Assembly: GCF_964019385.1 (NCBI RefSeq)
Contig: NC_088653.1
Span: 12,565,835-12,629,834, forward strand
Source of the DNA: Sycon ciliatum
Taxonomy: Eukaryota > Porifera > Calcarea > Leucosolenida > Sycettidae
Direction: 5' to 3'
DNA: 64,000 nucleotides
In this document: in pieces, positions 1 to 64,000 of the stretch
Layout: each line of letters opens with the position of its first letter
Numbering within the stretch: position 1 is the first letter of the stretch
The notes under the pieces: generated by a model
The model's database searches: none
What the model was told of the DNA's origin: nothing
What the model saw: only the letters and a program-made list of their open reading frames with translations
Position numbers and translations under genes: made by a program

Positions 1-31
1 GCGTGACCTGCGGATTGCGTACACTGCTTGA
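1..31 (+). CDS. 3' end of an upstream NLR gene (copy 0, partial)
   Basis: The first 31 bases continue an open frame (codons from base 2: R-D-L-R-I-A-Y-T-A, then TGA at 29-31). This matches the last codons of the three NLR genes in the window, which end E-R-D-L-R-I-V-Y or close variants. The same 43-bp minisatellite follows directly, as it does after the other copies. The rest of the gene lies upstream of the window. Identity rests on a short match plus conserved downstream context. Confidence 0.8.
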   Translation, partial: RDLRIAYTA

Positions 32-35
32 TACC

Positions 36-207
36 ATGCCAACCCTACCCTACAGTCTGGTGATGTGGAATGTAGACCATGCCAGCCCTACCCTACAGTC
101 TGGTGGTGTGGAATGTAGACCATGCCAGCCCTACCCTACAGTCTGGTGATGTGGAATGTAGACCATACCAGCCCTACCCTACAGTCTGGTGATGTGTAAT
201 GTAGGCT
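36..207. repeat. 43-bp minisatellite, 4 copies (unit 1)
   Basis: Tandem copies of a 43-bp unit beginning ATGCCAGCCCTACCCTACAG and ending GGAATGTAGACC, starting 5 bp after the NLR stop. The array occurs after every NLR stop in the window with 4, 6, 2 and 7 copies, so it would lie in the 3' UTR of each transcript. Bases 208-411 that follow are a shared spacer with short ACATGTAC-type palindromes. Confidence 0.95.
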
Positions 208-411
208 GTAGGAGCACACAGACTGCACAGTATGTATATACATGTACATACTATACACTGAATGTACTGCATACACGTACATAGTACAGTATAGATAACA
301 CATGTTAGTCATCTCTCAGCATGTAGTATTGTCTGCAGTACAGTTATGTACGGCAACTTGTCCACCATATCTCCTTTGCCCAGGTGGCCTGCATCCCGTA
401 TGACTCTCTAT

Positions 412-1278
<867 letters not shown>

Positions 1279-2973
1279 GCTGGCGCTGAACTTTACCGCG
1301 CTGTACTTTACCGCGCTTAATTGCTGGCGCTGTACTTTACCGCGCTGAGTCGCTGACGCTGTACTTTACCGCGCTGTACTTTACCGCGTTGTACATTACC
1401 GCGCTGAGTCCTTGGCGCTGTGCTTTACGGCGCTGTACTTTACCGTGCTGAGTCGCTGGCGCCGTACTTTACGGCGCTGCACTTTACCGCGCTGAGTCGC
1501 TGGCGCTGTACTTTACTGTGCTGTACTTTGCCGCGCTGAGTCGCTGGCTCTGTACTTTACCGTGCTGCACTTTATCACTCTGAGTCGCTGGCGCTGTGCT
1601 TTACCGCGCTGTACTTTAGCGTGCTGAGTCGCTGGCGCCGTACTTCACAGCGCTGCACTTTACCGCGCTGAGTCGCTGGCTCTGAACTTTACCGTGCGTC
1701 ACTTTATCACTCTGAGTCGCTGGCGCTGTACTTTACCGCGCTGTACTTTACCGCGCTGTACTTTACCGCGCTGTACTGTACCGCGCTGAGTCGCTGGAGC
1801 CGTAGTTTAGAGCAATGTTATTTACCGCGCTGAGTCGTTGGCGCTTTACTTTGCCGCGCTGTACTTTACCGCGCTGAGTCCGTTGCTCTGTACTTACCGC
1901 GCTGAGTTGCTGGCGGTGAACTTTATCGCGCTGAGTCACTGGCGCTGTACTTTACCGTGCTGTACTTTACCGTGCTGAGTCGCTGGCGCCGTACTTCACG
2001 GCGCTGCACTTTACCGCGCTGAGTCGCTGGTGTTGTACTTTACCGCGCTGTACTTAATCGCGCGGAGTCGCTGGCTCTGTACTTTACCGCGCTGTACTTT
2101 ACCGCGCTGTACTTTACCGCGCTGAGTCGCTGGCGCTGTACTTTACCGCGCTGAGTCGCTGGCGCTGTGCTTTACCGCGCTGTACTTTACCGTGCTGAGT
2201 CGCTGGCGCCGTACTTCACGGCGCTGCACTTTACCGCGCTGAGTCGCTGGCTCTGTCCTTTACCGTGCTGCACTTTATCACTCTGAGTCTCTGGCGCTGT
2301 ACTTTACCACGCTGTACTTTACCGCGCTTTACTTTACCGCGCTGTACTTTACCGCGCTGTACTGTACCGCGCTGAGTCGCTGGCGCCGTAGTTTAGGGCA
2401 CTGTAATTTACCGCGCTGAGTCGTTGGCGCTTTACTTTGCCGCGCTGTACTTTACCGCGCTGAGTCCGTTGCTCTGTACTTACCGCGCTGAGTTGCTGGC
2501 GGTGAACTTTATCGCGCTGAGTCACTGGCGCTGTACTTTATCGCGCTGTACTTTACCGCGCTGAGTCGCTGGCGCCGTCCTTTACGGCGCTGCACTTTAC
2601 CGCGCTGAGTCGCTGGCGCTGTACTTTGCTGTGCTGTACTTTACCGCGCTGAGTCCCTGGCGCTGTACTTTACGCGCTGAGTCGCTGGCGCTGTGCTTTA
2701 CCGCGCTGTACGCTGCCGCGCTGAGTCGCTGGCGCCGTACTTTACCGCGCTGCACTTAACCGCGCTGTACTTCACCGCGCTGTACTTTTTACCGCGCTGA
2801 GTCGCTGGCGCCGTACTTTAGGGCGCTGTTCTTTACCGCGCTGAGTCGTTGCGCTGTACTTTACTGCGCTGAGTTGCTGGCGCTGTACTTCACCGCGCTG
2901 ATAGTCGCGCCGCTGAAGAAGCTGGCGCTGAAGTGCTGGCGCTGATATGTATCGCGCTGAAACGGCGGCGCTG
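1279..2973. repeat. 15/29-bp GCGCTGTACTTTACC satellite (unit 1)
   Basis: Tandem satellite built from the 15-mer GCTGTACTTTACCGC alternating with a 14-mer GCTGAGTCGCTGGC, giving a mix of 15- and 29-bp periods with point variants (TACTTCAC, CACTTTATC). It ends in degenerate copies spaced by GCGCTGAAG. Homologous blocks lie at 18288-20435, 35291-37210 and 50249-54526. Confidence 0.97.
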
Positions 2974-3165
2974 AAATGGCAAGACCCCTGGCAATGGTCC
3001 AGGTGGTCTGGTCATGGTTGGACTAACCTTTTGAACATGAATACGTCGTGATTACTGCTAAGGAGACCGTGTGTGCCCGCCATGTCAAACACGAAATAGG
3101 ATAGGTCCGGACCAATTAAAAAATACTTTCCCTGACATGGGCGCGTACGTGTGTGTATGGGGGAG

Positions 3166-3463
3166 GGGGGATTGCGGTGTTAGAGTGTATTTGTGTGTGT
3201 GGATGGGGGGGGGGGGAGGGGATGCGGTGCGTGAGTGTATTTGTGTGTGTGAAGGGGGGGGGGGATTGCGGTGCATGAGTGTATTTGTGTGGGTGAAGGG
3301 GGGGGGGGGATTGCGGTCCGTGAGTGTATTTGTTTGGGTGTGGATGGGGGGGGGGGGGGGGAATTGCGGTGGGTGATTGTATTTATGGTTGTGTGTGTGG
3401 GGGGGGGGGGGGGATTGCGGTGCGTGATTGTATTTGGGTGTGTGGTGGGGGGGGGGGGGGGTA
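3166..3463. repeat. ~45-bp G-rich tandem repeat (unit 1)
   Basis: Tandem blocks of ATTGCGGTGCGTGAGTGTAT followed by (TG)n and a run of 10-17 G. Poly-G lies on the + strand throughout. Matching arrays are at 20628-20935 and 54712-55008; unit 3 keeps only a stub near 37290. Confidence 0.9.
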
Positions 3464-3473
3464 CATAGGTCTA

Positions 3474-3649
3474 CAGTTAAACATGTCAAGGCGACCACTC
3501 GGATAAGACGACCACCTACCCTAGCCGACCACTGCTACCAGGACCAAGGGATGCTATTTCCAGTCAATCAACCCTGGATAAGGCGATCACCTGGTAACAG
3601 AGACCACGTTGAATGTCCCTTGAGCGGTCGTCTTAGACAGGTTTCACTG
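3474..3649. mobile_element. MITE family A (GGCGACCAC type)
   Basis: TA-flanked element with diverged inverted ends (CAGTTAAACATGTCAAGG left, GACAGGTTTCACTG right). The interior carries repeated AAGGCGACCAC / GGTGGTCGCCTTAT motifs. Family members in this window: 6450-6710, 6874-7041, 20947-21122, 25474-25650, 25806-25973, 37316-37491, 38603-39065, 39271-39482, 55021-55198, 59264-59440 and 60216-60384. The TA duplication suggests mobilisation by a Tc1/mariner-type transposase (inference). Confidence 0.8.
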
Positions 3650-3658
3650 TACTTGTAC

Positions 3659-4567
3659 AATGTGTGTGTGGAGGGGGGGGGGGGGGGGGTGCACAGTTCT
3701 ACATGTATTACCGTATTATCTCTAATATAAGCACAGTCTCCAATAATAGAACACCTTGGCACGGCTCTTTATCTATTGTGTGTGTGTGTGGGGGGGGGGG
3801 GGGGGGTGCACGGTTCTACATGTTTTATGTGTGTGTGTGTGGGGGGGGGGGGGGGGGTGCACGGTTCTACATGTACATTATACTGTGTGTCTGGGGGGGG
3901 GGGGGGGGGGTGCACGGCTCTACATGTATTATGTGTGTGTGTGGGGGGGGGGGGGGGGTGCACGGCTCTATATGTATTATGTGTGTGTTTGGGGGGGGGG
4001 GGGGTGCACGGTTCCACATGTACATTATACTGTGTGTCTGGGGGGGGGGGGGGTGCACGGCTCTACATGTATTATGTGTGTGTGTGGGGGGGGGGGGGGG
4101 GTGCACGGCTCTATATGTATTATGTGTGTGTGTGTGTGTGGGGGGGGGGGGGTGCACGGCTATATGTATTATGTGTGTGTGTGTGTGTGGGGGGGGGGGG
4201 GTGCACGGTTCTACATGTACATTATACTGTGTGTCTGGGGGGGGGGGGGGGGGGTGCACGGCTCTATATGTATTATGTGTGTGTGTGTGTGTGGAGGGGG
4301 GGGGGGGTGCACGGTTCTCAAGTATTATGTGTGTGTGTGTGTGGGGGGGGGGGGGGGGTGCACGGCTCTATATGTATTATGTGTGTGTGTGTGGGGGGGG
4401 GGGGGGGGTTGCACGGCTCTATATGTATTATGTGTGTGTGGGGGGGGGGGTGCACGGCTCTATATGTATTATGTGTGTGTAGGGGGGGGGGGGGTGCACG
4501 CCTCTATAATGTATTATGTGTGTGTGTGTGGGGGGGGGGGGGGTGCACGGTTCTACATGTACATGTA
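3659..4567. repeat. G-tract array, TGCACGGTTCTACATGTATTAT type (unit 1)
   Basis: About 17 tandem blocks of (GT)n, then G(9-18), then TGCACGGYTCTACATGTATTAT. All G runs are on the + strand, so G-quadruplex potential is very high. A truncated copy of the CCGTATTATCTC MITE (complete at 21287-21585) sits at about 3711-3760. Confidence 0.93.
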
Positions 4568-4569
4568 TA

Positions 4570-4931
4570 GGGCTTGAAAGTGATGACGTCAAAACGGCCA
4601 GGGAGTAGTAAGTTGACATCAGATTTCTATTTTTGGATCCACTAAGGTGTGACTTTGCTATTGCCTATGTACACTGTACGTGGGTGCATAGCAACCCACT
4701 CATGTCGCATGCAGGTGTGACTTTTATTTCGCCACCAGTTGTAACCCCGCCCCCAGTAGCCAAATCAGTCAGTTTCACTGGCTACATCACCATGCTGTGG
4801 GTAAGACCGCTTGAAATGTGCTTGGATCCATACAAAAACTGGATCCAAGTGGATCCAAGTGGATCCCGTTTTTGAATTTTAAAATTATTTTTGAAATTGT
4901 TGCTATGCTGTGACGTAGCAATTTCAAGCCC
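4570..4931. mobile_element. MITE family H (GGGCTTGAAAGTG ends)
   Basis: Inverted ends GGGCTTGAAAGTGATGACGTCA / TGACGTAGCA-TTTCAAGCCC (diverged in the middle) flanked by TA. The interior has repeated GGATCCA motifs. It sits inside the G-tract array. Relatives: 9186-9530 and 21678-22018. Confidence 0.85.
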
Positions 4932-4936
4932 TATTA

Positions 4937-5190
4937 TGTGTGTGTGTGTGGGGGGGGGGGGGTGCACGGCTCTACATGTATTATGTGTGTGTGTGGGGGG
5001 GGGGGGGGGGTGCACGGTTCTACATGTATTATCAAGAGTACATAACCCCCTTGGGGGGGGGGGGGGGGGGTTATGTACTCTTGATATTATGTGTGTGTGG
5101 GGGGGGGGGGGGGGGTGCACGGCTCTACATGTACATTATACTGTGTGTGTGTGGTGGGGGGGGGGGGGGGGGGTGCACGGTTCTACATGT
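4937..5190. repeat. G-tract array, continuation (unit 1)
   Basis: Further (GT)n-G(n)-TGCACGG blocks after the MITE. Bases 5191-5395 after it are a spacer shared by all units, with a short palindrome around ATACTAGTTCAAAACTAGTAT. Confidence 0.9.
5031..5085. repeat. Hairpin within the G-tract array
   Basis: ATCAAGAGTACATAACCCCC is followed by TT and a long G run, then the complementary TTATGTACTCTTGAT. This gives a ~20-bp stem in which the C5 run pairs with G. In unit 2 only the AAGAGTA core is present at the same place. Confidence 0.85.
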
Positions 5191-5395
5191 ATACTGTGTT
5201 ATCTAAATCAATACTAGTTCAAAACTAGTATTAGATAAACCTTGTTATGTCATGTAGTTCAGCACCCATATGGTTCAGATTTTCTCAACGGACTGGGGCT
5301 CTGCCAACCGTGGATGGTTGTAGTAAGGTCACTGTTTCCGAACACAGTGTCCTCCACCTTGTTTCATGCCGTCAATCTAACAACATAATTATGTG

Positions 5396-5545
5396 TGTGT
5401 GTGGGGGGGGGGGAGGGGGGGGGTGCATGGGTCTATGTTTGCGTGTGGGTGGGGGAGTGCATGCGTCTATTATGTGTGTGTCGGGTGGGGGGAGGGGGGG
5501 GGGGGGGGAGTGCATGGGTCTATGTGGGAGGGGGAGTGCATGGGT
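5396..5545. repeat. G-tract array, GTGCATGGGTCTAT type (unit 1)
   Basis: Second G-tract family, with GTGCATGGGTCTATGT or GTGCATGCGTCTATTATG between G runs. It is followed at 5560-5660 by degenerate CCCGTACGTTAGCGTATC repeats. Confidence 0.85.
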
Positions 5546-5696
5546 CTACATGTGTAGCGTACATGTATAGCGTATATTGTATTCCCGTACGTTAGCATAT
5601 CCCCGTACGTTTAACTGTATTCCCGTACGTTGGCGTATCCCCGTACACTAGCGTACGGAGTCTGCCTTTGCATAAAAGCTGCTGCTCACGATTCTT

Positions 5697-5812
5697 TTAT
5701 TGCCAGTTAGTTAATTTAGTAGCCAGTCAGTTAATTTAATAGCCAGTCAGTTAATTTAGTAGGCAATCAGTTAATTTAGTTGCCAATCAGTTAATTTCGT
5801 TGCCAGTACATT
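5697..5812. repeat. 20-bp AT-rich minisatellite (unit 1)
   Basis: About five tandem copies of GCCAGTCAGTTAATTTAGTA with single-base variants. The same array is at 24717-24832. It is absent from units 3 and 4, where this part of the unit is missing. Confidence 0.9.
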
Positions 5813-5889
5813 TCAATTGCCAATTACAGTGTGTTCACTGAGACCCGTGTGCATTTGCCTCCGAGAGAGACTGCGGCCCGCTACACATG

Positions 5890-6440
5890 TACATGTATGT
5901 GTGTGTGTGTGGGGGGGGGGGGGGTCATGGGTATTATGTATGTGTGTCTGTCGGGGGGGGGGGGGGTGCATGGGTCTATGTGGGTGGGGGAGTGCATGGG
6001 TCTATTACATGTACAGGCTGTATGTGTGTGTGTGGGGGGGGGGGGGGTCAGGGTATTATGTATGTGTGTGGGGGGGGGGGGGGAGGGGGTGCATTGGTCG
6101 TGTGTGTGTGTGGGGGGGGGGGGTCATGGGTATTATGTGTGTGTGTGGGGGGGGGGGGGGTACATTGGTCTATATACGTGTGTGTGTGTGTGTTTGTGGG
6201 AGCCTGGGAGGGGGGGAGTGCATAGGCATAGAGTAAAACCTGTGTAAGACGACCGGTCAAGGGGGGGGGGGGCAGCATGGGTCTATTATGTGTGTGTGTG
6301 GGGGGGGGGTCATGGGTATTATGTGTGTGTGGGGGGGGGGGGGGTGCTTTGGTCGATATGTGTGTGTGTGTCGGGGGAGAGGGGGGGGGGTACATTGGTC
6401 TATATACATGTACATGTACGTGTGAGGGGGGGCGGAGTGC
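5890..6440. repeat. G-tract array, GTCATGGGTATTATG type (unit 1)
   Basis: Blocks of (GT)n-G(n) separated by TCATGGGTATTATGT or GTACATTGGTCTATATACGT. A MITE-A end fragment (AGTAAAACCTGTGTAAGACG) sits near 6229-6260. Confidence 0.88.
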
Positions 6441-6449
6441 ATAGGCAAA

Positions 6450-6710
6450 CAGTGGACCCTGTGTAAGACGACCGCTCAAGGGACCTTCAAAACGTGGTGT
6501 TTGTTACTAGGGATAGCTTTATCCAGGGTCAATAGACTGTAAGTAGCATCCCTTGGTCATGGTTGCAGTGGTCTTGGTATGGTATGGTATGGTATGGTAT
6601 TGATTTATTTGAATTCGGTATCTCAACAGTACATTGTACAACTTGGGAAGATCCGTCTTCTAGGGCAGGTGGTCGCCTTAACCGAGTGGTCGCCTTGACA
6701 AGTTTTACTG
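6450..6710. mobile_element. MITE family A, interrupted by a LINE tail
   Basis: Left end CAGTGGACCCTGTGTAAG, right end CAAGTTTTACTG followed by TA. The orthologous copy in unit 2 (25474-25650) lacks the internal insertion at 6576-6654, so this copy was inserted into after the units separated. Confidence 0.8.
6576..6654 (-). mobile_element. 5'-truncated retroposon tail with (CCATA)n end
   Basis: A 79-bp insertion flanked by a 5-bp duplication GTCTT (6571-6575 and 6655-6659), with the empty site in unit 2 near 25597. Read on the minus strand it ends GAATTCAAATAAAT and then a (CCATA)n run, as a LINE 3' end with an AATAAA signal would. The LINE at 57102-58774 shares the GAATTCAAATAAA end, so they may be one family. 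Confidence 0.75.
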
Positions 6711-6795
6711 TATGTGTGTATGTGTGTTTCTGTGTGTGAGTGTGGCGGGGGTTAGGCTTAGGGGGTGCACACTGCACAGTCATGTGCATGACGAA

Positions 6796-6856
6796 CCATA
6801 TCTTGTACTCAGGGTAGCATGTAAAACCATATCTTGTACTCAGGGTAGCATGTAAA
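6796..6856. repeat. 31-bp minisatellite, 2 copies (unit 1)
   Basis: Unit CCATATCTTGTACTCAGGGT plus AGCATGTAAAA. Copy number across units 1-4 is 2, 2, 1 and about 22. Confidence 0.9.
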
Positions 6857-6873
6857 CCATGCGAATACTTGTA

Positions 6874-7041
6874 CAGTAAAACCTGTCAAGGCGACCACTT
6901 GGATCCTGTCCTAGAAGACCACTGCAATCAGGACAAAGACATGCTATTTCCAGTATATTAACCCTGGATAAGGCGACCACCTGGTGACAGAGACCACGTT
7001 TTGAAGGTCCCTTGAGCGGTCGTGTTAGACAGGTTTCACTG
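6874..7041. mobile_element. MITE family A
   Basis: TA-flanked, left end CAGTAAAACCTGTCAAGG, right end GACAGGTTTCACTG. Interior as in the other family members. Orthologous copies are at 25806-25973, 39271-39482 and 60216-60384, so this insertion predates duplication of the units. Confidence 0.85.
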
Positions 7042-7130
7042 TACTTGTCATAGGCAACATACCCGTCATGAAGTATGGGCATTGGTGTGAGTGCATTCTG
7101 CTACAACCAACTTCCGCTATAAAGAACGAA

Positions 7131-8481
7131 TAGACCAATCCCGAAAAGATTGTCTGGGTTCGTGAAAGGGGGCACGCGTGCAAGCCAGCACGTGTGAAGT
7201 GCATCGTTTTGTATTCAGTTTGTGTGTGACAGCTCATGGCGGAGGAGAGAGAGACTTTTGCTCGCCGAGCTGAAGCTAAAGGATTTGATGGAGTCCTGCC
7301 AGCAGCTAGTCAAAGGACCTTCGGTACCTTAGGCAGACCCTGACGGAGTTTGGAGGCCAGATAGCTCTCGGTGAGGAGAGAAACATTCGCGTGGCGATCG
7401 ACTCTCCGTAAAAAATGCAAGCTACATAGCGCCGACATACTGCAACAGCTACGATTTCAGCTAACTAACACGCTACTTCTCGATCTGCTGCTTCACAAAG
7501 TTCAACTTTTTACAAGTCCTGACTGTTGTAGTCTGAAGCTGGAGTCTCATCGCCCACCTACAGGTAGCGTTTGGAGCTGATGGATTTCCCGACTTGGAGT
7601 TGGACTCCTTCCGCAAACTCTCGCAACATAATCATTACTACAGTGTATGCTGTGTTACCGCACGCTCCTGTCGACATGTCACCTATACTGTACATGTACC
7701 GGGTCGCGGAGGAGCCTGACGACCTCCGCTGACTCCAGGTTTCCGAAATACTGCCGTCGTCTTCGTTGATGTCGCTGGTGACATTCTCCCCTTGCAGGAC
7801 GTGCGCATAGTTGTCGTCCCGGAGGTAAAGACTATGTTGTCTTTCGAACTAGTTCTTCATCACGCTCGCGCGAATGATGTTTCTCATCATGAACTCGTTC
7901 CGACGGTGTGACACGGCGATGGTCTTTGGCGGGGCACTGGCTTGGCGAAAACGATATCTTCTTGTGCAATATAACATTGATCGGCTGCAGATGAGTACAG
8001 TCACTTCGTGGTTGGTCCTACAGGAGGGCAGCTGCCAGGAAAGAGGCAGGATTCATCGAAGACGAAGCGCTCGCAACAAACAATAACACTCGAAATATCT
8101 CGTAAGATTTAGGGCCTATCGCTTTGAGCCACAGCGCTCACAGCCTTGCCTACTTCATCAAAGTGAGCTCTACATGTTCGTTGACCTCTTCACACTACAC
8201 AGAAGAGCGAAACAAGGATTATGTCTTAGCATTTCAACTCCAACAGCAGACCATTACCAGTGCGAGAGAAAAAACTACAAAGGGCTTCGCTTTCTGTCGC
8301 ATCGTCTCTCTTGCATGCAACTAACGAGAAAATCGTGTACTTACCCTCGCATTCACACGCGAACTATCAAACACGTCCTGTGCCGCATGCTGATCAGGTA
8401 GTGCCATGTATGTGTTGTACAGTGTACTCTCAGTTGACATGCCCCCTTTCGAACCCAGACAATCTTTTCGGGATTGGTCTA
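7131..8481. mobile_element. 1.35-kb TIR element unique to unit 1
   Basis: Ends are inverted repeats of about 40 bp (AGACCAATCCCGAAAAGATT... on the left, its complement on the right). Units 2 and 4 show the empty site GAACGAATTCTTCTG (near 26058 and 60469). Comparison gives either an AT duplication or no duplication with TAGACC ends. The interior has only short, broken open frames and no transposase I can recognise, so it is probably non-autonomous. Superfamily unassigned. Confidence 0.85.
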
Positions 8482-8730
8482 TTCTTCTGCACAATGGTAT
8501 TCGTTATATGAGGAGTCGAGTGGCAAGTGCTTTGTCAGTTTGTGTGGCATTGCACATGTACTGTAGCAAGATTAGGCAAAACGACCGATTGAGACGATAG
8601 ATTTCTGTAACTGACTTCACAGAACAACAAAGGCAAGCAAGGCTAGATTGTCGTTACTCGAGTAATCCATGATCTGTTCAAAGCCACATATCAGTGAATA
8701 ATGGCAAGAGTAGCGACAAACAGTTAACTA

Positions 8731-8911
8731 CCGTATTTTTCGGAGTATAGTGCGCACCTTTGTATAACGCGCACCCCCAATCTTCATTGGGGGTGCGCAC
8801 TTCAATCTTCATTGAAGTACATGCATTTCACATTCGGAGCATAGTGCGCACCTGCGATTTAGGGCCTAAACTAGCACGTCTAAAGTGCGCAGTATACTCA
8901 GGAAAATACGG
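8731..8911. mobile_element. 181-bp palindromic MITE (CCGTATTTTTCGG ends)
   Basis: Inverted ends CCGTATTTTTCGGAGTATAG / complement, flanked by TA. The interior contains GTGCGCAC repeats and a nested hairpin around ATCTTCATTGGGGGTGCGCA. Unit 2 has the same insertion (26312-26492). Unit 4 keeps the empty site GTTAACTAGCC near 60720. Confidence 0.88.
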
Positions 8912-8954
8912 TAGCCTTGCTTGCCCTTGTTGTGCTATGTATTACGCTCTGTCT

Positions 8955-9046
8955 CCGCCGTGGTGTTGAGCACTGTCAGCACCGTGACTGGGTACATACT
9001 CCGCCGTGGTGTTGAGCACTGTCAGCACCGTGACTGGGTACATACT
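8955..9046. repeat. 46-bp minisatellite, 2 copies (unit 1)
   Basis: Unit CCGCCGTGGTGTTGAGCACT plus GTCAGCACCGTGACTGGGTACATACT. Copy number across units 1-4 is 2, 21, 12 and 1. Confidence 0.95.
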
Positions 9047-9185
9047 CCGCAGTGTAACTGACTTCACATAGAAAGTCACGTTCTATTTATCTTATTACTT
9101 TCCTAATATCAGGCATAGATCCACTAGACGGGCAATACGTAGTGTCCACTTTAGATGTCCCGAGAGGTGAGGGTATGTCAGTATA

Positions 9186-9530
9186 GGGCTTGAAAGTGAT
9201 GACGTCAAAAACGGCCTGGGAGTAGTAAAGTGACATCAGATTTCTATTTTGGATCCACTAAGGTGTGACTTTGCTATTGCCCCAGTATGTGGGTGCATAG
9301 CAACCCACTCATGTCGTATGCAGGTGCAACTTTTACTTCGCCACCAGTTGTCACCCCGCCCCCACTAGCCAAATCAGTCAGTTTCACTGGCAACATCACC
9401 TTGCTGTGAGTGAGACCGCTTGAAATGTGCTTGGATCCATACAAAAACTGGATCCAGGTGGATCCAGTTTTCGAATTTTTCAAATTGTTCCTATGCCATT
9501 GCTATGGAGTGACGTAGCACTTTCAAGCCC
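9186..9530. mobile_element. MITE family H, second copy in unit 1
   Basis: Ends GGGCTTGAAAGTGATGACG / CACTTTCAAGCCC with flanking TA. Units 2, 3 and 4 lack it at this position (unit 2 reads GTCGGTATAAGCAATC), so it is unit-1 specific. Confidence 0.85.
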
Positions 9531-10435
9531 TATTAGCAATCTCAACGGTGTCTTACAGACTGTGTTCGTAACCATTTAGTGGGCAGGTTCCCTTGGACCT
9601 GTAGTTGCACATTTTGACCTCCTGCTGCAGTTGGTTGGCTGAGGGGAGGGGGGGGGGTATATATCGGTGTCCGGGGCAGTAGGAGGATTGGCTTCGGTGG
9701 TGGTGTTAGCTGGTGCACACGTTGTGCGGTATGTTTCTGTGTGTTCTTGAATCCTGGTTTGACTGTATTGTTCAATGGTCTTGTCAGTGTCGTCTTCGTC
9801 ATACATCCGCCAACTTTCTTCACAGCTGAGACTTTCAGCTCGTGCTTGCCTTGGTTGAGCTCACCTTCCCCTCCTTATGTTACTTCCATAGCTTAGAACC
9901 TTCCAAGTTGGAAGGCTGTTGGAGTGCGCATCCAAAACGTGCTAGAGCTGATTGGAAGTTAGTTGTAGAACGTCAGTACCGTTGGTCAGTGTCGTGCAAT
10001 TTTATAGCATATTAAAGCTGATTAGCAAGTACATGAAAACCGGGTGGTGTTTGTGGACAATATGTTTGTAATAAATTATAGCCTGCCTTGCTGTTCATTG
10101 GTCCTTTTTCCTTCCATAAAACAGTTACTGTATGTTCATGATGCAGACTGCAAGCATAGAGCTGGAGGTGAAAACACACTAACGCGGTCATTATCATTAT
10201 TTTACATGTAGCCATGTCATGGCCTACACTAGTACTAGTAGTAGTAGTAGACGCATGCCACGGCGAATAATAGTTAGTGGAAGTAACAGTTGTTGGTGGA
10301 GCACAGCCAGAGGAGACAAAATGCGCTTCATTCAAACACTCAGATCACCTATCCACGGCCAAAGCAGACAGCCGTATCGTCTCGGCCAGGGACGCTCCAC
10401 ACGTGACACCATGTACATCACTGCAGTACTGCGAT
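9531..10435. other. Shared non-coding spacer (unit 1)
   Basis: Conserved in all four units (27948-28403 plus 29354-29820, 41305-42330, 60950-61870). It contains a short G run inside TTGGTTGGCTG...TATATATCGG and an AGT/TAC microsatellite near 10226-10250. A short ATG frame starting near 10219 is preserved in three units but frameshifted in unit 4, so I do not call it a gene. Confidence 0.55.
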
Positions 10436-10495
10436 TTATCGCACCCCACGTGAGTGTCTCCATGGTTTGAGCCAATCAGCGGCTTTACTGAGCGT

Positions 10496-10752
10496 GCAAT
10501 ATTCCCCAGTACACCGCCAGCCAATGTGGATGCACTGCAGTGCGATATTGCACCCCGGCGAGTGAGCGTGCAAATAACCTATATCTGCACGCTCACTTCG
10601 AAGCGAGCGTGCAAATAACCTATATATTTGCACGCTCACTTCGAAGTGAGCGTGCAGATATAGGTTATTTGCACGCTCACTCGCCGGGGTGCAATATCGC
10701 ACTGCAGTGCATCCACATAGTCATTGGCTGGCGGTGTACTGGGGAATATTGC
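10496..10752. repeat. Foldback with ~108-bp arms
   Basis: Left arm 10496-10603 and right arm 10639-10752 are near-perfect complements (GCAATATTCCCCAGTACACC on the left). Each contains the nested palindrome GCACGCTCACTTCGAAG(T/C)GAGCGTGC. The loop holds a third copy of the nested motif. Confidence 0.93.
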
Positions 10753-10835
10753 GAGTCGCTCCGCCAGGGAGTCGCTGCTGACTTGCTGCAGCACACCAAA
10801 ATTAATCGGTCGAGGACGCTGTCGCGGAAGCGAAT

Positions 10836-11384
10836 GTGGACCCGGCTTGCGTCCGCCAAGTCAACTTCACAAGCTCCGTGAGAGTGGAGACAGCAGACGC
10901 CCAAGTATTGGAGAAGACTGTCGACAGCCGATTTGACAAACTGTCCAACGCCGCCATCGACAGCCTCGTTTCTGAGCAGAAAAACAAAAACACAGAGCAG
11001 GCAACTGACAAATGGCTCCGCTTATTCGACGAGTATTGTAAAGACACAGGACGTCGCTGTGACCTGAGTACGGTTACGGCAAGCGACCTAGCTTACATTC
11101 TGCGACATGCATACGTCGAATTGCGTCCGAAGAAAGCTGGAGTGAAGTTCTACTCTGCATCAAGCTTGCTCGGTTTCCGTTCCGCAATACATCGCAAGCT
11201 AATCGAGTTGAAGCGGCCCATGAACGTCCACAGTGACCCAGCGTTCAAGGACGCAAACATTGCATTGAAGGCCTTCCTCATGAAGCCAAAGAAAGCGGGA
11301 GAAGTCAAAGCGGTGGAGCACAAACACCCCATCAACGACGACGACATTAGCAAGCTGTCCCGCTACTTCCAGGATCTCCCGTGA
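10836..11384 (+). pseudogene. Fragment of a tyrosine-recombinase-like (Crypton-type) ORF
   Basis: A ~180-aa open frame with no in-frame ATG at its start. The region N-K-N-T-E-Q-A-T-D-K-W followed by D-L-A-Y-I-L, then R-P-K-K-A-G-V-K-F-Y-S-A-S-S-L, then G-F-R-S-A-I-H-R-K-L and later H-K-H-P-I-N-D-D-D-I-S-K-L resembles the N-terminal SAM-like DNA-binding half of integrase-type ORFs common in marine invertebrate genomes (from memory). The catalytic half with R...HxxR...Y is absent: the frame stops at 11384 after F-Q-D-L-P. Both ends are missing, so I treat it as a fragment carried in the insertion. Alternative: a domesticated DNA-binding protein. Confidence 0.55.
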
Positions 11385-11548
11385 CAGCAGCTGCTCGAAA
11401 GAAGTGTTCCTCTAAAAAATGAACGCGACTGGTTGTGCTGTTTTGCATGACTGTGAAATGATAGCAGGGTTGCATGCAGCATGCTAGGGTTGCACCAGAC
11501 TGTGTCAAGTGTGTGGTGACAGACTGTGTGGTGGCAGGGGTGCGATAA

Positions 11549-11661
11549 ATGTATTACTGCACTCGGACGCGTGCAATACCGGCGTCGATATCTGCACTTA
11601 CGGCTTCGCCGTTCGTGCAGACATCGGCCGGTATTGCACTGGTCCTTGTGCAGTAATACAT
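11549..11661. repeat. 113-bp imperfect palindrome
   Basis: ATGTATTACTGCAC at the left pairs with GTGCAGTAATACAT at the right. Inside, GTGCAATACCGGC pairs with GGCCGGTATTGCAC around a CGGCTTCGCCG loop. Probably a foldback MITE. Confidence 0.85.
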
Positions 11662-11702
11662 ACGTACAGGATGTAGACAACCACTTGGGAAGCACAGTCA
11701 GT

Positions 11703-12612
11703 AGTGTTGTTGAGTGAAACACTTAGCTTCCAGGAGCATATTGAACAGACAATAAGCAAGTTTAGACAACGCTGCGTTCTTCTGTGCCATATGGCTGACC
11801 GTTTAACAGGAGACATCGTCAGGAAGCTGTACCTTACGTATGTCCGCCCCACAGCAGAATACGCCGCCCCAGTATGGGAGTCCTCCCTCTCTGCTGCACA
11901 GCGGCTCACCCTTGAACGGCTGCAAGCCAGAGTAGCTCGCACAGTCATGCGGCTTGAGAGATGCCCTTGCCCATCAGACGAGCCCAAGTCATCATTGTTT
12001 AAACAGCTGGGGTGGCCAAGTCTATCCTGGCGCAGGAAGATCGCCTGCCTTATGGAATTCTTCCATTTGGTCACCACCCAACCAGAACTTTTTGAAGCAG
12101 CGGGATACTGCCCCACGCGTAGTCGCCGCCGCCAACTCGCATTCACTCTGCCACGGGTTGGGAAACACGCCGGGAGGTCATTTCTCTTCCGCACCGCTAC
12201 TGTCTGGAATGCCTTGCCCGCAGACCTAAGAGCCATAGCCTCGCAGTCCCTGTTTCACAGTCACATTTGCACGCACTTCTCTGACACCAAACACAATGCC
12301 ACTCCTCACTGACATGCCTCTGTCCTCCTTCTTTGTGCGTTGCGCTTATTCTTATTAATTTTTGTGTTTCTGTTTCGGTACATTTCGTATTTCAAGGCAT
12401 ATCCCGAGGCTATAGGTATCATTGATTAAAGGACCATTCTGGAACATTCAGCATAATTGTATTTCTCTTGCTAGGCTGTTCATTACGAATTATTAGCCCT
12501 CCACAGTGTCTGCTATCTCAACCCTACAGCCTCCCATTATAATGGAACTCCCTTCAATTTAGACTACGTCTTTGGGAAATCCTCAAATATATAATAATAA
12601 TAATAATAAAAT
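11703..12612 (+). pseudogene. 5'-truncated non-LTR retrotransposon (RT C-terminal part)
   Basis: The open frame 11704-12312 (202 codons, no true start) begins at V-L-L-S-E-T-L-S-F-Q-E-H-I, the end of the palm region of a LINE reverse transcriptase. It continues with the thumb/C-terminal signature Y-L-T-Y-V-R-P-T-A-E-Y-A-A-P-V-W, then L-E-R-L-Q-A-R-V-A-R, L-G-W-P-S-L-S-W-R-R, S-F-L-F-R-T and W-N-A-L-P-A-D-L-R. The catalytic motifs lie upstream and are missing. A ~300-bp 3' region ends in an (ATA)n run near 12585-12612, which may be the tail. In unit 1 this block replaces about 270 bp of spacer found in units 2-4, so a deletion accompanied insertion. Confidence 0.8.
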
Positions 12613-12623
12613 TGGTACTACTA

Positions 12624-12982
12624 CCGTACTGGCAATATATGTTGCCGCAGTGAGGCCATGATGCGTTACATTGGCACATGTTTGCCGCACGCAGGGCGTT
12701 ACATGCAAAGTCGCACAGGAGCCGTTACACACGTTTCTATATTGCCGCAGTCCTTTTTTTGCTATTGCAGGACTTCCTGCTGCGTCCAGTTTTGAACTTT
12801 TCACCACGCGGTTCACGTGCTTTCACAGTTTTCAGCCTTTTTTGCAATGAAAAGATCGCCGCACCCCGCCGGACGCGCGTTACGAACTCAACGAAAATTT
12901 GTCGCACTAGCCTGGTCGCGCGTTACGCCGCACCCCCCTGCGTTACGCGTTACGCGGCAACATAATTATATTGCCAGTACCG
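12624..12982. mobile_element. 359-bp MITE (CCGTACTGGCAATAT ends)
   Basis: The left end CCGTACTGGCAATATATG and right end TATTGCCAGTACCG are inverted, with TA on each side. GTTGCCGC / GCGGCAAC extends the ends inward. The interior is rich in GCGTTAC motifs. Absent from the other units. Confidence 0.75.
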
Positions 12983-13240
12983 TATACCGGTAGTACTAGT
13001 ACTAGTACTAGTAGTAGTGGCAGTGCGCCAGGACCATGACCATTGATGACGACATGGTAGATCTTCCCAAAATCTACACGTAAAAACCCTGCATGCACGG
13101 CAGCAGCAGAGGGACAGTCTAGACTATGTCGACAGTCTACATGCATTTACCGGTCTACGTCTACCATGTACCAGTGGTCTACGTACTACATGTACCAGGT
13201 CTACCAAGGCTCAACCGGACCAAACTATGTTACAGTACTA

Positions 13241-13336
13241 CAGTGTTGGCTGAAATCCGATCCCCCTAGCGTGTCGTACGAATCGCTAACGCGGCTAGCG
13301 CACCGCTAGGGGGTCGGATTCCAGTTGCCAACACTG
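13241..13336. repeat. Conserved hairpin upstream of NLR copy 1
   Basis: TA-flanked imperfect palindrome: CAGTGTTGGC...GATCCCCCTAGCG pairs with CGCTAGGGGGTCGGATT...GCCAACACTG. The same element is at 30367-30465 and 45308-45412, about 280-290 bp before each NLR start. It is probably an old MITE fixed before array expansion and may act as a regulatory element (inference). Confidence 0.88.
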
Positions 13337-13437
13337 TACAAAAGTACAAGTACAAGCCGTAAAGGTCTGTGACCAAAACATTAGAATCATCATCAAGAAG
13401 AGGCAAGACATCGTCTGAAAAGTCATTATTCAGGAAA

Positions 13438-13444
13438 TGACTCA
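13438..13444 (+). promoter_or_regulatory. Candidate AP-1 site TGACTCA
   Basis: Exact TGACTCA within GGAAATGACTCAAGAC, about 175 bp before the start codon, and identical at 30573 and 45511. Copies share the whole flank, so the conservation is weak evidence of function. Confidence 0.35.
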
Positions 13445-13617
13445 AGACGAACAGAGAGCTAGTCGCACATTGCGCCATAGATCTATTCTAACGGCGATTC
13501 CGTGTTCAGCCTAAACAAAAGTCTTCCCTGGCCCGCAAACTATTTTGAGTTTGCTGGGCTAGGGGCTTTGCGACTGTCGTGTGCTCGCTGCCTTTCCACT
13601 CGATTGACCTCAGTGAA

Positions 13618-16425
13618 ATGGAGGAGAACCAAGGAAATATTGCTCCGAGTCGGACATCCAGCCATGGGCTATCTCCCGACGAAGAACCACGGTCGTGTTC
13701 CTCTTCCCAGGCTCATCATTCCCCTGCCTCGGTGGATTGCCAAGCTGATGATCCTGCATCGTCGTGCTCATCGACGCCGCGGACAAGCGCAACGCCGGTA
13801 TCGTTACCCGATGGTGTGAAGAGGTTAGCTGAGATGCTGAAGAAGCGCTACGTAAGTGCTAAAGTACAGATTGGCAAGGGGATGTGTGTAAAACCGAATA
13901 GGCGAGCGCTGGATAAGATCTTTGTGAATGTGGTTGTGATACCGCGCGAAGAACTGGCTTCGCTGAACGAACAAACTTTCTTCGGTTCCCAAAGCGATGT
14001 GCAGAAGTTGAGCCATGTGTTCTCGCGAGTCGCGGACAAAGTGCAGCACGTGCAACTGGCCAATATGTTTGACTTTGACGGGGAAGAACTTGATGAAGAC
14101 GAATCAGTTCGTGTATTGGCTGTTGCATGTGCTGGCGCTGGCAAGACGACCATATTCTTGTTGAAAGGTCCTATGGACTGGGCAAGAGGTCTGATCTGGC
14201 ATGAGTTTGACATTGTGGGTGCATTGGCGCTGCGTGAACCCAGTGTTCGACACGCAAGTGATATAGTTGAGCTGCTACGCTTGAGGCAGCTTGGCATTGT
14301 CGATCCGAAGGAGCAAAATGAAATTGCATCCTACATCCATGCCAACCCGCGGCGTCTTTGTCTCGTATTCGATGGCTTAGATGAAACGGTTCTTGACGAC
14401 TGTAGCGATTTTGTGCGTGGCATTATTTGCGGCAAGGAATTGAAAGGTGTTCGCTTGATTCTTACATCACGCCATTCGAAAGAAGTCATAAAACTGGCTC
14501 TCTCATGCCCATTTGACCGTCGCGTAGAAGTGCTGGGATTCACCAAGGACAATGTGCACGAATATGTAAACAATGTCCTCCCGTGCGAGCCGGCCAGCAA
14601 ATTGCTTGAACGCGTCAATTCTGATCCGAGTTTAGCGGCCATTATGCAAACGCCTTTCTTCACGGAGTCGACCTGCGACGTTTTCCGTACTTATGGCTCT
14701 GTTCCTTCGTCACTGTTCGGCATCTTCATGTCTTTGATCCTGAGTATCGTTCGACAGAACACTGAGAGTGCGTATCCAGACTGGCCGTCCGTTCCTCGTA
14801 TCTTGAAGGAGAGGATCCTGGAGTTGGGTCATTTTGCATTTCTGATGCTAGTTGGTAAGAAGGTGGTGTTCAGCGACCGTGACCTTGATGAACAGCAGGT
14901 ATCGAAGGAAAGTCGCTCACTTGGTCTTCTTGTGGCGTGCGAGTCACTGTCGCATCCATGCGTTGGTCAATGGCAGTTCAGCCATCTTTCGGTTCAAGAA
15001 TGCCTTGCTTCCCAGTACATTGCAGCCACTGTTCCGGATGCGAGTGACGTTAAATTCCTCGTGAGGCAGGTGGGAGCTTTGACTGGTCACTTGAGCACCT
15101 TTTGGTGCCTGCTTGCATCACAACTGGTTGCAGACGCGAAGGAAGCCTTAATTGCAGCGATTCTCACTCAGCCTGTTTCGGACGAGCAGGATATTCGCAA
15201 GCTGAAGGCATGTGAAAGTGTGACTCGTTTCCTTCGCTCTTCCGAGGACGATCTTCTGCTGGTGACAGAGGTTCTGTGTGAACATCTCGACGATTCGGCC
15301 GTCCAGAGTCTGGCTGCTTGCGTTCTCACTGATCTACTAGCGGACGGTGTGAGTGTGTCTCAGGCTATCGACGAAGTTCTTCCTCATTCTTTCGCTTCGT
15401 CATTGCAGGACTACGTTCGCGCTCTTCTGCGGCTGTGGCGGCGCAAAGTACCCCGCGCTAGCATCAGAATGCTATCTACCGCCTTGAAACCTATCAATCC
15501 CTATGCATCAACCCGCCTTCTTGAGTATTTCCATTCCAGGCCATCCACATCCCTTGACTTTGACCAATGTGCCTTGCACTCGCAAGAAGAGAAATCAGTC
15601 ATGACTGCTTCGGTATCAGATTCAGTTTCGGGTATGCACGAAATTTTCACACCTGTTCGCCGTCGACTGCTGTTACTCGCTTGCCTTGTGTATGCGCAGC
15701 CTGGAACGGATACAGGTGACGTGGCCAATGCTACACATTCACCCTCGCCTGCTCTAGAGGCAGCCTTCTTACACTATGGCTGCGACTTTAGCAGCTTTTG
15801 CCTTTCTTCAGCGCATTGCTACCTTCTATCATCCGTGATTTCAGACCATCACAAGTCTATCGGCACTATCTCCCTTCGCGCCTGCCAGCTAGACGATCGT
15901 GCATTTGAGCTACTGGCACCGGGACTTGTTAAGTGTCATGGATTATCGAAAGTCGACCTTTCAAGCAATGCACTAACAAACAATCTAGTGGCACACATCT
16001 GTAACGTGATCCGCACAAACCGTTCGACTTTGTACGTACTGAGCATACACGATCTGCAGTTGTCCTCATCTGGATACGCACAGTTGGTACCGGCAATAGT
16101 TAGTTGTCACCGTGTCAGCCAGTTGTGCATTGGTCATGTTCAGTGCCAGGACATCACCACCAATATTCTCATATGCCTGGTCATCCTGGCGTACTGCAAG
16201 CTGTTGTATAGCCCCGGGCTTCACTTTTGTATCGGTGATGAAGGTCTGGCTATGCTTTACCCCCTTTTGGTGTCAAGGCCACAGCTCGCATTTCAATTTC
16301 AGTTTGCAGGGCTATCATCATCAGGTGTATCAGTGATCAGGCGTGTTATGTCAGTGATCAATAGACACCTTGCCGCGTTAGATTTGTCTGGTCTATCCGA
16401 CATGCTAGAGGATCCTAGATCCTAG
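13618..16425 (+). CDS. NACHT-LRR (NLR) receptor, copy 1, truncated by insertion
   Basis: Intronless 935-codon frame from ATG 13618 (context GTGAAATGG, a good Kozak match; the same M-E-E-N-Q start is in all copies). Intracellular immune sensor of the NLR/STAND ATPase class by architecture. Residues 1-60 are Ser-rich and low complexity; ~61-155 is a region I do not recognise, not obviously CARD, death or TIR. The NACHT domain is ~165-320 with P-loop C-A-G-A-G-K-T-T, Walker B L-V-F-D-G-L-D-E and sensor-1 L-T-S-R. The winged-helix motif is F-S-H-L-S-V-Q-E-C. LRRs start near 745. A 107-bp insertion (16407-16513) puts TAG at 16423-16425, removing the last ~115 residues, about a third of the LRR block. 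It may still make a protein, or be a pseudogene. Confidence 0.88.
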   Translation: MEENQGNIAPSRTSSHGLSPDEEPRSCSSSQAHHSPASVDCQADDPASSCSSTPRTSATPVSLPDGVKRLAEMLKKRYVSAKVQIGKGMCVKPNRRALDKIFVNVVVIPREELASLNEQTFFGSQSDVQKLSHVFSRVADKVQHVQLANMFDFDGEELDEDESVRVLAVACAGAGKTTIFLLKGPMDWARGLIWHEFDIVGALALREPSVRHASDIVELLRLRQLGIVDPKEQNEIASYIHANPRRLCLVFDGLDETVLDDCSDFVRGIICGKELKGVRLILTSRHSKEVIKLALSCPFDRRVEVLGFTKDNVHEYVNNVLPCEPASKLLERVNSDPSLAAIMQTPFFTESTCDVFRTYGSVPSSLFGIFMSLILSIVRQNTESAYPDWPSVPRILKERILELGHFAFLMLVGKKVVFSDRDLDEQQVSKESRSLGLLVACESLSHPCVGQWQFSHLSVQECLASQYIAATVPDASDVKFLVRQVGALTGHLSTFWCLLASQLVADAKEALIAAILTQPVSDEQDIRKLKACESVTRFLRSSEDDLLLVTEVLCEHLDDSAVQSLAACVLTDLLADGVSVSQAIDEVLPHSFASSLQDYVRALLRLWRRKVPRASIRMLSTALKPINPYASTRLLEYFHSRPSTSLDFDQCALHSQEEKSVMTASVSDSVSGMHEIFTPVRRRLLLLACLVYAQPGTDTGDVANATHSPSPALEAAFLHYGCDFSSFCLSSAHCYLLSSVISDHHKSIGTISLRACQLDDRAFELLAPGLVKCHGLSKVDLSSNALTNNLVAHICNVIRTNRSTLYVLSIHDLQLSSSGYAQLVPAIVSCHRVSQLCIGHVQCQDITTNILICLVILAYCKLLYSPGLHFCIGDEGLAMLYPLLVSRPQLAFQFQFAGLSSSGVSVIRRVMSVINRHLAALDLSGLSDMLEDPRS

Positions 16426-16513
16426 AGGGTGGTGGCGTTCCCACGGCGGATGCGGAAAACTCGGCTTTCAGCCGAGTCTCACGCGAACCGTGAAATTTAT
16501 TTTTTTTATTTTT
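16407..16513. mobile_element. 107-bp retroposon-like insertion in the LRR region
   Basis: Flanked by a perfect 13-bp duplication TATCCGACATGCT (16394-16406 and 16514-16526). Copies 2 and 3 have a single site (with G for the first A). It contains stem-loops (ACTCGGC/GCCGAGT, TCACG/CGTGA) and ends in a T/A-rich tail TTTATTTTTTTTATTTTT. The long duplication and homopolymer-like tail suggest target-primed retroposition of a small structured RNA. Source RNA not identified. Insert plus one duplication is 120 bp, a multiple of three. Confidence 0.88.
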
Positions 16514-16860
16514 TATCCGACATGCTCCTATTCACTCTGGCACCAAGCATAGTGTTGTGTGAAGCATTGAAATTCCTGACAGTGCAGGATGGCACTCTCA
16601 CTTCCGAGTCGCTTCCTGTGCTTGCTAGTATTCTGCTATCGTGCCCTCTTCTCTGTTCTCTTGGTGTCGAACGCAGTACTGTATTCCTTCTTGAGAACGA
16701 CGACGAGGGGAGTATGCAGTTTGTCAGAGCTGTACGCAGCAGTGAGATGTTGAACACACTTGTAATGCCCCGTCGAGAGTTTGTGAATGATCGCCTGGCT
16801 GGGCTGCTTGCTAGTGTGGCTGCAGAAGTCGAGCGAGACCTGCGGATTGTATACCGATGA
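16426..16860 (+). pseudogene. Severed C-terminal LRR part of NLR copy 1
   Basis: Past the stop the same frame continues through the insert and, from the second target duplication on (16514), reads the normal NLR C-terminus (L-F-T-L-A-P-S-I-V-L-C ... ending E-R-D-L-R-I-V-Y-R, TGA 16858-16860). There is no other stop or frameshift, so the break is recent and a readthrough product would carry only a 40-residue insertion. Confidence 0.85.
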
Positions 16861-16881
16861 CTGTGTACGCTATTTGATACC

Positions 16882-17136
16882 ATGCCAGCCCTACCCTACA
16901 GTCTGGTGATGTGTAATGTAGACATTGCCAGCCCTACCCTACAGCCTGGTGATGTGGAATGTAGACCATGCCAGCCCTACCCTACAGTCTGGTGATGTGG
17001 AATGTAGACCATGCCAGCCCTACCCTACAGTCTGGTGATGTGGAATGTAGACCATGCCAGCCCTACCCTACAGTCTGGTGATGTGGAATGTAGACCATAC
17101 CAGCCCTACCCTACAGTCTGGTGGTGTGTAATGTAG
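16882..17136. repeat. 43-bp minisatellite, 6 copies (unit 2)
   Basis: Same unit as at 36-207, starting 22 bp after the original NLR copy 1 stop. One copy carries ATTGCC for ATGCC. Confidence 0.95.
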
Positions 17137-17341
17137 GCTGTAGGAGCACACAGACTGCACAGTATGTATATACATGTACATACTATACACTGAATGTACT
17201 GCATACACGTACATAGTACAGTATAGATAACACATGTTAGTCATCTCTCAGCATGTAGTATTGTCTGGAGTACAGTTATGTACGGCAACTTGTCCACCAT
17301 ATCTCCTTTGCCCAGGTGGCCTGCATCCTGTATGACCCTCT

Positions 17342-18287
<946 letters not shown>

Positions 18288-20435
18288 GCTGGCGCTGAAC
18301 TTTACCGCGCTGTACTTTACCGCGCTTAATTGCTGGCGCTGTACTTTACCGCGCTGAGTCGCTGACGCTGTACTTTACCGCGCTGTACTTTACCGCGTTG
18401 TACATTACCGCGCTGAGTCCTTGGCGCTGTGCTTTACGGCGCTGTACTTTACCGTGCTGAGTCGCTGGCGCCGTACTTTACGGCGCTGCACTTTACCGCG
18501 CTGAGTCGCTGGCGCCGTACTTTACCGCGCTGAGTCGCTGGCGCTGTGCTTTACGGCGCTGTACTTTACCGTGCTGAGTCGCTGGCGCCGTACTTTACGG
18601 CGCTCCACTTTACCGCGCTGAGTCGCTGGCGCTGTACTTTACTGTGCTGTACTTTGCCGCACTGAGTCGCTGGCGCTGTACTTTACCGCACTGTACTTTA
18701 CTGCGCTGAGTCTCTGGCGCTGTACTTTACCGCGGTGAGTCGCTGGCACTGTACTTTACCGCGCTGAGTCGCTGGCGCTGTGCTTTACCGCGCTGTACTT
18801 TACCGTGCTGAGTCGCTGGCGCCGTACTTCACGGCGCTGCACTTTACCGCGCTGAGTCGCTGGCGCTGTACTTTACCGTGCTGTACTTTACCGCGCTGAG
18901 TCGCTGGCGCTGTACTTTACCGCGCTGAGTCGCTGGCGCTGTGCTTTACCACGCTGTACTTTACCGTGCTGAGTCGCTGGCGCCATACTTCACGGCGCTG
19001 CACTTTACCGCGCTGAGTCGCTGGCTCTGTACTTTACCGTGCCGCACTTTATCACTCTGAGTCGCTGGCGCTGTGCTTTACCGCGCTGTACTTTACCGTG
19101 CTGAGTCGCTGGCGCCGTACTTCACGGCGCTGCACTTTACCGCGCTGAGTCGCTGGCTCTGTACTTTACCGTGCGTCACTTTATCACTCTGAGTCGCTGG
19201 CGCTGTACTTTACCGCGCTGTACTTTACCGCGCTGTACTGTACCGCGCTGAGTCGCTGGAGCCGTAGTTTAGGGCAATGTTATTTACCGCGCTGAGTCGT
19301 TGGCGCTTTACTTTGCCGCGCTGTACTTTACCGCGCTGAGTCCGTTGCTCTGTACTTACCGCGCTGAGTTGCTGGCGGTGAACTTTATCGCGCTGAGTCA
19401 CTGGCGCTGTACTTTACCGTGCTGTACTTTACCGTGCTGAGTCGCTGGCGCCGTACTTCACGGCGCTGCACTTTACCGCGCTGAGTCGCTGGTGTTGTAC
19501 TTTACCGCGCTGTACTTAATCGCGCTGAGTCGCTGGCCCTGTACTTTACCGCACTGTACTTTACCGCGCTGTACTTTACCGCGCTGAGTCGCTGGCGCTG
19601 TACTTTACCGCGCTGAGTCGCTGGCGCTGTGCTTTACCGCGCTGTACTTTACCGTGCTGAGTCGCTGGCGCCGTACTTCACGGCGCTGCACTTTACCGCG
19701 CTGAGTCGCTGGCTCTGTCCTTTACCGTGCTGCACTTTATCACTCTGAGTCGCTGGCGCTGTACTTTACCACGCTGTACTTCACCGCGCTTTACTTTACC
19801 GCGCTGTACTTTACCGCGCTGTACTGTACCGCGCTGAGTCGCTGGCGCCGTAGTTTAGGGCACTGTAATTTACCGCGCTGAGTCGTTGGCGCTTTACTTT
19901 GCCGCGCTGTACTTTACCGCGCTGAGTCCGTTGCTCTGTACTTACCGCGCTGAGTTGCTGGCGGTGAACTTTATCGCGCTGAGTCACTGGCGCTGTACTT
20001 TATCGCGCTGTACTTTACCGCGCTGAGTCGCTGGCGCCGTCCTTTACGGCGCTGCACTTTACCGCGCTGAGTCGCTGGCGCTGTACTTTACTGTGCTGTA
20101 CTTTACCGCGCTGAGTCCCTGGCGCTGTACTTTACGAGCTGAGTCGCTGGCGCTGTGCTTTACCGCGCTGTACGCTGCCGCGCTGAGTCGCTGGCGCCGT
20201 ACTTTACTGCGCTGCACTTAACCGCGCTGTACTTCACCGCGCTGTACTTTTTACCGCGCTGAGTGGCTGGCGCCGTACTTTAGGGCGCTGTTCTTTACCG
20301 CGCTGAGTCGTTGCGCTGTACTTTACTGCGCTGAGTTGCTGGCGCTGTACTTCACCGCGCTGATAGTCGCGCCGCTGAAGAAGCTGGCGCTGAAGTGCTG
20401 GCGCTGATATGTATCGCGCTGAAACGGCGGCGCTG
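18288..20435. repeat. 15/29-bp satellite (unit 2)
   Basis: Homologous to 1279-2973 but about 450 bp longer, through extra GCTGAGTCGCTGGC-GCTGTACTTTACCGC blocks near 18500-19100. Confidence 0.97.
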
Positions 20436-20627
20436 AAATGGCAAGACCCCTGGCAATGGTCCAGGTGGTCTGGTCATGGTTGGACTAACCTTTTGAACAT
20501 GAATACGTCATGATTACTGCTAAGGAGACCGTGTGTGCCCGCCATGTCAGACACGAAATAGGATAGGTCCGGACCAATTAAAAAATACTTTCCCTGACAT
20601 GGGCGCGTACGTGTGTGTATGGGGGAG

Positions 20628-20935
20628 GGGGGATTGCGGTGTTAGAGTGTATTTGTGTGTGTGGATGGGGGGGGGGGGGGGGGGAGGGGATGCGGTGCGT
20701 GAGTGTATTTGTGTGTGTGTGAAGGGGGGGGGGGGGAGGGGGGATTGCGGTGCATGAGTGTATTTGTGTGGGTGAAGGGGGGGGGGGGGGATTGCGGTGC
20801 GTGAGTGTATTTGTTTGGGTGTGGATGGGGGGGGGGGGAATTGCGGTGGGTGATTGTATTTATGTGTGTGTGTGTGGGGGGGGGGGGATTGCGGTGCGTG
20901 ATTGTATTTGGGTGTGTGGTGGGGGGGGGGGGGGT
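20628..20935. repeat. ~45-bp G-rich tandem repeat (unit 2)
   Basis: Same repeat as 3166-3463, with different G-run lengths. Confidence 0.9.
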
Positions 20936-20946
20936 ACATAGGTCTA

Positions 20947-21122
20947 CAGTTAAACATGTCAAGGCGACAACTCGGATAAGACGACCACCTACCCTAGCCG
21001 ACCACTGCTACCAGGACCAAGGGATGCTATTTCCAGTCAATCAACCCTGGATAAGGCGATCACCTGGTAACAGAGACCACGTTGAATGTCCCTTGAGCGG
21101 TCGTCTTACACAGGTTTCACTG
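20947..21122. mobile_element. MITE family A
   Basis: Orthologous to 3474-3649, 37316-37491 and 55021-55198, hence older than the array. Confidence 0.82.
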
Positions 21123-21132
21123 TACTTGTACA

Positions 21133-21280
21133 ATGTGTGTGTGGGGGGGGGGGGGGGGAGTGCATGGGTCTACATGTATATGTATATGTGTGTGTGTGGG
21201 GGGGGGGGGGGGAGTGCATGGGTCTACATGTACATGTACATGTATGTGTGTGTGTGGGTGGGGGGTGCACGGTTCTACAT
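21133..21280. repeat. G-tract array (unit 2)
   Basis: Blocks of (TG)n-G(n)-GAGTGCATGGGTCTACATGT. Confidence 0.85.
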
Positions 21281-21286
21281 GTATTA

Positions 21287-21585
21287 CGGTATTATCTCTA
21301 ATATAAGCACAGTCTCCAATAATAGAACACCTTGGGGCGGCATTCAAAAAATAAAGTGCTCAGTGTCCATTATAAGCACACTGTGTAAATTCATTATCTG
21401 TACCGGCGAAAAAAACCCTGAAATGTGCGTGTCTGACATGAATTTGGCATGGCAACAGGCCTCTGAAATGAAGTTGAAATAATAATGGAACAGTCTCCAA
21501 TAAAGGAACGTCTCCATTAATAGCACAGGGCGGAGGTACATTGAAAAAATAAAGGACCGTGCTTATATTATTAGAGATAATACGG
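21287..21585. mobile_element. 299-bp MITE (CCGTATTATCTCTAATATAAGCAC ends, diverged)
   Basis: Inverted ends with flanking TA; the left end has lost one C. The interior has repeated motifs CAGTCTCCAATAA and TCTCCATTAATAGCACA. Complete copy in unit 4 (55386-55688), truncated copy in unit 1 (about 3711-3760). Confidence 0.82.
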
Positions 21586-21589
21586 TATG

Positions 21590-21668
21590 TGTGTGTGGTG
21601 GGGGGGGGGGGGGGGTGCACGGTTCTACATGTATTATGTGTGTGGGGGGGGGGGGGGTGCACGGTTCT
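21590..21668. repeat. G-tract array (unit 2)
   Basis: Two TGCACGGTTCTACATGTATTAT-type blocks between two MITEs. Confidence 0.85.
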
Positions 21669-21677
21669 ACATGTATA

Positions 21678-22018
21678 GGGCTTGAAAGTGATGACGTCAA
21701 AACGGCCAGGGAGTAGTAAGTTGACATCAGATTTCTATTTTTGGATCCACTAAGGTGTGACTTTGCTATTGCCTATGTATGTGGGTGCATAGCAACCCAC
21801 TCATGTCGCATGCAGATGTGACTTTTATTTCGCCACCAGTTGTAACCCCGCCCCCAGTAGCCAAATCAGTCAGTTTCACTGGCTACATCACCATGCTGTG
21901 GGTAAGACCGCTTGAAATGTGCTTGGATCCATACAAAAACTGGATCCAAGTGGATCCAGTTTTTGAATTAATTATTTTTGAAATTGTTGCTATGCTGTGA
22001 CGTAGCACTTTCAAGCCC
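21678..22018. mobile_element. MITE family H
   Basis: Orthologous to 4570-4931 (same flanking blocks). TA-flanked ends GGGCTTGAAAGTG / CACTTTCAAGCCC. Confidence 0.85.
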
Positions 22019-22023
22019 TATCA

Positions 22024-22490
22024 TGTGTGTGTGGGGGGGGGGGGGGTGCACGGCTCTACATGTACATTATACTGTGTGTCTGGGGGGGGGGGGGGGGGTG
22101 CACGGCTCTACATGTACATGTACATTATACTGTGTGTGTGTGGGGGGGGGGGGGGGGGGTGCACGGTTCTATTATACTGTGTGTCTGGGGGGGGGGGGGG
22201 GGGGCACGGTTCTACATGTATTATGTGTGTGGTGGGGGGGGGGGGTGCACGGTTCTACATGTATTATCAAGAGTATCATGTGTGTGTGTGTGGGGGGGGG
22301 GGTGCACGGTTCTACATGTATTATTATACTGTGTGTCTGGGGGGGGGGGGGGGGGGGGGCACGGTTCTACATGTATTATGTGTGTGGTGGGGGGGGGGGG
22401 GGGGGGGTGCACGGTTCTACATGTATTATCAAGAGTATTATGTGTGTGTGGTGGGGGGGGGGGGGGGGGGGGGGTGCACGGTTCTACATG
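22024..22490. repeat. G-tract array (unit 2)
   Basis: About nine (GT)n-G(10-22)-TGCACGGTTCTACATGTATTAT blocks. 22495-22693 is the shared spacer also seen at 5191-5395. Confidence 0.9.
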
Positions 22491-22695
22491 TACATGTATA
22501 CTGTGTTATCTAAATCAATACTAGTTCAAAACTAGTATTAGATAAACCTTGTTATGTCATGTAGTTCAGCACCCATTATGGTTCAGATGATCCCAATGGA
22601 CCTGGGCTCTGCCAACCGTGGATGGTTGTAGTAAGGTCACTGTTTCCGAACACAGTGTCCTCCACCTTGTTTCATGCCGTCAATCTAACAACATA

Positions 22696-24376
22696 CAGTG
22701 GTGGCCAAAAGTTTTGACCCACCCCATGGAATCGTCAGTACAGCTCAGCCTGGCTCCTAAACACGCCGTTTTTGACTTCTTTGAGGCCAAAGCCGATTGA
22801 AACTTGGCAAGGACACTAAAATTTGCAAGAATCCGTTGTCAACTGAGATTTGTGATGGATCACCATACATTTGGGTGGGTCAAAACTTATGGCCACGTGA
22901 CCAAATTTTGCTCTACCGTACCGTACGGTTTCAAAAAAGTTGTCAGGCTGATGCACGTGCCGGGAAAGTTGAAAATCAACACTTGACTTCTCACTTTGAG
23001 AGTTTGCGATATCAAACTTGATTATTTTGACGACGGAGATGGTATTTTCAGCCAGGATAGTGAACCGAGGTCAGATTAGCAAGGATGTGAGGGAAATGGT
23101 CGTGAAGCTGAGTGTTGACGGTCTCTTTTGGCGTGGTATCGCTCCTCTGTTGGATTTGAGTAATCCTACGATACGTAGAATTGTCAGGAAACAAAAATTG
23201 ACTACATTTCACCTCGATCAGACCGACCAAGAGAGACCAGTGCAAGACAAGATCGCCACCATATCATGAAGTCAATGGAGAATCACCTCAAATCCGTCAC
23301 TGCCTGCGAGCTGAGATGGTGAGCGACGGTGATAACGCGATTTCTGTGCGTTCTGTGAGACGCAAGTTGCAGAGAGCAGGCCTACGTGGCTGTATGGCCA
23401 TCAAATGGCCCTTCATCAGTGCTGTGAATAAGGCAAAACGCCTTAAATTTGTATAGACGCACAAGGACTGGAGCAGTGATGACTGGTGGTAATTTCTGTG
23501 GACTGATGAGTCTAAAATCAACCTCAAGGGCTCTGGTGATGCAGTTTACGTCAGGAGGTGGACAGGATAGGCTCTGGCTGGCACATGCACCCGCAAAACT
23601 GTGAAGCGCCGCGACGGCAATATCAATGTATGGGAGCCATGGCCAGCAACGGCGTAGCGCGCATTTGCCGGGTGATGGATACGATGAATGCGGACCAGTA
23701 CCTCGCATCCTCCGAAAACATGATGTTGCTGAGCATGATGGAGCTTGTGGGTGGTGTGGGTGGTGTCTTATGGCCGCAAACGCTCCGCAAACAGAACGGA
23801 GGCGCGGCGGACGGTGAACGGCATCACCGTCCTGACATGGCCCCTGCAGCCATCTGACCTCAATCCAACTGAGAATCTCTGCAAAATTGCTGGGCTGAAG
23901 CAGCACGATGTTGAAATCACCCCCAGAAACCAGTATGAGCTGTGGCGAGTGTGCCGGGAGGCATAGAAGTTGATTTCTCCTCACGAGCGCAAAAAGATCG
24001 TCGATTCAATGCGGCAGTGTATGCAAAAGATCATCAAGGCCAAGGGAGGGGTTACAAAGTGGTGGATGTATCTGAAATAGGCCAGGACTGACTTCTAGAC
24101 TTTAGTTTAGTTGAATGCTTTTTAGAAATCACACTATTCCGTGTATCCTGTTGGCGGTTTATGATAGTGCGGGCGTTGGCCATAAGTTTTGACCCGCCTT
24201 TTACATATACTTGACCACAGTAGTCCCCAGATGACTCCGTCTTTCAGCATTTTTCATTTCTACTTCACTATTCAGCCTGATTCACAGGTCCTCGACCAAA
24301 AATTTAGTAGCTTACAGCCCAAATCTTCAGAATTCGAAAAATCTGCATGGTGGGTCAAAACTTTTGACCACCACTG
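22696..24376 (+). mobile_element. Tc1-type DNA transposon, unit-2 specific
   Basis: 1681-bp element with inverted ends CAGTGGTGGCCAAAAGTTTT / AAAACTTTTGACCACCACTG and a TA duplication (22694-22695, 24377-24378). Unit 1 shows the empty site AACATAATTATGTG near 5383-5396. Length, TA target and coding content fit the Tc1 group. Confidence 0.95.
23039..24080 (+). pseudogene. Tc1-like transposase, decayed
   Basis: From ATG 23039 the first ~75 codons encode an N-terminal helix-turn-helix region (R-G-Q-I-S-K-D-V-R-E-M-V ... S-N-P-T-I-R-R-I-V-R). A frameshift near 23225 follows, then several stops. Later segments are recognisable: W-T-D-E-S-K-I-N near 23510 carries the first catalytic Asp of the DDE triad, and W-P-L-Q-P-S-D-L-N-P-T-E-N-L near 23840-23880 carries the final acidic block of the Tc1 family. 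The gene ends W-W-M-Y-L-K and TAG at 24080. Multiple stops mean it cannot make active transposase. Confidence 0.92.
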
Positions 24377-24383
24377 TAATTAT

Positions 24384-24530
24384 GTGTGTGGGGGGGGGGG
24401 GGGTGCATGGGTCTATGTTTGCGTGTGGGTGGGGGAGTGCATGCGTCTATTATGTGTGTGTCGGGTGGGGGGAGGGGGGGGGGGGAGTGCATGGGTCTAT
24501 GTGGGAGGGGGAGTGCATGGGTGTACATGT
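24384..24530. repeat. G-tract array (unit 2)
   Basis: GTGCATGGGTCTATGT-type blocks, matching 5396-5545. Degenerate CCCGTACGTTAGC repeats follow at 24556-24680. Confidence 0.85.
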
Positions 24531-24716
24531 ACATAACATGTACATGTGTAGCGTATAGCGTATATTGTATTCCCGTACGTTAGCATATCCCCGTACGTTT
24601 AACTGTATTCCCGTACGTTAGCATACACCCCGTACTGTATCCCCATACGTTAGCGTATCCCCGTACACTAGCGTACGGAGTCTGCCTTTGCATAAAAGCT
24701 GCTGCTCACGATTCTT

Positions 24717-24832
24717 TTATTGCCAGTTAGTTAATTTAGTAGCCAGTCAGTTAATTTAATAGCCAGTCAGTTAATTTAGTAGCCAATCAGTTAATTTAGT
24801 TGCCAATCAGTGAATTTCGTTGCCAGTACATT
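24717..24832. repeat. 20-bp AT-rich minisatellite (unit 2)
   Basis: Same five-copy array as 5697-5812. Confidence 0.9.
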
Positions 24833-24916
24833 TCAATTGCCAATTACAGTGTGTTCACTGAGACCCGTGTGCATTTGCCTCCGAGAGAGACTGCGGCCCG
24901 CTACACATGTACATGT

Positions 24917-25465
24917 ATGTGTGTGGGGGGGGGTCATGGGTATTATGTATGTGTGTCTGTCGGGGGGGGGGGGGGGGTGCATGGGTCTATGTGGGTGGGG
25001 GAGTGCATGGGTCTATTACATGTACAGGCTGTATGTGTGTGTGTGGGGGGGGGGGGGTCAGGGTATTATGTATGTGTGTGTGGGGGGGGTGCATTGGTCG
25101 TGTGTGTGTGTGGGGGGGGGGGGTCATGGGTATTATGTGTGTGTGTGGGGGGGGGGGGAGTACATTGGTCTATATACGTGTGTGTGTGTGTGTGTTTGTG
25201 GGAGCCTGGGAGGGGGGGGGGGAGTGCATAGGCATAGAGTAAAACCTGTGTAAGACGACCGGTCAAGGGGGGGGGGGGGGTGCATGGGTCTATTATGTGT
25301 GTGTGTGTGTGGGGGGGGGGGGTCATGGGTATTATGTGTGTGTGTGTGTGGGGGGGGGGGTGCTTTGGAATTGATATGTGTGTGTGTGTCGGGGGAGAGG
25401 GGGGTACATTGGTCTACATGTATATACATGTACATGTACGTGTGTGTGGGGGGGGGGGGAGTGCA
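24917..25465. repeat. G-tract array (unit 2)
   Basis: Orthologous to 5890-6440, including the MITE-A end fragment near 25239-25268. Confidence 0.88.
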
Positions 25466-25473
25466 TAGGCAAA

Positions 25474-25650
25474 CAGTGGACCCTGTGTAAGACGACCGCT
25501 CAAGGGACCTTCAAAACGTGGTGTTTGTTACTAGGGATAGCTTTATCCAGGGTCAATAGACTGTAAGTAGCATCCCTTGGTCATGGTTGCAGTGGTCTTC
25601 TAGGACAGGTGGTCGCCTTAACCGAGTGGTCGCCTTCACAAGTTTTACTG
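25474..25650. mobile_element. MITE family A (uninterrupted)
   Basis: Orthologue of 6450-6710 without the retroposon tail; this is the empty site for that insertion. Confidence 0.85.
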
Positions 25651-25737
25651 TATGTGTGTTTCTGTGTGTGAGTGTGGCGGGGGTTTGGCTTAGGGGGTGC
25701 ACACTGCACAGTCATGTGCATGACGAACCATATCTTG

Positions 25738-25798
25738 TACTCAGGGTAGCATGTAAAACCATATCTTGTACTCAGGGTAGCATGTAAACCATGCGAAT
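25738..25798. repeat. 31-bp minisatellite, 2 copies (unit 2)
   Basis: Same unit as 6796-6856. Confidence 0.9.
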
Positions 25799-25805
25799 AC
25801 TTGTA

Positions 25806-25973
25806 CAGTAAAACCTGTCAAGGCGACCACTTGGATCCTGTCCTAGAAGACCACTGCAATCAGGACAAAGACATGCTATTTCCAGTAGATTAAACCTGGA
25901 TAAGGCGACCACCTGGTGACAGAGACCACGTTTTGAAGGTCCCTTGAGCGGTCGTGTTAGACAGGTTTCACTG
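25806..25973. mobile_element. MITE family A
   Basis: Orthologue of 6874-7041. Confidence 0.85.
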
Positions 25974-26311
25974 TACTTGTCATAGGCAACATACCAGTCA
26001 TGAAGTATGGGCATTGGTTTGAGTGCATTCTGCTACAACCAACTTCCGCTATAAAGAACGAATTCTTCTGCACAATGGTATTCGTTATATGAGGAGTCGA
26101 GTGGCAAGTGCTTTGTGAGTTTGTGTGGCATTGCACATGTACTGTAGCAAGATTAGGCAAAACGACCGATTGAGACGATAGATTTCTGTAACTGACTTCA
26201 CAGAACAACAAAGGCAAGCAAGGCTAGATTGTCGTTACTCGAGTAATCCATGATCTGTTCAAAGCCACATATCAGTGAATAATGGCAAGAGTAGCGACAA
26301 ACAGTTAACTA

Positions 26312-26492
26312 CCGTATTTTTCGGAGTATAGTGCGCACCTTTGTATAACGCGCACCCCCAATCTTCATTGGGGGTGCGCACTTCAATCTTCATTGAAGTA
26401 CATGCATTTCACATTCGGAGCATAGTGCGCACCTGCGATTTAGGGCCTAAAATAGCACGTCTAAAGTGCGCACTATACTCCGGAAAATACGG
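26312..26492. mobile_element. 181-bp palindromic MITE (CCGTATTTTTCGG ends)
   Basis: Orthologue of 8731-8911 with intact ends (CCGTATTTTTCGGAG / CTCCGGAAAATACGG). Flanked by TA. Confidence 0.88.
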
Positions 26493-26536
26493 TATGCCTT
26501 GCTTGCCCTTGTTGTGCTATGTATTACGCTGTGTCT

Positions 26537-27502
26537 CCGCGGTGGTGTTGAGCACTGTCAGCACCGTGACTGGGTACATACTCCGCCGTGGTGTTGAGCA
26601 CTGTCAGCACCGTGACTGGGTACATACTCCACCGTGGTGTTGAGCACTGTCAGCACCGTGACTGGGTACATACTCCGCCGTGGTGTTGAGCACTGTCAGC
26701 ACCGTGACTGGGTACATACTCCGCCGTGGTGTTGAGCACTGTCAGCACCGTGACTGGGTACATACTCCGCCGTGGTGTTGAGCACTGTCAGCACCGTGAC
26801 TGGGTACATACTCCACCGTGGTGTTGAGCACTGTCAGCACCGTGACTGGGTACATACTCCGCCGTGGTGTTGAGCACTGTCAGCACCGTGACTGGGTACA
26901 TACTCCGCCGTGGTGTTGAGCACTGTCAGCACCGTGACTGGGTACATACTCCACCGTGGTGTTGAGCACTGTCAGCACCGTGACTGGGTACATACTCCGC
27001 TGTGGTGTTGAGCACTGTCAGCACCGTGACTGGGTACATACTCCGCCGTGGTGTTGAGCACTGTCAGCACCGTGACTGGGTACATACTCCGCCGTGGTGT
27101 TGAGCACTGTCAGCACCGTGACTGGGTACATACTCCGCCGTGGTGTTGAGCACTGTCAGCACCGTGACTGGGTACATACTCCGCCGTGGTGTTGAGCACT
27201 GTCAGCACCGTGACTGGGTACATACTCCGCCGTGGTGTTGAGCACTGTCAGCACCGTGACTGGGTACATACTCCACCGTGGTGTTGAGCACTGTCAGCAC
27301 CGTGACTGGGTACATACTCCGCTGTGGTGTTGAGCACTGTCAGCACCGTGACTGGGTACATACTCCGCCGTGGTGTTGAGCACTGTCAGCACCGTGACTG
27401 GGTACATACTCCGCCGTGGTGTTGAGCACTGTCAGCACCGTGACTGGGTACATACTCCGCCGTGGTGTTGAGCACTGTCAGCACCGTGACTGGGTACATA
27501 CT
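26537..27502. repeat. 46-bp minisatellite, 21 copies (unit 2)
   Basis: Exactly 966 bp, 21 x 46, with copies differing only at CCGCCG / CCACCG / CCGCTG. The near-identity points to recent expansion. Confidence 0.98.
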
Positions 27503-27603
27503 CCCCAGTGTAACTGACTTCACATAGAAAGTCACTTTAATAGCATTTATTTTAGTACTTTCCTAATATCAGGCATAGAGATACATAGTGTCCACTTTAG
27601 ATG

Positions 27604-27942
27604 CCTTTTTCTTAATTTCGTATTTAGCTCTTTTGGGCGTCATTATTTTCTTCTCATTATTTCGCACCAAGTTATTATTTGTGGTATTCTCTAGCTTCTG
27701 TTTGTTTTGCAGTTGTTCTTGTGCAAACCCCCCCCCCCCACACACACACATTTTTCGATGCCTAGTTGCAACGCTTACGCCGAGACCTCTGGTCGGTTGA
27801 GTTGCTCCCAGCACATCAGCACGTCGTCCCTACATCCCCTATGTTTTGTCCTTTTCCTCGTTTCTTTTTGTTCTCCACCTGTTTTCCAGTAGGGCTGTGT
27901 CAATAGTAAAAAATAAAAAAATAATAAAAAAAAAAATAAAAA
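27604..27942 (+). mobile_element. 339-bp retroposed segment with A-rich 3' end
   Basis: Flanked by the 5-bp duplication AGATG (27599-27603 and 27943-27947). Units 1, 3 and 4 have the uninterrupted CTTTAGATGTCCCGAG. The right end is about 45 bp of A/T-rich sequence (AAAAAATAAAAAAATAATAA). The body holds C(10)(CA)n and no open frame of note. Probably a LINE 3' end or other retroposed transcript. Confidence 0.82.
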
Positions 27943-27947
27943 AGATG

Positions 27948-28403
27948 TCCCGAGAGGTGAGGTTGTGTCGGTATAAGCAATCTCAACAGTGTCTTACAGA
28001 CTGTGTTCGTAACCATTTAGTGGGCAGGTTCCCTTGGACCTGTAGTTGCACATTTTTGACCTCCTGCTGCAGTTGGTTGGCTGGGGGGGGGGGGGGGGGT
28101 ATATATCGGTGTCCGGGGCAGTAGGAGGATTGGCTTCGGTGGTGGTGTTAGCTGGTGCACACGTTGTGTGGTATGTTTCTGTGCGTCATTGAATCCTGGT
28201 TTGACTGTATTGTCCAATGGTCTTGCCAGTATCGTCTTCGTCATACATCCGCCAACTTTCTTTACAGCTGAGACTTTCAGCTCGTGCTTGCCTTGGTTGA
28301 GCTCACCTTCCCCTCCTTATGTTACTTTCATAGCTTAGAACCTTCCAAGTTGGAAGGCTGTTGGAGTGCGCATCCAAAACGTGCTAGAGCTGATTGGAAG
28401 TTA
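27948..28403. other. Shared non-coding spacer (unit 2)
   Basis: Matches the start of 9531-10435, including the G run inside GTTGGCTG...TATATATCGG. No gene seen. It continues after the inserted TIR element at 29354-30366. Confidence 0.55.
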
Positions 28404-29351
28404 CAGTAAAACCTGTAACTAACGACCACCGTGACTAGCGACCGGCCTGGTACTACCGACCACTTCGTCAGGCACGGACGGTCTCACATTCAAAATGCAC
28501 TGTGACTAGCGACTACCTGCTGAACGCGACCAGCGACCGCCTTTTCTTGTCCCAATGTCGAACTTTGACCCGTAACTAGCGACCGCGATGTAGGAAATCA
28601 AACATTGCTCGAAGCTCCTTCTCAAAATGTTGATGATTTTCCATGGTCCTGAAAGGACTGTTTCGATACTACAGCTGGACAAATGAAGGCAGTCTCATTT
28701 TGACTGTGGAATCAGTGTGGACTGCACTACACCTGCATAATTTCAAGTGCTGTCAAGAACAAACATGATAGGAAACGTCTTGGAGAGCGCATCCAAAGCG
28801 CTCTTTGATCGATGTCACTACTCGAAGGAGAAACTAAGACTGAGCGGCTCTCTGTCGAAGTGCAATCACACAGCTCAGTCACCAGCTAGGTCACACTGAC
28901 AGTCTGTGCTGGCTAGCTAGCATGCTACAGTATTATGTACTCACCTGTACGGAACACAGGCCAGGATACGATGGCGGATACTATAGTCTACAGTGAAGGT
29001 GCGAAAACTCGCAACATCGCCGCATCACGTACATGTAGATCGAGTACTGGTACACACCAGCGCAAAGAGAAGCTTCAACAGGGAACTCTTGACTCCTGGT
29101 TTCAGAAGTAGGAGCTGAATTTAATGTCTGCAATAAACTTGATTTTCTCTCTCTCCAAGTGTTGTATGATCTGAAAGAAGAATGTCAGTGCTCAAGTGGT
29201 GGGGGATTGTATTATCTGCATTTTGACATACATATCATATGATGGGATCCATATATGGTCACGCGGTGCAAACCTCTAACTAAAGACCACCTGCCACTAA
29301 AGACCACTTTTCCGGGCACCAAGGGGTGGTCGTTAGTTACAGGTTTTACTG
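28404..29351. mobile_element. 948-bp TIR element B (GTAACTAACGACC ends), unit 2
   Basis: Ends CAGTAAAACCTGTAACTAAC / GTTAGTTACAGGTTTTACTG, TA duplication (28402-28403, 29352-29353). The empty site GGAAGTTAGTTGTAG is in units 1 and 3. The interior has GACTAGCGACC repeats and no transposase. It shares the outer CAGTAAAACCTGT with MITE family A, so one transposase may serve both (inference). Confidence 0.9.
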
Positions 29352-29353
29352 TA

Positions 29354-30366
29354 GTTGTAGAACGTCAGTACCGTTGGTCAGTGTCGTGCAATTTTATCGC
29401 ATATTAAAGCTGATTACAAAGTACATGAAAACCGGGTTGTGTTTGTGGACATTATATTTTGTACTAAATTATAGCCTGCCTTTCAGTTCATTGGTCCTTT
29501 TTCCTTCCTAAAAACAGTTACTGTATGTTCATGATGCAGACTGCAAGCATAGAGCTGGAGGTGAAAACACACTAACGCGGTCATTATCCTTTACGTGTAG
29601 CCATGTCATGGCCTACACTAGTAGTAGTAGACGCATGCCACGGCGAATAATAGTTAGTGGAAGTAACTGTTGTTGGTGGAGCACAGCCACAGGAGACAAA
29701 ATGCGCTTCATTCAAACACTCAGATCACCTATCCACGGCCAAAGCAGACAGCCGTATCGTCTCGGCCGGGGACGCTCCACACGTGACACCATGACCATGA
29801 TGACTGCAGTACTGCGATGTACAGGATGTAGACAACCACTTGGGAAGCACAGTCAGTAGAGTAGGCATGCACATCATGGTAGGGCGGTACGCAGTTACCA
29901 TGGTTACTGCCAGGACTGGATCCGAGTTACCAAGACCGAGTCCAGGGCAGGAGACCGAGAGCGGAGATCGAGGCAGCGAAGTAAAGACAGCTCACCGGCG
30001 CGGCCCCCAGAACGGACAGCATGTAGACAGACTGCATACACTGACCTGTACATGTACTGATGTAGTAGTAGTACAGTGACAGACTCAGTGTCAGTAGTCA
30101 TTGCCATTGCATTGGTACTACTACTACATGTGTAGTACTAGTACTAGTATGTGGCAGTGCGCTGCCAGGACCATGACCATTGATGACGACATGGTAGATC
30201 TTAATCTACACGTAAAACCCTGCATGCACGGCAGCAGCAGAGGGACAGTCTAGACGATGTGGACAGTCTACCGGTCTACGTCTACCACTACCACTAGTAC
30301 CAGGTCTACCAGGTCTACCAGGTCTACCAAGGCTCAACCGGACCAAACTATGTTACAGTAGTACTA
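29354..30366. other. Shared spacer and distal NLR flank (unit 2)
   Basis: Conserved with units 3 and 4. Contains ACTAGTAGTAG microsatellite, CTACCAGGT repeats and a short non-conserved frame near 29608. No gene supported. Confidence 0.5.
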
Positions 30367-30465
30367 CATTGTTGGCAACTGAAATCCGATCCCCCTAGCG
30401 TCTCGTACGAATCGCTAACGCGCCTAGCGCACCGCTAGGGGGTCGGATTTCAGTTGCCAACACTG
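30367..30465. repeat. Conserved hairpin upstream of NLR copy 2
   Basis: Same palindrome as 13241-13336. The arms here are more complete (GGCAACTGAAATCCGATCCC / complement). Confidence 0.88.
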
Positions 30466-30572
30466 TACAAAAGTACAAGTACAAGCCGTAAACAGGGTAA
30501 AGGTCTGTGACCAAAACATTAGAATCATCATCAAGAGGCAAGACATCGTCTGAAAAGTCATTATTCAGGAAA

Positions 30573-30579
30573 TGACTCA
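30573..30579 (+). promoter_or_regulatory. Candidate AP-1 site TGACTCA
   Basis: Same site and position as upstream of copies 1 and 3. Confidence 0.35.
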
Positions 30580-30758
30580 AGACGAACAGAGAGCTAGTCG
30601 CACTTTGCGCCATAGATCTATTCTAACGGCGATTCCGTGTTCAGCCTAAACAGAAGTCTTCCCTGGCCCGCAAACTATTTTGAGTTTGCTGGGCTAGGGG
30701 CTTTGCGACTGTCGTGTGCTCGCTGCCTTTCTCTAGTCACTCGATTGACCTCAGTGAA

Positions 30759-33700
30759 ATGGAGGAGAACCAAGGAAATATTGCTCCGAGTCGGACATCC
30801 AGCCATGGGATATCTCCCGACGAAGAACCACGGTCGTGTTCCTCTTCCCAGGCTCATCATTCTCCTGCCTCGGTGGATTGCCAAGCTGATGATCCTGCAT
30901 CGTCGTGCTCATCGACGCCGCGGACAAGCGCAACGCCGGTATCGTTACCCGATGGTGTGAAGAGGTTAGCTGAGATGCTGAAGATGCGCTACGTAAGTGC
31001 TAAAGTACAGATTGGCAAGGGGATGGGTGTAAAACCGAATAGGCGAGCGCTGGATAAGATCTTTGTGAATGTGGTTGTGATACCGCGCGAAGAACTGGCT
31101 TCGCTGAACGAACAAACTTTCTTCGGTTCCCAAAGCGATGTGCAGAAGTTGAGCCATGTGTTCTCGCGAGTCGCGGACAAAGTGCAGCACGTGCAACTGG
31201 CCAATATGTTTGACTTTGACGGGGAAGAACTTGATGAAGACGAATCAGTTCGTGTATTGGCTGTTGCATGTGCTGGCGCTGGCAAGACGACCATATTCTT
31301 GTTGAAAGGTCCTATGGACTGGGCAAGAGGTCTGATCTGGCATGAGTTTGACATTGTGGGTGCATTGGCGCTGCGTGAACCCAGTGTTCAACACGCAAGT
31401 GATATAGTTGAGCTGCTACGCTTGAGGCAGCTTGGCATTGTCGATCCGAAGGAGCAAAATGAAATTGCATCCTACATCCATGCCAACCCGCGGCGTCTTT
31501 GTCTCGTATTCGATGGCTTAGATGAAATGGTTCTTGACGAGTGTAGCGATTTTGTGCGTGGCATTATTTTCGGCAAGGAATTGAAAGGTGTTCACTTGAT
31601 TCTTACATCACGCCATTCGAAAGAAGTCATAAAACTGGCTCTCTCATGCCCATTTGACCGTCGCGTAGAAGTGCTGGGATTCACCAAGGACAATGTGCAC
31701 GAATATGTAAACAATGTCCTCCCGTGCGAGCCGGCCAGCAAATTGCTTGAACGGGTCAATTCTGATCCGAGTTTAGCGGCCATTATGCAAACGCCTTTCT
31801 TCACGGAGTCGACCTGCGACGTTTTCCGTACTTCTGGCTCTGTTCCTTCATCACTGTTCGGCATCTTCATGTCTTTGATCCTGAGTATCGTTCGACAGAA
31901 CACTGAGAGTGCGTATCCAGACTGGCCGTCCGTTCCTCGTATCTTGAAGGAGAGGATCCTGGAGTTGGGTCATTTTGCATTTCTGATGCTAGTTGGTAAG
32001 AAGGTGGTGTTCAGCGACCGTGACCTTGATGAACAGCAGGTGTCGAAGGAAAGTCGCTCACTTGGTCTTCTTGTGGCGTGCGAGTCACTGTCGTATCCAT
32101 GCGTTGGTCAATGGCAGTTCAGCCATCTTTCGGTTCAAGAATGCCTTGCTTCCCAGTACATTGCAGCCACTGTTCCGGATGCGAGTGACGTTAAATTCCT
32201 CGTGAGGCAGGTGGGAGCTTTGACTGGTCACTTGAGCACTTTTTGGTGTCTGCTTGCATCACAACTGGTTGCAGACGCGAAGGAAGCCTTAATTGCAGCG
32301 ATTCTCACTCAGCCTGTTTCGGACGAGCAGGATATTCGCAAGCTGAAGGCATGTGAAAGTGTGACTCGTTTCTTTCGCTCTTCCGAGGACGATCTTCTGC
32401 TGGTGACAGAGGTTCTGTGTGAACATCTCGACGATTCGGCCGTCCAGAGTCTGGCTGCTTGCGTTCTCACTGATCTACTAGCGGACGGTGTGAGTGTGTC
32501 TCAGGCTATCGAAGAAGTTCTTCCTCATTCTTTCGCTTCGTCATTGCAGGACTACGTTCGCGCTCTTCTGCGGCTGTGGCGGCGCAAAGTACCCCGCGCT
32601 AGCATCAGAATGCTATCTACCGCCTTGAAACCTATCAATCCCTATGCATCAACCCGCCTTCTTGAGTATTTCCATTCCAGACCATCCACATCCCTTGACT
32701 CCGACCAATTGGCCTTGCACTCGCAAGAAGAGAACTCAGTCATGACTACTTCGTTATCAGATTCAGTTTCGGCTGTGAACGAAGTTCTCACACCTGTTCG
32801 CCGTCAACTGCTGTTACTTGCTTGCCGTGTGTATGCGCAGCCTGGAACGGATACAGGTGACGTGGCCAATGCTGCACATTCACCCTCGCCTGCTCTAGAG
32901 GCAGCCTTCTCACACTATGGCTGCGACTTTAGCAGGCTTTGCCTTTCTTCGGCGGATTGGTACCTTCTATCATCCGTGATTTCAGACCATCACAAGTCTA
33001 TCGGCACTATCTCCCTTCGCGCCTGCCAGCTAGATGATCGTGCATTTGAGCTACTGGCACCGGGACTTGTTCAGTGTCGTGGATTATGGGAAGTCGACAT
33101 TTCATATAATGCACTAACAAACAATCTAGTGGCACTCATCTGTAACGTGATCCGCACGAACCGTTCAACTTTGCGCTCACTGAACATAGATGAACTGCAG
33201 ATGTCCTCATTTGGATACGCACAGTTGGTACCGGCAATAGTTAGTTGTCACCGTATCACCCACTTGTACATGGGTCATGTTCAGTGCCAGGATATCACCA
33301 CCAATATTCTCATATGCCTGGTCATCCTGGCGTCCTGCAAGCTGCTGCATAACCCCGGTCTGCACTTTCATGTCTACGATGAAGGTCTGTCCATGCTGTA
33401 CCCCCTCTTGGTGTCACGGAAACGCCTCGCATTGGAATTTCAATGTGCAGGGCTATCATCATCGGGTGTATCAGTGATCAGGCGTGTTATCACAGTGAAC
33501 CATGGACACCTTTCCGTGTTAGTTCTGACTGGTCTGTCCGACATGCTCCTATTCACTCTGGCACCAAGCATAGTGTTGTGTAAAGCATTGAAAGTGCTGC
33601 GCGCGGGTAATGGCACTCTCACTTCCGAGTCGCTTCCTGTGCTTGCTAGTATTCTACTAGAATGCCCTCTTCTCCGTAGTCTTGGTGTCACTGACAGCAC

Positions 33701-33878
33701 TGTATTCTGTCTTAAGAACGACGATGAGAGGAGTGGGCAGTTTGTCAGAGCTGTACGCAGGAGTGAGAAGTTGGAAATGCTTCTAATGCCCCGTCGAGAG
33801 TTTGTGAATGATCGCCTGGCCGGGCTGATTGCTAGTGTGGCTGCAGTAGTCGAGCGTGACCTGCGGATTGTGTACTAA
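30759..33878 (+). CDS. NACHT-LRR (NLR) receptor, copy 2, intact
   Basis: Single-exon 1039-codon frame from ATG 30759 to TAA 33876-33878. The start matches copies 1 and 3; the frame runs upstream only to a non-ATG codon at 30714. Predicted cytosolic NLR sensor: Ser-rich N-terminus (1-60), unrecognised region (~61-155), NACHT (~165-320: C-A-G-A-G-K-T-T, F-D-G-L-D-E, L-T-S-R), winged-helix motif F-S-H-L-S-V-Q-E-C near 455, helical middle, LRRs ~745-1035. The P-loop has Ala where the first Gly of GxxxxGK[ST] is usual, in all copies. Against copy 3, about 15 differences in the first 745 residues but about 57 in the last ~293 (hand count). The NACHT here differs at M-V-L-D-E-C (T-V-L-D-D-C in the others). 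Ligand, partners and N-terminal effector type are unknown. Confidence 0.93.
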   Translation: MEENQGNIAPSRTSSHGISPDEEPRSCSSSQAHHSPASVDCQADDPASSCSSTPRTSATPVSLPDGVKRLAEMLKMRYVSAKVQIGKGMGVKPNRRALDKIFVNVVVIPREELASLNEQTFFGSQSDVQKLSHVFSRVADKVQHVQLANMFDFDGEELDEDESVRVLAVACAGAGKTTIFLLKGPMDWARGLIWHEFDIVGALALREPSVQHASDIVELLRLRQLGIVDPKEQNEIASYIHANPRRLCLVFDGLDEMVLDECSDFVRGIIFGKELKGVHLILTSRHSKEVIKLALSCPFDRRVEVLGFTKDNVHEYVNNVLPCEPASKLLERVNSDPSLAAIMQTPFFTESTCDVFRTSGSVPSSLFGIFMSLILSIVRQNTESAYPDWPSVPRILKERILELGHFAFLMLVGKKVVFSDRDLDEQQVSKESRSLGLLVACESLSYPCVGQWQFSHLSVQECLASQYIAATVPDASDVKFLVRQVGALTGHLSTFWCLLASQLVADAKEALIAAILTQPVSDEQDIRKLKACESVTRFFRSSEDDLLLVTEVLCEHLDDSAVQSLAACVLTDLLADGVSVSQAIEEVLPHSFASSLQDYVRALLRLWRRKVPRASIRMLSTALKPINPYASTRLLEYFHSRPSTSLDSDQLALHSQEENSVMTTSLSDSVSAVNEVLTPVRRQLLLLACRVYAQPGTDTGDVANAAHSPSPALEAAFSHYGCDFSRLCLSSADWYLLSSVISDHHKSIGTISLRACQLDDRAFELLAPGLVQCRGLWEVDISYNALTNNLVALICNVIRTNRSTLRSLNIDELQMSSFGYAQLVPAIVSCHRITHLYMGHVQCQDITTNILICLVILASCKLLHNPGLHFHVYDEGLSMLYPLLVSRKRLALEFQCAGLSSSGVSVIRRVITVNHGHLSVLVLTGLSDMLLFTLAPSIVLCKALKVLRAGNGTLTSESLPVLASILLECPLLRSLGVTDSTVFCLKNDDERSGQFVRAVRRSEKLEMLLMPRREFVNDRLAGLIASVAAVVERDLRIVY

Positions 33879-33912
33879 TGACTGTGTAGGATTATGTACA
33901 CTACTTGATCCC

Positions 33913-33998
33913 ATGCCAGCCCTACCCTACAGTCTGGTGATGTGGAATGTAGACCATGCCAGCCCTACCCTACAGTCTGGTGGTGTGGAATGTAGGCT
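33913..33998. repeat. 43-bp minisatellite, 2 copies (unit 3)
   Basis: Same unit as 36-207, contracted. Confidence 0.95.
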
Positions 33999-34268
33999 GT
34001 AGGAGCACACAGACTGCACAGTATGTATATACATGTACATACTATACACTGAATGTACTGCATACACGTACATAGTACAGTATAGATAACACATGTTAGT
34101 CATCTCTCAGCATGTAGTATTGTCTGCAGTACAGTTATGTACGGCAACTTGTCCACCATATCTCCTTTGCCCAGGTGGCCTGCAACCCGTATGACACAGT
34201 TTGTTCGTTGGCCGAGTCGCTACTTGCGCGCCCATATCTGCCATAGCTACCCAAGCCCCTTATCTAGC

Positions 34269-34296
34269 TCTCTCTATCTATCTACCTCTCTCGCTC

Positions 34297-34369
<73 letters not shown>

Positions 34370-34392
34370 TTCTCTCTTTCTCTCTCTCTCTT
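34269..34392. repeat. (CT)n microsatellite (unit 3)
   Basis: CT repeat with TATC and TTTC interruptions. The preceding ~70 bp (TTTGTTCGTTGGCCGAGTCG...) is shared only with unit 4. Confidence 0.97.
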
Positions 34393-35290
34393 GCTCCCTG
34401 CCTCTCCATCTACCCATCACCCATGTGGTTTTCCGTTTCTCCGTCACCCCTATCCGTTTCCCAAGTACCGGTAGTACTTATCTTCCCAAACCAACCTCGT
34501 CCGTCCCTTGTTGTCAGTGTGTAACTATGGCAGTCCCAAATCTTCAACAGTAGACACGGAGTGTATTGAACACATACATGTAGAGGTGTTTGTACGCGTA
34601 TGAGAATATCAGAAACTATCTACACTAGCAACACACTGAACACCATACCTGGTTGAGTGCGCTTATTCTTGCTTTTTTTTTTTTAAATTTCCTGCCGATG
34701 GCGGACCAATAGGCCTGTTTGTAGTGGTTGATTTTTCACTTGAGAATTTAATACATGACGAGACGTTTTCATTCCCCGAACACTGGTGATTTTTTTTTCG
34801 AGACGTTTTCATTCCCCGAAAACCGGTGATTATATTTACGAGACGTTTTTTATTGTCCTCTCATCTCCTGTGTACATCAGCCATGCATAGGAATGGACGG
34901 TATTGCCTGGTGATATACGTAGCTCTAGTGTAAGTCGGTACAATAGGCTGACTAGAGAACCGGACAACCAAGCCTAGTCTGCTATGCTATTTCTTATAGT
35001 GAATAGTACACAATGAGCATACCTGATAACTGTCTTGCCTTGTCTTGTGCTGAGCGGCTGGATAATGTGTGTATGTGCGTTGGGAGGGGAGGGTGCATGT
35101 GTGTGTGTGGGGGGGGGGGGGGGGGCTGCATGGGTATATGTATGTGCATGGGTGTGTGGGGGGGGGGGGGCTGCATGGGTGTATGTATGTGTGTGGGGTG
35201 CGGGGGGGGGGGGGGGGGGGGGGGCAGCGAATGAAAAATAGGGATTCACTGGCCAGAGAAAGCCACTTCAATCAGCTGTGTGGTGGATTC
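34393..35290. other. Shared non-coding spacer (unit 3)
   Basis: As 566-1278, but with a local ~40-bp duplication (GAGACGTTTTCATTCCCCGA twice near 34760-34820), an extra ~60 bp at 34985-35065, and G runs at 35107-35223. Confidence 0.6.
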
Positions 35291-37210
35291 GCTGGCGCTG
35301 AACTTTACCGCGCGGTGCTTTACCGCGCTTAATTGCTGGCACTGTACTTTACCGCGCTGTACTTTACCGCGCTGTGCTTTACCGCGCTGAGTCGCTGGCG
35401 CCGTACTTTAACGCGCTGTACTTTACCGCGCTGAGTCGCTGGGGCTGTACTTTACCGCTCTGAGTCGCTGGCGCTGTGCTTTACCGCGCTGTACTTTACC
35501 ACGCTGAGTCGCTGGGGCTGTACTTTACCGCGCTGAGTCGCTGGCGCTGTACTTTACCGCGCTGAGTCGCTGGCGCCGTACTTTACCGCGCTGAGTCGCT
35601 GGCGCTGTGCTTTACCACGCTGTACTTTACGCGCTGAGTCGCTGGCGCCGTAATTTACCGCGCTGAGTCGCTGGCGCTGTACTTTACTGCGCTGTACTTT
35701 ACCGCGCTGAGTCGCTGGCGCCGTACTTTACCGCGCTGAGTCGCTGGCGCCGTACTTTACCGCGCTGTACTTTACCGTGCTGAGTCGCTGGCGCTGTACT
35801 TTACCGCGCTGAGTCGCTGGGGCTGTACTTTACCGCGCTGAGTCGCTGGCGCTGTACTTTACCGCGCTGAGTCGCTGGCGCCGTACTTTACCGCGCTGAG
35901 TCGCTGGCGCTGTGCTTTACCACGCTGTACTTTACGCGCTGAGTCGCTGGCGCCGTAATTTACCGCGCTGAGTCGCTGGCGCCGTACTTTACCGCGCTGA
36001 GTCGCTGGCGCCGTACTTTACCGCACTGTACTTTACCGTGCTGAGTCGCTGGCGCTGTACTTTACCGCGCTGAGTCGCTGGGGCTGTACTTTACCGCGCG
36101 GAGTCGCTGGCGCTGTGCTTTACCACGCTGTACTTTACCGCGCTTTACTTTACCGCGCTGAGTCGCTGGCGCCGTACTTTACCGCGCTGAGTCGCTGGCG
36201 CCGTACTTTACCGCGCTGTACTTTACCGTGCTGGGTCGCTGGCGCTGTACTTTACTGCGCTGTACTTTACCGCGCTGAGTCGCTGGCGCCGTACTTTACC
36301 GCGCTGAGTCGCTGGCGCCGTACTTTACCGCGCGGTACTTTACCGTGCTGAGTCGCTGGCGCTGTACTTTAGAGCGCTGAGTCGCTGGGGCTGTACTTTA
36401 CCGCGCTGAGTCGCTGGCGCTGTGCTTTACCACGCTGTACTTTACCGCGCTGAGTCGCTGGCGCCGTACTTTACCGCGCTGAGTCGCTGGCGCTGTGCTT
36501 TACCACGCTGTACTTTACCGCGCTGTACTTTACCGCGCTGAGTCGCTGGCGCTGTACTTACCGCGCTGAGTCGCTGGCGCTGTACTTTACTGCGCTGTAC
36601 TTTACCGCGCTGAGTCGCTGGCGCCGTCTTTTACCGCGCTTAGTCGCTGGCGCTGTGCTTTACCACGCTGTACTTTACCGCGCTATACTTTAACGCGCTG
36701 AGTCGCTGGCGCTGTACTTTCCGCGCTGAGTCGCTGGCGCTGTACTTTACTGCGCTTTACTTTACCGCGCTGAGTCGCTGGCGCCGTACTTTACCGCGCT
36801 GAGTCGCTGGCGCCGTACTTTACCGCGCTGTACTTTACCGTGCTGGGTCGCTGGCGCTGTACTTTACCGCGCTGAGTCGCTGGGGCTGTACTTTCCCGAG
36901 CGGAGTCGCTGGCGCTGTGCTTTACCACGCTGTACTTTACCGCGCTGAGTCGCTGGCGCTGTACTTTACCGCGCTGAGTCGCTGACGCTGTACTTTACCG
37001 TGCTGAGTCGTTGGCGCTGTACTTTACCGCGCTGTACTTTACCGCGCTGAGTCGCTGGCGCCGTACTTTACCTTGCTGTGTTGCTGGCGGGGAACTTTAC
37101 CGCGCTGAGTTGGTGGCGCTGTACTTTACCGCGCAAATAGTCATGCCGCTGAAGAAGCTGGCGCTGAAGTGCTGGCGCTGATATGTATCGCGCTGTAACG
37201 GCGGCGCTGA
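35291..37210. repeat. 15/29-bp satellite (unit 3)
   Basis: More homogeneous than units 1 and 2: mostly GCTGAGTCGCTGGC-GCYGTACTTTACCGC repeats, and the TACTTCAC / CACTTTATC variants are largely missing. Confidence 0.97.
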
Positions 37211-37315
37211 AATGGCAAGACCCCTTGCAGTGATCCAGCTGGTCTGGCCATGGATTTACTAACCTTTTGAACATGATTACGTATGGATGGGGGAGGGGGG
37301 GGGTACATAGGTCTA

Positions 37316-37491
37316 CAGTTAAACATGTCAAGACGACCACTCGGATAAGACGACCACCTGCCCTAGCCGACCACTGCAACCAGGACCAAGGGATGCTATT
37401 TCCAGTCAAATGACACTGGATTCGGCGATCACCTGGTAACAGAGACCACCTTGAAGGTCCCTTGAGCGGTTGTCTTAGACAGGTTTAGCTG
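37316..37491. mobile_element. MITE family A
   Basis: Orthologue of 3474-3649. Confidence 0.82.
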
Positions 37492-37776
37492 TACATGTAC
37501 ATGTGTGTGTGGGGGGGGGGGGGGGGGGGGAGTGCACGGGTCTACATGTGTATAATGCTATATAACCCAATACTAGTTCAAAACTAGTATTACAGTATTA
37601 GATAAACCTTGTTATGTCATGTAGTTCAGCACCCATATGGTTCAGATGGTCCCAACGGACCATGGCTCTGCCAACCGTGGATGGTTGTAGTAAGGTCACT
37701 GTTTCCGAACACAGTGTCCTCCACCTTGTTTCATGCTGTCAATCTACCAACATATAGACAAAGTCATGTATGTGTG

Positions 37777-38250
37777 TGGTGGTGGTGGTGGTGGTGGTGG
37801 TGGGGGGGGGGGGGGGGGGGCATGCGTCTATGTTTGCGTGTGGGTGGGGGAGTGCATGCGTCTATTATGTTTGTGTGGTGGTGGGGTCATGGGTATTATG
37901 TGTGTGTGTGTCTGTGTGTGGGAGGGGGGGGGGGGGTGCACTGGTCGATGTGTTTGTGTGTGTGGGAGGGGAGGGGGGGGGGGGGGGGTGCATTGGTCGA
38001 TATGTGTGTGTGTGTGTGGGAGGGGGGGGGGGGGGGGAGTGCATTGGTCGATGTGTGTGTGTGGGTGGGTGTGGGGGGGGGGGGGGGGTGCATTGGTCGA
38101 TATCTGTGTGTGTGTGTGTGTGTGTGGAGGGGGGGGGGGGGGGGGTTGCATTGTTCGATATTATGTGTGTGTGTGGGGGGGGGGGGTGCATTGGTCGATG
38201 TGTGTGTGTGTGGGGGGGGGGGGGGGGGTGCATTGGTCGATATCTGTGTG
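37777..38250. repeat. (GGT)n and G-tract array (unit 3)
   Basis: (GTG)9 leads into G runs, then blocks of GTGCATTGGTCGATATGTGT between (GT)n-G(10-20) runs. The TGCACGG array of units 1 and 2 is lost here except for one block near 37505-37550. 38251-38530 after it is unit-3-specific sequence with no gene seen, ending in five ACATGGT repeats at 38532-38567. Confidence 0.88.
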
Positions 38251-38602
38251 TGTGTCAAAGCAGCGTGCTGTCTGGTTACCCCAGCAAGTGTAGGGTGTGC
38301 ATAGGTAACGATCTTGGCCGCTTTATGCCGATGTACTCCGTGTGGTGTAGACCAGGTGTGCATTGGTGGTCGATTCACATGGCTTCGCCAGTTGTGTGGA
38401 TTAGACAGTTATCTGGTGCATGTCTTGATCTGTCACATTCAGATCTTGTTCGCTATCGTTGCTATAAGAGAAAATCTGTGGGTGCACATCCAGTGAATTT
38501 GCAGATTTGCGTGCTTCTCTTGCGAGGGGGGTATACATGGTACATGGTACATGGTACATGGTACATGGTGGGAGGGGGGGGGGGGGGGAGGGCATAGGCA
38601 TA

Positions 38603-39065
38603 CAGTGAGACTGAAACCTGTGTAAGACGACGGCTCAAGACACCTTCAAAACGTAGTGTCTGTTACTACAGTCCATTTCAAAACTATAGGCAAAAACCGT
38701 TATGCCAGCATCTATACCACACAAAATCTGTGATCGCTTTTTGCATAATGTTTTCCAAATTGAGCGTTTGTTATCCAATCGTTTAGAAACTATAATCATG
38801 AGAGTAATTGTGGAGCGGACCTGAGCAATAATCCGAAAACTATTCTCAAAAAGCTCCAGCCAAATTTGAAATATTTCAAAACCCTACGCGTCTATAGTTT
38901 TGAAATGGACTGTAGGGATAGCTTTATCCAGGGTCAATTGACTGTAAGTAGCACCCCTTGGTCATGGTTGCAGTGGTCTTCTAGGACAGGTGGTCGCCTT
39001 ATCCGAGTGGTCTTCTCGGACAGGTGGTCGCCTTATCCGAGTGGTCGCCTTGACAGGTTTTACTG
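38603..39065. mobile_element. MITE family A, interrupted by another MITE
   Basis: Left end CAGTGAGACTGAAACCTGTG, right end GACAGGTTTTACTG. An extra internal copy of GTGGTCTTCTCGGACAGGTG is present. Interrupted at 38669-38912. Confidence 0.82.
38669..38912. mobile_element. 244-bp MITE (CAGTCCATTTCAAAACTATAG ends, nested)
   Basis: The left end CAGTCCATTTCAAAACTATA has its exact complement at the right end. TA duplication at 38667-38668 and 38913-38914. The empty site TTACTAGGGATAG is in units 1, 2 and 4. Confidence 0.92.
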
Positions 39066-39223
39066 TATGTGTGTTTCTGTGTGAGTGTGGCGGGGGTTAG
39101 GCTTAGGGGGTGCACACTGCACAGTCATGTGTGCACTCAACTCCACCTACATGTATAATGAACTCGCATAATGCGAATTTGGTGAGATATCAAACAGTTG
39201 CTCATTTCCCTGTTTATGACGAA

Positions 39224-39254
39224 CCATATCGTGTACTCAGGGTGGCACGTAAAG
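39224..39254. repeat. 31-bp repeat, single copy (unit 3)
   Basis: One diverged copy of the unit at 6796-6856. About 65 bp of unit-3-specific sequence precedes it. Confidence 0.8.
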
Positions 39255-39270
39255 TAAGTGCATACTTGTG

Positions 39271-39482
39271 CAGTACAACCTGTCAAGGCGACCACTTGGA
39301 TAAGGCGACCACCTGTCCGAGAAGACCACTCGGATAAGGCGACCACCTGTCCTAGAAGACCACTGCAACCATGACCAAGAGATGCTATTTCCAGTCAATT
39401 TCCCCTGGATAAGGCGACAACCTGGTGACAGAGACCACATTTTGAAGGTCTCTTGAGCGGTCGCCTTAGACAGCTTTCACTG
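39271..39482. mobile_element. MITE family A
   Basis: Orthologue of 6874-7041, with one extra internal GACCACTCGGATAAGGC copy. Confidence 0.85.
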
Positions 39483-39825
39483 TACTTGTCATGGGCAACA
39501 TGCCAGTAATGACTTGCTGCTTGTATGTACATTGGTGTGAGTGTATTCTGTTACAACGAACTTCCGCTATAAAGAACGAATTCTTCTGCACAATGGTGTT
39601 CGTTATATCAGGAGGCGAGTGGGAAGTGCTCTGTCAGTTTTTGTGGCATTGCACAAGTACTGTAGCGAGATTATGCAAAACGACCGATTGAGATGATTGA
39701 TTTCTGTAACTGACTTCACAGAAGAACAAAGCAAGCAAGACTAGTTTGTATCTACTCGAGTAATCCTGGATTTATTCAAAGTCACATATCAGTGAATAAT
39801 GGCAAGACTAGCGACAAACAGTTAA

Positions 39826-40686
39826 AGGGGAAGTATACCCTAAAATCAAATTTTCACCAGTTGTAGTCTTCTGGGTGCTGAGTCGAATGGTCTTGGTCCG
39901 AGGAAGCTGCGACGCTCCCTTCCTACTTGAATCCCAATCGAACTCGCGCACTTCCACCGAAACTGGGTGACTGCGCCCTACTAGATGGGGATTTGTATGC
40001 AAAATGTCACTAAAAGCGCCATTTCGTTCTTATAAAAGCTCGGATGACCGCGATTGGCCCATATGTTGTAGTCTTTTGGACGCTGAGTCGACTGGTTTTG
40101 GTCCGAAAAGGCTGCGATGCAGCGTTCCTCCTTTATTCCCAATCGAACATGGTTGAACAAGTGGTCACGTGCTCCTGGGTGCCCAAATCACCTGGTCACC
40201 GCGCCAGCAGGCGACAACTTTCACACCAAGGTTCAACTCGAGTTCAACTCGAGTGACAGGACTGCACCCAAAAAAGGTCAAACAGGCTAGTAAGTTGTAC
40301 CCTGCAGGCACGGTGACCAGGTGACTGGTGTACGCAGGAGCACGTGACCGCCTGTTCAACCATGTTCGATTGGGAATAAAGGAGGAACGCTGCATCGCAG
40401 CCTTTTCGGACCAAAACCAGTCGACTCAGCGTCCAAAAGACTACAACATATGGGCCAATGGCGGTCATCCGTGCTTTTATAAGAACGAAATGGCGCTTTT
40501 AGTGACATTTTGCATACAAATCCCCATCTCGTAGGGCGCAGTCACCCAGTTTCGGTGGAAGTGCGCGAGTTCGATTGGGATTCAAGTAGGAAGGGAGCGC
40601 CTCAGCTTCCTCGGACCAAGACCATTCGACTCAGCACCCCGAAGACTACAACTGGTGAAAATTTGATTTTAGGGTATACTTCCCCT
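39826..40686. mobile_element. 861-bp foldback with TTAA duplication (piggyBac-like MITE)
   Basis: TTAA at 39822-39825 and 40687-40690 flanks AGGGGAAGTATACCC and its complement. The empty site CAGTTAACTAGCC is in unit 4 (near 60716). Nearly the whole element is one inverted repeat with ~400-bp arms meeting near 40230-40260. TTAA is the piggyBac target; no transposase is present, so it is non-autonomous. Confidence 0.9.
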
Positions 40687-40752
40687 TTAACTAGCCTTGC
40701 TTTCCCTTGTTGTGCTGTGTATCACGCGCTCTGCCTTGACTGGGTACATACT

Positions 40753-41304
40753 CCGCCGTGGTGTTGAGCACTGTCAGCACCGTGACTGGGTACATACTCC
40801 GCCGTGGTGTTGAGCACTGTCAGCACCGTGACTGGGTGCATACTCCGCCGTGGTGTTGAGCACTGTCAGCACCGTGACTGGGTGCATACTCCGCCGTGGT
40901 GTTGAGCACTGTCAGCACCGTGACTGGGTACATACTCCGCCGTGGTGTTGAGCACTGTCAGCACCGTGACTGGGTACATACTCCGCCGTGGTGTTGAGCA
41001 CTGTCAGCACCGTGACTGGGTACATACTCCGCCGTGGTGTTGAGCACTGTCAGCACCGTGACTGGGTACATACTCCGCCGTGGTGTTGAGCACTGTCAGC
41101 ACCGTGACTGGGTACATACTCCGCCGTGGTGTTGAGCACTGTCAGCACCGTGACTGGGTACATACTCCGCCGTGGTGTTGAGCACTGTCAGCACCGTGAC
41201 TGGGTACATACTCCGCCGTGGTGTTGAGCACTGTCAGCACCGTGACTGGGTACATACTCCGCCGTGGTGTTGAGCACTGTCAGCACCGTGACTGGGTACA
41301 TACT
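40753..41304. repeat. 46-bp minisatellite, 12 copies (unit 3)
   Basis: Exactly 552 bp, 12 x 46, plus a partial copy before it (from about 40735). Confidence 0.98.
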
Positions 41305-42652
41305 CCCCAGTGTAACTGACTTCACATAGAAAGTCACTTTAATAGCATTAATTTTAGTACTTTCCTAATATCAGGCATAGAGATACGTAGTGTCCACTTT
41401 AGATGTCCCGAGAGGTGAGGTTGTGTCGGTATAAGCAATCTCCACAGTGTCTTACGGACTGTATTCTTATCCATTTAGTGCGCAGGTTCCCTTGGACCTG
41501 TAGTTGCACATTTTGACCTCCTGCTGCAGTTGGTTGGCTGGGGAGGGGGGGGGGGGGTGTATCGGTGTCCGGGGCAGTAAGAGGATTGGCTTCGGTGGTG
41601 GTGTTAGCTGGTGCACACGTTGTGTGGTATGTTTCTGTGTGTCCTTGAATCCTGGTTTGACTGTATTGTCCAATGGTCTAGCCAGTATCGTCTTCGTCAT
41701 ACATCCGCCAACTACCTTCACAGCTGAGACTTTCAGCTCGTGCTTGCCTTGGTTGAGCTCACCTTCCCCTCCTTATGTTACTTCTATAGCTTAGAACCTT
41801 CCAAGTTGGAAGGCTGTTGGAGTGCGCATCCAAGAAGTGCCAGAGCTGATTGGAAGTTAGTTGTAGAACGTCAGTACCGTTGGTCAGTGTCGTGCAATTT
41901 TATCGCATATTAAAGCTGATTACCAAGTACATGAAAACCGGGTTGTGTTTGCGGACATTATATTTTGTACTAAATTATAGCCTGCCTTGCAGTTCATTGG
42001 TCCTTTTTCCTTCCTAAAAACAGTTACTGTATGTTCATGATGCAGACTGCAAGCATAGAGCTGGAGGTGAAAACACACTAACGTGGTCATTATCATTTAC
42101 GTGTAGCCATGTCATGGCCTACACTAGTAGTAGTAGACGCATGCCACGGCGAATAATAGTTAGTGGAAGTAACAGTTGTTGGTGGAGCACAGCCACAGGA
42201 GACAAAATGCGCTTCATTCAAACACTCAGATCACCTATCCACGGCCAAAGGCAAAGCAGACAGCTGTATCGTCTCGGCCGGGGACGCTCCACACGTGACA
42301 CCATGTACATCACTGCAGTACTGCGATGTACTGCGATGTAGACAACCACTTGCCTTGTGACTTGGGAAGCACAGTCAGTAGAGTAGGCATGCACATCATG
42401 GTAGGGCGGTACGCAGTTACTGCCAGGACTGGATCCGAGTCACCAAGACCGAGTCCAGGAGGAGACCGAGGCGAGGGCAGATCGAGGCAGCGAAGTAAAG
42501 ACAGCTCGACGGCGCGGCCCCCAGAACGGACAGCATGTAGACCAGGTAGACAGACTGCATACACTGACCTGTACATGTAGTACAGTGACAGACTCACTCA
42601 GTTTCAGTAGTCATTGCCATTGCATTGGTACTACTACTAGTACTAGTACTAG
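41305..42652. other. Shared non-coding spacer (unit 3)
   Basis: As 9531-10435 plus the ~300 bp that unit 1 lost. No gene supported. Ends in an ACTAGT microsatellite. Confidence 0.55.
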
Positions 42653-42657
42653 TACTA

Positions 42658-44185
42658 GGCACTTCAGCCGGTTTTTTCCAGTCGGGTTTCTCCCAGGTTT
42701 AGCATCGTAAATCGACAGTGGTGGATATCACAAGGTCACACACAAAATTTCATTGAAATCCACAAAGACCCAAGTGAGATATGAAGGGTTGAAGAGAGGC
42801 AATTGCATAAGGCGAAAACAATACAATTTGTGGTACCAACAGCATCCCCAAAGTGTTATCAGTGGATATAGTTACAAAACTTCAGAGTGGCATTTTCGAA
42901 CACACGGCTCTCACAAACACCAAAAAGTGTTTATGGATGAACAAAATACTGATCAAAGTTCACAATAGTCCAGAATACGGCAATTGTTACCACAATCACC
43001 ATAGCAACCCCATAGCAACCCATAGTAACCCATGGCAACCCCATAGTAACAGCTTCGGTTTGCTGTGAAATTAGCTAATATCGACATAGAGTTCACCAGC
43101 AGGCCACTGCTGCTGCTAAATGCTATAAAAGACATTCTTCTGGCACTCAGAAGGTAAGCACACCGAGATAGCATACGCAAAATGAATTGAAAGCGGAATT
43201 TCTGCATACACAACGCACATGCACACGTTAACGCCACTTCAAACAGAGGTTCGATGTTGGAAACCAGTTTCTCTATTGGCAGCTCCTTTGTACCAGTAGA
43301 AAGTGCAAACTAAATTACTTTGGACCTTCTGCAGCAGAACAAACTTGCAGAAGTGAAGCTGCGAATTGAGAGCAAGGCGTTCGTCAGTGACAAAGAACAT
43401 TTTTGAGAGCTGCTCCTGTGCTGCCTCCTTCGAGATCCAGAGCCCACCTACAGCCGTGATCTCCGTCAAAGTCTCCTTTTTCTTTTGATGTTGTTCTTTC
43501 TTGCGTGTGCTACCTGCCTCCTTCTCCTTCACTTGCTCCATACAGCAGTCATGAATTGTCTGCTGGCGAGCCTCGAGATTCTCACAGAATTTTGGTGCAG
43601 CGCGCCTGGATGCGTCGATCAAAGTGTCCCTCTCATCGGCGGATTTCTCCTGTAGCCACTGTGCCGTTTGATTGTTCGTAAACATCAGTAGCCGTTCAAG
43701 CACAACAGGGTCAAACATTGGCTTTCAGCACGCTTCGAAAACTGGCTCAGGTAGGACGACGACGCATCTTTCTCCTCCGCCTCAAGCCCTTCTCCTCACT
43801 ATCTACGTCCATATTTCCTCCTTGCGCAGCTATGCGCAAACCCTGGTGAACAAGAACTCAACTGTTTCTGAATGGAAACACGACGCTGAAGACGATAGGC
43901 AATGTTTCCAACGCGTACTAACAACATTTCCTTGTGAAAAAACTCTTTGCTGGAAGTGTACATGATCTGCAAGTCGCAAAAATGTACGCACTATGACCAT
44001 GATGACGTATGTAGGCTCTACTGAAAGCTGAACGCCAGAGCAGCACGATGCACTGAACTACAGGCCCGTACAACGAAGCATGGCGCGTACCTGTACAGTT
44101 TTGCACAGGCACTTGAGTGATACCACGCAAGTACGCACTCTCATCTTATAAAATTTGACAGGTCTTGTCACGTGACTGAAGTGCC
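42658..44185. mobile_element. 1.5-kb TIR element (GGCACTTCAG ends), unit 3
   Basis: Ten-base inverted ends GGCACTTCAG / CTGAAGTGCC, apparently with TACTA duplicated (42653-42657, 44186-44190), although the site is inside an ACTAGT microsatellite. Absent in the other units. Carries a minus-strand open frame at 43239-43718. Superfamily unassigned. Confidence 0.75.
43239..43718 (-). CDS. Unrecognised 159-aa ORF inside the unit-3 TIR element
   Basis: Open frame with an ATG start and no internal stop, one of few such frames outside the NLRs. The middle is Lys/Glu-rich and probably helical (E-Q-V-K-E-K-E-A-G-S-T-R-K-K-E-Q-H-Q-K-K-K-E), followed by L-W-I-S-K-E-A-A-Q-E-Q-L-S-K and L-H-F-C-K-F-V-L-L-Q-K-V. 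From memory the last part resembles C-terminal regions of transposon-linked invertebrate proteins (…QI.F.K.VL…). I cannot name a family or find a DDE or RNase-H core. It may be a fragment of a larger element protein. Confidence 0.4.
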   Translation of the reverse strand: MFDPVVLERLLMFTNNQTAQWLQEKSADERDTLIDASRRAAPKFCENLEARQQTIHDCCMEQVKEKEAGSTRKKEQHQKKKETLTEITAVGGLWISKEAAQEQLSKMFFVTDERLALNSQLHFCKFVLLQKVQSNLVCTFYWYKGAANRETGFQHRTSV

Positions 44186-44196
44186 TACTAGTACTA

Positions 44197-45090
44197 CAGT
44201 AAAACCTGTAACTAAAGACCACCGTGACTAGCGACCAGCCTGGTACTACCGACCACTTCACCAGGCACGGACGGTCTCATATTCAAAATGCACTGTGACT
44301 AGCGACTACCTGCTGAACGCGACCAGCGACCGCCCTTTCTTGCCCCAAAGACGATTATTGACCCGTAACTAGCGACCGCGACGTACGAAATCAAATGTTG
44401 CTCGAAGCTCCTTCTTGAAAATTTGCTGATTTTCCACGGTCCTGAAAGGACTCTTTCGATACTACAGCTGAACAAATGAACACAGGTCATTTTGACTGTG
44501 GAATCGGTGTGGACTGCACTACACCTGTCCAAATTTCAAGCTCTGTCAAGAATAAACACGATAGGAAACGTGATCGATGTTGCTACTCGGAGGAGAAGCG
44601 AAGACAGAGCGGCTCTGACACCCCAGTCATACAGACGAATCGACGATGGCATCAAGGAATCCAGAAACAAAGCAGCACCGCAAGGTCCTGATGCTGAAGG
44701 ATCGCGTTCAAGCAATCGAGAAGTTACAACAAGGACAGTCGGTACGATTGATCACATGAACAAATTCGAAGCCCAGCGTAAAAACGAAACTTCTACAGGG
44801 AACGTTTGACTCCTGGCTCAGAAGTAGCAGCTGAATTTGATGTCTGCAAAAAGTAGTCTTCTCCTTCTGTCTCTCTCCGTCTCTGGTCTCTCTCTCCAAG
44901 TGTTGTTTGACCTGAAAAAGAATGGCAATGCGCAAGTCCTGGGGAATCGTAATAGCTGCATTTTGACATACATATCATATACGGGATCCATATATGGTCA
45001 TGCAGTGCAAACCTCTAACTAAAGACCACCTGCCACTAAAGACCGCTTTTGCTGGCACCAAGGGGTGGTCGTTAGTTACAGGTTTTACTG
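44197..45090. mobile_element. 894-bp TIR element B, unit 3
   Basis: Same family as 28404-29351 (ends CAGTAAAACCTGTAACTAA / complement, TA flanks) but at a different site, next to the GGCACTTCAG element. Two independent insertions in paralogous units show recent family activity. Confidence 0.9.
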
Positions 45091-45307
45091 TAGTAGTAGC
45101 AGTGCGCTGCCAGGACCATGACCATTGATGACGACTTGGTAGATCTTCCCAAAATCTACACGTAAAACCCTGCATGCACGGCAGCAGCAGAGGGACAGTC
45201 TAGACTATGTGGACAGTCTACAATTACCGGTCTACGTCTACCACTACCAGGTCTACCAGGTCTACCAAGGCTCAACCGGACCAAACTATGTTACACATAC
45301 AGTACTA

Positions 45308-45412
45308 CAGTGTTGGCTGAAATCCGATCCCCCTACTGGCCCTAGCGTCTCGTACGAATCGCTAACGCGGCTAGCGCACCGCTAGGGGGTCGGATTTCAG
45401 TTGCCAACACTG
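45308..45412. repeat. Conserved hairpin upstream of NLR copy 3
   Basis: Same palindrome as 13241-13336, with a small CTGGCC insertion near the first CCCCCTA. Confidence 0.88.
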
Positions 45413-45510
45413 TACAAAAGTACAAGTACAAGCCGTAAAGGTCTGTGACCAAAACATTAGACTCATCATCAAGAGGCAAGACATCGTCTGAAAAGTCATT
45501 ATTCAGGAAA

Positions 45511-45517
45511 TGACTCA
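45511..45517 (+). promoter_or_regulatory. Candidate AP-1 site TGACTCA
   Basis: Same site and position as upstream of copies 1 and 2. Confidence 0.35.
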
Positions 45518-45694
45518 AGACGAACAGAGAGCTAGTCGCACATTGCGCATGGCATAGATCTATTATAACGGCGATTCCGTGTTCAGCCTAAACAAAAGTC
45601 TTCCCTGGCCCGCAAACTATTTTGAGTTTGCTGGGCTAGGGGCTTTGCGACTGTCGTGTGCTCGCTGCCTTTCCACTCGATTGACCTCAGTGAA

Positions 45695-48600
45695 ATGGAG
45701 GAGAACCAAGGAAATATTGCTCCGAGTCGGACATCCAGCCATGGGCTATCTCCCGACGAAGAACCACGGTCGTGTTCCTCTTCCCAGGCTCATCATTCCC
45801 CTGCCTCGGTGGATTGCCAAGCTGATGATCCTGCATCGTCGTGCTCATCGACGCCGCGGACACGCGCAACGCCGGTATCGTTACCCGATGGTGTGAAGAG
45901 GTTAGCTGAGATGCTGAAGAAGCGCTACGTAAGTGCTAAAGTACAGATTGGCAAGGGGATGGGTGTAAAACCGAATAGGCGAGCGCTGGATAAGATCTTT
46001 GTGAATGTGGTTGTGATACCGCGCGAAGAACTGGCTTCGCTGAACGAACAAACTTTCTTCGGTTCCCAAAGCGATGTGCAGAAGTTGAGCCATGTGTTCT
46101 CGCGAGTCGCGGACAAAGTGCAGCACGTGCAACTGGCCAATATGTTTGACTTTGACGGGGAAGAACTTGATGAAGACGAATCAGTTCGTGTATTGGCTGT
46201 TGCATGTGCTGGCGCTGGCAAGACGACCATATTCTTGTTGAAAGGTCCTATGGACTGGGCAAGGGGTCTGATCTGGCATGAGTTTGACATTGTGGGTGCA
46301 TTGGCGCTGCGTGAACCCAGTGTTCGACACGCAAGTGATATAGTTGAGCTGCTACGCTTGAGGCAGCTTGGCATTGTCGATCCGAAGGAGCAAAATGAAA
46401 TTGCATCCTACATCCATGCCAACCCGCGGCGTCTTTGTCTCGTATTTGATGGCTTAGATGAAACGGTTCTTGACGACTGTAGCGATTTTGTGCGTGGCAT
46501 TATTTGCGGCAAGGAATTGAAAGGTGTTCGCTTGATTCTTACATCACGCCATTCGAAAGAAGTCATAAAACTGGCTCTCTCATGCCCATTTGACCGTCGC
46601 GTAGAAGTGCTGGGATTCACCAAGGACAATGTGCACGAATATGTAAACAATGTCCTCCCGTGCGAGCCGGCCAGCAAATTGCTTGAACGCGTCAATTCTG
46701 ATCCGAGTTTAGCGGCCATTATGCAAACGCCTTTCTTCACGGAGTCGACCTGCGACGTTTTCCGTACTTATGGCTCTGTTCCTTCGTCACTGTTCGGCAT
46801 CTTCATGTCTTTGATCCTGAGTATCGTTCGACAGAACACTGAGAGTGCGTATCCAGACTGGCCGTCCGTTCCTCGTATCTTGAAGGAGAGGATCCTGGAG
46901 TTGGGTCATTTTGCATTTCTGATGCTAGTTGGTAAGAAGGTGGTGTTCAGCGACCGTGACCTTGATGAACAGCAGGTGTCGAAGGAAAGTCGCTCACTTG
47001 GTCTTCTTGTGGCGTGCGAGTCACTGTCGTATCCATGCGTTGGTCAATGGCAGTTCAGCCATCTTTCGGTTCAAGAATGCCTTGCTTCCCAGTACATTGC
47101 AGCCACTGTTCCGGATGCGAGTGACGTTAAATTCCTCGTGAGGCAGGTGGGAGCTTTGACTGGTCACTTGAGCACTTTTTGGTGTCTGCTTGCATCACAA
47201 CTGGTTGCAGACGCGAAGGAAGCCTTAATTGCATCGATTCTCACTCAGCCTGTTTCGGACGAGCAGGATATTCGCAAGCTGAAGGCATGTGAAAGTGTGA
47301 CTCGTTTCTTTCGCTCTTCCGAGGACGATCTTCTGCTGGTGACAGAGGTTCTGTGTGAACATCTCGACGATTCGGCCGTCCAGAGTCTGGCTGCTTGCGT
47401 TCTCACTGATCTACTAGCGGACGGTGTGAGTGTGTCTCAGGCTATCGAAGAAGTTCTTCCTCATTCTTTCGCTTCGTCATTGCAGGACTACGTTCGCGCT
47501 CTTCTGCGGCTGTGGCGGCGCAAAGTACCCCGCGCTAGCATCAGAATGCTATCTACCGCCTTGAAACCTATCAATCCCTATGCATCAACCCGCCTTCTTG
47601 AGTATTTCCATTCCAGACCATCCACATCCCTTGACTCCGACCAATTGGCCTTGCACTCGCAAGAAGAGAACTCAGTCATGACTACTTCGTTATCAGATTC
47701 AGTTTCGGCTGTGCACGAAATTCTCACACCTGTTCGCCGTCAACTGCTGTTACTTGCTTGCCGTGTGTATGCGCAGCCTGGAACGGATACAGGTGACGTG
47801 GCCAATGCTACACATTCACCCTCGCCTGCTCTAGAGGCAGCCTTCTCACACTATGGCTGCGACTTTAGCAGGTTTTGCCTTTCTTCGGCGGATTGCTACC
47901 TTCTATCATCCGTGATTTCAGACCATCACAAGTCTATCGGCCGCATCTCCCTTCGCGAGTGCCAGCTAGACGATCGTGCATTTGAGCTACTGGCATTGGG
48001 ACTTGTTCAGTGTCGTGGATTATCGGAAGTCGACCTTTCATATAATGCACTAACAAACAATCTAGTGGCACTCATGTGTAACGTGATCCGCGCAAACCAT
48101 TCAACTTTGGACGTACTGAACATACATGATCTGCAGTTGTCCTCATCTGGATACGCACAGTTGGTACCGACAATAGTTAGTTGTCACCGTATCAGCAGGC
48201 TGGCCATTGGTCATTTTCAGTGCCAGGATATCACCACAAATATTCTCATATGCCTGGTCATCCTGGCGTACTGCAAGCTGCTGCATAACCCCGGTCTGTA
48301 CTTTCATGTCGGTGATGAAGGTCTGTCCATGCTGTACCCCCGCTTGGTGTCACGGCCACGGTTATCACTGCAATTTCAGTTTGCAGGGCTATCATCATCG
48401 GGTGTATCAGTGATCAGGCGTGTTATCACAGAGAACCATGGACACCTTGCCGCGTTAGTTCTGACTCGTCTGTCCGACATGCTCCTATTCACTCTGGCAC
48501 CAAGCATAGTGTTGTGTAAAGCATTGAAAGTGCTGTCAATGCAATCTTGCTCTCTCACTTCCGAATCGCTTCCTGTGCTTGCTGGTATTCTGCTATCATG

Positions 48601-48817
48601 CCCTCTTCTCGAAACTCTTCGTGTCGGTGACAATACTGTATTCCGCCTTGAGAACGACGAGGAGGGGAGTATGCAGTTTGTCAGAGCTGTACGCAGGAGT
48701 GAGAAGTTGAGCACACTTATAATGCCCCGTCGAGAGTTTGTGAATGATCGCCTGGCCGGGCTGATTGCTAGTGTGGCTGCAGAAGTTGAGCATGACCTGT
48801 TGATTGTGTACTGTTGA
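45695..48817 (+). CDS. NACHT-LRR (NLR) receptor, copy 3, intact
   Basis: Single-exon 1040-codon frame, ATG 45695 to TGA 48815-48817. Residue map: Ser-rich 1-60; unrecognised 61-155; acidic D-G-E-E-L-D-E-D-E at ~154-162; NACHT with P-loop G173-A-G-K-T-T178, Walker B L247-C-L-V-F-D-G-L-D-E256 and sensor-1 Arg285 in L-T-S-R; G-F-T-K-D-N-V-H-E-Y at ~307-316, a position typical of NACHT proteins; winged-helix motif F454-S-H-L-S-V-Q-E-C; LRRs from ~748 with strands near 776-782, 805-813, 833-840, 944-952, 972-980 and 1005-1010. No signal peptide or membrane segment is evident. Upstream hairpin and downstream minisatellite as in the other copies. Against copy 1, about 6 differences in residues 1-640. 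Function as an immune sensor is inferred from family architecture. Confidence 0.93.
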   Translation: MEENQGNIAPSRTSSHGLSPDEEPRSCSSSQAHHSPASVDCQADDPASSCSSTPRTRATPVSLPDGVKRLAEMLKKRYVSAKVQIGKGMGVKPNRRALDKIFVNVVVIPREELASLNEQTFFGSQSDVQKLSHVFSRVADKVQHVQLANMFDFDGEELDEDESVRVLAVACAGAGKTTIFLLKGPMDWARGLIWHEFDIVGALALREPSVRHASDIVELLRLRQLGIVDPKEQNEIASYIHANPRRLCLVFDGLDETVLDDCSDFVRGIICGKELKGVRLILTSRHSKEVIKLALSCPFDRRVEVLGFTKDNVHEYVNNVLPCEPASKLLERVNSDPSLAAIMQTPFFTESTCDVFRTYGSVPSSLFGIFMSLILSIVRQNTESAYPDWPSVPRILKERILELGHFAFLMLVGKKVVFSDRDLDEQQVSKESRSLGLLVACESLSYPCVGQWQFSHLSVQECLASQYIAATVPDASDVKFLVRQVGALTGHLSTFWCLLASQLVADAKEALIASILTQPVSDEQDIRKLKACESVTRFFRSSEDDLLLVTEVLCEHLDDSAVQSLAACVLTDLLADGVSVSQAIEEVLPHSFASSLQDYVRALLRLWRRKVPRASIRMLSTALKPINPYASTRLLEYFHSRPSTSLDSDQLALHSQEENSVMTTSLSDSVSAVHEILTPVRRQLLLLACRVYAQPGTDTGDVANATHSPSPALEAAFSHYGCDFSRFCLSSADCYLLSSVISDHHKSIGRISLRECQLDDRAFELLALGLVQCRGLSEVDLSYNALTNNLVALMCNVIRANHSTLDVLNIHDLQLSSSGYAQLVPTIVSCHRISRLAIGHFQCQDITTNILICLVILAYCKLLHNPGLYFHVGDEGLSMLYPRLVSRPRLSLQFQFAGLSSSGVSVIRRVITENHGHLAALVLTRLSDMLLFTLAPSIVLCKALKVLSMQSCSLTSESLPVLAGILLSCPLLETLRVGDNTVFRLENDEEGSMQFVRAVRRSEKLSTLIMPRREFVNDRLAGLIASVAAEVEHDLLIVYC

Positions 48818-48838
48818 TTGTGTACGATATTTGATCCC

Positions 48839-49140
48839 ATGCCAGCCCTACCCTACAGTCTGGTGATGTGGAATGTAGACCATGCCAGCCCTACCCTACA
48901 GTCTGGTGATGTGGAATGTAGACCATGCCAGCCCTACCCTACAGTCTGGTGATGTGGAATGTAGACCATGCCAGCCCTACCCTACAGTCTGGTGATGTGG
49001 AATGTAGACCATGCCAGCCCTACCCTACAGTCTGGTGATGTGGAATGTAGACCATGCCAGCCCTACCCTACAGTCTGGTGGTGTGGAATGTAGACCATGC
49101 CAGCCCTACCCTAAAGTCTGGTGGTGTGGAATGTAGGCTG
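48839..49140. repeat. 43-bp minisatellite, 7 copies (unit 4)
   Basis: Same unit as 36-207, starting 21 bp after the copy 3 stop. Confidence 0.95.
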
Positions 49141-49408
49141 TAGGAGCACACAGACTGCACAGTATGTATATACATGTACATACTATACACTGAATGTACT
49201 GCATACACGTACATAGTACAGTATAGATAACACATGTTAGTCATCTCTCAGCATGTAGTATTGTCTGCAGTACAGTCATGTAGGTCACCTTGTCCACCAT
49301 ATCTCCTTTGCCCAGGTGGCCTGCATCCCGTATGACACATTTTGTTTGTTGGCCGAGTCGCTACTTGCGCGCCCATATCTGTGATAGCTACCCAAGCCCC
49401 TTATCTTG

Positions 49409-49448
49409 CTCTCTCTCTCTCTCTCTCTCAGTCTCTCTCTCTCTCTCC

Positions 49449-49505
<57 letters not shown>

Positions 49506-49530
49506 CATCTCTCTCTCTTTCTCTCTTTCT
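49409..49530. repeat. (CT)n microsatellite (unit 4)
   Basis: CT repeat with CAGTCT and CCCATCT interruptions. Confidence 0.97.
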
Positions 49531-50248
49531 CGCTCACTGCCTCTCTATCTATCCATCACCCATGTAGTATTTCGTTTCTCCGTCACCCCTATCCGTTTCC
49601 CAAGTACGGGTAGTACTTATCTTCCCAAACCAACCTCGTCCGTCCTTTGTTGTCAGTGTGTAACTATGGCAGTCCCAAATCTTCAACAGTAGACACGGAG
49701 TGTATTGAACACATACATGTAGAGGTGTTTGTACGCGTATGAGAAGATCAGAAACTATCTACACTAGCAACACACTGAACACCATACCTGGTTGAGTGCG
49801 CTTTTTCTTGCTTCTTTTTTTTAAATTTCCTGCCAATGGCGGACCAATAGGCTTGTAGTGGTTGATTTTTCACTTGAAAATTTAATACATGTCATGACGA
49901 GCCGTTTTCATGCCCTCAAAACTGGTGATTATATTTACGAGACGGTTTTGATTGTCCTCTCATCTCCTGTGTACATCAGCCATGCATAGGAACGGACGGT
50001 ATTGCCTGCTGATATATGTAGCTTGAGTGTTAGTCGGTACAATAGGCTGACTAGAGTACTGGACAACCAAGCCTAGTCTGCTATGTGTATGTGCGTTGGG
50101 AGGGGAGGGTGCATGTGTGTGTGTGGGGGGGGGGGGGGGGGGGGGCTGCATGGGTGTATGTATGTGTGTGGGGTGCGGGGGGCAGTGAATGAAAAATAGG
50201 GATTCACTGGCCAGAAAAAGCCTCTTCAATTAGCTGAGTGGTAGATTC
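49531..50248. other. Shared non-coding spacer (unit 4)
   Basis: As 566-1278, with a (GT)n-G(20) run near 50118-50147. No gene seen. Confidence 0.6.
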
Positions 50249-53200
50249 GCTGGCGCTGAACTTTACCGCGCTGTACTTTACCGCGCTTAATTGCTGGCGC
50301 TGTACTTTGCCGCGCGGAGTCACTGACGCTGTACTTTACCGCGCTGTACTTTACCGCGTTGTACATTACCGCGCTGAGTCCCTGGCGCTGTGCTTTACGG
50401 CGCTGTACTTTACCGTGCTGAGTCGCTGGCGCCGTACTTTACGGCGCTGCACTTTACCGCGCTGAGTTGCTGGCGCTGTACTTTACTGTGCTGTACTTTG
50501 CCGCGCTGAGTCGCTGGCGCTGTACTTCACCGCGCTGTACTTTACTGCGCCGAGTCCCTGGCGCTGTACTTTACCGCGCTGAGTCGTTGGCGCTGTACTT
50601 TACCGCGCTGTACTTTACCGAGCTGAGTCGCTGGCGCCGTAGTTTAGGGCGCTGTAATTTACTCGCTGAGTCGTTGGCGCTGTACTTTACCGCGCTGAGT
50701 CCGTTGCTCTGTACTTTACCGCGCTGAGTTGCTGGCCGTGAACTTTACTGCGCTGAGTCGAGGGCGCTGTACTTTACCGGGCTGAGTCCCTGGCGCTGCA
50801 CTTTACCGCGCTAAGTCGCTGGCGCTGTACTTTACCGCACTGAGTCGCTTGCGCTGTGCTTTACCGCGCTGTACTTTACCGTGCTGAGTCGCTGGCGCCG
50901 TACTTCACGGCGCTGCACTTTACCGCGCTGAGTCGCTGGCTCTGTACTTTACCGTGCTGCACTTTATCACTCTGAGTCGCTGGCGCTGTACTTTACCGCG
51001 CTGTACTTTACCGCGCTGTACTTTACCGCGCTGTACTTTACCGCGCTGTACTTTACCGCGCTGTACTTTACCGCGCTGTACTGTACCGCGCTGAGTCGCT
51101 GGCGCCGTAGTTAAGGGCACTGTAATTTACCGCGCTGAGTCGTTGGCGCTTTACTTTGCCGAGCTGTACTTTACCGCTCTGAGTCCGTTGCTCTGTACTT
51201 ACCGCGCTGAGTTGCTGGCGGTGAACTTTATCGCGCTGAGTAGCTGGCGCCGTACTTCACGGCGCTGCACTTTACCGCGCTGTACTTTACCGCGCTGTAC
51301 TTTACCGCGCTGTACTTTACCGCGCTGTACTTTACCGCGCTGTACTTTACCGCGCTGTACTTTACCGCGCTGTACTGTACCGCGCTGAGTCGCTGGCGCC
51401 GTAGTTAAGGGCACTGTAATTTACCGCGCTGAGTCGTTGGCGCTTTACTTTGCCGAGCTGTACTTTACCGCTCTGAGTCCGTTGCTCTGTACTTACCGCG
51501 CTGAGTTGCTGGCGGTGAACTTTATCGCGCTGAGTAGCTGGCGCCGTACTTCACGGCGCTGCACTTTACCGCGCTGAGTCGCTGGCGCTGTACTTTACCG
51601 TGCTGTACTTTACCGCGCTGAGTCGCTGGCGCTGTACTTTACCGCGCTGAGTCGCTGGCGCTGTGCTTTACCGCGCTGTACTTTACCGTGCTGAGTCGCT
51701 GGCGCCGTACTTCACGGCGCTGCACTTTACCGCGCTGAGTCGCTGGCTCTGTACTTTACCGTGCTGCACTTCATCACTCTGAGTTGCTGGCGCAGTACTT
51801 TACCACGCTGTACTTTACCGCGCTGTACTTTACCGCGCTGTACTGTACCGCGCTGAGTCGCTGGCGCCGTAGTTTAGGGCACTGTCATTTACCGCGCTGA
51901 GTCGTTGGCGCTTTACTTTGCCGCGCTGTACTTTACCGCGCTGAGTCAGTTGCTCTGTACTTACCGCGCTGAGTTGCTGGCGGTGAACTTTATCGCGCTG
52001 AGTCACTAGCGCTGTACTTTATCGGGCTGTACTTTACCGCGCTGAGTCGCTGGCGCCGTACTTTACGGCGCTGCACTTTACCGAGCTGAGTCGCTGGCGC
52101 TGTACTTAACTGTGCTGTACTTTACCGCGCTGAGTCGCTGGCGCCGTACTTCACGGCGCTGCACTTTACCGCGCTGAGTCGCTGGCTCTGTACTTTACCG
52201 TGCTGCACTTTATCACTCTGAGTCGCTGGCGCTGTACTTTACCGCGCTGTACTTTACCGCGCTGTACTTTACCGCGCTGTACTTTACCGCGCTGTACTTT
52301 ACCGCGCTGTACTTTACCGCGCTGTACTGTACCGCGCTGAGTCGCTGGCGCCGTAGTTAAGGGCACTGTAATTTACCGCGCTGAGTCGTTGGCGCTTTAC
52401 TTTGCCGCGCTGTACTTTACCGCTCTGAGTCCGTTGCTCTGTACTTACCGCGCTGAGTTGCTGGCGGTGAACTTTATCGCGCTGAGTAGCTGGCGCCGTA
52501 CTTCACGGCGCTGCACTTTACCGCGCTGAGTCGCTGGCGCTGTACTTTACCGTGCTGTACTTTACCGCGCTGAGTCGCTGGCGCTGTACTTTACCGCGCT
52601 GAGTCGCTGGCGCTGTGCTTTACCGCGCTGTACTTTACCGTGCTGAGTCGCTGGCGCCGTACTTCACGGCGCTGCACTTTACCGCGCTGAGTCGCTGGCT
52701 CTGTACTTTACCGTGCTGCACTTCATCACTCTGAGTTGCTGGCGCAGTACTTTACCACGCTGTACTTTACCGCGCTGTACTTTACCGCGCTGTACTGTAC
52801 CGCGCTGAGTCGCTGGCGCCGTAGTTTAGGGCACTGTCATTTACCGCGCTGAGTCGTTGGCGCTTTACTTTGCCGCGCTGTACTTTACCGCGCTGAGTCA
52901 GTTGCTCTGTACTTACCGCGCTGAGTTGCTGGCGGTGAACTTTATCGCGCTGAGTCACTGGCGCTGTACTTTATTGCGCTGTACTTTACCGCGCTGAGTC
53001 GCTGGCGCCGTACTTTACGGCGCTGCACTTTACCGCGCTGAGTCGCTGGCGCTGTACTTAACTGTGCTGTACTTTACCGCGCTGAGTCCCTGGCGCTGTA
53101 CTTTACGCGCTGAGTCGCTGGCGCTGTGCTTTACCGCGCTGCACTTTACCGCGCTGTACTTCACCGCGCTGTACTTTTTACCGCGCTGAGTCGCCGGCGC

Positions 53201-54526
53201 CGTACTTTAGGGCGCTGTTCTTTACCGCGCTGAGTCGCTGGCGCCGTACTTTACGGCGCTGCACTTTACCGCGCTGAGTCGCTGGCGCTGTACTTAACTG
53301 TGCTGTACTTTACCGCGCTGAGTCGCTGGCGCCTTACTTCACGGCGCTGCACTTTACCGCGCTGAGTCGCTGGCTCTGTACTTTACCGTGCTGCACTTTA
53401 TCACTCTGAGTCGCTGGCGCTGTACTTTACCGCGCTGTACTTTACCGCGCTGTACTTTACCGCGCTGTACTTTACCGCGCTGTACTTTACCGCGCTGTAC
53501 TGTACCGCGCTGAGTCGCTGGCGCCGTAGTTAAGGGCACTGTAATTTACCGCGCTGAGTCGTTGGCGCTTTACTTTGCCGCGCTGTACTTTACCGCTCTG
53601 AGTCCGTTGCTCTGTACTTACCGCGCTGAGTTGCTGGCGGTGAACTTTATCGCGCTGAGTAGCTGGCGCCGTACTTCACGGCGCTGCACTTTACCGCGCT
53701 GAGTCGCTGGCGCTGTACTTTACCGTGCTGTACTTTACCGCGCTGAGTCGCTGGCGCTGTACTTTACCGCGCTGAGTCGCTGGCGCTGTGCTTTACCGCG
53801 CTGTACTTTACCGTGCTGAGTCGCTGGCGCCGTACTTCACGGCGCTGCACTTTACCGCGCTGAGTCGCTGGCTCTGTACTTTACCGTGCTGCACTTCATC
53901 ACTCTGAGTTGCTGGCGCAGTACTTTACCATGCTGTACTTTACCGCGCTGTACTTTACCGCGCTGTACTGTACCGCGCCGAGTCGCTGGCGCCGTAGTTT
54001 AGGGCACTGTCATTTACCGCGCTGAGTCGTTGGCGCTTTACTTTGCCGCGCTGTACTTTACCGCGCTGAGTCAGTTGCTCTGTACTTACCGCGCTGAGTT
54101 GCTGGCGGTGAACTTTATCGCGCTGAGTCACTGGCGCTGTACTTTATTGCGCTGTACTTTACCGCGCTGAGTCGCTGGCGCCGTACTTTACGGCGCTGCA
54201 CTTTACCGCGCTGAGTCGCTGGCGCTGTACTTAACTGTGCTGTACTTTACCGCGCTGAGTCCCTGGCGCTGTACTTTACGCGCTGAGTCGCTGGCGCTGT
54301 GCTTTACCGCGCTGTACTTTACCGCGCTGCACTTTACCGCGCTGTACTTCACCGCGCTGTACTTTTTACCGCGCTGAGTCGCCGGCGCCGTACTTTAGGG
54401 CGCTGTTCTTTACCGCGCTGAGTCGTTGCGCTGTACTTTACCGCGCTGATAGTCGCGCCGCTGAAGAAGCTGGCGCTGAAGTGCTGGCGCTGATATGTAT
54501 TGCGCTGAAACGGCGGAGCTGAAATG
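50249..54526. repeat. 15/29-bp satellite with ~1.2-kb higher-order repeats (unit 4)
   Basis: 4.3 kb, more than twice the other units. Distinctive variants recur together (GGCTCTGTACTTTACCGTGC, CACTTTATCACTCTGAG, then 5-7 identical GCTGTACTTTACCGC copies, then GTTAAGGGCACTGTAATT) near 50940, 52180 and 53370. That is about 1.2 kb apart, indicating higher-order amplification of multimers. Confidence 0.95.
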
Positions 54527-54711
54527 GCAAGACCCCTGGCAATGGTCCAGGTGGTCTGGCCATGGTTGGTATAACCTTTTGAACATGAATACGTCGTGAT
54601 TACTGCTAAGGAGACCGTGTGTGCCCGCCATGTCAAACACGAAATAGGATAGGTCCGGACCAATCAAAAACTACTTTCCCTGACATGGGCGTGTACGTGT
54701 GTGTATGGGGG

Positions 54712-55008
54712 AGGGGGGATTGCGGTGTTAGAGTGTATTTGTGTGTGTGGATGGGGGGGGGGGGGGGAGGGGATGCGGTGCGTGAGTGTATTTGTGTGTG
54801 TGAAGGGGGGGGGGGGGAATTGCGGTGCGTGAGTGTATTTGTTTGGGTGTGGATGGGGGGGGGGGGATTGCGGTGCGTGATTGTACTTGTGTGTGTGTGG
54901 GGGGGGGGGGGGGGATTGCGGTGCGTGATTGTATTTGTGTGTGGGGGGGGGGGGGGGATTGCGGTGCGTGATTGTATTTGTGTGTGTGGGTGGATGGGGG
55001 GGGGGGGG
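54712..55008. repeat. ~45-bp G-rich tandem repeat (unit 4)
   Basis: Same repeat as 3166-3463. Confidence 0.9.
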
Positions 55009-55020
55009 TACATAGGTCTA

Positions 55021-55198
55021 CAGTTAAACATATCAAGGCGACCACTCGGATAAGACGACCACCTACCCTAGCCGACCACTGGAACCAGGATCAAGGGATT
55101 CTATTTCCAGTCAAACGACCCTGGATAAGGCGATCACCTGGTAACAGAGACCACGATTTGAAGGTCCCTTGAGCGGTCATCTTACACAGGTTTCACTG
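55021..55198. mobile_element. MITE family A
   Basis: Orthologue of 3474-3649. Confidence 0.82.
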
Positions 55199-55205
55199 TA
55201 TGGTG

Positions 55206-55370
55206 TGGGGGGGGGGGGTGCACGGGTCTACATGTATATGTATATGTGTGTGTGGGGGGGGGGGGGGGGGGAGTGCATGGGTGTACATGTGTATGTTTGT
55301 GTGGGGGGGGGGGGGGAGTGCACGGGTGTACATGTGTATGTGTGTGTGGGTGGGGGGGGGGGGGTGCACA
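55206..55370. repeat. G-tract array (unit 4)
   Basis: (TG)n-G(n)-GAGTGCATGGGTGTACATGT blocks, matching 21133-21280. Confidence 0.85.
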
Positions 55371-55385
55371 GTTCTACATGTATTA

Positions 55386-55688
55386 CCGTATTATCTCTAA
55401 TATAAGCACAGTCTCCAATAATAGAACACCTTGGGGCGGCATTCAAAAAATAAAGTGCTCAGTGTCCATTATAAGCACACTGTGTAAATTCATTATCTGT
55501 GCCGTCGAAAAAAAACCCTGAAATGTGCGTGTCTGACATGAATTTGGCATGGCAACAGGCCTCTGAAATGAGGTTGAAATAATAATGGAACAGTCTCCAA
55601 TAAAGGAACGTCTCCACTAATAGCACAGGGCGGAGGTACATTGAAAAAATAAAGGACCGTGCTTATAATATTCTTAGAGATAATACGG
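55386..55688. mobile_element. 303-bp MITE (CCGTATTATCTCTAA ends)
   Basis: Intact inverted ends CCGTATTATCTCTAA / TTAGAGATAATACGG with TA flanks. Orthologue of 21287-21585. A G run and one TGCACGG block follow (55690-55735), then shared spacer to 55950. Confidence 0.88.
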
Positions 55689-55954
55689 TATGTGTGTGTG
55701 GTCGGGGGGGGGGGGGGGGGTGCACGGTTCTACATGTATACTGTGTTATCTAAATCAATACTAGTTCAAAATTAGTATTAAATAAACCTTGTTTATATGT
55801 CATGTAGTTCAACACCCATATGGTTCAGATGGTCCCAATGGAACGGGGCTCTGCCAACCGTGGATAGTTGTAGTAAGGTCACTGTTTCCGAACACAGTGT
55901 CCTCCACCTTGTTTCATGCTGTCAATCTAACAACATACATGTACATGTATATTA

Positions 55955-57094
55955 TGTGTGTGTGGGGGGGGGGGGGGGTGCATGGGTCTATGTTTGCGTG
56001 TGGGTGGGGGAGTGCATGCGTCTATTATGTGTGTGTCGGGTAGGGGGGGGGGGGGGGGAGTGCATGGGTCTATTACATGTATGTGTGTGTGTGGGGGGGG
56101 GGGGGGGGTCATGGGTATTATGTATGTGTGTGTGTCGGGGGGGGGGGGTGCATGTGTGTGTGCGGGAGGGAGGGGGGGGGGGACATGGGTCTATATACGT
56201 GTGTGTGTGGGAGGGAGGGGGGGGGGGACATGGGTCTATATACGTGTGTGTGTGTGTGGGAGGGAGGGGGGGGGGGACATGGGTCTATATACGTGTGTGT
56301 GTGTGGGGGAGGGAGGGGGGGGGGGCATGGGTCTATATACATGTACGTGTGTGTGTGTGTGGGAGGGAGGGGGGGGGGGGGGACATGGGTCTATACATGT
56401 ATACGTGTGTGTGTGTGTGGGAGGGAGGGGGGGGGGGGGGCATGGGTCTATATACGTGTGTGTGTGTGTGTGGGAGGGGGGGGGGACATGGGTCTATATA
56501 CGTGTGTGTGTGTGTGGGAGGGAGGGGGGGGGGACATGGGTATATATACATGTACGTGTGTGTGTGGGGGGGGGGGGACATGGGTCTATATACGTGTGTG
56601 TGTGTGTGGGAGGGAGGGGGGGGGGGACATGGGTCTATATACATGTACGTGTGTGTGTGTGGGAGGGAGGGGGGGGGGACATGGGTCTATATACATGTAC
56701 GTGTGTGTGTGGGGGGGGGGGAGGGAGGGAGGGGGGGGGGACATGGGTCTATATACGTGTGTGTGTGGGAGGGAGGGGGGGGGGACATGGGTATATATAC
56801 GTGTGTGTGTGTGTGTGTGGGAGGGGGGGGGGGGACATGGGTCTATATACATGTACGTGTGTGTGTGTGTGGGGGAGGGAGGGGGGGGGACATGGGTCTA
56901 TATACGTGTGTGTGTGTGTGTGGGAGGGAGGGGGGGCATGGGTCTATATACGTGTGTGTGTGTGGGAGGGAGGGGGGGGGGACATGGGTCTATATACGTG
57001 TGTGTGTGGGGGGGGGGGGGAGGGAGGGGGACATGGGTCTATATACGTGTGTGTGGGGGGGGGGGGGGGGAGGGAGGGGAGGGGGGACATGGGT
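55955..57094. repeat. Large G-tract array, GACATGGGTCTATATACGTG type (unit 4)
   Basis: More than 1.1 kb of ~50-bp blocks: GACATGGGTCTATATACGTG, then (GT)n, then GGGAGGGAGGGGGGGGGG. This block type is amplified only in unit 4, where it expands what is one or two GTCTATATACGTG blocks in units 1 and 2. Confidence 0.93.
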
Positions 57095-57101
57095 CTATAT
57101 A

Positions 57102-58774
57102 GGTAGGTACATTTTTATTTGAATTCGCAGAACCAAACGGGCGGTGTCGCCCAATTACATGGAAGCGAATGGAAACAGTAAAATATTGTAGGAAATAGCC
57201 TAACATGATAGCAGGGTGGAGTACAAAGCAAAGAACGCTCAGTCAATGAATAACGTTAACGTTAGAATACAACAACGGGGAGGCGGTAGACAGCACATGA
57301 CTGGTACTGTGCAAACGTTCAAAGATTCCTGTAGTGTTCAGTAGTGGGTGCTACTGCTAGCAAGACAGAATGGGAGGCAGGCTTGTTTGAACTGGTGGTA
57401 CTGGGTAATACCACGCACGTCGGATGGCAGGGTGTTCCATAAAATGGACCCGCGAGCGGTTGGACGGTCGTGGCCGGCTTTGGAGGCAGATTTGGGCACT
57501 CGAAGGCCCAAGCTGCGTTGTGCGCGCGTTGTTCGAGTACTGGGATGCTCCAGAAGGGCTTGCAGTGCATTGCTTGCCCGACCATTCGAGCAACGCCAGA
57601 TCATAATAAGGGTCTTTTGCTTGTGGAGCTCTTCGATGCCATACAGCTGCAGACGAGCAAGCAGAGGTTGGGCGCTTGTGCGAGGTGGCAGGCCGAATAC
57701 GGCGCGTGCCGCACGGTTTTACTGGACCTGAAGGCGGGACCGCTGGTCTTGTCGAAGGCACCCAGAGAACGCCACGGACCCGTAGAGCAAATCTGGCATC
57801 ACAACGGATTTCACGTACTGCTCTCTGGACTTTCTTGTAAGGCAACGGCGGGCTCTCCAGAGTGCTCCCACCTTCTGCGAGGCCTTCTTCACAACATTGT
57901 TAACGTGTTCGTCAAATCGAACGTGCTCGTCTATCGTGATGCCCAGGTACTTCGCATGGGGAACTGCTGGTAGCGGGTTTCCACGGCATTTGACAGTAAT
58001 GTCTTGGCCGGAAATTCGCAGGACATGGCTTTTGCTAGTGTTCAGGATTAGATTCCGTTCCTGGAGGTGGTTAGCAATCTCGGTTGTAGACGTTGTTAGA
58101 ACTCGCGATACTTCCTGGCAATCAGGGTGGCTGAACGTGAGAGCAATATCGTCAGCAAACTGCACTGAGATGGACGGACTGGCAATGGTGGGCACATGCC
58201 TGGTGTAGATGTTGAAAAGCACGGGTCCGAGAACGGAACCCTGCGGGACGCCACATGAGCATGTGCCACTGACACCAATGGATCCAGCGATTTGCACTTG
58301 TTGGGTGCGTCCTTCGAGGTAGTCTGCAAACCATTGTGCCGTGAAGGCCAACTTCGAAAAGATCGCGTACAAGAATGTCATGCTTGACTTTGTCGAAAGC
58401 ATTCGACATGTCCAGCAAACACACACCACTGGCTAGTCGCGCGTCCTTTGCATGGAGAATGTTCTCCGTCAGGAGTACCAAAGCGTCTTCAGTGCAGTGG
58501 TTTGTGCGGTATGCAAATTGCGTGGTCGGCAGCACGTCGTTTGCCGCGAGGAACCTTGTAAGCTGGCGATGTACTACCTTTTCAAGCAGCTTCGCAACAA
58601 TTGGTAATAATGACACAGGTCTGTAGTTAGTGGCGACTGTTGGGTCCCCTGCTTTGTAAAGCGGCTTTACCAGGGCGTGTTTGAACGGCTTCGGTAGGCG
58701 ACCGGAATGCATGAAGAGGTCGCATAAGTGCGGGGCAACAATATCACTGCAGGCTCGCAGCAGACGGCCAGGGA
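57102..58774 (-). mobile_element. 5'-truncated non-LTR retrotransposon (LINE), unit 4
   Basis: 1673-bp insertion splitting the G-tract array, flanked by a 7-bp duplication CTATATA (57095-57101 and 58775-58781). Minus-strand orientation. The 3' end reads GAATTCAAATAAAAATGTAC then CTACC, with an AATAAA signal and no poly-A. The 5' end is cut within the reverse transcriptase region. No endonuclease domain is present. Confidence 0.93.
57338..58712 (-). pseudogene. LINE reverse transcriptase, broken
   Basis: Minus-strand coding remnant. The upstream segment (to 58712) has K-P-L-Y-K-A-G-D and N-Y-R-P-V-S-L-L-P, then motif A L-L-D-M-S-N-A-F-D-K-V. A frameshift lies near 58340. The next frame has W-F-A-D-Y-L-E-G-R-T-Q, motif B G-V-P-Q-G-S-V-L-G-P and catalytic motif C Q-F-A-D-D-I-A-L (FADD, where YADD is also common). 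It continues with L-N-T-S-K-S, K-Y-L-G-I-T-I-D and the thumb. A single stop at 57719-57721 interrupts the C-terminal part, which continues to 57338 (S-I-L-W-N-T-L-P-S-D-V-R). One frameshift plus one stop: inactive but young. Confidence 0.92.
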
Positions 58775-58781
58775 CTATATA

Positions 58782-59258
58782 CGTGTGTGTGTGTGGGAGG
58801 GAGGGGGGGGGGGGACATGGGTCTATATACGTGTGTGTGGGAGGGGAGAAAGGGGAGGGGGGACATGGGTCTATATACGTGTGTGTGTGTGTGGGAGGGA
58901 GGGGGGGGGGGACATGGGTCTATATACGTGTGTGTGGGGGGGGGGGGGAGGGAGGGGGGGGACATGGGTCTATATACGTGTGTGTGTGTGGGGGAGGGAG
59001 GGGGGACATGGGTCTATATACGTGTGTGTGTGTGTGTGGGAGGGAGGGGGGGGACATGTGTCTATATACGTGTGTGTGTGTGTGTGTGTGGGAGGGAGGG
59101 GGGGGACATGTGTCTATATACGTGTGTGTGTGTGGGGGAGGGAGGGAGGGGGGGGGACATGGGTCTATATACGTGTGTGGGTGGGGGGAGGGGGGGGGAC
59201 ACGGGTCTATATACGTGTGTGTGTGTGGGGGGGGGGGAGGGGGGGGGGGGGTGCAGAG
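58782..59258. repeat. G-tract array, continuation after the LINE (unit 4)
   Basis: About nine more GACATGGGTCTATATACGTG blocks. Before the LINE inserted, this and 55955-57094 formed one ~1.6-kb array. Confidence 0.93.
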
Positions 59259-59263
59259 GCATA

Positions 59264-59440
59264 CAGTGAAACCTGTCTAAGACGACCGCTCAAGGGACCT
59301 TCAAAACGTGGTGTTTGTTACTAGGGATAGCTTTATCCAGGGTCAATTGACTGTAAGTAGCACCCCTTGGTCATGGTTGCAGTGGTCTTCTAGGTCAGGT
59401 GGTCGCCTTATCCAAGTGGTCGCCTTGAAAGGTTTTACTG
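59264..59440. mobile_element. MITE family A
   Basis: Ends CAGTGAAACCTGTCTAAG / GAAAGGTTTTACTG. Orthologue of 25474-25650, uninterrupted. Confidence 0.87.
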
Positions 59441-59515
59441 TACATGTGTTTCTGTGTGAGTGTGGCGGGGGTTAGCCTTAGGGGGTGCACACTACACAGT
59501 CATGTGCATGACGAA

Positions 59516-60198
59516 CCATATATTGTACTCAGGGTAGCATGTAAAACCATATCTTGTACTCAGGGTAGCATGTAAAACCATGTCTTGTACTCAGGGTAGC
59601 ATGTAAAACCATATCTTGTACTCAGGGTAGCATGTAAAACCATATCTTGTACTCAGGGTAGCATGTAAAACCATATCTTGTACTCAGGGTAGCATGTAAA
59701 ACCATATCTTGTACTCAGGGTAGCATGTAAAACCATATCTTGTACTCAGGGTAGCATGTAAAACCATATCTTGTACTCAGGGTAGCATGTAAAACCATAT
59801 CTTGTACTCAGGGTAGCATGTAAAACCATATCTTGTACTCAGCGTAGCATGTAAAACCATATCTTGTACTCAGGGTAGCATGTAAAACCATATCTTGTAC
59901 TCAGGGTAGCATGTAAAACCATATCTTGTACTCAGGGTAGCATGTAAAACCATATCTTGTACTCAGGGTAGCATGTAAAACCATATCTTGTACTCAGGGT
60001 AGCATGTAAAACTATTATCTTGTACTCATGGTAGCATGTAAAACCATATCTTGTACTCAGGGTAGCATGTAAAACCATATCTTGTACTCAGGGTAGCATG
60101 TAAAACCATATCTTGTACTCAGGGTAGCATGTAAAACCATGTCTTGTACTCAGGGTAGCATGTAAAACCATATCTTGTACTCAGGGTAGCATGTAAAA
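59516..60198. repeat. 31-bp minisatellite, ~22 copies (unit 4)
   Basis: 683 bp of nearly perfect CCATATCTTGTACTCAGGGT-AGCATGTAAAA repeats, with one diverged copy near 60010-60040. Units 1-3 have 1-2 copies. Confidence 0.98.
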
Positions 60199-60215
60199 CC
60201 ATGCGAATACTTGGA

Positions 60216-60384
60216 CAGTAAAACCTGTCAAGGCGACCACTTGGATCCTGTCCTAGAAGACCACTGCAATCAGGACAAAGACATGCTATTTCCAGTAGAT
60301 TAACCCTGGATAAGGCGACCACCTGGTGACAGAGACCACATTTTAAAAGGTCCCTTGAGCGGTCGTGTTAGACAGGTTTCACTG
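60216..60384. mobile_element. MITE family A
   Basis: Orthologue of 6874-7041. Confidence 0.85.
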
Positions 60385-60766
60385 TACTTGTCATAGGCAA
60401 CATACCAGTCATGAAGTATGGGCATTGGTGTGAGTGTATTCTGCTACAACCAACTTCCGCTATAAAGAACGAATTCTTCTGCACAATGGTATTCGTTATA
60501 TCAGGAGCCGAGTGGCAAGTGCTTTGTGAGTTTGTGTGGCATTGCACACGTACTGTAGCAAGATTATGCAAAACGACCGATTGAGATGATAGATTTCTGT
60601 AACTGACTTCACAGAACAACAAGACCAAGCAAGACTAGTTTATATCTACTCGAGAAATCCATGATTTATTCAAAGTCATATTATATCAGTGAATAATGGT
60701 AAGACTAGCGACAAACAGTTAACTAGCCTTGCTTGTCCTTGTTGTGCTGTGTATCACGCTCTGTCT

Positions 60767-60812
60767 CCGCCGTGGTGTTGAGCACTGTCAGCACCGTGAC
60801 TGGGTACATACT
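60767..60812. repeat. 46-bp repeat, single copy (unit 4)
   Basis: One full copy of the unit arrayed 21 times in unit 2. 60385-60766 is shared spacer and holds empty sites for the unit-1 TIR element, the 181-bp MITE and the unit-3 foldback. Confidence 0.9.
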
Positions 60813-62258
60813 CCAGTGTACATGTAACTGACTTCACATAGAAAGTTACTGAGCATTAATTTTAGTATTTTCCTAATATCATGCATAGAGTCACTAGACC
60901 TAAGACGGGCAATACGTAGTGTCCACTTTAGATGTCCCGAGAGGTGAGGTTATGTCGGTATAAGCAATCTCCACAGTGTCTTACGGACTGTATTCTTATC
61001 CATTTAGTGGGCAGGTTCCCTTGGACCTGTAGTAGCACATTTTGACCTCCTGCTGCAGTTGGTTGGCTGGGGGGGGGGGGGGGTATATATCGGTGTCCGG
61101 GGCAGTAGGAGGATTGGCTTCGGTGGTGGTGTTAGCTGGTGCACACGTTGTGTGGTATGTTTCTGTGTGTTCTTGAATCCTGGTTTGACTGTATTGTCCA
61201 ATGGTCTTGTCAGTGTCGTCTTCGCCATACATCCGCCAACTTCCTTCACAGCTGAGACTTTCAGCTCGTGCTTGCCTTGGTTGAGCTCACCTTCCCCCCA
61301 CCCCCTTATGTTATTTCTATAGCTTAGAACCTTCCAAGTTGGAAGGCTGTTGGAGTGCGCATCCAAGACGTGCTAGAGCTGTTAGCCAGGTAGTTGTAGA
61401 ACGTCAGTACCGTTGGTCAGTGTCGTGCAATTTAATCGCATATTAAAGCTGATTACCAAGTACATGAAAACCGGGTTGTGTTTGTGGACATTATATTTTG
61501 TACTAAATTATAGCCTGCCTTGCAGTTTATTGGTCCTTTTTCCGTCCTAAAAACAGTTACTGTATGTTCATGATGCAGACTGCAAGCATAGAGCTGGAGG
61601 TGAAAACACACTAACGCGGTCATTATCATTTACGTGTAGCCATGTCATGGCCTACACTACTCACTAGTAGTAGTAGACGCATGCCACGGCGAATAATAGT
61701 TAGTGGAAGTAACAGACAGTTGTTGGTGGAGCACAGCCACAGGAGACAAAATGCGCTTCATTCAAACACTCAGATCACCTATCCACGGCCAAAGCAGACA
61801 GCCGTATCGTCTCGGCCGGGGACGCTCCACACGTGACACCATGTACATCACTGCAGTACTGCGATGTACAGGATGTAGACAACCACTTGGGAAGCACAGT
61901 CAGTAGAGTAGGCATGCACATCATGGTAGGGCGGTACGCAGTTACCATGGTTACTGCCAGGACTGGATCCGAGTCACCAAGACCGAGTCCAGGAGGAGAC
62001 CGAGGCGAGGGGAGATCGAGGCAGCGAAGTAAAGACAGCTCACCGGCGCGGCGCGGCCCCCAGAACGGACAGCATGTAGACAGACTGCATACACTGACCT
62101 GTACATGTACATGTAGTACAGTGACAGACTCAGTGTCAGTAGTCATTGCCATTGGCATTGCATTGGTACTACTACTACTTTACTAGTACTAGTACTAGTA
62201 GTGGCAGTGCGCTGCCAGGACCATGACCATTGATGACGACTTGGTAGATCTTCCCAAA
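60813..62258. other. Shared non-coding spacer (unit 4)
   Basis: As 41305-42652. Contains a G run near 61070-61083 and the ACTAGT microsatellite near 62165-62200. The short frame near 61642 is broken by a 4-bp insertion relative to other units. No gene seen. Confidence 0.55.
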
Positions 62259-62266
62259 ATCTACAC

Positions 62267-62304
62267 CAGGGAGTCGTAAAATACCGGTATTTTACGACTC
62301 CCTG
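62267..62304. mobile_element. 38-bp perfect palindrome with 8-bp duplication (hAT-like minimal MITE)
   Basis: CAGGGAGTCGTAAAATACC followed immediately by its exact complement, flanked by ATCTACAC on both sides (62259-62266, 62305-62312). Units 1-3 have a single ATCTACAC. An 8-bp duplication and CAGGG ends are hAT hallmarks. Confidence 0.9.
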
Positions 62305-62423
62305 ATCTACACGTAAAACCCTGCATGCACGGCAGCAGCAGAGGGACAGTCTAGACTATGTGGACAGTCTACATGCATTTACCGGTCTACGTCTACCACT
62401 ACCAGGTCTACCAAGTACCAGTA

Positions 62424-63776
62424 CGCGAATGACTGTTGGGCCATTCTTCCAAAACATGACGTCACAGAATTCGTAAAAAAAAGACAACTTTTGTCGCAAG
62501 CGGCTAGCCTGTCGCAAGCGCGAGACTCATCATGGGCGCGCTCGAGCTGCGAAGCGCAAGCGCGACACAAACTGTGTCACGTGTGTGTCGAATCTGACCG
62601 TCATTGTGTGGTTCCCAATATGAAAACATCATGCTGGTGCTCTGTGTTTCGATTATCGACTGTCGGAGCAGTCCTGCATATATTAGCAGAACGGTCAATA
62701 CTGTAGTCTTTTCACGTGTTTGTCTTTTTTGTGTTTTCGCCGGGGGTATTAGCGTCACGTTGCACACAGAACGGCAGTGTTGCATCACTGGACGACCCTG
62801 CCTCTGCATCTGACTTAATTTCCCCAGGATCTGGTGCAGTTACACCAGACAGCCACTTCCTGTAAACACGCAAACAGCAAAAGAAGAGATCCCGCAAATC
62901 AGGAAAAAACATTATGGAAAATATAGAGTAGATCATACAACATTCAATAATCTGGAGTAATTACAGTGAGACAAACACTTCAAACAGTGCTCTCTCTCTC
63001 TGTCTCCATCCTTCCAAAAATACCCTATGACAATTCCCTAGAATTATTTTATTTTATATTCTTAGGACATCATTCTGAACATAATAAATTCTTCCATGTG
63101 TCTTCAATCACCACGGAGGGCGAAAATATATCTAAGTCATGCAGTTTACGGGAGGTACGAGCTGTCATGGATATAGAGGCTGATATTGTGCCAGCGTGAG
63201 GCCAGAGACAGAAAGAAGACACTGATTTCTTGAACAACTCACCTATATATAATCGAATCCACAAGGAGCGCTCATACTTTGATCCATCAGGACGCGAAAC
63301 ATCTTCAAAGCACTCTCAAACACGGAGTTTTACTGTGGGCAGCCAATTTCACAGCCATCATGAAGGCACTCGACGACTACAGGAGTTTTGTAGAGGAAAG
63401 AACAAGGAGTAAAGAGCGACAACAATCGCTTGAAGAAAAAGCAAAGAAAAACAACTGTCTCTCCAGTCATTTAGATGCTGTTGCCCTTGACATCTGGTTC
63501 CATCCAGAGGACGCGACTTTTGTTTGTCCCCAGTGCTCTCCGTTGCTATGCGTATCGAAGGAGCCGTGACGTCACACTTAACAGCCCCATGACGGTCAGA
63601 TTCGATACACACGTGACACAGTTTGGGTCGCGCTCGTGTGTCGCGCTTCGCAGCTCGAGCGCGCCCATGATGAGTCTCGCGCTTGCGACAGGCTAGCCGC
63701 TTGCGACAAAAGTTGTCTTTTTTTTACGAATTCTGTGACGTCATGTTTTGGAAGAATGTCCCAACAGTCATTCGCA
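62424..63776. mobile_element. 1.35-kb TIR element with ~180-bp arms, unit 4
   Basis: Left arm 62424-62604 and right arm 63589-63776 are near-perfect inverted copies, starting GCGAATGACTGTTGGG and containing ACATGACGTCACAGAATTCG and GCGCGCTCGAGCTGCG. It starts where the other units continue towards the NLR promoter hairpin, so it interrupts unit 4 about 400 bp before a fourth NLR start would be expected. The interior has no recognised transposase. Confidence 0.85.
63279..63569 (+). other. Unrecognised 96-aa open frame inside the unit-4 TIR element
   Basis: ATG-started frame with a hydrophilic, helix-prone middle (E-E-R-T-R-S-K-E-R-Q-Q-S-L-E-E-K-A-K-K) and a C-terminal C-P-Q-C pair. It may be an exon fragment; a TTTTATATTCTTAG splice-acceptor-like sequence lies upstream near 63052-63066. 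I do not recognise it and it may not be a gene. Confidence 0.25.
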
Positions 63777-63906
63777 GTAAAAAAAGACAACTTTTGTCGC
63801 AAGCGGCTAGCCTGTCGCAAGCGCGAGACTCATCATGGGCGCGCTCGAGCTGCGAAGCGCAAGCGCGACACAAACTGTGTCACGTGTGTGTCGAATCTGA
63901 CCGTCA
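63777..63906. repeat. Third, partial copy of the TIR arm
   Basis: A direct copy of the left arm from AAAAAAAGACAACTTTTGTC to CTGACCGTCAT abuts the right arm, without the outer GCGAATGACTG...ATTCGT part. It may start a second, tandem element extending past the window. The last ~94 bases (63907-64000) show nothing I recognise. Confidence 0.85.
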
Positions 63907-64000
63907 TTATATTATGATCGCCTTCGATTATTTATTTTCGTTCTACTCGACAATTCCAAAAATCAGTGCCATTGGCTTTAGCTTTGCCCTTGAACTTGAA

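Follow-up and report, generated by a model that had tools for sequence, protein, structure and literature searches.

Tandem NACHT-LRR genes of the sponge Sycon ciliatum combine a conserved NACHT half with a diversified predicted concave LRR face

Codon comparisons among tandem NACHT-LRR genes of the calcareous sponge Sycon ciliatum suggest that they very probably form a germline NLR repertoire, in which a conserved engine is joined to a strongly diversifying concave face re-assorted by short gene conversion. The window analyzed here, a stretch of 64,000 nucleotides starting at C12:12565835, is part of the C12 array of 18 NACHT-LRR genes (Table 1). Counts made by hand in an earlier note on this DNA were reproduced to within one. 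Copies w2 and w3 differ at 15 of the first 745 residues (about 15 in the note; 10 in codons 1-640 and 5 in 641-745) and at 56 of the last 294 (about 57 of about 293), and w1 and w3 at 6 of the first 640 (about 6). After codon 745, w2 and w3 show 10 silent-only codons, close to the 11 or so reported, and 24 multi-base codons, in line with the many codons said to carry two or three base changes.

Judged from sequence, the genes are animal NLRs with a short N-terminal region, a NACHT domain, a winged-helix-like part, and about ten predicted LRRs of the ribonuclease-inhibitor type. PF05729 (NACHT) matched in all three copies (E about 1e-11, 45 bits, cut-off 26.7), NOD2_WH scored just below the Pfam cut-off, and a profile search matched NACHT and LRR of solved NLRs. 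For the C-terminal LRR, Pfam made no call (best LRR_4, E 0.29); phmmer/hmmsearch matched this region to the LRRs of NLRP14 and ribonuclease inhibitor, and the w3 LRR profile matched the LRRs of 5irm and ribonuclease inhibitors. The AlphaFold2 model of the w3 LRR shows alternating strands and helices at a pLDDT of 70-96 per ten-residue block, mostly at least 85; overall pLDDT of the model was 67, and residues 1-221 were below 50. The LRR fold is based on sequence profiles together with this predicted model. In the three ORFs, no Pfam match at E<=1 was found for CARD, DEATH, or PYD, which might lie in an upstream exon, for FISNA or SPRY (B30.2), or for NB-ARC, NACHT being present instead. In the consulted part of PMC12909245, a NACHT-LRR protein that lacks an N-terminal effector domain still qualifies as a bona fide NLR (NLRX). 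Elsewhere in the window, Pfam detected no immune domain in the fifteen other ORFs, Rfam gave 0 matches at gathering scores, and no tRNA was found.

Table 1. Positions of NACHT-LRR gene copies and their parts in the window
Feature	Position	Strand	Remarks
w0 (L012), neighbor copy upstream	final codons at 1..22; gene C12:12562665-12565856	+	
w1 (L024), NACHT-LRR	13618..16860	+	inferred Met start; frame ends at in-frame stop 16423-16425
w1 LRR half	15859..16860	+	broken by insertion
w1 LRR insertion, ~120 bp	16407..16526	+	T-rich 3' end; holds stop 16423-16425
w1 (L024) old stop	about 16858-16860	+	beyond insertion-borne stop 16423-16425
w2 (L013)	30759..33878	+	uninterrupted single ORF, 1039 aa from inferred Met
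w2 LRR half	33000..33878	+	
w3 (L009)	45695..48817	+	uninterrupted single ORF, 1040 aa from inferred Met
w3 NACHT domain	46208..46657	+	P0003 residues 195-344; Pfam PF05729 E 1.5e-11, 44.8 bits vs cut-off 26.7
w3 LRR half	47936..48817	+	ten modules by LRR motif and AlphaFold2 model
w3 LRR modules 1-10	starts 748, 776, 805, 833, 863, 889, 918, 944, 972, 1005	+	MEEN numbering; P0003 = +23

The interrupted copy w1 shares 94% amino acid identity with w3 (query residues 1-954). A direct repeat of 13 bp brackets its insertion, one copy at 16394-16406 and the other, inside the insertion, at 16514-16526, and the frame of L027 terminates with the same residues as this insertion. The NCBI protein models P0005 and P0007 match the single ORFs of the sibling genes L028 and L037 from end to end. 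P0004 was considered as an allele and rejected, being identical to L017 across its 970 residues.

From the LRR motif and the AlphaFold2 model, the five x positions of the LxxLxLxx strands are predicted to form the concave face. The earlier note had placed the change at these positions, and the selected sites bear this out, with 32/50 x positions against 8/243 other LRR sites in C12 and 23/50 against 4/241 in C8; 21 of the 27 C8 sites are also among the 40 C12 ones (298 sites compared, Fisher p 3e-16). The starts of modules 5 and 6, first set by eye (865, 890), were moved to 863 and 889 from the AlphaFold2 strands when the selected sites were already known; in the first register, which the entropy, the base-spectrum counts and one exchange analysis retain, 29/50 (C12) and 21/50 (C8) x positions were selected. 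Across the 26 module positions, mean entropy at positions 2, 3, 5, 7, and 8 was 0.80-1.23 in C12 versus 0.00-0.48 elsewhere, and 0.36-1.02 versus 0.00-0.28 in C8; the amino acid varies at 47 of the 50 x codons in C12. The ENA protein P0009 differs from L042, the nearest fetched copy, at 9/635 residues in 1-640 and at 21/50 x residues.

Tree-free dN/dS for x positions, other LRR codons and NACHT codons 150-640 was 2.43/0.69/0.30 in C12, 3.01/0.87/0.65 in C8, 1.73/0.45/0.15 in C13+C1, 1.60/0.53/0.26 in the MAEK group, 7.76/0.89/0.20 in C11 (4 copies sampled from at least 11), and 6.07/0.56/0.48 in C8b (2 of many copies), where the single pair did not reach significance in the column test of x versus NACHT (p 0.085). 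The codon counts omit the partial copy L027 throughout; L025 and L026 were not pooled for C12, and L044 (in-frame stop) is absent from the C13+C1 count, as are L032 and L037 from the pooled C8 counts. L010 and L015, which match L009 and L014 completely or almost so, do not enter the pooled counts and models but are among the 153 NG86 pairs. These ratios and the site models described below show strong diversifying selection, as estimated from codon alignments, at five outward positions per LRR strand, independently in several gene groups, and they give strong support to positive selection, one of the mechanisms that the earlier note had offered. Its reading of a ligand-binding face under diversification likewise agrees with the site models, the tree-free ratios and an unlinked cluster, for what is a predicted face.

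Per-site dN/dS on a codon alignment of the copies, the check proposed in the earlier note, favored a positively selected class in the C12 LRR; with custom code of limited optimization instead of PAML, and naive empirical Bayes posteriors, lnL for 16 copies was -5372.92 under M1a and -5197.31 under M2a, and -5386.00 under M7 and -5198.04 under M8. For the C12 NACHT, lnL was -5140.16 (M1a) and -5137.92 (M2a). L025 and L026 were included in the site models, the NG86 pairs and the entropy and overlap analyses, and the tails of L023 and L024 were cut after the frame break except in the NG86 pairs. With 14 copies, M2a gained 163 lnL units (2dlnL 325) and assigned about 17% of LRR codons to a positive class with omega about 7. 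Recombination as the sole cause of this signal was rejected. In 12 null replicates of these 14 copies, which exclude L023 and L024, simulated with no selection on five mosaic trees, 2dlnL was 0.4-23.3 (at most 12 lnL units), far below the observed value, and the tree-free counts agree with five LRR segments given their own trees, all of which favored M2a (2dlnL 23, 70, 59, 94, 33). As 8/12 of these replicates exceeded the usual threshold of 5.99, recombination inflates the site test, so that chi-square p values of the segment tests and of the unsimulated C8 cluster (8 copies including L032; LRR 2dlnL 205) are not to be taken at face value. In the C8 NACHT, too, a positive class appeared, though a weak one, covering 1.1% of sites (2dlnL 10.4; M0 omega 0.83). 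Over the whole LRR, where the earlier note would have taken dN/dS of 1 or less as evidence against its reading, that reading passed narrowly, with a ratio of 1.39 under M0 and about 1 by NG86 (mean dN 0.140, dS 0.153; dN>dS in 77/153 pairs, near-duplicates included).

The rise in the LRR extends to silent divergence, where it is strong in C12, C8, and C8b, mild in C13+C1 and MAEK, and absent in C11. Between w2 and w3, silent differences amount to 5/466 sites in codons 1-640 and 19.7/235 from 746 to the end, an approximately eightfold rise in dS from 0.011 to 0.089 that the earlier note overlooked; part of the contrast of 2% and 19% is thus homogenization of the 5' half, and the raw contrast overstates selection. 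In 150-bp bins, divergence among w1, w2, and w3 is 0-3.3% over a stretch that begins some 320 bp ahead of the gene and runs to codon ~640, and 4-22% across codons 744-1040; the bin directly after the stop reaches 4-8% with gaps, and the following 300 bp (48976-49275) 0-1.3%. Outside these short flanks (before ~45376 and after 49276) the copies again diverge strongly, 3' bins by 7-33%, and the 5' side is mostly unalignable. LRR divergence is an island between short similar flanks; array-wide, median pair differences in the first 500 bp downstream are 1-6%.

Such a profile recalls concerted evolution alone, with a homogenized 5' half and an older, relaxed LRR requiring no diversifying selection. 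Besides the dS rise, it would account for the 14/91 array pairs that differ by at most 1% in codons 1-640, 11 of which differ by at least 8% in LRR codons 748-935, and for the smaller silent contrast of the inverted L025 (0.13-0.17 vs 0.10-0.31, L026 apart) and the distant L026 (0.20-0.29 vs 0.32-0.46). However, relaxation alone cannot lift dN/dS above 1, and x positions reach 1.6-7.8 in six groups, with silent-only columns at just 0-3/50 of them; in C11, LRR dS is 0.026-0.035 versus 0.051 in NACHT, yet x dN is 0.27. Concerted evolution is contradicted as sole cause, for which we consider it improbable, and stands as a component. The older duplication that the earlier note had named as a possible refutation fits insofar as LRR dS exceeds that of NACHT in most groups, but is insufficient for the x replacements, a narrow outcome. 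For the NACHT half, the codon data show purifying selection, with additional homogenization or recent duplication in the C12 and C8 arrays.

The concentration of change in x codons, including the multi-base codons of w2 and w3, might also be produced by targeted mutation, germline or somatic, through retroelement-type adenine mutagenesis or a deaminase. Among differing codons, those changed at more than one base make up a share of 0.39 at x in C12 and 0.45 in C8, versus 0.16 in other LRR codons, and in C8 module positions 1-4 have the highest silent change (0.067 vs 0-0.032). In C12, though, silent change in codons of identical amino acid runs at 0.040-0.101 along the module with no strand peak, and the base spectrum at x codons is mixed (AC 12, CG 10, CT 11, AT 3, AG 16, GT 7 in 59 two-state columns; a further 40, carrying three or four bases, were left unclassed). 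No A is involved in 28/59 (C12) and 21/49 (C8) two-state x columns, and transitions make up 27/59 at x versus 85/159 in NACHT in C12. Targeted mutation, also suggested in the earlier note, is left unsupported and appears highly improbable.

Exchange between copies was detected by PHI in codons 641-1035 of both C12 and C8 (p 0.001), compared with p 0.48-0.49 for NACHT, where C8 offered only 15 informative sites; L023 to L026 were not part of this test. LRR blocks of ~70-180 bp are mosaically common to copies. L011 is identical to L024 at codons 784-835 (0/156 nt) but differs at 47/285 in 836-935, and it nearly matches L009 at codons 925-984 (2/180) but differs at 48/531 in 748-924. As read from these alignments, such patterns show mosaic sharing between copies of LRR stretches about one to two modules long. 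A GENECONV-like run test was weaker than PHI, with globally significant pairs numbering 5/78 in the C12 LRR, 7/78 in codons 641-930, and 1/21 in C8. LD decay was also seen in the C12 NACHT (r2 from 0.53 to 0.31 within 90 bp).

Of the gene conversion from donor cassettes put forward in the earlier note, exchange between copies held and the cassettes did not, the partners being full-length sibling genes. A cassette system with orphan LRR pieces as conversion donors, comparable to the assembly of lamprey VLRs or to loci of antigenic variation, would fit the short tracts and the L021/L022 patch at 804-818, where three L021 codons occur in no other copy examined, but seems very doubtful given that all matches of >=60% identity lie in full-length NLR ORFs or in pieces of the interrupted L023, L024, and L027, with no orphan donor among 122 LRR-only genome matches (best 135 of 213 candidates scored).

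In the germline repertoire favored here, each copy would use its concave face to bind a cytoplasmic ligand of its own, non-self or modified-self, and through the common NACHT engine all copies would contribute to one oligomer and one output. Point change and short ectopic gene conversion would generate new specificities, and selection favoring diversity in the germline repertoire would retain them. Plant NLRs carry NB-ARC, and lamprey VLRs are extracellular and somatically assembled, with a variable concave LRR face. The Sycon genes resemble the VLRs in varying on this predicted face, but each is encoded in the germline as a single ORF that includes a NACHT domain. Arabidopsis hvNLRs are described in the consulted part of PMC8226289 as having high amino acid entropy at LxxLxLxx x positions on the concave LRR face, the predicted binding site, with information flow between close paralogues and hv status derived from 62 ecotypes. 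The Sycon genes are likewise highly diverse at the concave-face x positions, but are animal paralogues of one genome; each would work like a plant hvNLR and is not one, because it has NACHT instead of NB-ARC. In Podospora, the NACHT-WD repeat allorecognition genes het-d/het-e combine positively selected repeat-surface residues with exchange of units within the family (PMC1805685, in part). Selected repeat-surface residues and exchange in a NACHT protein recur in Sycon; the fungal WD repeats, however, are near-identical, whereas LRR modules of one Sycon gene differ and exchange is at equivalent positions of paralogues.

Among sponges, expanded NLRs were reportedly described by Yuen in 2014 in Amphimedon queenslandica. 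Degnan 2015 is cited on the same species in the consulted part of PMC7308585, according to which high LRR polymorphism has been read as indicating specificity, and an expanded NACHT-LRR repertoire is described in Dysidea avara in PMC12909245, the consulted main text of which does not contain 'selection', 'tandem', 'gene conversion', or 'Sycon'. Sycon shares the expanded NACHT-LRR repertoire with both species; a site-level analysis of sponge LRRs was not found in the consulted parts of the sponge NLR literature. The zebrafish NLR-B30.2 genes are, like those of Sycon, a large clustered animal family in which conversion differs between NACHT and the C-terminal domain; the consulted part of PMC4852459 places positive selection in B30.2 and describes the LRRs as not particularly variable, whereas Sycon has no B30.2 match and the predicted concave LRR face is the selected surface.

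It is tempting to speculate that clusters sharing one engine, with concave-face modules re-assorted fast between siblings, might provide combinatorial antibody-like intracellular receptors genome-wide, individuals and possibly cell lineages carrying different paratope sets for microbial and perhaps allogeneic recognition, an extension that we regard as unlikely. The Sycon arrays bear on the old question of specific recognition via germline receptor diversity in animals without lymphocytes, and may be seen as an animal parallel to plant hvNLRs, with selection falling on equivalent structural positions across unlinked gene groups. They map a predicted paratope residue by residue and supply matched receptors whose differences lie chiefly in it, which makes ligand binding, individual variation, and allorecognition directly testable in a sponge.

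The three long ORFs of the window (w1, w2, and w3, at loci L024, L013, and L009) are predicted to encode NACHT-LRR proteins. All three contain a NACHT domain (Pfam PF05729, E about 1e-11) and a NOD2_WH match slightly below the cut-off; their LRRs received no Pfam call. Searched against solved structures, the family profile matched the NACHT and LRR regions of NLRs and ribonuclease inhibitors, with 5irm, which we take to be rabbit NOD2, as the best match (E 5e-34). No Pfam match to CARD, DEATH, PYD, FISNA, or B30.2 was obtained at E<=1 in the three ORFs. The predicted CDS was taken as a single exon from the inferred start (MEEN), and for two sibling genes the NCBI models (P0005 at L028 and P0007 at L037) are identical to the single ORF of the respective locus over the full length.

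The window spans C12:12565835-12629834 in the single 538-Mb genome assembly analysed, that of Sycon ciliatum (class Calcarea). With w3 as query, this genome yielded 45 matches. Eighteen copies occupy positions 11.846-12.644 Mb of contig C12, 17 on the plus strand and one (L025) on the minus strand; three are interrupted (L023, L024, which is w1, and L027). One further copy (L026, 84%) lies at 6.04 Mb of C12, and more distant groups were found on C12, C2, C5, C8, C13, and C1 (58-67%) and on C8 (35-42%). Genome-wide, the NACHT family comprises at least 102 matches, from 452 first-look candidates. Four near-identical locus pairs (L014/L015, L009/L010, L032/L033, and L036/L037), 80-182 kb apart and 99.6-99.97% identical over the longest aligned piece (3.8-6.1 kb), represent either recent segmental duplications or haplotypes retained in the assembly; the two C8 pairs, L032/L033 and L036/L037, are each spaced by about 84 kb. 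An acidic tail (DEGDSESEE or DEGESESEE) follows the LRRs in the fetched copies of groups C11 and C8b (L046-L051) and is lacking in the C12 copies. The genome also holds a different architecture at 0.2-2.8 Mb of C14, where NACHT matches are embedded in very long open frames that exceed 2000 codons and reach up to 2793.

An earlier note had described a frozen NACHT half and a hypervariable LRR half in the window copies, and its difference counts agreed with our recount to within one. The window copies differ by 4-22% in an island spanning codons 744-1040, by 0-3.3% 5' of it, and by 0-1.3% for about 300 bp beyond the stop; these similar flanks are short, and outside them the units are strongly different again. 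Silent divergence also rises in the LRR, as the mean dS over the 153 pairs of 18 copies is 0.153 there (dN 0.140) versus 0.075 in codons 1-640 (dN 0.023). Between w2 and w3 it is eight-fold higher in the LRR; L025 (inverted) and L026 (distant) show a smaller silent contrast. An omega of 0.30 in the C12 NACHT half indicates purifying selection. Thus, the frozen half is kept by purifying selection and, within the array, also by homogenisation or recent duplication. Among 91 array pairs, 14 differ by no more than 1% in the 5' part, and 11 of these differ by at least 8% in LRR codons 748-935. In the unlinked C8 cluster (62-64% identical to w3), 21 pairs differ by 0.6-1.2% in codons 1-640 and by 5.6-10.1% in the LRR. 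NACHT distance is only a partial predictor of LRR distance (Spearman 0.42 in C12, 0.07 in C8).

Positive selection on the LRR, one of the explanations offered in the earlier note, was strongly supported by site models and tree-free dN/dS. In GY94-type site models (own code, capped optimiser, 16 copies for C12), M8 exceeded M7 by 188 lnL units and M2a exceeded M1a by 176 (17% of codons, omega 6.9) in the C12 LRR, as compared to just 2.2 for M2a over M1a in NACHT. M2a was also preferred in all of five LRR segments analyzed with separate trees. Recombination inflates this test, since 8 of 12 replicates simulated without positive selection (14 copies, mosaic of those five segment trees) passed the usual 5.99; their 2dlnL ranged from 0.4 to 23.3, and that observed for the identical 14 copies was 325. 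The C8 cluster repeats the C12 pattern, with M2a ahead of M1a by 103 lnL units (omega 13.6 for 17% of sites; the null was simulated for C12 only) and a weak positive class in its NACHT half too (2dlnL 10.4, 1.1% of sites).

The selected sites (posterior >0.95) concentrate at positions 2, 3, 5, 7, and 8 of the LxxLxLxx modules (x positions), the predicted concave face. In an AF2 model built from 16 aligned sequences (overall pLDDT 67; LRR blocks 70-96, mostly >=85), strands fall within positions 3-7 of every LxxLxLxx. With modules 5 and 6 registered by these strands, 32/50 x positions versus 8/243 other LRR sites are selected in C12, and 23/50 versus 4/241 in C8; our first register, by eye, gave 29/50 versus 11/243 and 21/50 versus 6/241. 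The clusters share 21 selected sites, out of 40 (C12) and 27 (C8). Tree-free NG86 dN/dS at x positions was 2.43 in C12 (bootstrap 1.75-3.74), 3.01 in C8 (1.79-5.99), 1.73 in C13+C1 (three copies), 1.60 in the MAEK group on C12, C2, and C5 (four copies), 7.76 in C11 (four of at least 11 copies), and 6.07 in C8b (two copies), versus 0.15-0.65 for NACHT over all six groups. For the single C8b pair, the column test was not significant for x positions against NACHT (p 0.085) and gave p 0.013 against other LRR positions. C11 is the cleanest case, because silent change is lower in its LRR than in NACHT (dS 0.026-0.035 versus 0.051) and the encoded amino acid varies at 28 of the 50 x codons, with no x codon silent-only.

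Exchange between copies is also supported. PHI rejected one common history of codons 641-1035 for both C12 and C8 (p 0.001 each, the floor of 1000 permutations) and did not reject it for NACHT (p 0.48 and 0.49; C8 NACHT has 15 informative sites only). In C12, r2 over codons 641-1035 drops within 180 bp from 0.28 to roughly 0.16, and NACHT shows a decay as well, from 0.53 to 0.31 within 90 bp; silent sites alone showed no clear trend. L011 and L024 differ at 1/108 and 0/156 nucleotides in codons 748-835 and at 47/285 beyond, and L011 and L009 at 48/531 in codons 748-924, 2/180 in 925-984, and 6/159 in 985-1037. L021 and L022 (0.2% in the 5' part) diverge at two places, a patch covering codons 804-818 and the tail at 1035-1054. 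The x-pentamers of the ten modules reappear in varied combinations, and the 14 complete faces comprise 13 different ones, the sole repeat being P0004, which is L017 again. Conversion from donor cassettes, as the note had suggested, found no counterpart in the genome search: no cassettes were seen among the LRR matches listed, as all those of at least 60% identity belong either to a full-length NLR or to a fragment of one of the interrupted copies. Its third option, targeted mutation, is not supported: x-codon base changes are of every kind and lack an adenine- or deaminase-like pattern. In C12, silent change along the module does not peak at the strand; in C8 it is highest in the first bin.

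Other elements of the window are listed in the table. The w1 insertion looks like a short retroposed element, judging from its sequence, and probably predates the duplication giving L024 and L027, because the frame of L027 ends identically. The split RVT_1 match represents retroelement remains. Repeats spaced by 44 bp occur outside the 46-bp satellite arrays.

Further sequence features of the window
Feature	Position	Strand	Details
ORF with QRICH1 domain match	10806-11384	+	below threshold, E 0.003
Insertion in w1	16394-16526		about 120 bp; 13-bp flanking direct repeat, GC-rich hairpin-like centre, T-rich 3' end
46-bp satellite arrays	26380-27645 and from 40596		carried by two tandem units; copies reach 99% identity
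Inverted repeat	39820-40692		401-nt arms, 96% complementary, 71 nt between
Three open plus frames	55782-57122	+	352-446 codons, strongly G-skewed; longest frame without Pfam match
RVT_1 reverse transcriptase domain	57719-58919	-	two overlapping frames; Pfam

Sponge NLR expansions have been published, with LRR polymorphism taken as a hint of specificity (PMC12909245, PMC7308585). None of the titles listed in our literature searches dealt with NLRs of Sycon or with selection on the concave face of animal NLRs; an earlier selection analysis in sponges may exist. The nearest functional parallel is plant hvNLRs, as presented in PMC8226289. The zebrafish NLR family is similar in its conversion logic; however, B30.2 is its selected domain, and its LRRs are described as not particularly variable (PMC4852459). 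Fungal het-d/het-e, according to PMC1805685, combine repeat exchange with surface selection, but on WD repeats.

At the sequence level, the Sycon copies combine a conserved engine with a diversified predicted concave face and mosaic LRR blocks. We consider it highly probable that diversifying selection acts on this face with the help of conversion. By analogy to plant hvNLRs, it perhaps binds ligands directly, which we regard as fairly likely. Output without an N-terminal effector might rely on an N-terminal function that escaped detection, on an exon further upstream, or on helper NLRs as partners. Each copy would recognise a different ligand via its concave face, and all copies would signal through the common engine.
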